Shown here piece by piece: positions 1 through 64,000 of a stretch of 64,000 nucleotides of DNA. The stretch comes from Telopea speciosissima (taxonomy: Eukaryota; Streptophyta; Magnoliopsida; Proteales; Proteaceae), in NCBI RefSeq assembly GCF_018873765.1, contig NC_057919.1, positions 63,006,484-63,070,483 on the forward strand, given 5' to 3'. The translations under genes were made by a program, and so were the position numbers. Below the pieces are notes generated by a model. The model ran no database searches and was not told the origin of the DNA. It worked only from the letters and a program-made list of their open reading frames with translations. Every line of letters begins with the position of its first letter. Position 1 is the stretch's first letter.

Positions 1-228
1 TTGTTCTTAGAAAATATGATGTTATCAATAAGTAATTAACCTGCTCTCGATTTAGAGAAATGTTCTTGTTCTCTAAGAATTTGATTGATCAAATTATTTT
101 ATTTTTACATGAGACTTTTTGTATTAGGTAGAGCACAAAACCAACTTTCCAACAAATCCAAGATTGTTTAAATCTGATTTATATTGAAGGAGTTATGTTC
201 CAATCAAACCTTATTTGATGTGCGTGAA

Positions 229-458
229 TGCTGTCAAGATCGCTCTGAATGAAAATATTTTTTTAGGTATCACAACAAATGAATATTTTACCATACTTTT
301 GGTTTTTAACAATGTTTTACCATATTAAAATTTATGGAATTTTTAGATTTGAGAAAAAACCCATCATTAGAAAGTTGAAAATTTCATCTACCGCCAAACA
401 TCCAGTTTTGTTCTTAAATTGGGGGATTGACTTTTTATCCTTTTGGAATTTGATTTTT
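229..458 (+). repeat. Fragment of hAT non-autonomous element (element-1 type)
   Basis: This segment matches 49036-49262, an internal part of the hAT element at 48836-49569, in the same orientation and at high identity by eye. Both begin with gtgaatgctgtcaa-like sequence, run through a TTTTACCATA-rich core and end in a GGGGGATTGAC-type segment. No CATGG terminus or 8-bp duplication was found around this copy, so it is called a fragment. Confidence 0.7.
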
Positions 459-577
459 TAACTATTTTTATTGGATTCAAATAGAGGGGTATTTGCATAT
501 TTATGAATAATATCTTAAGTAAATGAAATTGGCATAAATAAGTGCCAGAACCTGGTTCGATACCAATTCAACCAATG

Positions 578-661
578 CAAGGCGTCCTACAATAAGGCGG
601 CAGCCACCTAGGCACCTAGAAATCCGCCTGGACGCCTAAGCGGCGGCTAGGCAACGCCTTG
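578..661. mobile_element. Mini foldback element, CAAGGCG ends
   Basis: The 84-bp unit starts CAAGGCGTCC and ends AACGCCTTG, giving inverted ends of about 8 bp, and holds several CCTAGG-containing segments such as CACCTAGGCACC. The layout (CAAGG tip plus a self-complementary internal motif) resembles the hAT-type elements elsewhere in the window. The flanks (aaccaatg and acaactatg) are only loosely alike, so no target duplication is proven. Confidence 0.45.
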
Positions 662-996
662 ACAACTATGAGGGGGTCCAGCATTGTACATAAATTTTGA
701 TTAATGAAATGCTTTGTCTTTGCTGCCTATTGTTGAATGCTCCTTCCTTATGATTGATCAAGGCTGGTTGGTGTTTGATCCATCCAAACACCTTGCAGCG
801 GGAAGCCTGGGTGCCCTCCTCTTTCCCTTACCCTTGTTCATCTTTCCTTCTTCTTGTCCTCCATTGATCAAGTAAGTAAAATCTTGTTTTCTGCAAATAT
901 TATATTCTGTCTGAGGATTCTATATGCAAGTGTTTTTTGTCGCATTAACTTTGATATTGGCAGATAAGGAGATATGACCAGCAGATATCCTCATCT

Positions 997-1041
997 TTTG
1001 AGGAGTTCTTCATTATACTAGAGAATACCTTCGGCCCAGAA
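997..1041 (+). repeat. Direct repeat, copy 1 of 2
   Basis: About 45 bp beginning TTTGAGGAGTTCTTC recurs at 1244-1288 in the same direction with a few mismatches, spaced about 247 bp apart. No protein or transposon identity was recognised. Confidence 0.7.
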
Positions 1042-1243
1042 CTGTTGTTGATCGGGCCTGCTGATCTGGAGATAATTACTATATTCTGATTCTGCCCTTC
1101 GTTTCCAGAATTGATTTCCTTTCAATTCTAGTTGCTGGAATTGAGTTACCTATTCTGTTGGACGTTATTGCCGAGAGTTAAATTATAATATCAGTTTTGA
1201 CTAGTATTATAATTCTGTTTCTGATTATTAATCTGATTTGTGG

Positions 1244-1288
1244 TTTGAGGAGTTCTTCATCATACTAAAGAATACCTTCGACCCAGAC
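1244..1288 (+). repeat. Direct repeat, copy 2 of 2
   Basis: Second copy of the 45-bp unit at 997-1041. Confidence 0.7.
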
Positions 1289-1911
1289 CTATTGCAGTAT
1301 TGGAAGATAGTATTTATCTCCATAATTTCAGATCCAACCATTGGATCGATCTGAAACTTTCATCAAGGGTTCCTTACCTTAATAATAGAACTCGATCTAA
1401 GTTCTAATCTAATCTGACCATCTGATTTTGTCATGACTTTTTTTCCCTAATCTGGAATTTTATTCTCTGAGATTCGATTCAGTTTTGGTACTGTTTTAGT
1501 CCTCTAAACCAGTATTACATTATTTTGTTCCATCATTCTCCTTTGTTTCTTTCCACTTCCTTTTCCTAGCATGCAAAGAGTCTTGAAAGAAAAGTAAGAC
1601 ATTAAGGGGTACTGAAAAGATAACAAGGACCGCAAAACCAAAAAAAAGGCCACAAATAGAACAAATCTGTGATGTCACAGGATGAACTGTCAACAAAAAG
1701 CAGCTCTAAAGTCATTGAAATTAATCAGTACCTAAATAATAGCTCTGCCCAATATCCACTCCAAGCAAAATAAGATTATGTTCTGTATCAGGCAATCGAG
1801 GTTGCTAGGCAACACTTATCTCATGCAACTTCACCTCTCAAATTTATATCACACAGGTAAATAAAAGCTAGTAAGATATACCAAAGTTAGTGATGTCACA
1901 GGAATACATAC

Positions 1912-3307
1912 ATCTCCTTCATCAAGATGAACGTGCTTCCTCAGTAGCTTTCCAGAAAAAACCACTTTGGTGTCTGTACTAGGGCATCCATAACCAACAA
2001 GAATTTGAATGTCCTTCCTTGACAGTGACCTGAAACCTTTGCCAGATTAGAAATGGAAATATAAAAAATGCTGATTAAGCAACAAAGATTGTAAATTGGC
2101 TCTTTTGTTCTTCCGCTCATTCCTCTTTTTGAGGCTGTATCTGGGCGTGTATTAGCAATGGAAAATTTCAAATGCTGATTAGGTAACAAAGATTGTAAAT
2201 ATGCTCTTTTGTTCTTCCGCTCTTTCCTCTTCTTGAGGCTGTATCTGGGCGTGTATGCATTTCCTTTTGGGGGAGGGGGAGAGGGAGATTCTTTATTTTC
2301 ATTCTCGTAATCATGTTTGATTGACTCAACCCTTTGTGCCATAATTCAGCCGACTTAACAACTTTTAGCAATTAGATATAAATGATTTTTGGAGCCAAGG
2401 TTTTGCATTGATAAATATGTGAACTCCATGTAAAAATAATGTTTCTTTGAGTTCCAATTAGATATTTGCAGTGAACCAAACGCCCCTTGTTTCATTTACA
2501 ACAAAAAATTCATATACAGTTAAGGGAATTGCAGGCAGAATGGGTAAAAAAAAAAAGTATGCGAAACTACAAACCAAGAAAAAATATCTGAAACATTAAT
2601 CACAGTATAAGGTAGCAAAGGACGGGGGGTGGAAGAAATACAGACCTCAAGATGTCAAAACGGTCGCGACCAAAGTTGAGGCAAGCAGTGCGGACGGTGG
2701 TCCAGTCCCTAGTAAAATCACAACCTTCCTCCGCAAAATCAGATGGATCAATGGAAAGACCCTGAAGGAGTCCATCCTCATCCTTCCTCCGATGATCAAA
2801 GTAGTTCTGCTGGACCATCCGTTCCATCAATTCGATCCATTCTGGCCAAGGATGAACAAGTTCAACTTCTTTCTTGAACAAATTATCTTCCTTCTTCACT
2901 GCTGCATCCGTCTCCGAATTCAAATTCGAATCAGCAGCTGCTGAAACATCGAGCCGGTAAGCCCCCTCCTCTTCGTTCTTCTTTTTCTTCGTTTCTCTCC
3001 AAGCGCGAATCCTCTGCAATGCCTCGTCTTTGCCACTTCTCTCTTTCTCAATGGCGTCGATTTGATCGAATACGAAGCTCATTCGAGCCGAAAGGCTCGT
3101 TTTAGGGTCAGGATCTTTTGGGAGTTCCGTCTCGGATTGTAGAAGAGAAGACGACTGAGAAGTTGAGAAGGATTCGATGCTGCGGCCATGACTGAAACAG
3201 GAAGTTCGAGTTTTTCTTATTAGAGAGAGAGTCCACAAATGGATAGTAGAAGGGTTCCTCAGGGAGAAATTCCGGCGAATAAGAAAAGAGAAAAGCGTTA
3301 CAGCCAT
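1912..3307 (-). CDS. OZ/VAR3-like organellar zinc-finger protein, exons 1-2 (partial)
   Basis: Exon 1 is 2646-3307 (ATG at 3307) and exon 2 is 1912-2029; the junction AG|G restores FDILR-SLSRKD and the exon ends at a GTATGT donor in phase 0. The first ~45 residues are basic and Ser/Arg-rich, as in an organelle-targeting peptide. Conserved stretches include HPWPEWIELMERMVQQNYFD, DFTRDWTTVRTACLNFGRDR and, in exon 2, DIQILVGYGCP and VVFSGKLLRKHVHLDEGD. These match, from memory, the N-terminal domain of plant organelle zinc-finger proteins (OZ1/VAR3, OZ2-4), which take part in organellar RNA editing. The C-terminal Ran-binding-type zinc fingers of that family are absent from the visible exons. 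They may lie further left past long introns, or be lost. Family membership is fairly secure; the paralogue is not. Confidence 0.75.
2049..2256. repeat. Tandem duplication of ~104 bp in the OZ-like intron
   Basis: Units at about 2049-2152 and 2153-2256 are nearly the same. Each carries AATGCTGATTA, an AACAAAGATTGTAAAT segment, CTCTTTTGTTCTTCCGCTC and ends CTGGGCGTGTAT. It lies wholly within intron 1, just upstream of the exon 2 acceptor. Confidence 0.8.
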
Positions 3308-3523
3308 GAGAGTGACCGAGAGGTTACACTTCTCTAAAACCCTCCTCCGCCATTCGACGCGAGCGAGAGGTAGAAGAAAACGTGGAAGAAGAGCTTAAAC
3401 CCTTCAGATTGACCAACACTCACAAATCACAAATCAGGTGCCAAGTTGGACCGGAACCTGCCAGAAACCGACCCGCAAATTCGAAACAAGTTTGTAAAAA
3501 ACAAAAAAAAACTTACAAATTGG

Positions 3524-3528
3524 AAAAA
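3524..3528 (-). terminator. Pol III T-run after tRNA-Gln
   Basis: Five T residues on the minus strand, the first being the discriminator base, end the tRNA-Gln transcription unit. Confidence 0.75.
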
Positions 3529-3599
3529 GGTCCCACCGAGAATTGAACTCGGGTTACTAGATTCAGAGTCTAATGTCCTAACCGCTAGACCATGGGACC
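3528..3599 (-). tRNA. tRNA-Gln (anticodon CTG)
   Basis: The 72-nt minus-strand sequence folds as a tRNA: acceptor GGTCCCA pairs with TGGGACC, the D-arm is GTCTAGCGGTTAGGAC, the anticodon loop is CTCTGAA (anticodon CTG), and the T-loop region is GAGTTCAATTCTC. It closely resembles plant nuclear tRNA-Gln. A T-run directly after the acceptor stem (3524-3528) provides the Pol III terminator, so the gene looks functional. It lies about 220 bp upstream of the OZ-like ATG on the same strand. Confidence 0.93.
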
Positions 3600-3664
3600 A
3601 GATGTGCATATAATACAAAACTTATCTAAATTATATTATTTTCAAAAGTAGTACAAAAAAGTAT

Positions 3665-3670
3665 AAAAAA
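3665..3670 (-). terminator. Pol III T-run after tRNA-Asn
   Basis: Six consecutive T on the minus strand, four bases past the tRNA-Asn 3' end. Confidence 0.8.
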
Positions 3671-3673
3671 GTA

Positions 3674-3697
3674 CGCTAGAAGAAGGGCTTGAACCTT

Positions 3698-3730
<33 letters not shown>

Positions 3731-3747
3731 AACTGAGCTACTCCAGC
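3674..3747 (-). tRNA. tRNA-Asn (anticodon GTT)
   Basis: The 74-nt minus-strand gene begins GCTGGAGTAGCTCAG, has anticodon loop CTGTTAA (GTT), T-arm GGTTCAAGCC and 3' acceptor half CTTCTAGC, with discriminator G. It is close to canonical plant nuclear tRNA-Asn. A run of six T follows at 3665-3670. With tRNA-Gln 75 bp downstream it forms a tandem pair with separate terminators. Confidence 0.94.
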
Positions 3748-3965
3748 TGATACTATATGATACAAGAAAAATATTTAATAAACAAGATTTTAAGCCTGAT
3801 ACAAACAAGTACTTTTGTAAATAATCTATATGAACCACTAACATCTTTTTTAGTAAGTTCCAAAATATTACTCATTATTAATGCAAGAAAAGTGAAGAAA
3901 TGTTGGTGAAAATACACCATCTGTCCATCACTGGCTTCTAATAAGTCAATTATTTTTGCTTTAAC

Positions 3966-4089
3966 GCTATATTTGGATGCCCAAAAAATAAAAAAAGTAA
4001 TGAGACAAAAATCATGATGATATGCAATGACTGATATTTGTGTCTCTGTCTCCTTAAATTCTTTCTTTTCTTGACTTCCAAACATAGCC
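3966..4089. mobile_element. Tourist-like MITE (GGCTATGTTTGG family), copy 1
   Basis: The left end reads GCTATATTTGGATGCCC and the right end, reverse-complemented, GGCTATGTTTGGAAGTC. The same termini bound the copy at 26680-26807. This copy is diverged and its target duplication is not clear. Confidence 0.55.
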
Positions 4090-4156
4090 ATATAAAAACT
4101 ACCCACAAAAAAAATTATTGAAAACGGAATGGATTTTCTTCCTATCACACTAAGCC

Positions 4157-4381
4157 TAGTGAAGTATAAAGTTTCACTATTTGCCACTTGGCAGTACTTG
4201 GGTTAGTTTATGCAATAAAGGATCCCACATACATCTCAATGACCAAATTTTAGTCTAAAGTTAAGTAAGAGAAGTTGCTCAAACTCTTGTTTTAATAAAA
4301 TTACCAAAAATCCATCACTCTATTGCATGAACTAACCCATGTATTGCCATGTGGCAAATAGTGAAGATTTATACTTCACTA
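4157..4381. mobile_element. MITE with ~65-bp inverted arms
   Basis: The left arm starts TAGTGAAGTATAAA and includes CACTATTTGCCAC and GGGTTAGTT. The right arm is its inverted complement, ending TTTATACTTCACTA, with arms about 85-90% alike by eye. TA dinucleotides at both edges suit a Stowaway-like (Tc1/mariner) MITE, but the class is inferred. Confidence 0.75.
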
Positions 4382-4412
4382 TTGTTCTTCAAAACCATCG
4401 GAGAAGGCAACC

Positions 4413-4715
4413 CAGTGGAATCACATAAGAACGATACCGGACCAATTAGGGTTCTTAAGAAATCTCCCAAAAATCACAAAACATGATCATGCCAGTGGAA
4501 TCACAGAAGAACAATACTAGACCAGTTGGCAGTTAGGGTTCTTAAAAAATCCCCCCAAAATCACAAAACGTGATCATATCAGTGAAATCCTAGAAGAACG
4601 ATACCAAGACCAGTTAGAGTTCTTAAGAAATCCCCAAAAAATCGCAAAGCATGATACAACCCAGTGAAAATCGCAGAAGAACGATACCAGACCAATTAGG
4701 GTTCATACCAGTGAG
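4413..4715 (+). repeat. Tandem repeat, ~80-87 bp period, about 3.6 copies
   Basis: Units start at about 4413, 4493, 4580 and 4662. Each has CAGTG(G/A)AATC, AGAAGAACGATACC, AGACCAGTTAG-like, TTCTTAAGAAATC and AATCACAAAAC segments, with spacers of varying length. It adjoins the MITE at 4157-4381. No function is apparent. Confidence 0.85.
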
Positions 4716-5269
4716 GTGAGGTGGAGATTTTTTCAAGCAATAGAGTTATTTTTATCACTAGAGATATAGAAGAAAGCAATCGTGCAAGCTCCAAGCCAAC
4801 AGAGGAGATCTGGTTTCGTTCTTTAACTTCACTGAATCGCAGGGGAAGGAGTTGTCGAACGAAGGAATGGAGGAGAAATGAGGATTTCAAAATCCAATTT
4901 GGGGTTTCTTTCGAGCTTCATCGGGTGTAATTTTAGATCCGACAAACAAAATGGGTCTGAAAAACTCAAATGGGGCAAATTCATATCAACTGCACGATTC
5001 TCAAATGCTAGGTGTTACTCTCTCGAGGATTAAAATCCTCTGTAGTGTGGGCATATGGTGGTGCAATGCAGTGTGGTGCGAGCTTGATGCAAAACAGTTA
5101 TTTTTTCTTCTTTTCTTTCTTCTAGGGATCGGCACCATTGAATGTCGCATCTTCCACGTGTCGAGCTCTCAGGCCCTTACTGCAGTGCACCGCCAAATTA
5201 GGGCATTGCAAAAGATTTTGTCCTCTCTCAAGAACCGACACTGCCAGATGCGGGACTGGAGATGATTTT
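4716..5269. other. Unassigned stretch between tandem repeat and LINE
   Basis: Short open frames occur, but none has recognisable protein similarity. I see no RNA gene or terminal-repeat element. Confidence 0.5.
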
Positions 5270-8200
5270 ATGGTTGTTTAGGAATGTGATTTAAACATGG
5301 AAAACATTACCATTTCCTAGGTTCTAAGGGGCCTTTGTTCTCTTGGTCAAATAAGAGGAAAAATTCTAACCTAGTTATGGCTAGCATTGGTAAAGGCTTT
5401 GATTATAGTGAGCTTTTGTGTTGTTTTAGCTATTTAGATGTTTGTCGGCATGCTATGATTGGATCTTATCACACTCCCCTTGTTGTGAATTTTATTTCTC
5501 CCCAATGGAGGTGCCCTAGTAGCTTCAAGTTTGAGGCTAAATGGGAGGACCACCCTGAGATTAATCAAATAATTTCAAGTGCTTCGCAATCTAATTCCGG
5601 GGGGTCCCCTATGTTCCAATTTTCTCATAAAATGAAGCACTGCTCTAAATGTTTAAAAAAATGGAGTAGGAAAGAATTTGGTAATGCTAGTTTGGAGATT
5701 TGCAAAGTTAAAGAGGAGCTGGATTAGGTGCAATCCCACCCCTCCAGAGCCTTTTTGGCTGCTTTAAACTTGAGTCTCTCCTTCATCAAGAGGAGCTCTA
5801 CTGGGCCCATAGATCTCGGGTTAAGTGGCTAAAGGCTGGAGATAGAAATACACATTTTTTCCACACTTCTACATCTCGTAGAAGGTTTGTCAACTGTATT
5901 ACTATGCTTTGTACTAGTTCTAGCCACTGGATTGAGGATCGTCCTAGCCTTGCATCTCATATTGTCTCACATTTTACGGCTCTATTTTCTAGCTCGAATC
6001 CTGTGGGTATGGATGACTTCCTTGAATGTGTTTCTCCTAGAATTTCAGTTGGGCAAAATAATCTCTTGTGTGGACCTTTTACTGAACTGGAAGTTAAGGC
6101 TGCTGTTTTTTAGGTATAAGCTCCGGGCCTTGATGGCCTCCCTAGCAAGTTTTTCCAAACCCATTGGGTTGTTGTGGGGCCAACTGTTGTTGCAGTTGTG
6201 CAAAGGTTCTTTCATGCTCAGGGATTTTAACAAAACAGCAATCATTTTCATCCCTAAACAAAAGAACCCTATGGAGATTACCCATTTTCGGCCTATTAGC
6301 TTGTGTTCTATTATCTACAAGATCATTGCTAAGTGTTAAGTTAATCACCTTAAACCCCTTCTCAATAGTTTGGTGAGCCCTTACCAAAGTGCCTTTATCC
6401 CTACTCGTGCTATTTCTGATAATATCTATGTTGTTCATGAAGTTTTGCACCAAATGCGCAAGAGTAAGAGTAAGAGTGGGTTTATGGCCCTTAAGCTTGA
6501 CCTTAGTAAGGCCTATGATAAGGTTGAATGGACTTTTCTTGAGAGGGTGCTTTTGAAAATGGGTTTTTCTTCTATTTTGGGTTAGCTGGATTATGCAATG
6601 TGTTTCCACTGTTGAATATTTTGTTAAACTCAATGGTGAAATCATTGGTTCTATTACACCTTCTAGGGGCCTCCGACAAGGATGCCCTCTCAACCCATAT
6701 TTATTTATCCTCTATCAAGAAGCCCTCTCTTGTAGACTTATTAGAGCTGAGTAGTCTTACCTAATCTCTGGGGTTAGAACTAGCAGCACTGGTCCTAGGA
6801 TATCTCACATTTTCTTTGCTGATGATTGCCTATTTTTCTCCGTGGCAAAAGAGCATGAATGTCAACAGATAAGATTTGCTATACAGAATTACTGTTTGGT
6901 TTTTGGTCAGGAGCTTAATCTAAGAAAATCTAGTGTTTGTTTTAGCCCATGTACTTCTATATCTGTTAGAACTGCTATTTCATCTATTTTGGGTATTCAA
7001 GAGGTCTTGATGCATGGTAAGTACTTGGGACTCCCTTCTGAACTAGGCAAAAACAAGAAAATTTTGTTCTCCTCAATTCTTGAGAGGGTTCGTACCAAAT
7101 TAGCTGGGTGGAAGAACAATTTTTTATCTGCTGCTGGTAAAGAAATGTTAATTAAATCTATAGTTTCTTGCCTTCCCTCTTATGCTATGTCTATCTTTCT
7201 CCTTCCCATGTCCATTTGTAATGATCTAAGCAAGGTTGTTCAAAGATTCTGGTCGAAGGATAGCGATGGAAAGTGTCTTTTGGGCTAAGTGGGCCCATTT
7301 ATGCAAGAGCAAGTTTGATGGGGGCCTGGGGTTTCGTGACTTTAGATGCTTTAATGTTGCACTACTTGCTAGGCAGTGTTGGCGCATACTTAATAACCCT
7401 GAGGCCTTTTGGGTTAAGGTTTTGAAAGGGAAATATTTCCCTCATTGTTCTTTCCTTGGTGCTCCATCTAGAGGATCTCCCTCTTGGGCTTGGCATAGTA
7501 TTCTAAAAGGTCAAGAGCTACTGTTGAAAGAGATCTGTAGGAGAATAGGGGATGGTAAGTCTACTTTGATTTTTTCAGACTCCTGGGTTCCTACTCTTGC
7601 TAATAGAAAGATTGTGAGTAGGCCTTCCAACAACTTGAATTCAGTTTCAGATCGTATTAATCCCCATAGTGTTTGTTGGAATGCTAAGCTGCTTAAAAAA
7701 TGTTTTACTGCTCTTGAAGTCTCGGCTATAATGAATATTCCCTTAAGCATTTCTTCTAATTCTGACTCTTGGTTTGGTCTGCAGCCACTAACGGATCCTT
7801 TTCAGCTAGGTCTGCTTATTATTTGGCACTTTAGGTTCAAGATCTTGCGGCATCTTCAGGTGCTGGTTCTATACACAGGTTACTTTGGAAGCATCTTTGG
7901 AAACTCAAGAATACCCCTAAGCTTAAAGTCTTTCTTTGGAAATGTTGCTCAGATTTAGTAGTTATTAATCACTTGCTATATGCTAGACATATCTCCCCTA
8001 GCCCTTTGTGCCCTATCTATTTAAACTCTGAGGAAACTGTTGCACATGCTCTGTTCTATTGTGACTTTGCTTCTACCTGTTGGAGGCTATCTTCCTTTCG
8101 CCTTAACACTCATGGCCTTCAAGGTAGGACAATGTCTGAATTGGTCCAGCAATTTCTTATAGCAGCAGATCAGTTTCCATCCCCTGATGATGCTATATTC

Positions 8201-8925
8201 CAGTGGGTTTCCTTGATTTGGCATATTTGGAAGTGTTGTTTTTCTTCATACTAACACCTCACCTTCCAATGTTATCTAGGGTGCTCAATAGTTTGCTCTG
8301 GAGGGCGGGTTGTGTTTGAATATGAATCAGTATAAGTATCATGCTGACCCCCCTCCCCTTCTTGCTGCTCCCCCTCCTATATCAGATTTGCATTACTTTG
8401 TGTACTCTGATGGCGCCTGGAAATCTAATTCATTGTGTGGTGGCAGAGGTGTCTCTATCCGCGGGCTTCGTGGGGGAGTTTGTGGCTGCTAAGTGCAGAT
8501 TAGGTCGTAGTTTATTTGCTTCATCAATGGAGGCTGAGGCACTTTGGGATGGCTTGCTGCTGGCTAGGAGTCTGTCCCTGCAGCACCTCTGTTGCTTTTT
8601 TGACTCTCTAGGTCTTGTAATGTGCCTTAATAATTCTGCTAAGGCCCTTGATTGGGCGCCTGATGTATTAGTTCAAAACATTTTGTCTTTATGTAATGAG
8701 TTTACTAGTATAACATTTAGGTTTGTACCCCGTTCCAGTAACGATGAAGCTCACATCCTTGCTAGGGGGGCTTCTTTGATTGGTTTGTCTAAAGTTTGGT
8801 GGATCGATCCGTCGTTTTTTCTTGTAAACCCTGCCATTTTAAGTTACAGGAAAAACTATTATAGATTCTTCAAATAAATCGCTTGGTTGAGGCGTTTCTC
8901 CACCTTCTTTGCCCCAAAAAAAAAA
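5270..8925 (+). mobile_element. L1-type LINE, 5'-truncated and decayed
   Basis: A non-LTR retrotransposon in plus orientation. It begins inside the endonuclease region (GPLFSWSNKR at about 5329-5360). The reverse transcriptase follows with FRPISLCSIIYKI (6280-6330), SPYQSAFIPTRAISDN (6376-6420), LDLSKAYDKVEW (~6500-6530), GLRQGCPLNPYLFIL (~6670) and the catalytic FADD (~6812). A zinc-binding RT C-terminal region (7970-8250) and an RNase H domain with YSDGAW, MEAEAL and NDEAH blocks (8400-8770) come next. It ends in ten A at 8916-8925. ORF1 and most of the endonuclease are missing, and several stops and frameshifts break the frame. I found no convincing target duplication. Confidence 0.9.
5317..8877 (+). 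pseudogene. LINE polyprotein remnant (EN-RT-RNase H)
   Basis: The reading frame is split among at least eight open segments, with stops near 5727, 6113, 6339 and 6585 and several frame changes. The RT core still shows FADD, and RNase H shows its acidic positions, so decay is by point changes and small indels rather than large deletion. The final residues, ending in a Tyr/Phe-rich tail before TAA, are typical of plant L1 elements with a C-terminal RNase H. Confidence 0.85.
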
Positions 8926-9059
8926 GGGACCTACCTTTCAAAGGTCCAGATGTTCTAAAAGATTTATCCCGTATCAAAACTAAAGGGATATTGACGGCCC
9001 AGATGCTACAGTTTGTCAAGTTAGGCTGGATAATTAAGAACGTTTTGAGTTGTCACCAT

Positions 9060-9140
9060 TTAACGGCCAACGAGTAACTTTATATATAAACTAGTAAATT
9101 CTCTCTCTCTTTCTCTCTCGCTTGCTGTCAGAGCACCTTC
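9060..9140 (+). promoter_or_regulatory. Putative core promoter (TATA box plus CT-rich start region)
   Basis: TTTATATATAAACTAG at about 9079-9094 is a good TATA box. It is followed about 25-30 bp later by TTCTCTCTCTCTTTCTCTCTC, a CT-rich pattern common around plant transcription starts and 5' leaders. A possible leader continues to 9570, where an ATG-led short frame runs into an ACCG|GTGAGC donor-like site. The next plus-strand gene is the OBERON-type gene at 14704, so this could be its distal promoter with a 5' leader intron. That single join is out of phase with the ATG at 14704, so the link is only inferred. Confidence 0.45.
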
Positions 9141-11376
9141 CGAACCCAATAGGAACAACTCAGGTGAAAATCAGACTGCGAGGTTCACCGTTCACTTTCG
9201 TCTACAGCAGTCTCCGGTCGCCGACGTCGAAATTTGCAGAAACCTGTTCGTTCTGCAGCATTTTGCAATTCGTTTTCAATCCGTAATTTTCATTTCCGCT
9301 TTGTTTTTGTTTGATCTTTTTTTTTTTTTGGCTCGCTTGAACTTCGATTCTCTTCCTCGATTGTATTGATATCCCTGTATCAACGATAGTCCTCAAAGGA
9401 CGACGATCGATTCAATAATCATGGTTCATAGTTCATCTGGCAGCAGCTGTTAACGTCTCAGACGTTAATTCCGCTTCCCCCTTCCAATCTTACAATTCCT
9501 CTAAATCCAGTCTTTCAGTTTATTAGTAGCAGCCGCCGGGAATTCATGCTTAACTTTAACTGGTATACCGGTGAGCCATATGCAGAGTAATTTTTCTTCT
9601 TCTTTTTTTCTTTTCTAAACTGTTTTTTATTCTTTTGATGAAGTATTGCGTGATTTTGGTTTTGCATGTTAAGGATTTGATCTTTAAAACCAGATAACAT
9701 AATGGATTTGGTCCTGGGTTTTCCTAACTTTGGACCAACTCTGAATTCAGGTGTTTGTTGTAATGAACTTATTTTACTTGCATGGATCATGATATATTGC
9801 TTGTATTGATTCATCATTTTGATTCTACATTTTTCATCATTTTTAGGGTGATTGGCTATCTGAGGGCGTCTGGGCGGGGGCCACTCACCTTTCTAACTTT
9901 CTTCATCCATCCCTTAAGTAAGGTAACTTTGTATTACAAGGAGAAAAGAATTATGTTCTTATGCGAAGAGAGGTGCCTTTAATTTAGTAGTTTATGAACA
10001 AGTTACTCCATCTAATTTACCTCTTCCGAAGAACTTGCTTGGCTCCATTGTTTGTGACTTCGCGAGTTGTGATGTATTATTAGAAGTCCGAATGTATTTT
10101 ATGCATGTATGTTGGAATGTATTTTTTGCATTATATACTTAAAGCATTTATAAATGTATTTTCTTGCAACGGTACCCCTTCTGTCCATTTTTTGGGGCGC
10201 CCCTGCCATGCATCAGTTAGTCCATGAAAAATCATTTTAAAGGTGTGTACGGTTCTCTGTGTCTGATCTGAAAGCCTAGAAATAGGTTTTCTGAATTGTG
10301 TGTTTCCATTTATGAAGTTGAAACCAAGATAGTGGAGAATGAGGGAGTAGTTTTTTGTTTTTTTCCCTTTTGCGGCCAGCCTATTGTGTATTCAATTTGG
10401 GATGCTATAAAATCTTTTCCTTCTTCTCAAAGTCTAGTACTTATGTGCCTGCATTGTTTCCTCTCTCTCTGGAAAGAGGGTATATTGAAAGGGAGAAACC
10501 TCAATCAGCCCCGCTCTTCCATATTATATAGGAGTCTGCAAAAACAGCGAAAAAAGGAGCTGGTGATTTAGTTAGTCAAAGGCCATTTATCTCTACAATC
10601 AACATGAGTAATTTCCTCAAACTACTTCCTGATGGAGACCACTATAAATTTTGGATCCTTAGTCCTGTTGTCAATTATACAGGCTGGTTCAGTGCATCCT
10701 TCAGGAGTTCCCTGATTTTCCTCCAACCATAATAAACAACAACTGAGGACGAAGGATGCAACATTTTTTTTCCATAAGACATTGGATGCAAAGCGGCCAA
10801 TTTATCAAATTTCCTATATGACATTGTCCAATCCCACCCAAACCTGCATGTTGTACTATTCCACTTTGAAAAATAAAGGGCAATAGTTTAGAATTTGGCA
10901 GACTGATTGGTCACTCCTCAGAAAACGAAGACAACCTTGTCTCAAGTGATCTATGGATAAGGTTCGGTCCAAGTGCCACAGTCATAAGAAGCTGAATTTA
11001 ACGACATTGAATTAGTGATACTTAAGTAACTGGAGAAGTCTGTGATGGCTCCTCCATCCCCCTCCCTACCAAAAAAAAAAGTCTGAATAATATCCTAATA
11101 TATAGAACCTCTTTTGAGAAGTTTTTATTTCTGTTTTGTTGGAGCACGTTATGTCACACCTGAATAAAATTTTCTTTTTTTGAAAGCTTTACAGTTTTTC
11201 TGGCCAAACCTTCTAAACCTTTCCAACCAAATGGAAAAATGAATAACACCTGAATGTATTCTACATTGTTTCCCCCCCCCTTAACTTACTAATTATTGCC
11301 AAGCTCAGCTCCAAGTTATTTGGTTTAGCCAATGCCTTGGACCGACTCAATGGTAAGATTAGTTTCTATATATATA

Positions 11377-11420
<44 letters not shown>

Positions 11421-12813
11421 GAATCAGTAATTTTTGAAGAACCAGCTGTTTTCTTTACACTGGCTTTGAACAGATTTTTGGTACTAAACTTGTAATTAAA
11501 GCCAAAATCCTGCTAGCATAACACCTGTCTTTTAGATAAATGGAAGATGTTTCCCAAATATTTTTTAAAAATGAACTTTTCTAAGATAAATACAACTGTT
11601 ATAATTGTTCCTAGAACAAGGATTCTTAAGGTGTCTCTTGAATTAGATGACTTTCTAATTGTCAAAGTCCTCCATGGGCTCATTTCTCCAACATTAATGG
11701 CAGCAGCAGTATATATATATATATATACCAGCATAGGAGAAAGAGATGGAGGACTGGGGATGGTTCTGGTGAAGATGACTTTATTGCCAAGGTGATATGC
11801 CTTTTTAGAAATCTAAAGGTTTCAAATTTACCGTTTGAGGAACGAAAATGATCCACAGATTTGAAATCATTGTATGCTCGATGCTTTTATTTCAAATGAC
11901 ATGATTCATATTTCATCTAGAGAATAGAGTATTCATCACAGCTCCACATGAAGATGTGTGGCACTACTCAAAGCACGCATATGGTCTCAATACACAGTCT
12001 GTTTTCCCAAACAGTTCCCTGAGGTATGCTTCATTTGGAACAAGATGTTCGTTGAAGAACTCAAGTGGTGAACATTCCCAAGGAGATGGAAATATCTCCG
12101 GGATCGAGAAGTTGCAAGCAATCAATGACTGTAGCAGAAAGCCCTCCCCCCATGCGCGCTCTTCCCAAAAGAAGCTGAGTGAAACCCTTTAGTAGGAGCC
12201 CCCCAAACTGAGAAAATGCAACTTGGTGATTGTAAACCTCTAGTGGGCATAGGAAATTGAAACCTCTCAAAACATCGCTCATACCCTGAAGGTCCTAGAT
12301 TGTCAAGTAAACAAGTGAACGATCATCAAAATTTGAACTTGTTAGCACTCACTGAAGTTGGAGAAAGTAGAGGATGGATGCCCCAATTGGGAAGAGGACC
12401 ACTGTACAGTTTGCTACTTTCTGAAAGTGTTGTTAAATGGGACCTCCTAAAATCTAGATTTATATGCCAATGATCCACCATCACACGAATCATGCCAATC
12501 TCCTCCGGGTTGGAGTTCAGCTTATCCTCAACTAAGTGAGTGTCCTCTCTTCAGTCTCTGTAGATGGTCCGGAGAATCCAAACTAGTACAGTCACCAAAT
12601 GTTGGCTTAAATCAAAGAAAAGTATATTCCTCCAAAAATCTTTTTAGAATAAATCTAAAAATAATTTTCAACTTCCTCCTAATCATAGAGGCTACTTATC
12701 GCAAGGCTATAAACATCCAATAAAACTCATTTATATCCCATTTAGAAATTCAGTCTAAAGTTACAAAGTCTACAAATGTTTTATCAACAATTACATCAAC
12801 TATACTTTCAACC
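9141..12813. other. No gene recognised
   Basis: Apart from a TA/GA microsatellite at 11367-11416, I find no coding region, RNA gene or delimited element. It may include 5' leader or intron of the OBERON-type gene. Confidence 0.5.
11367..11416. repeat. (TA)n(GA)n microsatellite
   Basis: About 13 bp of TA alternation followed by an uninterrupted (GA)18 run. Confidence 0.95.
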
Positions 12814-12988
12814 GAGGGTGGACCTTGGTGCAACGGTAAGGTTGCTCCATTGTGACCAAGTGGTCACAGGTTTGAGTCTCTAGAAACAGCCTCTCCGTGA
12901 CAGGGGGGTAAAGCTGCGTACATTATGACCCTCCCCAGACCCCGCAGTGGCGGGAGCCTCGTGCACTGGGTACACCCTTTTTTTTTTT
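12814..12988 (+). mobile_element. Au SINE, copy 1
   Basis: The tRNA-derived SINE begins GAGGGTGGACCTTGGTGCAA, with a box B-like GGTTTGAGTCT, the conserved GCTGCGTACATTATGACC and GCGGGAGCCTCGTGCACTGG, and ends in a T-run. That layout is typical of the Au SINE family of angiosperms. The flanks ACTTTCAACC (12804-12813) and ACTTCCAACC (12991-13000) form a 10-bp target duplication with one mismatch. Confidence 0.92.
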
Positions 12989-14703
12989 GTACTTCCAACC
13001 AAACACCCCAATTTGAAAGGTTGGTATTTTGGAATGGCTGGACTCTTGGAGAAATGGACAATCCTGGTTGGTTCAACAAAACTAGTATCTGGGCTTCGTG
13101 TTTTAGAAGTCTTAGAGCCCTTCCGTTGTTTGGTGTGAGAAGCTAGAATTTTATCCCTTTACTCGTTGTCTTTCTATCGAAGGATAATTGAAGAAGTTTA
13201 TAAATTCCTTTGCTTGTAAAAGTTAAAAATTTTCTTTCACTTGTCAACTGGAGAACGAGAAACATCAGAATCAATTCGTAATTTTACGTAAATAGTAGGA
13301 GAGACTGGTTTCACTCGAGTGCATAAAACTCTTCCTACTGTGTAAACTAGAGTTGTTAATGCTGATTTTCTATTAACAACTCAAACTAACTTGAAATTAT
13401 TGGATTGCTGATTTAATAGCATGAATCAAGACTCAAAGAGTTTGAAGACAGTCTCAAAGATAGTGCAGTTACATTTCTATGCAAGGTTTACTATCTCCCA
13501 CAACCAATAGTTAGGACTTGCCCATTATTACGTGATGATCACATTTTCAAAGTTTTGCAAACTTCTTTAATCAAATGGGTTATATCTCTTACTGAAAAGA
13601 AAAAGGATACTATGACTTAGCTCCCCAAAATGACACAAGTCGAACATACATGACATGTTCTATTTGTTGATATCACTGGGCCTTCCCACTGATATGCAGT
13701 CAAACCTGGAGAAGTCTACCTTCAGTCAGTTTGTTCTTGTACAAAACCCAGCTTGGCAAATTTCTGATATTAATATACGATTAATAAAAAAATGATTGGC
13801 TCACCTGCAGTTGATTCACCTATCAATTTTATGAGCAGAAATAGGGGTATTACACTTATCCACTCACATCTATTTACAACAATACCCCTGGATACCACTA
13901 TTTGATTTGATTAGTCGAGCTAGCTAGCTCACCTGAGGGTGGTGTAATTACTGCTCTAATAAATGATAGGTTAATTTAGGTTACAATTTATACTTAGCTT
14001 TATTGGTAAGACTTAAGAGTTGTGTTGTATAATGTTTTTGAATTCAAATCTTAACAAAAAGCATTTTTAGCATTAGTTATTCTTGATGTTTTTAGTGTGT
14101 GTGAATTAATTAAGTATAGAATATAATGTTTGGTACAAACTGGGTGTGACATGGAGCTGAAAGATGACTTGACCAAAATCAAGTTTGGAGTCCATTTCAG
14201 ACCAATAGCCACAAACCAGTTTTTATCCGACAAAGATCCAGGCTAGTCCAAATTTTTTTGCCACCTCTAAGTTAACAGTATATGAAAGTATGATTCTATG
14301 AATGATCAGTGAGGTATATAAGTCCCAATGCACCCTCAACTTTTCCCCACAGACAAAACTGATTTACAAGATAAATAAAATTTTCAATGTTTGTCTCTTT
14401 TTGTCGTCAATAAATTGTGTTGGTTTGGTGATCATTGCGTGCATGAAACCAGTTCGTCTGCCACTTCCAGTAAGTCATTCCTTGTATTTTTACTGTGTGT
14501 CAGTGACGACAGTGGTTCTGGTGGCACTGGTGCTGAGGGGAGAATCTTCCTGTCTGTCTCTATATTTGCATCCCGTACTAAGCAACACTGAGTGAATGAT
14601 TAGCACTTACAATATCTGTAATTTATATTTTGTTTAATTGCTATGAGTAAACAGGATCAGATACAGTTCACTGGGCTCAATCAACTCCAGAGAAACAGAA
14701 CAG
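12989..14703. other. No gene recognised upstream of the OBERON-type ATG
   Basis: AT-rich sequence without a supported exon. An acceptor-like ACAG at about 14650-14656 precedes the 14704 ATG and leaves an open in-frame leader, so the first coding exon could begin before 14704. Confidence 0.45.
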
Positions 14704-15070
14704 ATGGATTCCGCTGTTTGTGATGAAAGTATGGATTATGAGGCTGAGGTAAAAGGAAATGGTCTACATCTCAGGCCAGTTTCCGCAGGAGAATCAGGTG
14801 AAGGGCTTCCATACGCTCCTATAGATTGGCCTAACCCTGGTGATAACTGGACTTGGAAGGTAGGAAAAAGGAAATCAGTTCGTGGCTTCTGGGGTGATAG
14901 GTACTTGTATCTTCCAATCAGGCTTCAGACGTCCTTGCGTAAGAGACGATGTTTCGCGAGCAAGCATTCAGTTGAACAATATATCCGGATGGAATTCCCT
15001 GATAAGGATGTCAATGCTTTCTTTTCCTCTTTTAGCTGGAAGATCCCTGCAGAAAAGTATCAAGCAAAAG
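14704..15070 (+). CDS. OBERON-type gene, exon 1
   Basis: Encodes the N-terminal conserved block and ends KYQAK plus one base at AAAAG|GTCTGA. The donor phase (1) matches the acceptor at 23374/23375, giving QAK-DQITLEV. Confidence 0.75.
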
Positions 15071-18000
15071 GTCTGAATGTAGTAGTGATGTGCTTTTTGT
15101 CTCCATCTATTTTTATGCAAGTATTTTCCTGGAGAGTAAGCTGTTAGGAACAGCTAGATTTACGTTGTTGCTTCTATAATTGCAAGGATTTATACTATAT
15201 CCTCCTAAAACATGTAATTAGTAAGATTTTAATTAATATTTGCGTCTAAAAAGTTATCTTGTCCATAGAAGTGACAGGGTTCATCAAGCTGTTGGAATAT
15301 TATTATTATTTTTTTTTTTTTGGGGGGGGGGGGGGGGGAGCTCTTAAGTACAAACAAATTTTAAGTTGTCATCTTGTAATAATTTTTCATCATTATTGTT
15401 AGCATCTATAGCAATAATCAAGTGATTTTCCTTATCCAAATAAGGAAGTGATCTCTAGTTTGCGGCATTAAATTAGACCACATGGCAATTTTATTTGCCA
15501 TATCTTCTTGTTATTTTTCACATGGCAGCTAGAGGCCACATTATGAATGACCAAGTCGTGCTTGGAAAATTTATGGGTACTTGCTCTAGTGACTTTAGCG
15601 AGTGCTTATTGCATGTGATTACATGTGGACCTCCAATAAGCATTTGAAGTTCCAATATATAAATTTTACAAAGCACATCAAAACCTACACTAACTAGGTT
15701 TTCACTCACATAAATTTCTAATAATGATGCTTCAAAATACAACTGAGTTATCTACGAGTTTAATCTATAAGCATTTAAATATCTCCATTCATAGCTCTAT
15801 GCCTCTACTTTCTTCATTTAGTTTTTTGGGTTGCTCCCTTTCAGTTTTATTATTGATATTTGTCCCCTTGGAAGTCATTCTGTGATCTTTTTGATTTATT
15901 TATTGTCTAGATCATGCACATCTATACCGTCTCTTTTTCCATCTGTTTTCACTTTGTCATACATGATTTGTTTTTCTTTTACTTCTTGGGTGTCTGTCCA
16001 TGTACTTACATGGAGCTAGTTTGCTTAGCGAACACTTCTGGAGGTTATGTGTGTTTTATTCTGTAGGGAGTTAATGTATGAGGCAGGACATCTCATTTGT
16101 ATTGTCATTGTAGGTCAGATGACTAAAGTTTCAAGTGTTGCATGTTATTATTGGTCATAGGATTAATACTCCACATCCATGTCTTGTGTGCATATTTGGG
16201 CATTGATTGGGATTCCTTTTGAGTTAACACTTTTGAAGAAAGGTCACTAGTATTGCCCACACTGTCAAACTTTTCCAATCTGACCTTGTCTTGATGGTTC
16301 TAATGTTTCCCCTATGGATGGCCCTACTTGGATTGATTAGATAATGATAGTCCTTAGATAAGATTTAGATCAGTTGATCAGTGATTTTTGCTTCTTTTTT
16401 TTTCTGTCTGAGAATCATATAGAATCCAAGATATGGCTTGCGTGATCTAATTCCTAAATGTTACCTATTTAGAGAACATTTGGCTTATTCTTGTATGCAT
16501 TTAAATCATGGGTTATTTACTATGGAAGATTGATTTTGAAGAAAGCAAATCTTCGTATCTCTAGTTAACTAGTTTTACAAATAGTTTTGCCACATTTTGC
16601 AATTCCTTTTGCCAGAAAATCCCATAGATGGATCATTTGATTTGAGGACCTATGAGCAATTTTGATGCAGAATTAAAGACTTTACCAGTGTAGGAAGTCC
16701 AAGAAGAACCAGGCCTAATGTGGTCCAGTTTTATCTTAAACAGGCTTAATGTGTTAAGTTGCTTTGTTTTCTTTTAATTGAAATAAGTTAAGTTTCAATT
16801 GAACTGGTGGCCCAATGGTCCAGTTTTAGTTGTCATTTTCTTTAAGAATCAAGGCCTCGATTGGTAGTGAATCCAATCAACTCCTTGCGGTGAGAAACCC
16901 AGGTGTTATTCTCTTATCTCTTTGATCTCCTCTAGAAGAATATCAAATCTGTTTCTGTTCTAGTCTGTAGTTGAGATTCTGTTTTCTGTTCCTGCGATAG
17001 AGCAATCCTAGTTACATAATGTTTGCTGGAAATCAAGGTATTATCGATATTAATGTAAGTCTCGGTATTAGCGCCTGGTGCTAATACCGAGATGGGTGAG
17101 AAGGGTAGTTTAGTCATATTTTGTTAGTTATTTTTATTTACTTTTCCTGTTTTGCCCTTAGTGATAATATATATTGAAGTTTAGTGGGAGATCACACACA
17201 AGGTGTGACTCCCAAGTTGCACATCATCTCCCTCTGTCTCCCTCTCTCGGTTTCCTCTATTTTCTCTTTCTTTTTTCTCATATTGTTTTACGTGGTATCA
17301 GAGCTATAGGCACTGTTACAGCTCTCCTTGGTTGTCTTCTTCTCTTTTCTTAAGCTTACTATTGGAATTGAAGTGTTCGTGCAAAGTTGAAGTTTTGCGG
17401 TTTCTCCTATTTTTTGTTTGAAGGGGTGCAGCATCCTATGCTGTGTTTTGGGACTGTGTAGAGACTAATCCATGTTCTAAATTAAGAACTAGGTCTCTCT
17501 TTGTGTTTGTGGGTGATTGATGGAGTGAAGATTGCATTGGAAGCTAAAGAACAAAAATTGGCAGCACTTGTCAGGGTTTTGAGATCGATTTTTCCCAGGG
17601 TGAGAAATCAACTTTTTTGATTGTTTTTTTGGACTCTCTCTTTTATTGGATGGAGTTTTTGGAGTGTGCTGGCCTTTTTGGAAGCTACTGTGGCAGCAGA
17701 GCACCTACTTTTGAGATCGATTTTTGTCAGGGTTTTTAAGGATCGAATTTTCCAGAATTTTCACATCCTATTTTTTGCAATTTTACTCCATCGATTGGGC
17801 TGTGAATAATATCTGACAATTCAAAGACTGTGATGACTGGAGTTTTCTCTTCCTCCAATCGTATTACTGAAAATAAATTGGAGGGGATTGCCAACTTTCA
17901 ACAATGGAAGAAAATTGTTACGTTGGTTCTGACCGGACGTGATCAGCTGGTCACTTGTTTAAGATTAAACCTAATGATGACCCATTATGGGATACTATTG

Positions 18001-21000
18001 ATGCTAGAATCTTGGGACAAATGCTGAATTCTATGGAGAACCAAATTGTCGATTTGGTGACACACATTGACACTGTCAAGGAGTTGTGGGAGTATCTTTA
18101 TGTTCTGTATTCTGGATAGAACAATCTTTCTCACATTCATGATCTGTCTCAAGAGTTCTATAGGGCTGATCAAAAGGGTCGTCCTTTGACCCAATACTTT
18201 GCTAATTTCAAGAGGATGTATGAGGAGCTGAATTCTCTACTTCCTATTACTTCTAATGTGGAACAAATGCAAAGTCAGCAGGAGCAGCTTGCTGTCATGG
18301 GAGTTTTGGGAGGACTTGGGAAGGAGTTTGATTCAATCCATTCCCAAATTCTTGGTGGTGACAAGGTAACCACACTGTCCAAAACATGTTCCATGGTTCA
18401 ACGTGTCTCTCGTGAGAGTACTACTCCAGTTGATACATCAGCTTTAGCCTCTTTTCCACCCAACCGTGGGCCCAATAGTGGGGCTGGTAATAGTGGTAAT
18501 GGTAATAGTGGTGGTGGTCGTGGACGTGGGGTTGGCACTGGTAAACCACCTATTTTGGGTACTCAGGGTGCTTCTGATAGTTCCAGTTCGGTGAAGACTT
18601 GTCACCATTGTGGTCGTTTAAGACATATCCAATGTTTTTGTTGGAAACTTCACGGCAAACCACCTCAGCAACAGTTTGCCAATTCTGCTACTACTACTGA
18701 GTTTGCTATTTCTACATCTCCATAGCCTGAGGGTAAGACCATGAAGATGTTTGATGATGAGTATCATCGTTTTAGCTAGTTTCAAAAATTTCTCAGTCAT
18801 CCCAACCTCCAACTGCCACCTTTGTTTAGACAGGTAATGTCACTGCATGTCTTTCGATTGCTACTTTTCGTCCCTGGATCATTGATTCAAGGGCTTCGGA
18901 TCATATAATTGGTGTCTCAGGTATATTTTCCTCCTTCCAAAAATCATCTAGTGTTACTTTAGCTGATGGTTCCTTAGCTAAAGTGACTGGTACTGGTACT
19001 GGTATTGTTCATGTTACATCTTCTTTGTCATTATCTTCAGTCCTTTATTTTCCTGACTTTCCTTTCAATCTCTTGTCTGTTAATAGGTTTACCTAAACCT
19101 ATAATTGTTTAGTAACCTTTTTCTTGGACTCATGTGTGTTTCAGGATTATACGACGAAGAAGATGATTAGTAAAGGTCATGAATCGGGGGTGCTATATAT
19201 ACTTGAGGACACTTCATCTATGGTGTGTTCCAATTTGGCATCACCTCACCAGATTCATTGTCGTTTGCGTCATCCTTTGTTGGAGAGTTTGAAGCTCTAG
19301 ATAGTCGTTTTTAGCCACTTTCTAGTTGGAATTGTGAGTCCTGTCAGTTTGGGAAACTTCACTGTGTGAGTTACCCTCCTAGAGTCAATAAACGGTTTGA
19401 CCAACCTTTTTCTTTAGTTCATCCAGATGTATGGGGTCCTTGTCCTGTCGTTTCCAAGTTGGGTTTTCGTTATTTTGTTACCTTTGTTGATGACTATTCC
19501 AAGGTTACCTGGCTTTATTTAATGAAAAATCGTTCGGAGTTATTTTACATTTTTTGTGCTTTTGTGAGTGAAGTTAGTATTGAGTTTCAGACTCCTTGTG
19601 TATTTTTCGTAGTGATAAAGCTAAGGAGTATTTTTCTGCCTCCTTTGCTGAATATATGGTTCAACATGGTATTATTCATTAGTCCTCTTGTGCCAACACT
19701 CCACAACAAAATAGTGTGGCCGAGAGAAAGAATAGACATTTAATGGAAGTCACTCGGTCTCTTTTGTTTGAGATGAAAGTGCCTAAATTTTTTTGGGCAA
19801 ATGCTGTTTTGACTGCGTGTTACCTTATTAACCGTATGCCTTCCTTTGTTTTACGTGTTGGTATTCCTTTTTCTTTGTTATTTCCTTTTATGCCTTTGTT
19901 TGTATTACCACCATGGGTGTTTGGTAGTGTTTACTTCATTTGTAATCATCATCCTGGTGTTTCAAAGTTGGATCCTAAAGCCCTTAAGTTTTTTTTGTTG
20001 GTTATTCCCGCACACAAAAGGGTTATCATTGTTACTTCTTTAACTTACATAAATACTTTGTTACTGCTGATGTTTCCTTCTTTGAATCCACTCCGTATGA
20101 TGCTTCTTCTTTTACTGTGTCAGAGTTGGATGATGATCTTCCCGTTTATGTTGTTCAGTCTCTTGTTAACCCTGTTCCACAAGCTGCCTCATCACCGGCA
20201 CCTGCTCTTACTGTGTTCCAACGTCACCAATGGAAAGTATGGGCTCCCCCCGTTTCGGCTGCTTTTACTCCATCTACTTCTTCCCCAGCTGATCCTGCAA
20301 TAGGTACTACTTCTTCTGATCTTGATGTTCCTATTTCTCTTCGTAAGGGTGTTCAGAGTTGTATCCAACACCTCATTTCTAACTTTGTGTCCTATGCTGG
20401 TTTGTCTTCCACCTTTCATTCCTGTTTACATACCATTGAAAATCATCATGTTCCTAAGTCTGTCGTAGAGGCATTATCTAATCCTCAGGTAAATCTGCTA
20501 TTGGTTGTCGTTGGGTGTACGTGGTGAAAGTGAACCCTGATAGATCCTTGGCCCGTTTGAAGGCACGTCATGTGGCGAAGGGCTATGCCCAAGTATATGG
20601 TGTGGATCACTTAGATACTTTTTCTCCTATGGTAAAACTTACTTCTGTTCGCATTTTGATTTCCCTTGCTGCTACTTATCATTGGCCTTTGTATCAGTTA
20701 GATGTTAAGAATTTGCATGAAGAGGTTTTTATGGAACAACCTCCTGGGTTTGTTACTCAGAGGGAATCTGGTCTGGTTTGTAAGCTCAAGAAGTCATTGT
20801 ATGGGCTGAAACAGTCCCCACAGGCTTGGTTTGGCCGGTTCACTGAAGTTGTGTTAGAATTTGGACTGACACGGTGTGGTAGTGATCATTCAGCATTTTT
20901 TCGCTGTTCTGATGCAGGGAAAATATTCCTTGTTTATTTAGATGATTAGTTATTACAGGAGATGATGTTTCCGGTATTGAGAACTTGAAGGTACATTTGC

Positions 21001-24000
21001 AGCAGAAATTTCAGATTAAGGACCTGGGAAAGTTGAAGTATTTCTTAGGTGTAGAAGTGGCTCAGTCGAAGAAAGGGTTTTCGCTTTCACAGCAAAAGTA
21101 TGTTTTTGATCTTCTTTCAGAGACAGGGATGTTGGGTTCTAAACCTCTAGATATTCCCATGGATCCTAATTTAAAGCTTATGGCTAATGATGGTGATGTT
21201 TTAGGTGATCCTGAGAAGTATCGGAGGCTAGTTGGGAAATTAAATTATTTAACAGTGACTCGGTCTGACATTGCCTTTCCTGTTAGTGTGGTGAGTCAAT
21301 TCTTATCTGCTCCTCAGACATCTCACTGGGAGACAGTTGTGCGTATCTTGCGTTACCTCAAAAGGCTCCTGGACGTGGTTTCCTCTATAGTGACCATGGC
21401 CATAGGCGGATAGAAGGTTTTTCGGATGCTGATTGGGCAGGATTTCTAGTTGGCAGGAGGTCGACTACAGGTTATTGTATATTTTTTGGAGGGAACCTGG
21501 TGGGTGATACCTGCTGTCCATATTGCTCCAAATCATGTGTTTCATTAAAGAACGAAACATATTGAGGTTGATTGTCATTTTGTTCGAGAAAAGCTTCAAT
21601 AAGGGCTGATTTCTCCTTGTCATGTTCGTACAAGAGAGCAACTTGCTGATGTATTTACGAAGTCTTTGGGGAGCGCAAGAGTGGATTATATTTGTTACAA
21701 GCTGGGCATAATTAACATCTATGCTCCAGCTTGAGGGGGATTGTTATCGATATTAATGTGTGTATCGGTATTAGCGCCTGGTGCTAATACCGAGATGGGT
21801 GAGAAGGGTAGTTTAGGCATAGTTTGTTATTTATTTTTTATTTACTTTTCCTGTTTTGCCCTTAGTGATAATATATATTGAATGTTAGTGGGAGATCACG
21901 CACAAGGTGTGACTCCCAAGTTGCACATCATCTCCCTCTCTCTCTCTTGGTTTCCTCTGTTTTCTCTTTCCTTTTCTCATATTGTTTTACACAAGGAAAC
22001 AAGGGTCACCTTCTGATTTCAGAAAACTCTTAAGGTCAGTACTCTAAATTCCATTCTAATATCAAGTTCTGATTTTGCTGAGTGAACGCCGTAATCCTAT
22101 TCCAAGCGGGATTCGATACTTGCTATTTTGGGAAGCTATGTAAGAAATGCGATTTGCTGATCTGTTAAGTCTATAATTTGGTTGATTTTAAGCTTTCCTA
22201 GTCCCACTAGGACGTGTATATATTATTAGATCTAACCCTTGGATCTGGCTGATATGTTCAGCAACTATTCTAAGCATACAGACAAGCACTCGACAAGGAG
22301 AATCTGTTGATCTGACTTGTTGATTTGATTTTATCTAATTTCTTTTGATTCTGAAATTTCCTACTCTGTAATCGATCCTGTCTGTTGGTACTGGTTTATA
22401 TATATATATATATCAGAACCACAATAAATTTGCTCTGTTTCTTCCTGGCATTGTTGTTATGGTGCGCTTGACCCAGAATCGATAAATAGCACCAGCCCTT
22501 GATGTAGATTCCATGGGCTTCACTACAACCGCAGTGTCTAAGGGTTTGTCTAACACCCAAAATAGTGGACCAACCTAAGGGGCCATAGGGCCAACCAGCT
22601 AAGCCGAGCCAGCCTCTATCGGCTGGAAGTTTCTGGTTCTTCCAAAACCAGATCATGGGGGATATCTAGCCTAGACAACAAGTAAATCTGCAAGACCTGA
22701 TTGGAACTTCTAGAAGGATTTTGTTTCCTTGCTATGTCAGTCCTTTTTTTTTTTGTTTCCTTTTTTGTTACTAGTCTAGGCCAAGCAAAATCTGATTTCT
22801 TGTAATACAAGGCTCAATTGTTCTAGAGACTTCTAATTTTATTACCTTCTATTTTGGCTCCCACACTTGAGCCACTTCACTCATAAAGCATGGAATCCCA
22901 GCCGGAAGAGAAATATGTCCTATCTGGCCCAATAAATTCTTTATATGGCATTGCACAATCAATAAATACCTGAAAGCAGTCACTTTCCCTGTTGGGGATG
23001 TTTTTCTTTAATTGGAGGATGGGGGGGGGGGGGGAAAGGGAAGAATAGAGAATCTAAACCTATTATATATAATGTTACGTGATCACCAGATCCTTTTGTC
23101 ACAATTGTTAGTTTCACTGTATGCATTTAAAATTTTCTATCTTCTCCTTCTGAGGACTAGAAAAGCGGGAATCTAAGTTGATTTGGTTTTCTTCTGCCTC
23201 TTCTCTTTACCTCATCAAAGTATCAGTCATGAGAAATTATTTAATATTAAAATGTTAGATAATCCTATTTTGAACTGTAAATACAGGTGCCAGTTCTCAT
23301 ATGGGATCACATGAACATAGTTATTATTCTGTAATCAAATTTTTTTTTTTTTTTTTTTTTTGTGGGACTTACAGACCAGATTACTTTGGAAGTTATGCTT
23401 CCTGTGGAAGACATTGCTGTACATTCTGAGACTGAGTCACAGCCTGGGAGTATGGATTGTAAGGCTAGAAATAAGATGTGCGATCTCCAAATACTAGCGG
23501 GGACCTGTTCTCTTCCAGCCATGGATTGTAATATATGTTGCAGTGAACCTGATTTTTGTCGTGACTGTTGTTGTATACTTTGCTGTAAGACTATTGATTG
23601 GACATATGGAGGTTATAGTTTTATTAGATGCGAAGCAAAGGTGGATGATAACTATATTTGTGGGCATGTTGCACACATAGAATGTGCTCTTCGTTCATAC
23701 ATGGCTGGGACCGTTGGAGGAAGAATTGGATTAGATGTTGAATATTATTGCAGACGTTGTGATAGGAGGACAGATCTCATTTCACATGTTACAAGGCTTC
23801 TACAGACCTGTGAATCTCTCAATGCTTGGGAGAAGATTGTGAAGATTTTGAACCTAGGTTTGTGCATTTTACGAGGCTCACAAAGAAAAAGCGCAAAGAA
23901 GTTGCTGAATCGTATGGAGTTGGCTAGGAGAAAGGTAAAAGTTAACCCATTTTAGGACACAGTATCTGGAGTCCTCTCTTCCAAAGTTATCTTCTGATTT

Positions 24001-24976
24001 TTGGTTTTCTCAATCAGTCTCATGACAATCTGATATTTAAATCAGCTTAAACATGGTACTGCTCTTGAAGAAATTTGGAAAGAAGATGATACATCTGCTG
24101 TTTCCGCAGGTTAGTTTGCATATGAACTCCTTACTGGGGAAAATGGATGTTTTTATGACATAGGCTTGCTGTAACCCATCACTCTAAAATTTACTGGTTA
24201 TCTTGTTATTGTTTCCCTTTTCCCTTGTCATGTCTTGTTATTGCTTTTCCTCTATTAAAAAATTGTACAAAGAAACAACAAAGTACAAGATAAATTAGAT
24301 TTTGTTTTAGTTGAGGCATCAGAGCAACAACTCAAACCTCTACAAAGCTTTCCTATTCACTTTATTTTGTCAACCCGTAAACTTTTGAACATTTCAAGTC
24401 CTCTAAAACTCCTTAGCAATGCATTTTGTTAATCCATTAACATGTATCAGACTATTGAGATTTTAGCATGATGAGATGTCTCATTTTGGAAGCTACATGA
24501 CCTTGTTAGGGACTGTGGAGGTCGCAGCTGATCAAGATGCACCGGATTTCACAACAGGCTCAGAGTTCCCCCTTGATCTCAATAGCATACAGAATAATTC
24601 TCAACAACCCCTGTACATAACTTCAGATCACCGGATTGCAACTTTGAAACTTGAAGATGAGATTGACGAGGTCCTCCAATCGTTGAAGAAATCTCAGGAA
24701 ACAGAATATAGAATTGCTAAGGAGAGGCTTTATGCTAAAAAAAGTTTCCTTCTTAGCCTGTATGAACAGCTCGACATGGAGAGATCTGAACTGGCTAAAC
24801 AATCATCAACTACTGAAGGTAACTCTGAAGCTTTACTTGCAAATGTCTTGAACAGAGTGAAACAAATAAACAGAGAGTCTGCAAGACTCAGAGAGATGGA
24901 GGAAGTAGCCAAGGGATTTGGAAGAGTTCCTAAAACTATTCTAACCGAGCACTTTGGTTTAGAAATTGAAGATTGA
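14704..24976 (+). CDS. OBERON-type PHD-finger nuclear protein (4 exons, 485 aa)
   Basis: Exons 14704-15070, 23375-23934, 24046-24109 and 24510-24976 join in phase at GT/AG sites into 1458 nt including TGA. Residues ~38-120 hold a conserved plant block (YAPIDWPNPGDNWTWKVGKR, GFWGDRYLYLPIRL, SVEQYIRMEFP). The second exon encodes a Cys/His-rich OBERON-like PHD region: CNICCSEPDFCRDCCCILCC, CGHVAHIECALRSYMAG and YYCRRCDRRTDL. The last exon is rich in Leu/Glu/Lys heptad-like sequence, probably a coiled coil. OBERON proteins are nuclear chromatin-associated PHD proteins acting in meristem and embryo development; this gene shares the PHD type but I cannot assign an orthologue. The start is the first ATG of the open leader and may not be the true one. 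Intron 1 (15071-23374) contains a full copia element. Confidence 0.75.
15071..17033. other. Intron 1 of OBERON-type gene, 5' part
   Basis: No exon or transposon ends recognised. It includes a T13/G17 homopolymer junction at about 15308-15339. Confidence 0.55.
17039..17292 (+). repeat. Copia 5' LTR
   Basis: 254 bp. The terminal dinucleotides have decayed: it starts TATTATCG where the 3' LTR has TGTTATCG, and ends CG where the 3' LTR ends CA. It holds a perfect 12-bp inverted repeat at 17061-17091. Confidence 0.95.
17293..17304 (+). promoter_or_regulatory. Primer-binding site, initiator tRNA-Met
   Basis: TGGTATCAGAGC directly follows the 5' LTR, the usual copia primer-binding site. Confidence 0.95.
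17833..21735 (+). pseudogene. Copia gag-pol remnant
   Basis: gag starts at ATG 17833 and soon shifts frame (~17945). A CCHC zinc knuckle (CHHC then RHIQCFC) lies at ~18600-18640. The protease motif reads DSRAS instead of DSGAS (~18887). Integrase blocks include HPDVWGP and FVDDYSKVTW (19420-19510). RT runs 20515-20949 with LKARHVAKGYAQ, LDVKNLHEEVFMEQPPGF and a YLDD box followed at once by a stop. RNase H is split: SDADWAG (~21424) and the RTKHIEVDCHF-like/EQLADVFTKSL end (21550-21670) remain, and the segment between is largely deleted. Many stops and shifts make it non-coding today. Confidence 0.93.
21728..21741 (+). promoter_or_regulatory. Copia polypurine tract
   Basis: CTTGAGGGGGATT lies directly against the 3' LTR start, in the position that primes plus-strand synthesis. 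Confidence 0.85.
21742..21991 (+). repeat. Copia 3' LTR
   Basis: 250 bp, TG...CA ends intact, near-identical to the 5' LTR, and carrying the same hairpin (21766-21792). Confidence 0.95.
21997..23374. other. Intron 1 of OBERON-type gene, 3' part
   Basis: No exon recognised. Holds a (TA)n run near 22398-22412, a G tract near 23020-23034 and the long T tract (23340-23361) before the exon 2 acceptor. Confidence 0.55.
23375..23934 (+). CDS. OBERON-type gene, exon 2 (PHD region)
   Basis: The acceptor CTTACAG follows a 22-base T tract. The exon carries at least 14 Cys plus His in C-X2-C and C-X2-H-type spacings and ends GAGAAAG|GTAAAA. Confidence 0.85.
24046..24109 (+). CDS. OBERON-type gene, exon 3
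   Basis: A short 64-nt exon after AAATCAG, encoding LKHGTALEEIWKEDDTSAVSA and ending GCAG|GTTAGT in phase 1. Confidence 0.8.
24510..24976 (+). CDS. OBERON-type gene, exon 4 (C-terminus)
   Basis: The acceptor TTGTTAG restores SAG-TVEVAADQD. The exon encodes a charged, probably coiled-coil segment (KLEDEIDEVLQSLKKSQETE onward) and ends FGLEIED before TGA. Confidence 0.8.
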
Positions 24977-25419
24977 AAAATCTATGAGACATTCTCCAAA
25001 TTCTCCATTCATGCCAAGCACTTACCATCTATATGAGTTAAACTTGCCATTCCATGGTGGTATTTTGGGGAGTAATGCCAGAAGAGACTGGATCTGCATG
25101 CGCAACGATGAGAGTTCGATCGAGTTGAACCAATGAAACTGAAAATTTAATTAAATAATTAGATTGTTTTGTACATTCTCTTTGATTTTTATTGGTTCGG
25201 ATATTAGATAATTTGGAAACTATATAATTGAAAAACTGTGGTTCATGGGATTTTCATTGAATAATTAGGTTGATATATACATTCTCTTTGTTTTTTACTT
25301 GTTCGGATATTAGTTACATCTTGAAACTATATATGTGAAATATTGTGGTTCACTGGATGAAAAGTCAAAAAGAGAGAGAGGATCAGGGTTCAGCTGGATT
25401 TACTATTAGTTTTGACACC
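24977..25419. other. 3' flank of OBERON-type gene
   Basis: Probable 3' UTR and downstream sequence. Two similar ~90-bp stretches (about 25150-25240 and 25255-25350), both containing ATTCTCTTTG and TTCGGATATTAG, suggest a diverged tandem duplication. Confidence 0.5.
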
Positions 25420-25743
25420 AAAAGAGCTAGTGCCAGGCCTAAAATGACCATAGGTGAGGTTGTGAGGAATGACATGCTTAGTCTGGTCTTGTGCCAAGTA
25501 TGACCTCAAATAGAGCCTTTTGGAGGGTAAGGATCTACGTTATTGACACCATGTAGCTGAGATTTTCTTGGGCTATCCTCTTTCCTTAGACTTTCATTCT
25601 TCATTTTCCACTACTTACTTTTTTTATCCCATTTTTTTTTTATCTTCATTCTTCTCCATTCCTCTTACTTTGTTTTTTGAAAAGATCCATGTAGCAGTCC
25701 CCATTTAGTTGGGATAAGGCTGAGTTGTTGTAGTTGTTGTTTG
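25420..25743 (+). mobile_element. RTE-type LINE, 3' fragment
   Basis: Matches the 3' end of the LINE at 54907-55452: AAAGAGCTAG, CCTAAAATGACCATAGGTGA, ATCTACGTT, CCATGTAGCTGA and CCCATTTAGTTGGGATAAGG, ending in a TTG-rich tail. Only the last part of the coding region and the 3' UTR remain. Confidence 0.85.
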
Positions 25744-26676
25744 CCCTGTAAAATGTGGCATTAAAGAAATCTAGGGTGTGAAAGAGACTCATTTTTTGTG
25801 CGTTAGGCTTACACTTGTAAGCAAGAGAGTCGATCCCATGACCTTCTTGTTTTAAAGAGTTGCTGGAACCATGATTCTTATTTAAATTGCATCGATTCTG
25901 ACTGATCCAGTTCGACTTAGACCTGTATGGAAACTAAGGTTAGGGCTTATGGTGACCGATTCTTCATTGATCCTGACCGATCCCGATGTAGAATCAGTCA
26001 ATCTGACCAATCTGATCCGATTTTTATAACACTGGGTATTTAAAAATCTAACCTAATACCAAGTATTAGCCGAATGATTCTATTAGCGTGATCGAACTCA
26101 GTGTAGCATGAAATCTTCATAAACCTCACAATCAAAAATAGAACAAGCAAAACACAATTGTATTGTGTTGCAGTCCTTTGATGCTCATAAGATTTATTGC
26201 ATTGGGAGTTTTCATGCGCCCATGGGTGGACATTATCATTTTCCAAAGCAGAATGGTAGGTCTGCCAAGACAAGCTACAATGTTCATAAGAAAGCATAGT
26301 TATGGCATGAACACCAAGGATTTTAAAATCGGCTGATCTGGTGGAATCAGTCCCAAAAACCTTAGAATTGGCCTCTCAGATCTGAAAATTCAACAATCTG
26401 ATCCCAAAAACCCTAGAATCAACCACTCTGAACTATCCAAAATCGGAATTGGTCATGGCCGTAGGCTTAGGGTTACATTTGGATGAAATGGCAAATCCTG
26501 AACTGTGAGAACTCAAACCACTGAGGTGGCCTAGATGTTATTATTTATGGGTTCTGCTGACTGACTGAAACCAGATCAACTCAGTTATCCAACTTGGTTT
26601 TGATCAACTTACCCAATGATAGATCCAACATTCCCAGATTCTTCACATAAGAATCTGTGACACATACATAAACTTT
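25744..26676. other. No gene recognised; diverged short repeats
   Basis: Patches with GATCCGATT, CCGATTC and AATCGG motifs (25870-26040, 26310-26470) look like worn hAT-type MITEs, but I could not match termini or target duplications. Confidence 0.4.
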
Positions 26677-26679
26677 TAG

Positions 26680-26807
26680 GCTATGTTTGGAAGCCAAGAA
26701 AAGAAAACAAAAAACATAATAAAACAAATTTCATGATGACATAATGGGTTTATCTTTCTCCTCAAATTCAAAATTTTCTTTTCTTTTCTTGGCAACCAAA
26801 CATAGCC
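26680..26807. mobile_element. Tourist-like MITE (GGCTATGTTTGG family), copy 2
   Basis: Ends GGCTATGTTTGGAAGCCAAG and its inverse CTTGGCAACCAAACATAGCC bound about 128 bp, flanked by TTA on both sides. That is the 3-bp target type of PIF/Harbinger-derived Tourist MITEs. A related copy lies at 3966-4089. Confidence 0.75.
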
Positions 26808-27030
26808 TTAGGATTACTGGCAAAAAAAAAATGAAAAGTAAAATGAAGCCAAGAACATTGAAACATTCATGAAATGATGATTGTTCCAGTTTTCCGTTCC
26901 CATAGTGAATTAAGAATCTCTTCACCCACTACCTTTATTATAGTTGGAAGGAAGAAGACCATGCCACTGAAAGCAAGGCTTTTCTTTACATGATAAATAC
27001 TGAATACAGCAAGAGGGGGGGGGGGGAATC

Positions 27031-27197
27031 TGTTGGGTCCTCTGTAGCACGACATGGTGTGTAGCGCACCATCTGACGGCCCGCAATGATTGGGCACGTA
27101 GTCCAACACACAAGCGGGATGTTGGACTGCATGCCCAAACACTGTGGGCTGTTGGATGTGCGCTACACACCATGTCGTGCTACAGAGGAGCCCAACG
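27031..27197. repeat. Long foldback, ~80-bp arms
   Basis: Left arm TGTTGGGTCCTCTGTAGCAC... and right arm ...GTGCTACAGAGGAGCCCAAC are inverted complements. A block of about 30 bp is perfect (around CTCTGTAGCACGACATGG) and the inner arms are about 80% alike, with almost no loop. It is either a MITE or a transcribable hairpin. Confidence 0.85.
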
Positions 27198-27842
27198 CAT
27201 CCTCTGCTGCCACTGCAACAGATCCCAACAAGGATTTGCAGAACCTTGCAACCATCTCTATTCATCCAATTCAGAGTTGCAGAAACCATTGCTGTAAGGA
27301 TCTATAACCAATTCTCATACTCCAACTTCCCCTTGAACCATTTTTACCCACTGCAATACGTTTGCAAAACCAAATTCAGCTCTACCTAGCCATGTTTGTC
27401 AGGTTTTCCTAATACTGATTCTTGTAATATCATCATAGTCCTCTCCCCACCTCCAAAATATGAGGGACTGAACCAGATTCATCTGAACCTTACGTATCCA
27501 CTTTGAAATTACCCTGAAAATATTTGGGCTTTAAAAACTGCATCAAGCTAGCTACTCTTTCAAGCTTTTCTTGAATGTGCAAGAATGCCAGAGTCATTGA
27601 GACTCAAGTGGAGTGGGTGTCGATCTGACTTCTCCCAAACGAAAAATGGATTGATTACTCTCTTGCCTCGGTTGCTCTAAGGATTTTTAATATTCAGATG
27701 ATGATAAGGAGATTTGAATGAACACGAAGCAAGTAGCTGAAATTGATTTCTGATCATCCTTTCGAATGATGATTTTACATAAAAAAGATCCCAATGGGGG
27801 AATGCTTACACTGAAGAAACTAAATTAATCTAAAGGGCGGCT

Positions 27843-27963
27843 GTTCTCTATGCCGCAACGCAGCCTGTGCCCTGGCACATGGGGATGGGTGCAATGACCA
27901 CCCTGCCCCCCTGCACAGGCTGCCTATGTGCCTGGGCGCAGGTTGCACTGCGGCACAGAGAAC
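27843..27963. repeat. Foldback MITE (GTTCTCT...AGAGAAC)
   Basis: The left end GTTCTCTATGCCGCAACGC pairs with the right end GCACTGCGGCACAGAGAAC, and GCAGCCTGTGC pairs with GCACAGGCTGC inside. A related fragment starts near 32098 (TTCTCTGTGGGGGAG). Confidence 0.7.
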
Positions 27964-28290
27964 ATTCTCCCTAATCTAAATTACTCCTACTCCTAAGAAA
28001 ATGTGACGAAAGGTCTTTTTTCGCTCCTTCAATTGTTCTTTTTATGCTTGACGGTTCTGAAAATTTATTATCTCCACCTCCTGCTAACAACAGTTATAAT
28101 TTCCTTCTTGACCGATTAAAACTAAAATCCTGATGGGTTGATCATAATCGTCTCAGATAAATGTACCTGTTAGTCTTTGCCAGTTCTGAACGGAACCAGC
28201 TCACTTATCTTTGTGTCGTCTTGGGTCTGGACTTTGTTGGCCCTATTTCTTTGACCGTAAATCGGGTACAAACAATACCATTGGATGTCT

Positions 28291-29000
28291 TAGGGCCATT
28301 GTGTCAATTTGGGATCAGAACTGGGAACCGTCCCAGAACCATCCCACTAAAACCCGGTATCAAACCATTTCATTAATAAATGAGACGGTATTGGGATCTG
28401 ATTTTGGTACCGAATAATAAATGGGATGGGACGTTTCTGGGACGGGATTCCCAATGATACTAGAACCGAAATACCAGTTAGGTACCGGAACTATGAGTAC
28501 CATTTCAAAGTGTATATTTCATGTTATTGTGTGAAGTTTTATGGATGTGGTTTGATGTATTTTAGTGGTATTTTCTCTTATAGAGGTTTTGGGTAATGGA
28601 CCTTTAGATCTATAGACTTATTTTGTGATGACACTAAAACCATATATGAGTTTGTTTATTTCGTCGTCATTCATTCTTAAACGTTGTTTTGAAAAGATTA
28701 CATATGATCTTAAGGAGGACATTGAAGAAGTAAATCCATGAAATTTATCTTAGTTTTGTATTCTAAGTTGCTTTCAAATAATGGCTATCTTGAAACCATT
28801 AAACTTCTTCTTCCTTTTTTATTGGGCCTAGACCGTTTAGGAACCGGTACCGTCCCATTCCATTAATAATTGGGATTGTGGCCTAAGTTCGGTCCTATTT
28901 GCTAAATGGAACGATACTGGAATTGACACATTTTTGTACCAATATCGATACCGGTTTAAACCCGTCTCAAGTACCGAGAACCGTCCCAATTGACAGCCTA
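28291..29000. mobile_element. Possible hAT-type non-autonomous element (TAGGG ends)
   Basis: Starts TAGGGCCATTGTGTCAATTT and ends, reverse-complemented, TAGGCTGTCAATTGGGACGG. It is full of GGTACCG and GGGACGG motifs and their complements. This matches the common plant TAGGGCTGTCAAT hAT MITE pattern, but the ends align only with a gap and no 8-bp duplication is clear. Confidence 0.45.
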
Positions 29001-29089
29001 GTCTAAATCATGGAATTAGATATCGTATCAGAATTTATCAGTATTGAAATCGGCTGACACCAATACAAATCCCATCACTGATATTAATA

Positions 29090-29494
29090 AGGGAAAATTA
29101 CATGATTAGCTACTTTTGAGTTTTCATTTACAAAACTGTCCACCCTATGTTTGAGTTAACAAAAATAGATAAAAACAAGTTAAGGTTTACAAAATTGGAC
29201 AAAATAGTGTCTCTCCCTCCCACATTTATTTTTTTAGACATTTTTATCCCTGTCATTGCCTTATTGCCTAGGCATCCTCCGTTCCCTGCAACCCTACCCT
29301 TGTCCCAGCCACCGCCATTCTCTGCTTCCCCAAGTAACAGAAGGGGGAAAAAAAAAGAGATTTTTTCAGAGGGGAACTGCCGAGGAAAGAAAGACAGTCA
29401 CTGTTTTGTCTAGTTTTGTAAAACTAAATTTGTTTTTGTCTATTTTTGTTAACTAAATGAAAATCTAAAAGTAGCTAATCATGTAATTTTCCCT
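29090..29494. mobile_element. MITE with long terminal inverted repeats
   Basis: 405 bp. Left AGGGAAAATTACATGATTAG and right CTAATCATGTAATTTTCCCT are perfect inverses for at least 20 bp, and the similarity extends to about 45 bp or more. Flanked by a perfect 7-bp ATTAATA (29083-29089 and 29495-29501), possibly 8 bp. Confidence 0.88.
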
Positions 29495-29860
29495 ATTAAT
29501 AACCATGTTCTATTGGTTTGGATTGACAACTTGACGGTTTTCAGGGCCCAAGGCATATCCGTCAATATATGTCCATACATTCCCCTCGTAAGCTGTGCAC
29601 CCTCTTGGGGTCCAGAAAATTTTAGTGTTTTATTTTTGAAAACTTTGTTTGGGCTTGAATTTGACATGTTAGTGGCCATATATTGGATTCTACCTGGCAA
29701 ACAGGAATGGATTCCTTCCTAATTGGGTCAATTAAAGAACCTATTCTTAGTTTTTTTTATTTTAAGACTATTAAAAGTCTTAATGAACCAGGCTTTGGCT
29801 AAAGACTCCGGCTACTGCAGGTTCTGAGAGGGGCAAATGTATGTAGTCTCACCCTGGAAA

Positions 29861-30062
29861 ATAATCTTTTTCAATTCCTTAAAAGTGTGCAGTGCAGCAA
29901 TGGTAAGTGGAGATGTCGACACCTGATAGCTCGGACATCCAATAGTTTGAGCTCATTGAGTTCTATTGTGCTTGGACCGTTGAATGTCTGAGCTGCCAGG
30001 TGTCGACATCTCCATTTAGCACTGCCGCACTGCACACTTTTAGGAATTGGAGAGGATTAAAA
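29861..30062. mobile_element. Palindromic MITE, unit 1 of a pair
   Basis: Nearly the whole unit is an inverted repeat: AATTCCTTAAAAGTGTGCAG on the left answers CTGCACACTTTTAGGAATT on the right, and GGAGATGTCGACACCTG answers CAGGTGTCGACATCTCC. Confidence 0.8.
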
Positions 30063-30091
30063 TTTATCTTACCCCCCCGTTTCATAGAGGG

Positions 30092-30286
30092 ATTATTATC
30101 CTCTCCAATTCCTAAAGCTCAACAGTGTGACAGTGCGGGGTGAAAATGTCGACATGTGGCAGCTCGGACATCCAACGGTCCGAGCTCAACATAGTCAATG
30201 AACTTGAACTGTTGGATATCCAAGTTGTCATGTGTCGGGATCTCCACCTAGCACTGTCGAGCTTTAGGGAATTGGAGAGGATAATT
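30092..30286. mobile_element. Palindromic MITE, unit 2 of a pair
   Basis: Related to the unit 30 bp to its left: ATTATCCTCTCCAATTCC at the left end answers GGAATTGGAGAGGATAAT at the right, and CGGACATCCAACGGTCC recurs near the centre. A third partial copy of the right end lies near 39405-39445. Confidence 0.8.
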
Positions 30287-30429
30287 TTCCTTCATCATAG
30301 AGAGACTGTTTTCATATTTCGAATCCACAACCTAATGGTTGCAATAATGCAACTCAACTTTTGCGCCAAAGCTTTGGCTAATAAACACAAAATGAACCAG
30401 GCTTTGGCTAAAAAAAATAAAAAATTAAA

Positions 30430-30690
30430 TGGTTAAGTTACGGGTGTCAATGTGTACTGGTTTATTTATACCGAATAAATTTGGTATGGTATCGATATAA
30501 GGTACATGTACCAAGTCGGTGTTATGGACAAAACAACGAAAATGCATCATACCATACTGATACTGTACCGAATACCTATACTGATAAATTCCAAATAGAT
30601 TAGGTATGATATCGATATGAGATACCTGTATCGATTGGTATTCGGTAAAATATCGGTATAAGGTATATGTGCAGTCTACAAGCGAAACTA
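30430..30690. repeat. Diverged MITE-like patch rich in GGTAT/ATACC
   Basis: GGTGTCAATG at the left followed by repeated GATACC, GGTATCGATAT and TCGGTATAAGG motifs suggests a worn hAT-type MITE. Ends and duplications are not resolved. Confidence 0.35.
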
Positions 30691-30784
30691 GGCTCTCAAT
30701 GGTTTGATTCCCAGTAGAGTTTTTCAAAGGGTGGTAGAAATTAACCAAAACTAGTATATTTAAATTCGTGAATATCTTAAACAA

Positions 30785-30954
30785 GAGGGCGAGCCTTGGT
30801 GCAACGGTTAAGATTGCTCCATTGTGACCAAGTGGTAAGTTCGAGTCTAGAAACAGTCTCTTTGCAAAAGCAGGGGTAAGGCTGCGTACATTATGACCCT
30901 CTCCAAACCCGGCCCGCAGTAGCGGGAGCCTCGTGCATTGGGTATGCCCTTCTT
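30785..30954 (+). mobile_element. Au SINE, copy 2
   Basis: GAGGGCGAGCCTTGGTGCAA start, box B-like GTTCGAGTCTAG, conserved GCTGCGTACATTATGACC and GCGGGAGCCTCGTGCATTGG. Flanked by a perfect 14-bp target duplication, AATATCTTAAACAA (30771-30784 and 30955-30968). It lacks the long terminal T-run of copy 1. Confidence 0.95.
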
Positions 30955-30968
30955 AATATCTTAAACAA

Positions 30969-31487
30969 TAATAAAAAGAATAAACTATATGCATGCATTA
31001 TGCAAGATAGGGTAATGAAATCCTTGTTAGACACAAAGAACTAGGCAGGTGTTTCAAGTTTCAACTTGAGCACCCAACCCTACCTTTCTCTATTCTCTAT
31101 CCCTCCCTTACACTCACAGTCACAAAATGTTTTTATTCGGATACTAAAACTGTTTTAAGGGACTGCTTTACCATTCAAGAATGTATCCGTATTATTAGAA
31201 ATCTCAACAAAAGATTACACTAGATTGAGCATAGTATGTATATTGTGGCTTCATTTTTCCTAAAAAACTTCTTTAAGAAAACTTCATTTTTCATAGGATT
31301 TTTTGGAGTGCTTTATTTTACCATTTGGCGAACCTCATTTTGATCAAAATTTGACATGTGAACAAGGGCCTTTTGGGATTTAGAACCCACAAAATTTCTG
31401 TTTTATCCAACTTGTGACATTGTAAATATTAGCATTAAACTTAAAAAAAAACTTTCTACTCTTGTCACACAAGAAAAATCTTCTCCC

Positions 31488-31533
<46 letters not shown>

Positions 31534-32367
31534 AACAAAAACAAAGCACCAAAAAAATGTAGCTGCCTGGGTGACCCAAATTTTGTGGACAACCATGTTA
31601 AGTTTTGCCAAATGGCAAAAACAAAGCACCAAAAAAATGGAGGACTACCATGATAGTGAGGAAGAGTGACCATGATTAAAAAAAAAAAGGGATTTCTTTC
31701 CATTATTGTAACATCTCTTAAAAGAGTGACTCACTGACATAACCAAAAGTAAGTAGGGTCTCTACCTTTTTTTAAGAAGCTTTAAATCTTTATGGGTCCT
31801 CCTCCTCCTATCATTATGAATCTTAGTATCTAAGAGAAGGAGCAGGGTCAGGGAGGTCAAGTGCTATCAAATCTCAACTCTTTTCACTGATAACTAATCA
31901 TGTTGGTGGTGGTAGTCGGCAGAATTATTAATACTAAACCTGGGATGTTAAATAATGATGCTCTTACTTGGTGGGAGGAACTATTGGAACTATAATTCTG
32001 CAATGATCATGGGTTACTAATAATTTGCTCAAACTGTTAATATTGCTTTAGTTTATCTTAAAATACATGAATGCTTCCCTCTATTTATTAATTGGGTTCT
32101 CTGTGGGGGAGTGTGCGTCCTGCACCCAGACACAGAGGGGGCAAAATGACTATCCTGCCCCTCCCCCCATGAAAGGCAATAATGATCACCCTGTTGATGC
32201 CACTGTGCGTGCTCCCATTGGCCATGTGCATGCCTAGAAACAGATCTGTAACTCAGTTCAAATTGTTGGTTATTTTCCTCCAGTTGCTTCTTATGGAGTT
32301 GGGTTGTCTATATCCCTGTAAAGTCTTGTAGGATCTCTTGGCTTACCTGCTGTTGCTTGTCTCACAG
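30969..32367. other. No gene recognised; AAT microsatellite
   Basis: Only the simple repeat at 31488-31529 and a GTTCTCT foldback fragment near 32098-32175 are recognised. Upstream exons of the putative gene at 32368 should lie here but could not be identified. Confidence 0.45.
31488..31529. repeat. (TAA)14 microsatellite
   Basis: An uninterrupted trinucleotide run of about 42 bp. Confidence 0.95.
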
Positions 32368-32703
32368 GCAGCTGGAGCAAGAGATGGAGACTATAATCAA
32401 GGTGGATTTTTATCTGCTGCTGTACTCATCGTGCGGCGCTGCCGGTGCCATGTGTGCCATGTGGGGCCCGCTGTGCACACTTGGCACCTGCAGCGCTGCA
32501 GTTACAGCAGCGGATAAGGATCCAATTAAGGTACTGAAGCCAGGGCCTTTTGGGCATACAAAGCAAGTTTTTCTGCTGAAGGGGTACACAAGGCAAAGGC
32601 CATAGTTGAAAGAGCAGTGGAGAATTGGAAGAGGAATGCAACTACAGAGAAGAGAGCTTACATCTTGGATTGTCACATTTGTAATATGATGGATTGCTTG
32701 TGA
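32368..32703 (+). CDS. Possible 3' exon of an unidentified gene, split by a MITE
   Basis: After a TCTCACAG acceptor, 32368-32401 reads AAGARDGDYNQ. Joined to 32531-32703 it continues GTEARAFWAYKASFSAEG and then VHKAKAIVERAVENWKRN to a TGA at 32701-32703. The two parts are in phase and the gap is exactly a 120-bp MITE plus one 9-bp target copy. A second frame, QLEQEMETIIK joined to VLKPGPFG, is also open across the join for a shorter distance, so I cannot be sure which frame is real. The family is not recognised and upstream exons are not found. Confidence 0.35.
32404..32523. mobile_element. 120-bp foldback MITE with 9-bp target duplication
   Basis: The ends GGATTTTTATCTGCTGCTGT and, reverse-complemented, GGATCCTTATCCGCTGCTGT are inverted repeats whose similarity continues inward for about 40 bp. 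AATCAAGGT (32395-32403) and AATTAAGGT (32524-32532) form a 9-bp duplication with one mismatch, the length typical of Mutator-like elements. Confidence 0.85.
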
Positions 32704-34065
32704 TTTCCTTTATTTAGTTATTGGATCAGAATGACATTTTATGAATATTACATGTAACTCTTCTTTATTACCAACTGAAATAAAATATTTTTGCATCGTT
32801 CTTAATGGAGTTTAATCTGAAGAGTAATAGATTTCATGGGAGGTTGTACATGAATTAGTTTTCTTTTACTGTTCTTTGATGCTGAGAAGTTTTACTCCCT
32901 TTTTTTCTGATAAATAAATTCTGTATTTTTCCTGTTCTGAATATGATGATGAGAAATTGTATCTTTCTGATAAATGAGAAACAATGTTCCTTTTTCCTGC
33001 CTGGCCAAATGAAAAGTGTAGGCCAAATCCTTTTGATTCTGAATGAAGATAATTCCTATTTAAAGCAAATCCATTAAAGAACCAGACCTTTTAAACCGTC
33101 ATCATCTGTTCTCCTGGTCCAAAAAGAAAAACCAACCTGATACACAATCTAAAAATGAAGCCTTCTACTTTTTTATTTCTTTAAGCTGCTGCAGGATCCA
33201 TGAGCACTTGTGGGCCCCAGTCAGCATATCATCCACATAGGCATATCCTTGTCTCCATTACAATATTTGCTCTCCAGATTCCCATTAAGTGGTTTTTACT
33301 AAAGATTTTTGCTTTTATTCCTATCAGTTGTCAATTTGCAACAGGGTGTCCAAGTATCAGTGGAACAAAATCTTGTCCAATGTATTCATTGTTTTGTGTA
33401 GGTGGGAGACTTCAGAGCAATTAACCAAAAGCTGTTAGAAAAATGAAGTTCAAGTTTATTGCAATTTCTATGGAGCAATTAGCATAAGATATTTCCAACA
33501 TTCCTGATTGAATGACTAGGTGAAATGCAAGAAATAGGGTGGAAAGCTCTAAAAATGGTGGTCCATATGGCTCAAAAGTTACCATAATCCATCTATCCAA
33601 TGGTCAAATTAGTCCACGTGGCAAAACAAGCTGCTTCAGTTTGAAGTTTGTAGTTTGTACAGCATCAAATGCTTTAGTTGACTATATTTTCCCTTATTTT
33701 AAAAGAATAAATAAAAATTGTTAAGGAGAAAATATGATTTCATTGATAGAAGATTGAGATATTGGCAAGAACAAGGAGAGGATCATATGCCTCAAAGTTT
33801 GAATAACAAAAGAATGTCAATGTGAATCAAACTTGGGTCTTCTTGGCTTGAACTATAAAAACTAATTTTCATGGAATACAGAACTGTTGTTTCACATTCT
33901 GGGGAGAGGGGGGGGGGGGGGGAACAAAAGAAGAAATTCGAATGTACATCCACTTCAAATAAAGGTAAAAGAGAGCTGCTTGTAGACAACCCAAAAGCAA
34001 AATGAAACCACAGCTAAGTAGAACCAGAAACACAGAGAACCGTTTGGTTTTCAGATCTTCACCTT
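32704..34065. other. Intergenic space between two convergent units
   Basis: Likely 3' UTRs and spacer. A G tract lies at about 33905-33921. No other feature recognised. Confidence 0.5.
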
Positions 34066-34311
34066 TTAAGCAAATAATTGGCTCCCTAGAGTGACTGTGG
34101 CAGTACCCTCACCCATTACTGTGGTCATTGTTCTCTCGTTTTCTAGTATTCGATCAAGCTCTGTCACAACCATTTCCATTTTTGGTCTCACTTTTCCTGC
34201 TAAGTTCATGCACCATGATGCCAAATTGATCAAATCCTTCATGCCCTCCAAAGTGAAGTTTCCGGCCAGCCGGCAATCAACAAGATTGTTTGAACTCGCA
34301 AGTGATTCAAC
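34066..34311 (-). CDS. Pseudokinase exon 7 (C-terminus)
   Basis: [12 protein letters not shown] onward, with [17 protein letters not shown] (the usual end of a plant kinase domain) and the terminal [12 protein letters not shown] before TAA. Confidence 0.88.
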   Translation of the reverse strand, partial: VESLASSNNLVDCRLAGNFTLEGMKDLINLASWCMNLAGKVRPKMEMVVTELDRILENERTMTTVMGEGTATVTLGSQLFA

Positions 34312-36533
34312 CTTCTCCATATTGGAGTTAAAAATAATAGTGGACATCAAATTAGATTCCCCTCATACAAGTAAGTGGTGAAATGAAAAGCAGAAAGAGC
34401 ATTTGAAGCTTGATATTAAAACATAGACAGAGTATGCATTCTTGGTGTATTTAATTACAGAAAAAAGAGTTAAAAAGCTCAAGCTAGTACCACAGGATTC
34501 AACCCAATGAATCCTACTCAAAGCAACTGATTGTTTGGGGATATGTTGCACTGAGTAAGTACTTGCTATTTGTTGGGTACTGTAAGTTTTTCTACTTCAG
34601 TGTCTATAACCCAATTTAGACAAAAAAGTGCTAAAACAGTAGCTACATTTTGCAAAATAAAATCTATAAAAAGCAAGCTTATTTACCCACTGGTTCAAGC
34701 TTTCGCTAGATCTCAGGTTAATTCGTAAAGCCTCCTGTCCAGTTATGAGCTCCAAAAGAAATATCCCAAAGCTGTAGACATCACTCATTTCAGAGAACAA
34801 TCTCAATTCTCCTTTCCTAAACAAGTACAGCCATAATTGATCAGAAAAAGATTGAAGAAGATCCAATGTAATAATACTTCATATAAAAAAAAAAACCATG
34901 AGTGACAGAAATGAAGATACTCTGGATCTTGGAAAACATTGCCAATCATTGGCCGGGACGAAGGACCTGCATCTTCAATTCTTTCAAGTAGCTCAAAAAC
35001 CCCTGCATCAGCAACTTTTGCAATGAAGTTTTCATCAACCAAGACATTAGCCGTTTTGAAGTTCTTGTGTACTAGAGGAGGTCTCAGACTATGCAAATGA
35101 CACAGACCTGCAAATTTACATTTGGTAGGAACTCATCATATCTTCAGTTAATCTCTTTCTTGGCAAGGTTGAAAGAATCCTCATCGATTTTGTCGGTATA
35201 TCTACCTTTAGCTGCTCCTAAGGCTATGGAAAGCCTTTGTTTGAACTCCAATTTTGTATTTGATCCTTGTCCAGTATCTGTTAAAAAGGAGTAATTAGAC
35301 AGGTATTCCATGCATGATAACAGTGAGAACCATTTTCAACAAATCGAGACTTACCATATAGATGACCACATACATTACCATTGGGCAGATATTCATAAAC
35401 TAACATTTGAGAGCCATCTTCCTGGCAGTAACCAAGAAGACTAGCAAGGTTTCGGTGCCGAATCTCCGACAGGTAGCATGCCTGTTTTTTACCATATGAC
35501 AATATCATATTTTATACAAAATCATTTGAGTTCTATTGTTCTTTCCAGAAAATATGGTTCATCTTTATTTAAGTTACTGACATGCTGTATTTAATTAGGC
35601 AACTAAAATGTAAGCAGCATCAAAATCGTTTAAGATGAATAGAGTCCAAAAGATCCTTTATTTAATTAGGCAATTAACATAAAGCCCTAAAGTTTTTTAA
35701 GATGAATCAACTCCAAATAATCCATTCTAATGGCATTCAGTATTGACCATGGTTTGAGGAAGCGGATCGGAATATGTGGAATCCACCAATTCAAATCGGC
35801 TAATTCATACTGGAATCTAGGTTTCTAGCTGAATCGGAATTGGCAACCGGGGAGGCCAACACCGTTGCCGATTCTGCTTACTTGAACCATGGTATTGACC
35901 TTTTCCTTCAGTAAGGCAATCATGAAAGCCCTAAGAACTCCTTCACTAACAAAGGCTTCAGATGGATCAACAGAAAAAGTAAGACCTTCCAACTTCCAAC
36001 TGATAAAGCAGACAATATAACAAAGTTAACAGTTAGGGATGTAAATAGTAATGTAATACCTCTTCTACAAATTCTTGCCTGGATGGACCTGGACGCCTTT
36101 TAACTGCTACAACAGTTCCATCACGTAGCAAACCTTTGTAGACTAAACCAAAACTACCATGTCCAATCACATTGTTTTCACTGAATTGCTTTGTTGCATC
36201 CTCCAACTCATCCAGCATGAATTGCTTCCCTTCCTGTGGTCCTGATATAGGGGGACCTCCCACTGAACTCGATCCAGCTTGCCTATTCCATTCCACTGTA
36301 ACCTCAGCAGGAGAGAAAGAATTATTACCAAACATGCATAGCTCTGAGGAATTCTACATGGCATTTCCAAATGAGGTCCTACCTAGTGTAGATGGGTCTG
36401 AAGAACCTGTCTCAGAATTCTTGTTTGAATTCTTACACTGCAACATGTAAAACCACACAAGCACAATAACAAGCAACACCAATGCAAGTCCTCCTGCAGC
36501 ACCTAAAACTATGGGTGCATATGACTTCGACAT
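34066..36533 (-). CDS. Membrane-anchored receptor-like pseudokinase (7 exons, 382 aa)
   Basis: Exons 36383-36533, 36060-36295, 35355-35481, 35206-35277, 34921-35107, 34687-34816 and 34066-34311 join in phase (1149 nt). The protein starts [15 protein letters not shown] and at once enters one hydrophobic helix ([16 protein letters not shown]), followed by a polar linker and a kinase domain. The glycine loop [11 protein letters not shown], lysine VAVKR and helix-C glutamate are present. The catalytic loop reads HKNFKTAN, not HRDLKxxN, and DFG is replaced by DAG. The C-terminus ends [15 protein letters not shown], which I recall as conserved in this plant RLK/RLCK group. There is no signal peptide or ectodomain. 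The missing catalytic Asp points to signalling without normal phosphotransfer. Upstream leader exons are not resolved. Confidence 0.88.
34687..34816 (-). CDS. Pseudokinase exon 6
   Basis: Encodes [20 protein letters not shown], the conserved SDVYSFG helix-F motif, and ends NQW|GTAAAT. Confidence 0.88.
34921..35107 (-). CDS. Pseudokinase exon 5 (degenerate catalytic loop)
   Basis: Contains [20 protein letters not shown] then [20 protein letters not shown]. Both normally invariant aspartate motifs (HRD, DFG) are altered here. Ends in phase 2. Confidence 0.88.
35206..35277 (-). CDS. Pseudokinase exon 4
   Basis: A 72-nt exon encoding [20 protein letters not shown] plus GAAK; flanked by AACAG and GTAGAT. 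Confidence 0.85.
35355..35481 (-). CDS. Pseudokinase exon 3
   Basis: Encodes [20 protein letters not shown] and [15 protein letters not shown]; donor TATATG|GTAAGT. Confidence 0.88.
35748..35891. mobile_element. hAT non-autonomous element, CATGG ends (144 bp)
   Basis: Left CATGGTTTGAGGAAGCGGAT and right, reverse-complemented, CATGGTTCAAGTAAGCAGAA. Perfect 8-bp target duplication GTATTGAC (35740-35747, 35892-35899). Interior motifs are GGATCGG and GAATCGG. It sits in the pseudokinase intron between exons 2 and 3. Confidence 0.92.
36060..36295 (-). CDS. Pseudokinase exon 2 (glycine loop and Lys)
   Basis: Starts after GTTACAG. Encodes [30 protein letters not shown] and VAVKR; ends GTAGAAGAG|GTATTA. 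Confidence 0.85.
36383..36533 (-). CDS. Pseudokinase exon 1 (membrane helix)
   Basis: ATG at 36533-36531, helix, and a Ser/Asn-rich juxtamembrane stretch to DPSTL; donor ACTAG|GTAGGA, phase 1. An acceptor-like CCTACCAG just before ATG suggests a 5' UTR intron. Confidence 0.8.
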
Positions 36534-38293
36534 CTGGTAGGAGCTCTCTACCTCCTTCCACAAACCTAAACATGGAATCTATAATCCAAGGCCACTGTAG
36601 ATACCCATTAGCAGAACTAAAGAAATTGAAGATCAGATTCATTAAGGAGAGAGAAAGAGAGAGTTAAGATTTCCTATTAAACATGAATGAATTGTCACTC
36701 TCAATTGAAGTCCCACTTGTGTACAATGTCATAAGAAGTACTCCTACCAGCTCAAGTGGGCTTTACAACAACTATCCAGAAAACCAAACTGGCTGATCTA
36801 AAACATCAACTGAAGACCAGATATTGTTGTACGGTTCAAATACCACTAAAGTCTAAACAAGAGTATCAGAAGACAACAATACTTCCCCCACCTTTGCTGT
36901 CCTTTTGAAAGCTGAAACCTCTTACACTGAAAAATATCAGAAAAGAACACAGACCATCCTTTCCATGAAGCAACTAAGAATTGACAACTCACTTATGGGG
37001 TTCTTGACAGCAGTTACCACCCTTTCTTGCCTTGTGTATGCACATCATCATGTGCTGTGAGTCAGCCAGCCATAAAGGCTAGAAGACCTGTATACTTGCA
37101 AAATCTGCTGGCCATGCCAGGGAGAAAAAAAACAGGTCAGAGTTACAAAATCAAAGTTTATAGAGATCCATTGACATGCAAATTAGATCAAAATTACTAC
37201 AACCAGGCTTTGCAAATTATTTTATTATTGAGATCCAAGTACACAGTAACTTGACAAGGGTAGTTGTTAGTTGTTACCAACCGTAAATGGTGCGATGGTT
37301 TTACTAGAAAGATGTGGACAGGGAAGAAAGTGACCATGATACTGCAACTGTAAGACATCATTATTGGAGGTGATGGCAAACACCCAAAAAAAGATCCAAA
37401 AATAAAAAAGGGAGTGTAATCAATCTTGGCTTTGAAATTTTTAAGTCCTATTCTTCTATTCACATGATCTTCCCTTTTTTGCCTTTATCTTGGTTTTGTG
37501 ATGTGGAAAGACTGAATTCCTGCTTCACTTCCCCATATGGGGTCATGACAGCAAAACAAAGACATATCACCTCAGCTAACTCCAAAGAACCCAGCTATCA
37601 TTTCCAGATGTATTTGGTTTTTCTTGAACAAAGAAGTAAGATTTATCTGTTCTTCTGCAGATTTGATACGTGGAATCAGTGCAGAGAATTGGATGGGGAT
37701 GTGATGACGAAATGGGTGGAGAGAGAAAGAGAGTGAGCTGTACTGTTTTGTTTTTCTTCTATCTCTCAAACCTGTAGCAGAAGAAGGGGATTGGTGGAAT
37801 AGAGGTCGTAAAGTTGCAGGTGCCGGAAGGAAAAGACCATATCCATGGTGGGCTGCGAAAAGATTAATAAAAAACAACTGTATATTCTTTGGAGCAGAGA
37901 GGCAGCAAGAATTTATTTGGATGTGTTGTCTGAAGATCAGACTGTGAAGCTGTAGAAGAAAGGATTTTTTTCTTTTTCCCAATTACACAGTACTTTTGTA
38001 TTCCACCATGGATCGAATTGTGAAAGAAAGACGGGCACCAAAAAAAAAAAAAAAACCCAGATCGAAGATCATAGCAATAGCATCTGCAGCAGCTCGAACA
38101 TAGTTGAAGCCAAGGCCCAAGGGAAGCGGTAAAAATTTTAAATGGGAATCTCTGCAATCGAAACATGTTCAAGACACGGCTATACAGGTTTCAGGTTTCA
38201 GTACACATGAATCACATGATGCACTAGACAGGTCTCAGTACACATGATGAAATCAATGGATTTATCTTCATTGGAAAAAAAAAAAAAAAGAAA
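36534..38293. other. Upstream region of the pseudokinase gene
   Basis: Probable promoter and 5' leader. GA-rich stretches near 36645 and 37718 and poly-A near 38041 are visible, but no confident TATA box, exon or element. Confidence 0.45.
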
Positions 38294-38679
38294 GGGTAAA
38301 TTACACGTCACCCCCTAGTTTTCAAACGAAACTTAAATCACCCCCCGGCTTTTTGAAAATACTCAAATCACCCCTTGTATTAGATCTCAATATGACAAAT
38401 TAGTCCCTATCGTTAGTTTTATGCTATTAAGTGATGATGTCAACCAGTCAAATAAATTTAAATCCTTAAACTACCCTTGACATTCAAACATAGATTTTGA
38501 AGGATAGTATTGTAAATTTAATTCTAATGTTTTAGTATAAGGGTAAAATAGTCCTCTCACACCAATAACTAACAGCAGACTAACACCGTTATTGTAGAGA
38601 GGGACGGATGAGTATTTTCATAAACCAGGGGATGATTTGAGTTTCGTTTGAAAACCAGGGGGTGACGTGTAATTTACCC
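38294..38679. mobile_element. MITE with ~70-bp terminal inverted repeats
   Basis: 386 bp. GGGTAAATTACACGTCACCC at the left and its exact inverse at the right; the arms continue through CAAACGAAAC and GAAAATACTCA with about 90% identity. The class may be Mutator-like judging by arm length. The A-rich flanks hide any target duplication. Confidence 0.88.
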
Positions 38680-40494
38680 CCCCAAAAAAAATAGTATACT
38701 AAATATAAAGTTACAAATTTAAGTAAGGAGATTGTTCTCTTTTCAGCTAGGGTCAAGGGAGAATCCCTTAATCGAGGGGTTTGGATGATGTGGAGAGGGT
38801 ATCGTGGAACAATGATGGATATTTTACTATTACCGCCTTCATAATATACGGGGCAGAGGATTTATGAAAATAGATGGATTGACTATTCCTTCTCCCAAGG
38901 GATAGGAACACTTTGAAAATCATTATATATTTATATGGAACAGTTTCATACATAGAAGGGCATTGAGATAATTTAATATGGAGAGAGAGAGAGAGAAGGG
39001 GATGCTAACATATCCTTCCTTCCTGTTCAAAGAACTTTTTTGCATGGACGTTTGTGTAGAGACCATGCGACCAAGAGATCTCTACTTGGTCGCATGGTCT
39101 CCACACAAGCGTCTAGGCCAATGGGAGAGCATGCCTGGATATCCACCAAGGGGTTGGAGGTGTCATTTCATGGTGCCTTATGAGAGAGCGTAGGAAACAC
39201 TACCAAGTAGAGATCTTTTCCCATCAAAAATTTTTTAGAATAAAACAAGAGGCAATCAAAAGAAGGTTACAACTTTTAAATTTGGTTACAACAATATATG
39301 ATGAGTTATTGCATTGGTTAGATCAAAAGAAAAAAGAACTGGGTCAATTGATTAAAAACCGTTAGATTTAGAAATGCCATGTGTCGTGTCACAAGACCCG
39401 TATTGCACTACACTTCGAGTTTAGAGAATTGGAGAGGATTTTTATCCCACTTACATAAGTGTATGATGGGTTAACAGAACAAAAAACTCTAAAACTCTCA
39501 ATATTGTGAATTCGTGGGTCCTTCCATGTCAATATTGTATAAACATTACATACTTTATAGCAAACTAACTTGACCAATTCAATCTGATCCGAGTTTTAAA
39601 ACAATGCATTCACGTCTGATATATCATTCAAATATGCTGATCCTTGATGTGTTTACCTAAGGATTCCTTAATCCTTTCAACATGTAAACACAAAGAATAT
39701 TATATTTGGAAATGAGACGGCATATTATATTTATTCATGAGATTGCCAAAACCTAAGAACAATCTCACATCCTTGGAAAAACGTGGAACACTGCCGCCGT
39801 CCCCTAGAAACCGTCCTCTCTTCCTCTCTTTCTCCTAGTGCTTGATCTTGGGGATAGTTTGGGGTTTTTGAGAACCGTAAAGTGTAGAGGAGTTGGCTTG
39901 ATCCAGTGGGAATGCAAAGTAGTGTGTGGAGTGTGGAACAATTGCGAAAGGGCTATATTCGATTGGAAGTTGTGCATCTTTAAAACTCAAGGTAACAATC
40001 AAAACCCTTCGTTGTTCTAGTGTTTGAATGACATCTCCCAACAATATTCTTGATCCTATATCGCTTCCGTAGATCGCTCACTGGTTACTTACAGAGCATT
40101 TAAAAAAATGGTTTTGTACTGAAATTGACCCAGTATCGGTATCGATATTTGTATCTGTGAGAATAAAACTAAAACCTTGGTCTTACTCCCACCTCCAATG
40201 GCCCATTATACAATCGGGACATCCGACGGACTCCAGGGAATTTATCTATTATCTTATGCTTTACTCATGGTTTTGGGTATCGATATCAGATTGTACATAT
40301 TCGTATCATATCGGTTGTTTGATATATCATATTGGTTGTATCGGAACAAGGGACTAAGGGAGGGTAAAACAGTAAGAAAAACCTAGCTATCGGTGTTTTG
40401 AGGGGCAAAATGGTCTGTTCCATATCAATGACCAACAAAAATAAGTGAAATAACCGAGACCAATATCTAAATTCATGGCTTTACCACCCTCACG
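38680..40494. other. Intergenic stretch with one hairpin
   Basis: Contains the hairpin at 39047-39113, a partial palindromic-MITE end near 39405-39445, and GATATC/TATCGG-rich patches near 40131-40345 that look like worn hAT-type MITEs. No gene recognised. Confidence 0.45.
39047..39113. repeat. Compact near-perfect hairpin (67 bp)
   Basis: GGAC... left arm (GTTTGTGTAGAGACCATGCG) pairs with the right arm (CGCATGGTCTCCACACAAGC) at nearly every base. The short centre itself includes AGATCT. Confidence 0.85.
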
Positions 40495-40746
40495 CATGGT
40501 TTTAGTGCACGGTATTGGAACGGGTATCGGCAACATGCAAAACCGATACGATACCGCTATGATATTGGCCTGGATCGGACAAAATTACCCTTAAATTTTT
40601 TTTAAAAAAATGAATTTTCTGACCATTTTACCCTTTGTCCGTACCATGTTACCGATACAGTATCGACACAGTATCAGTATCGTCAACTAATAAAACTGAT
40701 ACATATCGGGCGATACAATACCGATACTTAGAAGCTTAAAACCATG
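40495..40746. mobile_element. hAT non-autonomous element, CATGG ends (252 bp)
   Basis: Ends CATGGTTTTAGTGCACGG and, reverse-complemented, CATGGTTTTAAGCTTC. Flanks CCCTCACG (40487-40494) and CCCCCACG (40747-40754) form an 8-bp duplication with one mismatch. The interior is dominated by CGATAC/GTATCG motifs on both strands. Confidence 0.9.
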
Positions 40747-40754
40747 CCCCCACG

Positions 40755-41387
40755 GCCCCACCCCCCCTAAAACAAAAAACAAGAATTTAAGGCAACCATA
40801 TACAACAGTCAAGATGGTAAACTTGTGCCAACCGAGACAATCATTGGGGCATCAAATGATCAAATCCTTCCATGCCCACCATGACAACAACTTAAGGCAT
40901 AAGACATCTACACCTTTTCCTCGTCAAGTCGAGGGAAAGGGCTACAAAAGGGGAGGCAATGGGGATGGGCCATGGGTTGAAGAAGGGTAGCCAATAGCCC
41001 TGAAGTGTCCTCACTTAGACAAGTAGGTACTCCTCCGCAAGTGTGACTGTGTCAGTGACGTGCTAATCAGATTCACTTACATCCCTTAGAACTTGGACAA
41101 GTAGGTACTCCACCGCAAGTGTGAGTGAAATGCTAATCAGATTCACTTATATCCCTTAGGTCGACACGTGGGTTCTACTCATTCTTTCTTCCATTACATT
41201 AACTAACTCTCTCACGCTCTCTATTTTTGTTATTCATCAATTTATATTGGCAAATCGTAAAAAATTGCCACCTATCGCCAAATTGACATCATGGTGCTAG
41301 ATCACCACCATAGTAACTGTTTTTGGTAGATCGTGTATTAATCGACTATAACTATAGAATATCCTTTTTTCATGAATTACTGCAAAC
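40755..41387. other. No gene recognised
   Basis: A short direct repeat is visible (GACAAGTAGGTACTCC near 41017 and 41097, followed by similar CCGCAAGTGTGA and AGATTCACTTA segments, about 80 bp apart). Nothing else is supported. Confidence 0.5.
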
Positions 41388-41656
41388 AACGAGGAATCGA
41401 AGAATTACAGACCAATGTACAAAAAGAGTTTAATTCTGTAAACCAAAAATTCAACATTTTTATCACAAGAATTGCAAGACTTTATGGACAACCTAATATT
41501 CTTGTAGAATATATAACTGGACAATTAAAAATTAGAGTTTCATATCGAAAGGCAATGAAAAAAGCTATTGAATAAACTGAACAAACAAATATAAAAAGAA
41601 TTCAAATACAAATTGTAGGACGTATCGACAAAAAAAAAATTGCACATGTCGAACTA
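41388..41656 (+). pseudogene. rps3: Nuclear copy of plastid rps3 fragment (NUPT)
   Basis: The translation [20 protein letters not shown]..., with [37 protein letters not shown] and IQIQIVGRIDKKKIAHVE, matches the middle of plastid ribosomal protein S3. A stop (TAA) follows KKAIE at 41573-41575 and there are many substitutions. Neither the start nor the C-terminus of rps3, nor its plastid neighbours, is present, so this is a short, decayed integrant with no role. Confidence 0.88.
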
Positions 41657-41957
41657 TATCACCAACTTGTAGCCAAGACACCATATTACCAAATTGTTGC
41701 CATAACTATGATATTTTGGCAAATTGACCATGACAACCATATGACAATTTATCAATTTGAAGATTTAGCAATATGACGACATGGTGGCAATTTAATGATA
41801 TGAGTCATATGACATCACAACGATTTTTTCTACACGTCAATACAAATTGATACTAATCATGGACATAATGCTGTGACACCATGACTATACAGATTCAAAT
41901 TTTATCAATATTTTAGTTCTTTTTTTTTATTTGTATTGGCATCAAATGGGTACCAAC

Positions 41958-42233
41958 TAGGGATGTAAATGAATAGCCGAAATCCATTTCCGTATCCGTG
42001 TTCGTATCTGTTTAACACTATCCGAATCCGTCCGAAAGCTAAACGGATACGGATACGGATACGGATAGACTATAACTATCCGAAAAACTATATTTACATG
42101 TAAACGGATAAAATATTCAATCCGTATCCGTGTCCGTATCCGTTTAATACTATTCAAATCCGTCCGAAAGCTAATCAGATGCGGATGCGGATACAGCACT
42201 ATCCGAGCCGAATCCGATCCGTTTACATCCCTA
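41958..42233. mobile_element. hAT MITE, TAGGGATGTAAA ends (276 bp)
   Basis: TAGGGATGTAAATG at the left and GTTTACATCCCTA at the right, with duplicated flanks GTACCAAC (41950-41957) and GCACCAAC (42234-42241), one mismatch. Inside are arrays of CGGATACGGATAC and the complementary GTATCCGTATCCG. A familiar plant hAT MITE type, distinct from the CATGG group. Confidence 0.92.
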
Positions 42234-42241
42234 GCACCAAC

Positions 42242-43455
42242 CGAGAGTGAAATGTTGTGCCTAAGTAAAATATTAAAAACAATGACTGTTGAATAAAAAA
42301 AAATTATAACTCATAAGAAGGAGAGAAGAAAGAGATAATCTGTTAATGCAAATGAGAGAATGAATAAAATCCACATGTCAGCATAATGGGTGCAACTGTT
42401 CAAGTGATACAGACTCTCATTTCACGTAAGTGAAGATTCACTGGACTAGGCGCCTCTTCACCTAACGTGAATACAGCATTCTTCTTTTTATATCCCACCA
42501 AGCAAAGAGCACAAGAGCGAACACGGGTCAGTCAGGGACTGGATGGCTCTCGATTCTTGAGAAAGCTCCTCCACTACTTGGCAAGGTAAGACCCTACACA
42601 CAGGTAGCTTAGCTGGTTAAGAGAGGACTGGAAATCTGTGTCTGGTTCGAATCCACTTCTAAGCCAGCGAAGGGTACAAAGGAATAGCTTTTCAGGAAAT
42701 CTATGTTGGCAATGTAAAGGTGCATCCACGGGTAACAAAATGAGAATCTTATGAAAATAATATGCTCTCAAAGCTTTTGAATCTATACATCTCTGTACAT
42801 CCAGTCCGGTTAAGACCCACCCCACAGTCCGCACCTTTGACCTGACCAGTCCCACAGGCATGTGAATATGCCCCTACACACATGCATCAGATCAGGACCA
42901 GATCCTATGAAAATCATAGAAGCCGTGATGCTGGCCCAACGGGGTAAGGGTAGTCGAACTCAGGAAGCATGTCTATTAAGATAAAGAGATTAAAATCCAT
43001 ATCGCAAAATATCGAGTCTTTACATTGCTTTTTACTCCAATGCTCCATGCTGTTTATTCCCCACCAGAAACTCTTTAACCTCCCACACCATTCCAACAAA
43101 CATATTGATCATGGGAAGCAATAATAGAACCACAAACTATAATGTTAACTCATGATATGGTTCCCTCTGTCATCCAATCAAAACCAGAAAGGAAAGCTCA
43201 AGTATTTAACATGAAAGCAGGATGAAAAACCTAGAACACCAAAGAGCCAAATCAACAATACAAGTAATTAAAGAAATGCAACCTTGATATATATACATGA
43301 ATATATAGAGGCACAACAATTTTATTTTATTTTGTTGTGTGTGCGTGTATGTACATGCGTGTTTGTGTGTGTTTGTGTGACTTTACATATGCAGGACAGA
43401 ACATTAATTAGAGCAATTCCATGGAAGATGGCACAACAATGAGTAGAAAAACATT
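42242..43455. other. Intergenic, 3' of REV3
   Basis: Contains a worn tRNA-like patch (see rejected items) and a GT-rich run near 43336-43380. Downstream part is REV3 3' UTR or flank. Confidence 0.45.
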
Positions 43456-43629
43456 TCAAAACCACTCCACCATGCACTTAGGGTAGAATCCAGCTTCCAT
43501 AGCAACAGAAGAAAGGGCTTGCAATTCTTTCTGAACTTTCCGCCTCTCATAGAACACTGCACATGAAAGTGACATGCACTTCACCCCACTTTCAACAACC
43601 CAGTCACCGCCTCCACAGTGCTGACATAT
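43456..43629 (-). CDS. REV3: REV3 terminal exon, second cysteine cluster
   Basis: [20 protein letters not shown] then [15 protein letters not shown] and the conserved YPKCMVEWF end. Confidence 0.96.
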   Translation of the reverse strand: MCQHCGGGDWVVESGVKCMSLSCAVFYERRKVQKELQALSSVAMEAGFYPKCMVEWF

Positions 43630-46600
43630 CTGCGGCACGGAAACACCCATCACCACTATACAACTAGGATACCAATATTTGCATTCTTAATATTGAGAGA
43701 GCACAAATTTCACCCTAGGTCACTATAAAGTATTATCTGATGGAAGCACGACAGGATAGGACTTCTACGGAGTTTAGTAACACCTTGCAATGGATTATTT
43801 GACATACAATCACCTGCTTAAACTACAAATGCTACTAAGACATCAAAATATGGAGCATACATTGAGAACAACCAGAAGACTTACAGCAGCAAGGTGTTGA
43901 ATGTCCCGCTCCAATTTTGATGTTCTACCAATCGCAGCAGTTGCGACCACCAATTGCTTCTTGGAGCAATTATCACACAGATGGCTTGATGCTTGGACCA
44001 ACTCCCCACACACAATACAGGATTTTGAGAGGTAATAATAATCTATTCTTGTTCGCTGTTGATTTGCTTGTCGTTTAGATAAATTTGGCCTAACTGGCAT
44101 AACTGGGCGGGGCATCTCCAAAAACCATTGGTTCAAGTCAGCACCAATAAGTCCAAACACTCGCTGAAGTGCCGGGATTATTTGCTTCTGGATGTAATAT
44201 AGATCATTCAGCCTATAAGGAGAATCAATTCTCAAAACATCCAGTGGATCTACAACCATATCAACAAGGCGGGACCCAGGTTCACCATGGACTACAACAT
44301 ATGGTATCCGCTCTGCATAGCGGGGTTCAGACCTAGGATCAATCCTCATTGCTTTAGTGGCAACAATTGCGGCTGGTGGAAGTGAGGAGGCCCTAGAACT
44401 GTAAGTACCCAAGCGTACCTCCTTTGCAAATACAAAATCCTGGAGGGACACCCTTCCACGTAAAATTTTTGTCCACTGGCGCTGCAAATATGATTTAACC
44501 TGGCATAGTAAATAGTGAAAATTCTTGTAGGATGATTTCAAATGCTATGTGGGATCTATACTTAATTCTGCAAACCATAAAAGCAACATAATGTAATTAG
44601 ATGGTAGCAATTGCATATAGGAAGAATCAGATCCACATGAGAGAGAGAGAGAGAGAGATATTGCACATGTTCATTAAAGAAAGTGAAAGAAAAAGAAAGG
44701 TGGAAGGGTGGAGAAAGGAGAATTTTGTCACTGCTCTTAAAGCTAAGGTTCCGATCATGTTCTGGGAAACTCTGACAGATGTCTAAACATTTGGTATATT
44801 TAAATCAACATTAACACAGCCTTTAGATTTTTCTCACATGCATCTAGCAAGGTAAAAATGCAGGAAGCAGATGAAGGAAACTTTACGTCTCTATGTAGAA
44901 TTCATTAATTGACTGAGAAATCAGCCCACTCGACCTAGTTTTATGCCCCCAAGGTCTTCCAATTTTAAAGTCTGACCTGTTCTTTTCTTACGAACCAGCC
45001 AAATGTGCTGACCTATTCAGCTGATTTCTGGTCAAAATGACGAATTTTTGCTACTTTGCCTAGTGAAGTCAAAAATTCAGCACATAGGTTTCTGAGAGGA
45101 ATCTTGTTTTTCTTCAAACTATAGAAATGCAAACATTCTGACCTTAGAGATGTCTTGATGCGTGAAAAAGATCCTTAATGATTGCTCCAGTGTCTTTGCA
45201 ACAGCCCCGCAAGTATCTCTGCGAATTGTCTCAATACCTTTAGCATCAAAAGTTGGTTCAGCCTGCTCAGGGCTCTCAAAACTGTATCCAACATAGCGTT
45301 TCTTCGTAAGGAGGAAGCATGGGTGATACACCTTCTCCATTTTCAATGTGATTGGATGTGGATTCATTGCAGTTATTGCAGCCGCAATCTCCTGTCCAAT
45401 TTTGAAGGATTCTTTGACAGTGCGTCCTTTGAGGAGGACAAACATGCTGTGGAAAAAAAAATGCAATTTATAGACCATAGTCATGATCTTTGAATACAAA
45501 GGGAGGAACGGGTTCAGCTTTTCAACCATTAACTCTCCAAAAAGAAAGGATAGTTCATATACCTGTCAGTATCCCCATAAATCACTCTTGCATTCCACTT
45601 GTCATGCATATTTACAAACGAGATAGCAGTCTCCAGGGTTCTGCGGCCACACTGGACAATACTGTCTGCAAGTTCTGCACATGGCATGCGACCGCTGAAG
45701 CCCGCAGCTGTATAACCGTAAGTGACATTTGCTATCAGCTTCAAAGCCAACTGTCTTGCATTGAATATCTGGGAAAAGTAATGGAAAATAATTCACCTTC
45801 CACATATATGTTTGTATTTCTGGATTTCATTAGTTCAGAGTCTCAAGTTGCCAAGCAGACACTTGTAGGGATAATATTTTAAACCTTAGTAAATTGAAAA
45901 ATACTAAAAACCAAACAACCAAAACTGTACTGTTGGGCAATGTCTGGAGCAAGTTGAAGGCTCTGAGAAGATGATGGGAAGTCAAAAAAGAACAAGGATC
46001 GAGGTAGTAAGAAATACCTTAGTACATACCACTAGAGAAAAGATGTCCCTATATAGTGAAATAGTGCAACAGGATTTGACCCAAACCAAGAATGGTAAGG
46101 TTTATGTTAATTGGGGAAGGTAGTCTGGAAGAGAACTAGATTGTACCATAATATTCAGAAAACCATATTCAAAATTTGGGCAATCTTTGAAATGAGGCCA
46201 AAAGAATTTAAACTGCATAGAATTCAAAATTAATCCATCTATTTACTTTAGATATAATTATAAGATAAAGCTAAAATCATAAAAACCTTTCAAGACCCAA
46301 ATTCTAGTGATTGCCAAACTGGGAAAGCTTTGTCAGAATATCCACTCTTACAATCCACATGTTTGTTAGAGTTTTAATAAGGGAAATGGATCAAATAAAG
46401 TATTAGCAGTATATTCCTCATGAAGCTCAACTGATAATATCTCGCAGAATCTGATTGACTTAAATAAGAGATTATGATTTACCCTAAATAGAACTCTTTG
46501 TGGAGGCGTCAACTTCTTCATTGCCTGTTTCACCATGATCCTGGTTGATAGAATTTCCTCCAATAAACGGGGTAGTATGCCTTTCCGAACCTGTTTTACA

Positions 46601-49600
46601 ATGTCATGACATGCAAGATAGGGTTGATCCTAATAAATTAGAAACAGTGAACAATAATGAAACTATGAAAGCATCTTCAATAGAAAGAAAGGTCAAGCAT
46701 ATGAACCGTAAATTTCATGAGATTAAAGCATACGAGCTATAAATTTCATGAGACAAGTACTAGAAACCCTTCAACCCCCCCCCCCCCAAAACTTATTCAC
46801 AAGTCAAATATTATCAATTAAAAGAAAAGGCAATCCAAATGCTATTTCTACTCTGAAGTTAACTTTCAAATGCCTAAAAGCAATAAATAGATTCCTAATT
46901 CACAATGCACCCTGAGTGCTACACTTGTGGTATAATTGGATGATAAACATGGTTCAAGGTCTCGGCTTCGGACCTGGTTTTGGCCAGGCAGAAAACCGAG
47001 TCGGGCCGAGATCTCGGCGAGTTGGTGCTTCTTTTTTTTTTGGGAACTCGAAGCCAGGATTCAGTGGGTACTTGACCAAGTTAGGTCATGAAACTTGGTA
47101 TTCAGTCTATTTTGGGTTAAACACTATGGCACTATCAGATTTTGAAATATCAGTGTCCAAATAGGAGTTTGGCTTCGGACCCTAGCTTGGTAGGCTACGA
47201 CATACTAATAGGCCCTATTCTACACATAATTTAGCAGTAGAAAACATAGTTGTTTCCTTAACTTGTCCTCTATCTAGTCTCGGACCTTCAAACAAACAAG
47301 ATATCTCGAAGGTCTCGGCGAGAACTCGTTCCATGATGATAAATAACAATGGTTCAAATCTGTTGTCCCATCAAAAAGGAAAAAATAAAGGGTACAGCAA
47401 ATATGGATAAATTTAAAAATGCAAGTCCAAAGTAGTACTGACCATCCTTTAAAATCCCCTTGATGTGGTACTTACAACCAGCATAACAAGCAACAGATAT
47501 CAGTTTATTGACCTTAACCACCAATTTTAATAAGTAATAACATATATAAGATACACATATGACATATATATATATAGAAGGGGAGGATGGAAGAGTGTTG
47601 GTAAGGGATGAGGACATTGTGAGGAGATGGGATGAGTATATTTGTGAATTATTAATTGAAGATAGTGTAAGTTTGATTGAACCGGTTAATGGCATTATTC
47701 ATCAAGACAGCACACGTCGTAGATATGTGAAGGGTTGGTGTGGCGGAAGTTAAAGAAGCCTTAAGAAAAATGAAAGTAGGCAAGACACCAGGCCCAGAAA
47801 AGATCCCAATAAAAGTGTGGAAGGCCCTTGGAGTTTGTGGGGTATTTTGGTTGACCAAGTTATTTAACAAGATTATGATCACAAGGAAAATGCCAGATGA
47901 ATGGAGAAGAAGCATTGTAGTTCCGGTCTACAAAAATAAGGGTGATGTCCAGATCTGCAATAATTATAGAAGCATAAAACACGAGTAATACGATGAAACT
48001 TTAAGAGAAGGTTATTGAAGCCCATCTGAGAAGAAAGACTCATCTCGAAGAATAAATTTGGTTTTATGCTAGGTAGATCCACAACATAAGCTATCTACTC
48101 ACTAAGGAGGCTCATGGAAAGGTGTAGAGCTAGCAAGAAGGATCTCCATATGGTCTTTATTAACCTAAAGAAAGCCTATGACAGAGTCCTTAGAGATTTA
48201 ATCCAGCATGTTCTTGCGAAGAGACGGGTGTCGAGTAAATATTTAGATGTAATTAAAGATATATATAAGGGTGTGGTGACTAATGTGCGATCTGTGGGAG
48301 GCCAGGGCAAAAAGGTTACATCAATGATAAACCCTAAGCCCTTATTCGTTTGCGATTATCATGGATTAATTAACCAAAAACATCCAAGACGAGGTATCGT
48401 GGTGTATGCTCTTGGTGGATGAGACAAAAGTAAGGATTAATGCTAAGTTAGAGATGTGGAGATCAACCTTGGAAACAAGAAGCTTTAAGATTAATAGATC
48501 AAAGACGGAGTATATGATGTATAACTTTAGTCACACTATGATGGATAATGACACGGTGAAAATTGAGGGGAGAGAGAGATACTGCCAAGTGACTATTTTA
48601 GATATCTGGGGTCTACAATAAACAAAGAAGGTGGCATAGATGATGATGTTTCACAAAGAATTAAAGTGGGATGGGTGAAGTGGAGAGGGGCGACCAGAGT
48701 ACTGTATGACCGCCACATTCCTTTAAAACTTAAAGGAAATTTCTACAAGACTATTGTCCAACCATCTATGATGTATGGGGCGGAATGTTTGGCAGTTAAA
48801 AAGTGTCATATAGCGAAGCTATGTATGGCAGAGATCGTGGTTCGAGAACTCGCGAGATCTCGCCGAGTTTCTACGTTTTTCGAAATCCCAAGACGACACT
48901 GCCTATAAGTCTCAAAATGTCAATAACTCGCCGAGATCTCAACCGATCTCGGATCTCGATCGAGATCTCGGTTTGACCTAGAAAAATGCCCATTTAGGTC
49001 CTTTATATGAGTGCCAGATCTCGAGATCTTGCTGGAGTGCGAATGCTGTCAAAATCGCTTTGAATGAAAATATTTTTTTGGACATCAAAACAAATGAATA
49101 TTTTACCGCACTTTTGGTTTTTAGCAATGTTTTACCATATTAAGATTTATGGAATTTTTAGATTTGAGAAAAACCCCAGCATTAGAAAGTTGGAAATTGC
49201 TCCTACCGCCGAAAATCCAATTTTTGTTCTTGAACTGGGGGGTTGACTTTTTTTCCTTTGCATAAATAAATGTGTTTGTCTTGTGTCTGTCCTGGTTTCT
49301 AGCATAAGTGTCTGTCCTGCTCTCCCACTAAGTGAAACTCCTAATTGGACTTTGTTTTTGCAAAATCTGATAGTGTCATTGTGTTTAAATGGCCTAAAAT
49401 AGACTAAATACTAAGTTTCAGACCCAACCTAGGTCTAAAACCCACCGAGATAAGGTTTCGAGTCGGGAAAAAAAAAAAAAAGTGCACCAACTCGGCCAGA
49501 TCTCGACTCGACTCGACTCGGTTTTTCAAGGGTTCGAATTGACACCGAGACCCAAGTTTTCGAACCTTGGCAGAGATCATGGTATAAAATCTTGCGATAT

Positions 49601-52600
49601 TTCGACGATATATCGCCACATTTCGTATATCTCGACATGTCCGAGATACGAAACACATCCGAAACCAAAAAATACAATATCTCGTCGATATATCGTGAGA
49701 TATCGACGAAATATCGTGGATCTCACGATATATCGCGAGATATTGAAAAAGTGACAAATAGTGTGACACTAGGGGGCCATTTTATACCATATTTCGCAGC
49801 TCTTGGTCGAAATATCGACCGAGAGCTGCTGAAACTCTATTTTTCTCTCTTCTTCCTCATTTTTTGCTCTTCTTCCTCCCTTCCAAGCCTCATCCAAGCA
49901 TTGTTGAAGCTCCTTGTCGCCGGGAAGACGTCGAAGGGTCATCTAAGCTCATCATCCAAGCCTATTTTCATTATTTAAGGTAAATTCTATTTCTCTAAAA
50001 CTATTTTTTTTTAAAATACTTTGTACAAATGTTGTTGGATGTTGATGATATTAATATATGTTAGACACCGGAGGCCGATCTGACCTCACGGTGTCGAAAT
50101 TTTTTTCCCATATGTATTTTTTTTATTTTTTTTCTGGTTTTAAAAATTCATTTTCCTACAACTAAAATAGGAAATAATTAGGGGTAATATGACTTAGATG
50201 GTAATGAATCAAATATATGTTAGACACCAATGGCCGATCTACGGCTTCACAGTGTCGGATTTATTTTTTTGCTCTTAAATAATTCTTTTAATTTTCAGAA
50301 ATTAAGAAAAATATATAAAAAATTAAAAAAACAGAAATAAATAAGGAAAAATATGAGTTTTAAGTTTAAAAAATAATGAAAAAATATGAAAGTTATTTCT
50401 ATATGTTTTGAGATGCATTACATGTATATTATGTTTACTAATTTTTGGTTTTGTTGTGTTAGGTCAATACTTATATTAACATTATATATAAAAAATTGGT
50501 TTTAATTATGTGAAAAATATAAGGGTTAGGGGAAAAATATTAAATAACTATACAAGTGTATTAGTAATCTAAAAGTGTCAATTGAAGTGCATCTACATTA
50601 AGTTTTTTAATTATTTGTGTTACTTACATTGCAGTAAACAAGTATCATTATGGCGGATCATGATAGACAACGTACGAAGGGCAAGCAAAAGGTGGGGGAA
50701 AGTAGTTAACAAAGGGGGCAGAGGGAACAAAGAGAACAGAGGAAACAAGAGAGACCAGCCAGCCAGCATAGGGGTGACATTGCATGGTTACATGGTACTC
50801 CCATTGATGGGGATAAGAGAAAATCTATATGTAACTATTGTCACATGCAATTTATGGGAGGTAGGTCCAGTAGACTTAAACAACATCTGACTGGAGGATC
50901 TAAAGATGTTGTAGGTTGTCATATGGGCCCTACTGAAGTAGCCAGGGAGATTGGTGATAGTTTGAGGGGAAGAAAGAAGAGGAAGGCTGACAAGCAAAGG
51001 ATAAGAGAACAACTTGAGGATACAGTGAGGAGTTCGATGGGAGGAGGAAGACGATACAATGATGATGATGATGATGATGATGATGACATTGCGTGCACTG
51101 ATGACATACAAACAGCAGAGGAGGCTAGGGATTTTAGGCGATTGTTTCAAGAAGTAGAGTAAGTTTTCAAGATGATCAGCAGAGACAAAGAGTAGGGGTA
51201 GTGGAGGAGTGGCGATTCTGGAGGTCCTAGAACTTTGAATCCTTTTAAAAGATCACAAAGTGTGAGGCAGCCCCAACACCTCTACGATGCAGTACCACCA
51301 TCAACATCGATCCTAAATTGCATAAGAAGAAAGGAAGCGATCAACCCAGAATCAAAGGAGCATAGAAAGGGATGAAGGGATTGGTTAAAGAATCAATAGC
51401 TAAGTGGATGCTATACCATACTATCCCACCAAACACTGCACAAGGCCCCCATTATGATACCATGATAGATACCATTGCAGAGGCTGGCCCAGGATTCAAG
51501 GGCCCCACCCCATATGAGGTAATGAATGTTTATCTACCTCAACAAAAGAGTGAGATTGATGAGTACATTAGTGAGATGAGGAATATGTGGGAGACATATG
51601 GGGTGACTATAATGGCAGATGGATGGACTGGGCCTACAAGAAAGTCCATCATCAATTTCATGGTTTATTGTGATGGGAGGACAGTATTCCTCAAATCTGT
51701 GGATGCATCCAAAGAGATAAAGAATGCAAAATATATTTACAGATTGTTAAAGGAAGTAGTGGAAACAGAGGTAGGTATTGAGAATGTTGTCCAGATTGTA
51801 ACGGACAATGGAAGTAACTTAGTCGCCGGTGAGAAGATGATGAACAATAGTAAGTACCGGCTCTTCTGGACTCCTTGTGCAGCTCATTGCATTGACTTAA
51901 TGCTAAAAGATAGGAAAGTTAAAGTTGGTGAAGATTGTGGTTGAAAGTGCAAGACAAGTCACCAACTTTGTATACAACCACTCCTATGCACTCAATCTAT
52001 TGAGGGAAAAATGTGGGGGTGACTTGGTTAGGCCTGGCATCACAAGATTTGCCACCAACTACATTGCCCTCAAAAGCATTGAGACAAAGAAGGCCGGGCT
52101 GAGAAGCATGTTTGCTTCTGAGGAGTGGTTTGAATGGAAGGGTTCCAAGACTGCAAATGGGAGGAAAGCACAAGCAACGATGTCATCTGAGGACTTCTGG
52201 ACCAAACTAAGCAAAGTGGTGAAAGTTTTGGAGCCAGTAGTTAAAAGTTCTACATGTTGCTGACTCCGCTCTGAAGGGCCCAACCATGCCAGTCCTATAT
52301 GCTGCAATAGACTTGATGAAAGATAGTGTCTATAGTGTGGCTCCTCGCAGTAGCAAAAACTTCTTAGATATCATAAATGCTCGCTAGGAGAATCAACTTA
52401 TGCATCCACTGCATAAGGCTGGTGAGTAAATTTGTTTTATGTTTACTAATTCATAGTATTATTATTTACTAATTACCTATGCATTTGACAACACCTCTAT
52501 TCTATATGTCATATTTCAGCATACTACTTGAACCCTAAGTATCAATATAACAATAGGCTTGGGTTGGAAACTCAACTTATTGATCTTTGTAAAACAAGTA

Positions 52601-55452
52601 GTGAAGAAGTTGGAGCGGATGGTGACTACAAGCAATTTGCAACAATGAGGTGAGTTCATTTAGAAACTCAACTTATTGATGCTTTCAAATAAGTAGTGAA
52701 GAAGTACTTACTAATTTTCCACATGGGTGTAGATCAAGGTATTTAGGGATGCATTGGGAAGTTTTAGAAGCGAGGCTGCGTCTGAGCGAGCACGTGGTGA
52801 TCTTGGTAATTCTTTTAAGTTTTAAATTACATATGTATTGAAATTTGAAAGTTGAAAGTTGAAACAACATTTGACACATGTCTTTTTTGTTGTAAACTTG
52901 TAATGCAGCTGAATAGTGGGTGTTGTATGGGGAATCGGCTGAAAACTTAAGAAGAATAGCAATTAAAGTCCTCGCTCAAACATGTTCTCGCATCCGGTCA
53001 GTGAGAGGAACTGGAGTACCTTTGCACTCATCCACTCCAAGAGACGCAACAAATTGGGGTCTCAACGTTTATCCGACATGGTGTATATGCACTACAACTC
53101 GAGGCTGAAACCGCAACACATACGCATGGGACATGAGGGACAGAGGGGCACCATTGATCTAGCCGACATCTTTCAAGTTGACTCGGACGATGAGGACCCT
53201 ATGTGGATTGGGTGAGGATAGAGGTGAGCCAGTGTTGGATGAGGAGGGGAGGTAGGCCCGACCCCATGATAGCTTCCGAGATTGGTGCGATGTGGACGAG
53301 TATATGGGCGACGAGGGTCGGATACATCGAGGAAGCCTCACCCATACGATTCCACCCCACTGGTGCAATGCATGTTGCTGATGATGAAGACTGGTCTAAG
53401 TCCTCAAATGATGATGATGGTGATGATGGTGATGCTGGTGGTGGTGATGGTGATGGTGATGGTGATGGTGATGGTGATGGTGATGGTGATGGTGATGGTG
53501 ATGGTGATGCTGGTGGTGGTAATGCTGGTGGTGGTGATGCTGTGGTGGTGATCTGGTGAAGAATTTGACGCACGCGAGAGCGTTATGTGGTAGGCCAGGA
53601 GGCCCAGGATACGACACTGTAGAGCCACTCCGATTCACCTGGAGAGACACAGTTTGATCACGCCACACAAGATACGGACCACTGAGCACGTGCCCCGCAC
53701 TCCCACCTCAAGAGGCCCCTACATACATACAACAGAAGCGTAGGGGTCGACAAACACAGATTGCAACTCCGATCACATGGACATTGATAACCTATCTAGC
53801 TCTGTTGGTGGTTTGAGTATGGGTGATAGGGAGGGAGGACCGACTGGACATTGGCGTGCCCCATCTTTTGACGCACATACCACTCCATTGGCATCGGATT
53901 ATGGTGCATCACAACCTTACGGTGGATATGGATATGGATCATCATCATATGGGCGATTTAGTGGGGTAGGGGACTATGACTACGTCCCCAGTCCCAGGGA
54001 CATCTTGGATCATCTTTTGTAGATAACATCTTTGCATACCCTAGCGGATCTAACTACCAACCTCACGCTATACATGCAGCCAATGCCATCGCCTCTTGCG
54101 CGGCGCCAACATCATATCACAGTGGATCATCTTCTTCACGAACTGGATCGATTGGTAACCCTAGTTTATATCCTAGGATAGGTTACCTACAGTATGTTGA
54201 TGATTCCATTTACGTGACACTTGTGGATGACTACACTCGTTTCTTCTCCGATTCTATACCGTGGTCCACATATGTCCTTCAAACAGAGAGCAATGGATGT
54301 CGACTCCAGCGAGGCATGAGTGGGATTGATCCAGGGAGGCACAGCAACTACTATTAGCAGTTTAGCACTTGTAATTTGTAACTTAAGTTGTGATTTCATT
54401 GATCTATGAAATTGTGAGTTGTGACTTGCGAGTTGCGAGTCTTGTGACTTACTAACTTTGACACTTAGTGTATTGTCATTAAGGCTTTAAGCGAGTTATT
54501 GAATATTATGGAGTTTATGAGAATCATGGTACTCATCAATGTGTATTGGCTTTAACTTGATACGTGATGAAGTTAAATACTATTATTACATATTAACTGC
54601 CTAATTTATGTGTATTTAACTATTTATACATTAGGGTCGGCGACCGTATGTCAATCAAGGGTGCAAGCCCAAAACACCAATTTGAATTCACATTTTTACA
54701 ATTTTATGGTTTAAATGTGTTTATTAAGCTTAAATAAGGCTGTCCATGAAGTTTCAGGCCTAGATATGGCCAAATACCCCCCGAGATGGACCCCCGAAAT
54801 ATTGCAGAAAAAATGCAATATTTCGTTCATATTTCGCGATATTTCGGGTATCTCGGATATCTTGGTAGGCCCTAGATACCGAGATATCGCGAAATATTAA
54901 ACCTTGGCAGAGATGAGGATGCTAAGATGGATGTGTGGCAAAACTAGGAAGGATAAAGTGAATAACGAACGCATTAAAACTGATGTGGGAGTTGCTCCAA
55001 TCAATGACAAGCTCTGAGTATTTCGTCTGAGGTGGTTTGGCCATGTGCAACGGAGGCCTGGGGATGCCCCAGTAAGGAGGAGTGATCTGATCCAGATTGA
55101 AGGAGCTAAAAGAGCTAGGGGCCGGCCTAAAATGACAATAGGTGAGATTGTGAAGAATGACATGCATAGCCTGGGGCTTGTGTCACATATGACCTTGGAA
55201 TAGAGCCTATTGGAGGGCAAGGATCCACGTTGTCAATACCATGTAGCTGAAATTTTCCTATTTTTCTGGGCTAACCTCTTTCCTCTTACTTTCATTTTTC
55301 ATTTTCTATGTCTCACTTTTCTTATCTCAAATCTTCATTTTTATTCTTTTATTTCTCTTGCTTTCCTTTCCCTTTGTGAGGAGCTCAGTTTTCCATACTT
55401 TGTCTTGAAAGGATCCATGTAGCCGACCCCATTTAGTTGGGACAAGGCTGAG

Positions 55453-55490
<38 letters not shown>

Positions 55491-58400
55491 CTATATCTAT
55501 ATATATATATATATACCCAAAGAATTTAATATCAAAGAGATATACCTTTGGAGGGACATACATAACACCATTTGGAGTTAACAGTATCTGATGTTTTAGA
55601 TTTGTAAGAAGTTGAGGATCTGGAGAGAATGAGCTCACACCAAGCGTATTCACTTTTGAAGGCACAACTTTCCCAAGGCATGTACAATAGCAGAGATTGT
55701 ATCCGATTATCATTGACGGATAAAGAGACTGAAAATCCAAAACAACAACTGGGTCTGCATAAAATCCAGATTCTGGCTCCATTACAAGAGGTAGGCACTC
55801 CATTGCAGGCTGTGAAGCTACCTGCTAGGACAACAGTTGATTCAACATTCAGTTACTCTCAAGAGCAGTTACAGTAGGTGGTAAGCTTATGATAAAAGGA
55901 ACAGAGATGAGAAGAGGTGAAAAGAAGAGAGTGTATCTACTACATGCATCAAAAGCAAATGAGAAAGCATAATATTTGATCTATGATAAAAAAATACCAG
56001 CAGCTAGCAAACAGAAACTGACTAGAATGTCATTAAGCAGTAGCCTGTAGGTCATTTGAAAAAACTTATTGTTGGACAAATATAGAACCTTGAACTGGAT
56101 TCTAAGTACACCAAAATTAAATTTATGAGTTCTTAGGACCACTGATGGAAAGGTTTACTAACCATCTTTGCTTTTAGAAGAGAAATTACAATTCTTGCAG
56201 AGGTAGGGTCACCCTTATCAAGAGCAACTTATGTGATCTACCAGTCTATTACCATTCTGGATACATCTCAAACTTGTTACTTTTAGACAAAATACAACTT
56301 AATTCTTATCTTCAAAAAGGTTATTGATATTTTTAATGACATGTTCAGTCTGATAAGGTAACTATGACATATAACAAAAGTTAACAGAGGTTACTCTCCA
56401 TTAAAACGATTCTTACCAATTACGTGTTTAAGAGGTAGTAGCACTTTATCAAGTCCATTTCATCTGACCTGCCAGTTTATTACCTTTCTATATTCAAGGA
56501 ACCATAGGGTTGTTAAAGGCTTGGGAATTTAATGGGGGCTCTCAACAGGAACTATGAGAGCCTTAAGAGGAACTTATGAACTGGGAAAAAAAGGTAGATG
56601 AAAAGAGATTTGAGAATTGGCTATTCGATGCCTTAAAGAAGAAAGTGTGTCCCTGTTTGACTGGTGGCTTGAAGGCTCCCTTGAGAGCCTCACCGCCTTT
56701 GGCTCTCGACCGTGCGGGCAAAGAACAGAATCTAGCCTAATTGGCAGACTCAAACTTCGCAACCATTCATATTGTCCTGCATACAGATAAGCATCAATTG
56801 CGACCCCCTCCTAAATTTTTACATTTCATCAGGTACCAGGTGGATAACGGTACGATGATGGGACGATGGCCCAGGAGGTGTGAACTTTTCCCTTATCATG
56901 TCCATATCCGAAAAAAGAAAGTGTGCTACAATATAGACAAACCGATTGGTACCTTCTCCCCTATGTATAACAATTTAAACCATTGAATAAGAAACTCATC
57001 GGCAAGATTTCCATGCATTTTCAAATATTGAGACTTCTGGCATAATTTCTTCGGCTTTTTTTGACTCACTAAACAAATATACATCCCACAACCTAAATAT
57101 AACTCGCTCAAATCATGTTTGAATTGCATGACAACATTGAAATCAAGAACCTCTTCATTTGGTACATATAGCCTTAACAATTTGTGATGCAGGTGCACTG
57201 TCTTGGACCGACCCAAACCCATTTGGGTATCCATGTGAAGATGAACCAGGTCCAACTGGGTCTTTGGGTTCAGTAGGGTATTTAATTTATTTATTTAATA
57301 GGGTTTTAATTAGTGAGTTTATCATGAAATTTTCTGTTTTAGTTTTAATAGGTTATATAGTGGTAGAGTCTATCTAGGATTTTTTTTAAGTTATGAGTCC
57401 ATCAGAGTTAAGGTTAATTTCAGTTTTAGAGTTTAATTAGGAGTCTTTAATTGTTTTTAGTTAACTATCACTGTAATCAAACAATAATCAGATTTTGAAG
57501 AATGAATTTTATTGAGTTGTTCATGGTGCCGGTTGGTACATAGCAATGGTCGTGTGACCTCTTCCTCTATCTATTTCTTTCTTCTTCTTCTTCTTTCTAG
57601 TTTCTCTCCTTTTCTTTTATTTCTGTTCTTTAAAGACCTATAGTGCTACTCTGTTTCTGGCGGTAGAATCAGTCCCATATTGTTGGGTTGAACCCCTTCG
57701 TGTGTTGTCTTCTACCACCTGAACTTTGGTTCCCTGAAACTTACCCCTGGAGTGATTCTGCAGTTGATCTTTGGTAGCAGAACAGTATATTATCTGTATG
57801 AATCGAAACCTGCAAACCAGGTTGCTTCAAAACCTCCGCCAGAAATAATTTCAGGGACCTTTGCTTAATGAATCGAAAGCTGTCTTGCTGGATAAACACT
57901 TGGATCTTGTAGAGTTGTGAATTGCAACTCAGTTTCCAGAATATTGGCTTGTTTGGACTTGGCATGTGTGCTTTTTTCTCATCGCAAATCTCTCCCCTTC
58001 CGCTGACTACTACCACTGTCGTTCAAAGGTAGGAGATGACCAATTGCTTTTGTTTTAAAATAAAACCTTAATCTGGTTTTTCCATTAATACCTTTCCTTT
58101 GTTTCACTATTACTTCTTATCCCTAATTTATGTCCCATTCCACGTATACCCCTATTAACTTGCTTTCTCTTTATATAGTTGATTATTAAATTACAATCCT
58201 GCCACTCCCTTATGAACCCAATTTATTTACAGAATTGCCATCCCCTTTATAGATATTCAATTAGTTATGGATCTACCACTCATCCATTAAAACCTTCCAT
58301 TAATTACCATTCTGCCATTGCTCTTGCGAGACTTCATATATTTACTGTTTTGCCATCAACTTTGGATTTGAGTGCTTCATTCCTTGGGTGGGCCCTTAAG

Positions 58401-61400
58401 CAACCCGATAAGGGTTATTCCAACCCGGGTCTGCATTAATTTGACAGGATTTTGTTAACGAGACAATTTGCAGTCTATACTAGTTAACTTGTCAGAGCAT
58501 TTCTCTTGCCTCTTGGTTAATGTCATTGGCAACAAAAAGAGGACCATAACCTGGTGCAAGTTCAGCTTCTACAAGGTCTCAAGAGGGTGGACTGGAGTTG
58601 GTCCTAACCTTCAGCAACAACCCCCCCCCCCAATCAAATAACAGTGATTATAAACCACAAGATTGTAGACTACAGGTCCTTGCTACTACCATTTTCCCTA
58701 AAATATAGAGTGGAACCTCAATGATTGAGCAAAAAGACCATGAAACAGAAGGGCCAAAAGAAGATTTGGAAGCCACTTAAAACTAGATACAAGGCCATCT
58801 AAGCAACTCAGCACAGCAAATACACACACACACCACCAAAAAAAAACCACTATCAGAATGTCCACAAAGAGTAGTCAACCAGCATACAAACTGAATCATG
58901 CAGCAATAGATGGAAAACAGGAAAAACAGAAGCAGAAAACCTGTTGATTGCCGGGAGAAATGGCAAGGTAGTTTTGTGTATGCGCCAATCTCAGAAGCAT
59001 AGATTCAACACGATATTGTGAACCCCGAGAAAGAACTGAAAAGAAGTCAATGCCAAAGACACGGGCAAGCTCTGATGTGCGATTTATCTGTAAACCATCC
59101 CCCCCCCCCCCCACACACACACACACCCACCAAAAAAAATGTCAACATTTAATTTCAAAGGCAAACCCAAAAATAGGCCTTTTTACCACTAAACAATAAA
59201 TTAAAAGGTTACAACTACAAAGTACTTTTTTCTTATGAAGGAGAAGTTTATTAAGGGAGAGGGAATTAAAGGAGAACACAAGCCAAAAGATACAACAGCA
59301 AAAAGAAATCCCAAGAGAAATAACAAACAACACTGAGCTACAAAAAGAAAATCACGAAATTAAGATGAAAATAATTGAAAATTTTAAGAATCTATTAGGA
59401 AGGTCCTCTAGAGGATTAGGATTTACACGAATCAAGCTTTATCTTTCCCCAACAGAAGCAGGATTTACAATTTGACCAATAATTATTCTTATAAGGTTTG
59501 GTCACCTGAAAGACCCACTAAAGCAGCAGCAACCAGCAAGGAGTACGGTCGCACACATTGATGACCTTTTTAAGGAAAAAGACAAGGCCAAAAGAGAGAT
59601 GAATGGAGGTAATGAGAAAGTATTTGAAGATAAATGGACAGACAGAGGACGAATCACTGACAATGCAATTATGTTTCTTCTTTTTTTGCGAATCCACATA
59701 GTTAAGAGATGATGAGGGTGACAAACCATTCTGCAGCACCCATAAAATCTTCCACATAAATAAGGAAGTTAATAAGGGTGGATTCACATAATTACTAGGC
59801 CTTGGGACACCTTTGAAGTGGCAAAAGGATAGCATAGTTGCCATTTCAACTGTATCAGCATTACACAACAGGCAATTTTCTGGGAACTTTTATTCATTGT
59901 TTCCATCTTTCCAGTTCACAATCCCCTAAGCTTTGCCTTTTTATGAATTTAATATAACATCTAGAAATGAAAGAATTTTAAAGGAAGCTTGCTGGAATAT
60001 AAACATCACTAACAACAGAGGAAGATCCTGCCAAACATACCATATCAAGTTGATTCATAATCTCAAGGTTCAGCTTTGACCTCTCTATGACATATTCTAT
60101 ACATCGAAATCTTGCTCGACTAGGACCACTAGAAAACCATTGTGTCAATGTTCTGCAAGGGATTGATGGAATTTTTCGTCGCAGAACTGCTTCAGCCACA
60201 GATTCAAGAGTGTACATGTTAAGTTTAATTTCATCACGCATCAATCGCCAAATATTGAGGACAATTCTTCCACCAACATGGACACCACTAGCATGAGTGC
60301 GTCCCCATTCATCCTCAATTATCGTATTTTCTAAAATAGAATCACCAAACAAGGATTCAGGAAGCAGATTATCTGGCACAGATTTTTCACCATCTGATGA
60401 ATCTTTGGCTGCGATTTTGGTTTCCGGTAGGGGTGTCCGAGATATTTTATTCAGCAAACGCACACCAAGATGTGCAGCCCTTTCAGCTAAAAAGCCAAGT
60501 GAACCACCTTGTATTTCCCAACCCATCAAAATATCTGGATCTAATGAGACAATAATCTGCACAAAATGGTAAAATAACTGTTTCTCCTCGGAGGTAACTA
60601 GCACCTTGCAACCAGTTATTCCATCAGGATTTCTGCAAATGATACAATGAAACATTTAGAGAAAACAAGAAAACCATTCCTTCTCTAATAGACAGATCTT
60701 CTTCTATTGCCTATGTTTAAAAAAAATACTCCATTTTCCAGTTGTGCAAGACAATAGACAGGTAGCTACAGTATACCATTTCTTGTAAAAGGAAAAAGCA
60801 CTGCAGTCTGTGATACCTACATCAGCACTATGATTGATGTGTTCTAGTTGAATTCGCATTGCAAAGCATGTGGACAGGAGTCATTTGTGAATATGAAATA
60901 GAATGTGGAATTGATGCTTTAGAAAAATCTTAGATTACATCATTGCACCCTTGAAAAGACAAATGCATTGCCATCAAATTACTCAAATAAATAGATGGAA
61001 CAATGAATGCTTCTCTAATGTTAGTATACCTAACAAAACAAAGAAGTCAGTATAGAACTACTAGCGAATAACATAAAGACATAAAGACTCGTCAAGATTC
61101 AATATGATTAAAACCATCACCTTTGACATGATTCCCCATCATTACTATGCAACAGCACAAGAACATTAATGTCTACACAATTATCCTCCTGAACTGCAAG
61201 AACTATAACATTGACAGCATCTATTCGAGGATCAGGTCGAAGATTTCCTCTTGATTCTGCAAGAACCTGTTACACAAAGCTGCATTTGAATTAGAGCAAT
61301 GGAATAATTAATGAAAACATGAGGTATGGAGAATACTGATTTGAAAGTGATGTAGATTTGAAATTTCCTCTCTCAGGCATGCACACCTACAGAAGCATAC

Positions 61401-63307
61401 CCCTCCCCCAAATAGAACAAAAGAATGATAAAAAGAAAGAAATTTAAACAGTAATAACAGTCAGTAACTGAAGCAGCAAGTTAAGAGTATAAATTGCTAT
61501 CTGGTACCAATTGAATGTCTGGATGTTAATTCACAGCAAACAACAATTATATCGCATAGTATTAGTATCAGCGTTAATAGCATATCAATTATAAAAGGAT
61601 TATGAGATCCCATTTAGTTGGGATAAGACTATGATGTTGCTGATATTGTTGTTGTTAAGAGATCTTTCATAACAATATAGTTGTAATCATAGTTCGAAAG
61701 TTCGTCTCGTTTCGCCATTTCAGGCTGGTCGAAATTTCTGAAATTTCCGAAACATTCTGAAATTTCGGCGAAATATGGTATTTTTTGGGCCATATTTCGA
61801 CACTCCATATCGGTGGGTTTTTGGCCATATTAAGGCCTGATACTTCATGTACATCCTTATGTAAGCTAAATAAACACATTTAAACCTTCATATTGCAAAA
61901 AAATGAACTCAAAGTGGTATTTTGGGTTTGCACCCTTGATTGACAGTAGATCAGCCATTGGTGTCGTAACATACATTTAATTGATCCCCATCCAATTTAT
62001 ATTACCCCTAATTTTTCCTATTTTTGTTGTAGGAAAATCAATTTTGTAAATCAGAAAATTAAAAAAATAAGATACATATGAAAAAAAAAATTTGACACCG
62101 TGAGGTTGTAGATCAGCCTACGGTGTCTAACATATAATAATATCACCACCATCCAACAAGTATTGAACATAGTATTTTCAAAAAAAATAGTTTTAAAGAA
62201 GAAAAAAAATTACCTTAAACAGTGAAAAAGCCTTGACAAATGTGCTAGGAGGTGTTTCCAACGTGTTTCCAACGACGATCCATCGAAAATGATGAAGAAC
62301 AAGTTGGAAGAGGCTTGGAAGACAAAAAAAAATGAATAAAAGAGAATCTCTGCAAGGTCTCGGTCGAAATTTCGACCGAGATATGCGAGATTCTGCTTTT
62401 ATAGTCAAAGGTTAAAAAGTAGCGTGATGGGTTTGTAACATTTCAGCCATATTTCGGTGACATACCGAAATGTCACGAAATTTCGACGAAATTTTAACTT
62501 TTTTCATTTCGTAGGCCCATCTCGTCTCGGTAGTGTTGAGATTTTAGCGAAATTTTGAACCATGGTTGTAATTACACATCTTTCATAGAACACAAGAGGA
62601 ATTTGTTACAAAGTTTATCAAAACTCAAGTTGGAATGTTTATTTTACATTTTTCGCTTTTCCACAATTAATTTAGTATCTATATTTAGAAAGGAACAAGT
62701 TCTCACAATCATAAAACTCACAAATGATAAATAAATAAATATATATATATTAGAAATTTAATTAGAATTTGAACAAAATACATGATATAGAAGGTAATAT
62801 TCAGTGAAAATTTTCACCAGGGACTGGGCACGAGAATAATCCACCCACCCAAAAAAAAATAGAAAAAATAACATATTATTCTAAAAAACGATTAGTTCAA
62901 GAATCCTTAGATCACATATTTTATGTAGCACATATTCATATCCAGAAATTAAAATTAATAACAAGAAGTAGGATATTTTAATAGATTGAGAGACCAAGGA
63001 TATGCCCAAATTATCCATACTACTCAGTTGATACTTCACCAAAGATATATCTGATTCTAATGAATTTTAATCTTGGTGTGTGTTGGTTCAAAGTTACACT
63101 ATACCTCATTGACAATGTTTTAGAATTTATTGGCCACCCATACATTGATGATAAATTCATAGTTTGTAAAATAGGGACTATTTTTATATGTTTAACACAG
63201 TTTATTTCTTGTCAAAACTATCAGCATTGATCATAAAAGCGATGAACTTACTTCCCAGGTAATTACTTTATCATCAGTTCCTCTTGAGGCAACCTCTTTT
63301 ATAAAAA
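43456..63307 (-). CDS. REV3: DNA polymerase zeta catalytic subunit, C-terminal half
   Basis: Ten exons give about 870 residues of the B-family translesion polymerase REV3, ending at TGA 43458-43456. In order: the end of the N-terminal/exonuclease-like region, motif [16 protein letters not shown], the [10 protein letters not shown] fingers motif, motif C YGDTDS, thumb, and the C-terminal cysteine clusters ([18 protein letters not shown] and [17 protein letters not shown]). Those clusters hold a zinc site and the iron-sulphur/accessory-subunit binding module in the family. All catalytic motifs look intact and every junction from 61266 downstream is in phase. REV3 extends primers past DNA lesions in the nucleus, with REV7. 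The N-terminal half lies beyond position 64000. Introns are large; 46591-55545 alone holds a LINE and three hAT elements. Confidence 0.95.
43885..44499 (-). CDS. REV3: REV3 exon, thumb and first cysteine cluster
   Basis: 205 codons, [20 protein letters not shown] onward, with [20 protein letters not shown] and CIVCGEL...CDNC. Confidence 0.96.
45143..45446 (-). CDS. REV3: REV3 exon, palm/thumb
   Basis: Begins [20 protein letters not shown], then [20 protein letters not shown]; ends HQDISK at CTAAG|GTCAGA. Confidence 0.96.
45563..45768 (-). CDS. REV3: REV3 exon, motifs B and C
   Basis: Encodes [20 protein letters not shown] and ends in motif C YGDTD plus AG, whose serine codon is completed by the next exon (AG|C). 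Confidence 0.96.
46483..46590 (-). CDS. REV3: REV3 exon, fingers region
   Basis: 36 codons, [20 protein letters not shown] to PPQRVLFR, flanked by AACAG and GTAAAT. Separated from the motif A exon by an 8955-bp intron. Confidence 0.95.
46948..47335 (-). mobile_element. hAT non-autonomous element, GAGATCTC type (388 bp)
   Basis: Ends CATGGTTCAAGGTCTCGG and, reverse-complemented, CATGGAACGAGTTCTCG. Perfect 8-bp duplication ATGATAAA (46940-46947, 47336-47343). Its interior is homologous, in inverse orientation, to the right half of the element at 48836-49569, so it is a shorter relative. It lies in the 9-kb REV3 intron. Confidence 0.93.
48836..49569 (+). mobile_element. hAT non-autonomous element, GAGATCTC type (734 bp)
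   Basis: Starts CGTGGTTCGAGAACTCG and ends, reverse-complemented, CAAGGTTCGAAAACTTG. Flanked by GCAGAGAT (48828-48835 and 49570-49577). Subterminal DNA is packed with GAGATCTC, CGAGATCTCG and CTCGACTCG repeats. No transposase is encoded. An internal stretch (49036-49262) recurs at 229-458. Confidence 0.93.
50650..53215 (+). pseudogene. hAT transposase remnant (BED, DUF659, dimerisation)
   Basis: ATG 50650 opens a frame with one stop (TAA 50707) and a BED finger at ~50830-50925 (CNYC, then LKQHL...GC), continuing to 51162 with an Asp run. The DUF659/catalytic part is 51372-51944: [17 protein letters not shown] (first Asp), [14 protein letters not shown] (second Asp) and [12 protein letters not shown]. 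It shifts frame at ~51940 and goes on to 52263 ([13 protein letters not shown]). Sequence at 52980-53210 ([30 protein letters not shown]) is the hAT C-terminal dimerisation region. Some breaks near 51160-51370 and 52264-52980 may be introns rather than damage. Function today is unlikely but not excluded without cDNA. Confidence 0.85.
53216..54022 (+). pseudogene. Transposase C-terminal extension, Asp/Gly-rich
   Basis: Downstream of the dimerisation region, open frames encode an Asp/Gly tract from the hexamer GGTGAT (53409-53553) and a Gly/Tyr/Ser tail ([15 protein letters not shown], 53900-53960). Such acidic and GYG-rich tails occur in plant DUF659-type hAT proteins, as I recall. Continuity with the upstream frame is not proven. 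Confidence 0.5.
53409..53553. repeat. (GGTGAT)n and related trinucleotide repeat
   Basis: Long GATGGT/GGTGAT array with some GCTGGT units. It yields long Asp/Gly and, antisense, poly-His frames. Confidence 0.95.
55453..55515. repeat. (GT)n(TA)n tail of the RTE LINE
   Basis: About 16 GT units then TATATC/TA repeats, placed exactly where the related copy at 25420-25743 has its TTG-rich tail. It ends about 30 bp before the REV3 motif A exon. Confidence 0.9.
55546..55821 (-). CDS. REV3: REV3 exon, polymerase motif A
   Basis: 92 codons including [20 protein letters not shown] (catalytic Asp of motif A) and [13 protein letters not shown]; donor CCAAAG|GTATAT. Confidence 0.95.
55822..58940. other. 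REV3: REV3 intron
   Basis: No exon or element ends recognised. A segment at 57190-58020 with TTTAATTTATTTATTTAATA and other repeat-like features may be old LTR-derived sequence, but I found no paired LTRs. Confidence 0.5.
58941..59087 (-). CDS. REV3: REV3 exon
   Basis: 49 codons, [20 protein letters not shown] to [15 protein letters not shown], with AG and GT borders in phase 0. Confidence 0.95.
59088..60040. other. REV3: REV3 intron
   Basis: Contains a C12/(AC)n tract at about 59100-59126. Nothing else recognised. Confidence 0.55.
60041..60632 (-). CDS. REV3: REV3 exon, exonuclease-like region
   Basis: 592 nt. Contains [40 protein letters not shown] and [20 protein letters not shown]; ends at ATATG|GTATGT in phase 0. 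Confidence 0.95.
61121..61266 (-). CDS. REV3: REV3 exon, [11 protein letters not shown] block
   Basis: Encodes [20 protein letters not shown] and IVLAVQEDN, a conserved REV3 block; donor CAAAG|GTGATG, phase 2. Confidence 0.88.
61605..61655 (+). repeat. 3' tip of an RTE-type LINE
   Basis: CCCATTTAGTTGGGATAAG followed by ATGTTGCTG and TTGTTGTTG repeats matches the last ~50 bp of the LINE at 25420-25743. It ends about 25 bp left of the hAT duplication at 61680. Confidence 0.75.
61688..62564 (-). mobile_element. hAT non-autonomous element, GAAATTTC type (877 bp)
   Basis: Ends CATAGTTCGAAAGTTCG and, reverse-complemented, CATGGTTCAAAATTTCG. Perfect 8-bp duplication GTTGTAAT (61680-61687, 62565-62572). 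The interior is homologous in inverse orientation to parts of the 5.3-kb element, for example GACACCGTGAGG/GTGTCTAACATAT and GGGTTTGCACCCTTGATTGA, so it is a deletion derivative of a related autonomous copy. Subterminal motif CGAAATTTCG replaces CGATATATCG. Lies in a REV3 intron. Confidence 0.93.
62573..63251. other. REV3: REV3 intron
   Basis: AT-rich; no feature recognised. Confidence 0.5.
63252..63307 (-). CDS. REV3: REV3 exon (furthest upstream seen, tentative)
   Basis: TCTAG acceptor, then [18 protein letters not shown] and a GAA|GTAAGT donor in phase 0, which fits the phase-0 start of the next exon. Similarity to the matching REV3 segment before VxAESRGxLRPDPR is weak, so this may be a diverged or wrong exon. 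Confidence 0.45.
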
Positions 63308-64000
63308 CTAGAATGCTTTGGTGATTGTAATCAATCAAAAAGCAACTTGTATACGTTTCGAACCTTCTTTTTGGTCACCCAATGAATTCAGTTGATTGAA
63401 TGGTGAGAGCCTTCCCATCTGACTAAATTTTTGTATCAGGGCTCTTACAGAGGGGAAAAGTTCACAGGTCCCCAATGATAAAGACGTGAACCATTTTAGC
63501 AAGATTATCACAACTTTCACCATCGTAAGGACTCAATAGTTCCTTTTCATTTTTTTCCTGAACTTTTGAAATTAAACTGGAGAACTGAGAGGTTATTGCT
63601 TGTGCAAATGTATATTGTGCACAGGTGCAACTTGCTGGGGCTCAAATAAAACAAGACTGAACAAACCAATCAGAAGGTGGGGTTCAGCTTCTATTTTCAG
63701 ACCACATGCTGGACTTGAGTCAGGAAAGAAGAAACCCAAGTTCATACGTTAGGTTAGACTGGGTTCGACCTAACGAGTCCCAATTCCTCTATGCTGAGGA
63801 ACATATGTTGTGCTTGGTAATTTGCACACCACCTTTTACGCATAACTCTTGTTCAAGGCTAGAAAGGCCCTTCTTCAGTTCCTTTAGCTTATATAAAGTG
63901 CCATCAAAGACCCTTAACTTATATTAAGTGCCACAAAAGACCAACCAACCAAACCTAAATCAATTCAATTTTTTGTTAGGAGTAGGTAGATCAGACGGGC
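63308..64000. other. REV3: Probable REV3 intron at window edge
   Basis: No further REV3 exon recognised. A near-repeat of CTTATAT(A/T)AAGTGCCA(T/C) occurs at about 63888 and 63919. Confidence 0.45.

What the first reader, a model, noticed from the sequence alone, without database searches (positions are those of the whole stretch)
35748..62564. hAT group with shared tips but swapped subterminal palindromes
Six elements begin CATGG/CGTGG/CATAG-like and end with the inverse CCATG/CCTTG, each with an 8-bp target copy. Their repeated subterminal words differ in a patterned way: GAGATCTC (46948, 48836), GATATATC (49578), GAAATTTC (61688), CGATAC/GTATCG (40495) and CGGATC/GAATCGG (35748). Three of these share the form GA-NNNN-TC with a self-complementary core. 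In hAT elements subterminal repeats are transposase-binding sites, so the pattern suggests co-evolving lineages of binding motif on one terminal backbone. The sequences are seen directly; the binding role is inference.
Basis: partly seen in the sequence, partly recalled or inferred. Interest (0 to 1): 0.8.

Follow-up and report, generated by a model that had tools for sequence, protein, structure and literature searches.

The report
Jumping genes sharing one degenerate docking-site
Six jumping genes of the hAT kind in a plant genome carry clusters of short DNA words near their ends; the words look different but most are spellings of one short word, probably the docking site of the enzyme that moves them, with one or two letters that drift or are tuned from lineage to lineage.

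Summary
In detail: six hAT elements with CATGG-like tips and 8-bp target copies. E5 carries BED and DUF659 domains.

The interpretation needs correcting. GAGATCTC, GATATATC and GAAATTTC are not swapped motifs but inverted pairs of one half-site, CGA-N-A-T, overlapping on AT (CGA-N-AT-N'-TCG). A one-gap word scan ranks CGANAT first in E5, E6 and five related elements. In lineage a only 9 of 22 such pairs are self-complementary, and N changes about as fast as its surroundings (25/72 against 159/506 mismatches) while C, A and A do not (4/72 each).

Lineage tuning exists at other levels: N is A/G/T in a, A/G in b and f, T/G in c; the last base is T in a, b, f but C in c; d and e use GGCG-type words. 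Word classes follow the transposase tree.

CGA-N-A matches published sites of DREF, ZBED1 and BEAF, so the BED finger is the likely reader. Binding is inferred, not tested. E1 and E3 are weak; E4's autonomous partner was not found.

The parts
35748..35891 (.). E1, 144-bp non-autonomous hAT-like element, words CGATTC/GAATCGG; word enrichment marginal
   Evidence: 8-bp target copy GTATTGAC on both sides; 9 genome matches including itself, one other full-length at 71%
40495..40746 (.). E2, 252-bp MITE-like element, half-site CGATAC (CGA-T-A-C)
   Evidence: Target copy 7 of 8; CGATAC 8 copies; 2035 first-look candidates, 40 scored, 46 matches, itself included
46948..47335 (.). E3, 388-bp element related to E4; weak words CGAGAC/CGAGAT
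   Evidence: Target copy ATGATAAA; 77% over 182 bp to E4 in inverted sense
48836..49569 (.). E4, 734-bp non-autonomous element, half-site CGAGAT(C)
   Evidence: Target copy GCAGAGAT; CGANAT sites 12, N = G in 11; 5018 first-look candidates, 40 scored
49578..54906 (+). E5, 5329-bp transposase-bearing hAT copy (frames broken), half-site CGA-N-AT with N = A/G/T
   Evidence: Target copy GCAGAGAT; zf-BED and DUF659; CGANAT 30 in terminal 500 bp, 5 in 4829 bp interior
50755..50955 (+). BED zinc finger of E5 with short flanks, likely reader of the half-site
   Evidence: Pfam PF02892 E 2.7e-05; row of alignment A1
51366..51944 (+). DUF659 part of E5 transposase
   Evidence: Pfam PF04937 E 1.9e-47
61688..62564 (.). 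E6, 877-bp non-autonomous element built of E5-type ends, half-site CGAAAT(T)
   Evidence: Target copy GTTGTAAT; 80% over 212 bp and 76% over 460 bp to E5
48828..48835 (.). first copy of target GCAGAGAT, left of E4
49570..49577 (.). second copy of GCAGAGAT, between E4 and E5
54907..54914 (.). third copy of GCAGAGAT, right of E5; the joined flanks read on in one frame across the junction, LINE-like by eye

Best explanation
The subterminal words are arrays of one short half-site, CGA-N-A-Y, most likely bound by the BED zinc finger of the element's transposase. The fourth letter N is weakly read: within lineage a it drifts at about the background rate, C is almost never there, and lineages differ in which of A, G and T they carry. 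The sixth letter is T in lineages a, b and f and C in lineage c; with C the two half-sites can no longer overlap and the commonest facing pair becomes 12 bp. Steps shown: elements, target copies, half-site, letter frequencies, end location, tree. Steps inferred: protein binding, the BED finger as reader, and paired binding as in Hermes.
For: Scan of all 6-mers with one inner gap: CGANAT (or its complement) is listed first in E5, E6, L018, L025 (level with an overlapping word), L014 outer, L038 and L042, with z 9.8 to 14.9 against shuffle 95% levels of 6.1-6.9. CGANAC is first in E2, L015, L043, L044 and L045 and level with a poly-T word in L036. Letter counts at N given the full half-site, as A/C/G/T: lineage a (three copies) 34/2/25/33 of 94; b (three) 26/0/18/0 of 44; c (four) 0/0/34/68 of 102; f (L047) 8/0/9/0 of 17. 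With one element per lineage, 0 of 20000 permutations reach the difference (sites within an element are not independent). In lineage a, left end, mismatches at C,G,A,N,A,T are 4,13,4,25,4,8 of 72 each, against 159 of 506 outside; right end 2,4,0,8,0,0 of 36 each, against 22 of 546 outside. CGANAT ranks first among 23 and 13 comparable words for a variable fourth letter with fixed neighbours. Spacing: 22 facing pairs of total length 10 in a, 9 in b, 12 pairs of length 12 in c. Ends: 93 of 101 CGANAT sites in the terminal 500 bp of three copies; 20 random 10-kb regions, which themselves hold such elements, have 0.59 per 500 bp. Hairpin GGTCGANATNTCGACCGAGA with up to 2 mismatches: 1320 + 1321 hits against 9 + 4 for the reversed pattern. 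Tree: a, b, c, d and e each one side of a branch, 4 changes in all, shuffled mean 11.4. Published BED-protein sites share CGA-N-A: DREF TATCGATA and ZBED1 TGTCG(C/T)GA(C/T)A, BEAF CGATA. The Hermes BED crystal structure shows two BED domains on a quasi-palindromic subterminal repeat.
Against: No binding was measured. E4's best gapped word is CNAGAT, not CGANAT; its N is nearly fixed as G (11 of 12; L004 17 of 19), and no autonomous partner with G-only sites was found. CGANAT was second in L039 (z 6.7, level 6.8) and third in the inner L014 element (7.5, level 7.1). E1 has no CGANA(T/C) site. In lineages b and c, N is not more variable than its neighbours (b 7 of 52, with C at 9 of 48; c 5 of 201, with G at 27 of 201), so a free N is shown for lineage a only, from three copies. 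Lineage d carries CGATAT (4-5 sites per element) as well as GGCG-type words. L048 (f-like) has one CGACAT and one CGACAC. Copies within a lineage are relatives, not independent. Human ZBED1 and ZBED5 are reported to have clearly dissimilar motifs and hAT-derived CGGBPs mostly prefer CGG or CGC, so CGA-N-A is not a general BED site.
Confidence: 0.75

Rival explanations
1. One reading: discrete palindromic motifs (GAGATCTC, GATATATC, GAAATTTC), each bound by its own co-evolved transposase lineage on a shared terminal backbone.
For: E4 is almost all G (11 of 12) and E6 mostly A (13 of 17) at N; at one homologous hairpin lineage b is AATT at 10 of 10 distinct exact places and lineage a is AATT at 0 of 8.
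Against: Each lineage-a copy carries A, G and T at N, and the same hairpin reads TATT, AATA or TATA in that lineage; only 9 of 22 cores are self-complementary; lineages a, b and f (L046) share RLKQH next to the zinc histidine.
Confidence: 0.12
2. The words are by-products of slippage and internal duplication (satellite-like growth) with no binding role.
For: Lineage c has tandem CGATA runs with 5- and 10-bp periods; E4-family copies contain inverted internal duplications.
Against: Fixed positions are conserved while the inner letter changes in lineage a, although CpG is expected to decay fast (expectation recalled); sites occur in both orientations and at both ends and are rare in the interior.
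Confidence: 0.08
3. The sites serve a host factor (a BED-type or other regulator) or form an end hairpin, rather than the transposase.
For: A conserved hairpin containing the site is present more than a thousand times.
Against: Sites are present at both ends of full copies and in short elements without genes; known hAT subterminal repeats bind transposase.
Confidence: 0.05

Closest known systems
Hermes (hAT) subterminal repeats and BED domain, PMC10368747
   Same: BED finger, clustered subterminal repeats, two BED domains on a quasi-palindrome
   Different: Hermes site is AAGT/AAGC; here CGA-N-A-Y, and AAG(T/C) is not enriched; no Hermes chain among the hits of the sequence searches of solved structures
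Drosophila DREF, human ZBED1, Drosophila BEAF binding sites (PMC6179265, PMC2605929)
   Same: Sites read as CGA-N-A on each strand (TATCGATA; TGTCGCGACA as one spelling; CGATA)
   Different: Host proteins of animals, not transposon ends; the match covers four fixed bases only, and the finger residues were not compared by any search
Herves (hAT) motif C(G/A)ATTCAT, PMC3143072
   Same: Subterminal repeat shown to bind a hAT transposase; E1's CGATTC matches its first six letters
   Different: Mosquito element; no relation tested here
Maize Ac/Ds AAACGG repeats, PMC3260210
   Same: Plant hAT with short subterminal repeats shared by autonomous and non-autonomous copies
   Different: AAACGG occurs 0 times in the ends of E1-E6 and of four related copies
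CGGBP and hAT-derived BED proteins, PMC8097297
   Same: Related hAT BED proteins have diverging motifs; motifs of four hAT proteins match their own subterminal regions
   Different: Motifs mostly CGG/CGC or AT-rich; measured on arrays

Membership tests
hAT superfamily | 8-bp target site duplication | tested here: met
   Five of six window elements 8 of 8, E2 7 of 8; L018 and L025 elements 8 of 8
hAT superfamily | Short terminal inverted repeats | tested here: met
   Six elements, 8-10 of the outer 12 positions matched between tips
hAT superfamily | BED zinc finger in transposase | tested here: met
   E5 2.7e-05, L025 2.3e-05
hAT superfamily | DUF659 part and C-terminal hAT dimerisation domain | tested here: met
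   DUF659 1.5e-52 and Dimer_Tnp_hAT 1.6e-10 in two reading frames of L025; E5 has DUF659, but its two last pieces matched nothing
hAT superfamily | Subterminal repeats bound by transposase | tested here: inconclusive
   Repeats shown; binding is not testable with these tools
Hermes-type BED recognition | Same half-site AAG(T/C) | tested here: not met
   AAG(T/C) at about the count expected for equal base use, CGANA(T/C) far above it except in E1; it may still work like Hermes with another site
Maize Ac/Ds family | AAACGG subterminal repeat | tested here: not met
   0 copies in the ends of E1-E6, L018, L025, L038 and L036
Lineage c as source of E2 | E2 and the transposase-bearing copies share end sequence | tested here: inconclusive
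   Shared CGANAC half-site, but no blastn match between E2 and L036, L043, L044 or L045

The most novel reading that the evidence does not exclude
The BED finger has an old way of reading DNA, CGA-N-A, shared by plant hAT transposases and animal DREF, BEAF and ZBED1. In this genome a natural series of lineages shows how it retunes: residues next to the zinc histidine (RLKQH in a and b, RQKEH in three of four c copies) go with T or C at the sixth base, which also sets whether two sites overlap (10 bp) or abut (12 bp); and SS versus AT before the arginine goes with N = A/G/T or A/G.
Probability: 0.3. Interest if true: 0.65.

Novelty: new member of a known kind. Interest (0 to 1): 0.45.

Why it matters
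hAT transposases recognise their ends by subterminal repeats, but how these sites and the BED fingers change together is little known (my judgement). One plant genome here offers several related lineages, with more than a hundred scored copies each for a and b, whose half-sites differ at defined letters and whose fingers differ at few residues. That makes a BED recognition code directly testable. It also shows that palindromes which look like different motifs can be one degenerate half-site, a trap in sorting transposons by subterminal words.

Tried and rejected
Structure prediction of the L025 reading frame alone gave mean pLDDT 41.7 and was not used. Solved-structure searches with the L025 frame and with the BED alignment listed no BED protein. 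L017's candidate has no word occurring more than twice and is taken for chance, as is the seventh pair (18965-29792); both were left out of the motif counts. L004's and L015's elements come; L001-L003 were not used for motif counts. The search for an autonomous partner of E4 failed: of the transposases at 83-86% identity to lineage b, L047 and L048 have N mostly A/G, not G only; L046 has lost its left end, apparently to another insertion, and L048's BED finger was not reached. L026-L029 were found by DUF659 and carry a BED finger (Pfam scan of L026 and L028 only) but show no subterminal word cluster; they were left out of the motif counts and kept in the tree. L035 was left out of the tree. 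L035, L040, L041 and L042 were placed in their word groups by eye; the later scan bears this out. Right ends of lineages b, c, d, e and f were not read, so their target copies are untested. The c-lineage proteins were not scanned with Pfam.

Literature: in the listings I saw no paper on CGA-N-A-Y words at plant hAT ends; the library lacks most subscription journals. The Tag1 paper (PMC139161) was not held. For PMC10368747 I saw passages and section 7; for PMC8097297 the first of three parts; for PMC6179265, PMC2605929, PMC12795858, PMC3143072, PMC4763223, PMC3260210 and PMC13080361 passages only; PMC4890040 only in listings.

Full report
Observation. A search for CATGG-like tips, matching inverted tips and 8-bp target copies finds the six elements named plus one weak 10.8-kb pair. 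With a length limit of 6 kb the window gives 6 hits and 20 dinucleotide shuffles give 0 to 3, mean 0.5. E4 and E5 stand side by side as GCAGAGAT-E4-GCAGAGAT-E5-GCAGAGAT. The joined flanks read on in one frame across the junction, in what looks by eye like a LINE reverse transcriptase, so both look like insertions, one of them into the target copy of the other. The genome has 823 Mb in 1287 contigs; contigs C1 to C11 are 57 to 88 Mb long. Total size, number of large scaffolds and N50 fit those quoted for Telopea speciosissima, a Proteaceae (823 Mb, 11, 69 Mb); that identity is an inference.

What the elements are. E5 carries a BED finger and DUF659. A better-preserved relative, L025, has the target copy CCTGTGAC on both sides and BED, DUF659 and hAT dimerisation domains. 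So this is the hAT superfamily. E6 is made of E5-type ends (80% over 212 bp, 76% over 460 bp) and E3 is related to E4. E2 belongs to a repeated family (2035 first-look candidates, 40 scored), and E1 to a small one with 9 matches including itself. The six are therefore not six separate lineages.

The half-site. Counting what follows CGA in the outer 300 bp shows, in E5 and its relatives, a common A at position 5 (33 of 40 in E5), T or C at position 6 and a mixed position 4. A scan of all 6-mers with one inner gap, which assumes no motif, puts CGANAT first in E5, E6, L018, L025, the outer L014 element, L038 and L042, and CGANAC first or level in E2, L015, L036, L043, L044 and L045. It is not first in E4 (CNAGAT), the inner L014 element, L039, E1 or E3. 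GAGATCTC, GATATATC and GAAATTTC, with the C and G that flank them, are all CGA-N-AT-N'-TCG: two half-sites facing each other and sharing AT. In lineage a the cores are TATA 9, TATT 5, AATA 4, GATA 2 and TATC 2, so 13 of 22 are not self-complementary.

Which letters are free. In three copies of lineage a, aligned at the left end, mismatches at C,G,A,N,A,T are 4,13,4,25,4,8 of 72 each, against 159 of 506 outside the sites; at the right end 2,4,0,8,0,0 of 36 each, against 22 of 546. By columns, N varies at 12 of 23 and 4 of 12 sites, and CGANAT ranks first among 23 and 13 comparable words for this contrast. Pairs of three rows are not independent. In lineages b and c, N is not more variable than its neighbours (7 of 52; 5 of 201), so the free N is shown for a only. 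N is not wholly unread either: C is 2 of 94 in a, 0 of 44 in b and 0 of 102 in c; T is 0 of 44 in b and 0 of 17 in L047; A is 0 of 102 in c. With one element per lineage, no permutation of 20000 reaches the difference. At one homologous hairpin, the lineage-a loci with an exact match (8 of 19 on C1 and the first 41 Mb of C2) read TATT 6, AATA 1 and TATA 1; the lineage-b loci with a match (11 of 21, 10 distinct hairpins) all read AATT; one of three loci at 83-86% has a match and reads GATT. One search lists only the first 100 of its 2641 rows, 75 distinct places, and those are exact matches.

Lineages. Twenty DUF659 loci were picked from the rows before their words were seen. Sixteen have word clusters: four CGATAC/CGAGAC (c), three CGAAAT/CGAGAT (b), four CGCCATGG (d), five CGCCTTGG (e); four have none. 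The tree holds 22 rows: 15 of these 16 (L035 left out), the four without words, and three of lineage a. Each of the five groups is one side of a branch (support 100/99 for a and c, 93/94 for b and d, 88/87 for e), with a and b sisters and c next to them. L046, L047 and L048 come from loci at 83-86% identity to b; L047 and L048 show N mostly A or G, L046 gave no end. Residues before the zinc histidine are SS-RLKQH in a; AT-RLKQH in b and in L046, and ATRL up to the end of the stretch in L047; VT-RQKEH in c (L044 has W for R); IK-RLKQH in d and e except L037 (IK-RIKQ, with N in place of the histidine). In Hermes the base contacts come from residues 63-70, just before the zinc ligand H71; the matching of residues is by eye. 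The number of contrasts is small, so a code is a proposal.

How it most likely works. Transposase multimers with several BED fingers bind arrays of half-sites in the outer few hundred base pairs of each end; inverted neighbours allow two fingers to sit together, as in the Hermes crystal structure. Sites crowd the ends (93 of 101 in three copies) and are rare elsewhere (0.59 per 500 bp in random regions). Non-autonomous copies keep the sites and so could be moved. CGA-N-A is also the published site of animal BED-finger proteins: TATCGATA for DREF and TGTCG(C/T)GA(C/T)A for ZBED1, CGATA for BEAF (that BEAF has a BED finger is recalled, in line with the title of Aravind 2000 in the reference list seen). 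The four shared bases could be chance, and other BED proteins differ: ZBED1 and ZBED5 motifs are called clearly dissimilar, and hAT-derived CGGBPs mostly prefer CGG or CGC. The Herves motif CGATTCAT resembles E1's CGATTC.

Verdict. The sequence observation is right and more than chance for the elements and for four of the six word sets. The reading as swapped palindromes is mostly wrong for the three GA-NNNN-TC words, yet the wider idea that binding words differ by transposase lineage is supported at the level of the sixth base, the N preference and the GGCG-type words of d and e. The families appear new, but of a known kind; no transposon library was searched for their names.

Noticed in passing
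48828-54914: Two hAT elements, E4 and E5, lie side by side sharing one 8-bp target in three copies, inside what looks like a LINE copy; the second insertion seems to have re-used exactly the same 8 bp.
   Followed up: partly
L030, L033, L034, L041 and L031, L032, L035, L037, L040: Two sister hAT lineages with tips CATAGTTGTCATG(G/A) and CATAGTT(A/G)TCAAGGCG and inner words CGCCATGG and CGCCTTGG: a second case of a shared half-site (GGCG) with a changed core; d elements also carry CGATAT.
   Followed up: partly
L014 972-1656 with 1226-1488 inside: A CATAG-tipped element with CGAAAT words nested inside another one with CATAG/CATGG tips, each with a perfect 8-bp target copy.
   Followed up: no
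window 50060-50260; L046, L048, E6 (61688-62564): A stretch of the form (G)ACACC...GGTGTC between the left end and the transposase gene, twice in E5 and in L048, seen at least once in L046 and E6.
   Followed up: no
L026, L027, L028, L029: Long open genes with BED and DUF659 parts but no subterminal word cluster; may be domesticated hAT genes or other families.
   Followed up: no
G000 C1:4105297-4105838 and similar places: Some E2-family copies occur as closely spaced inverted pairs.
   Followed up: no
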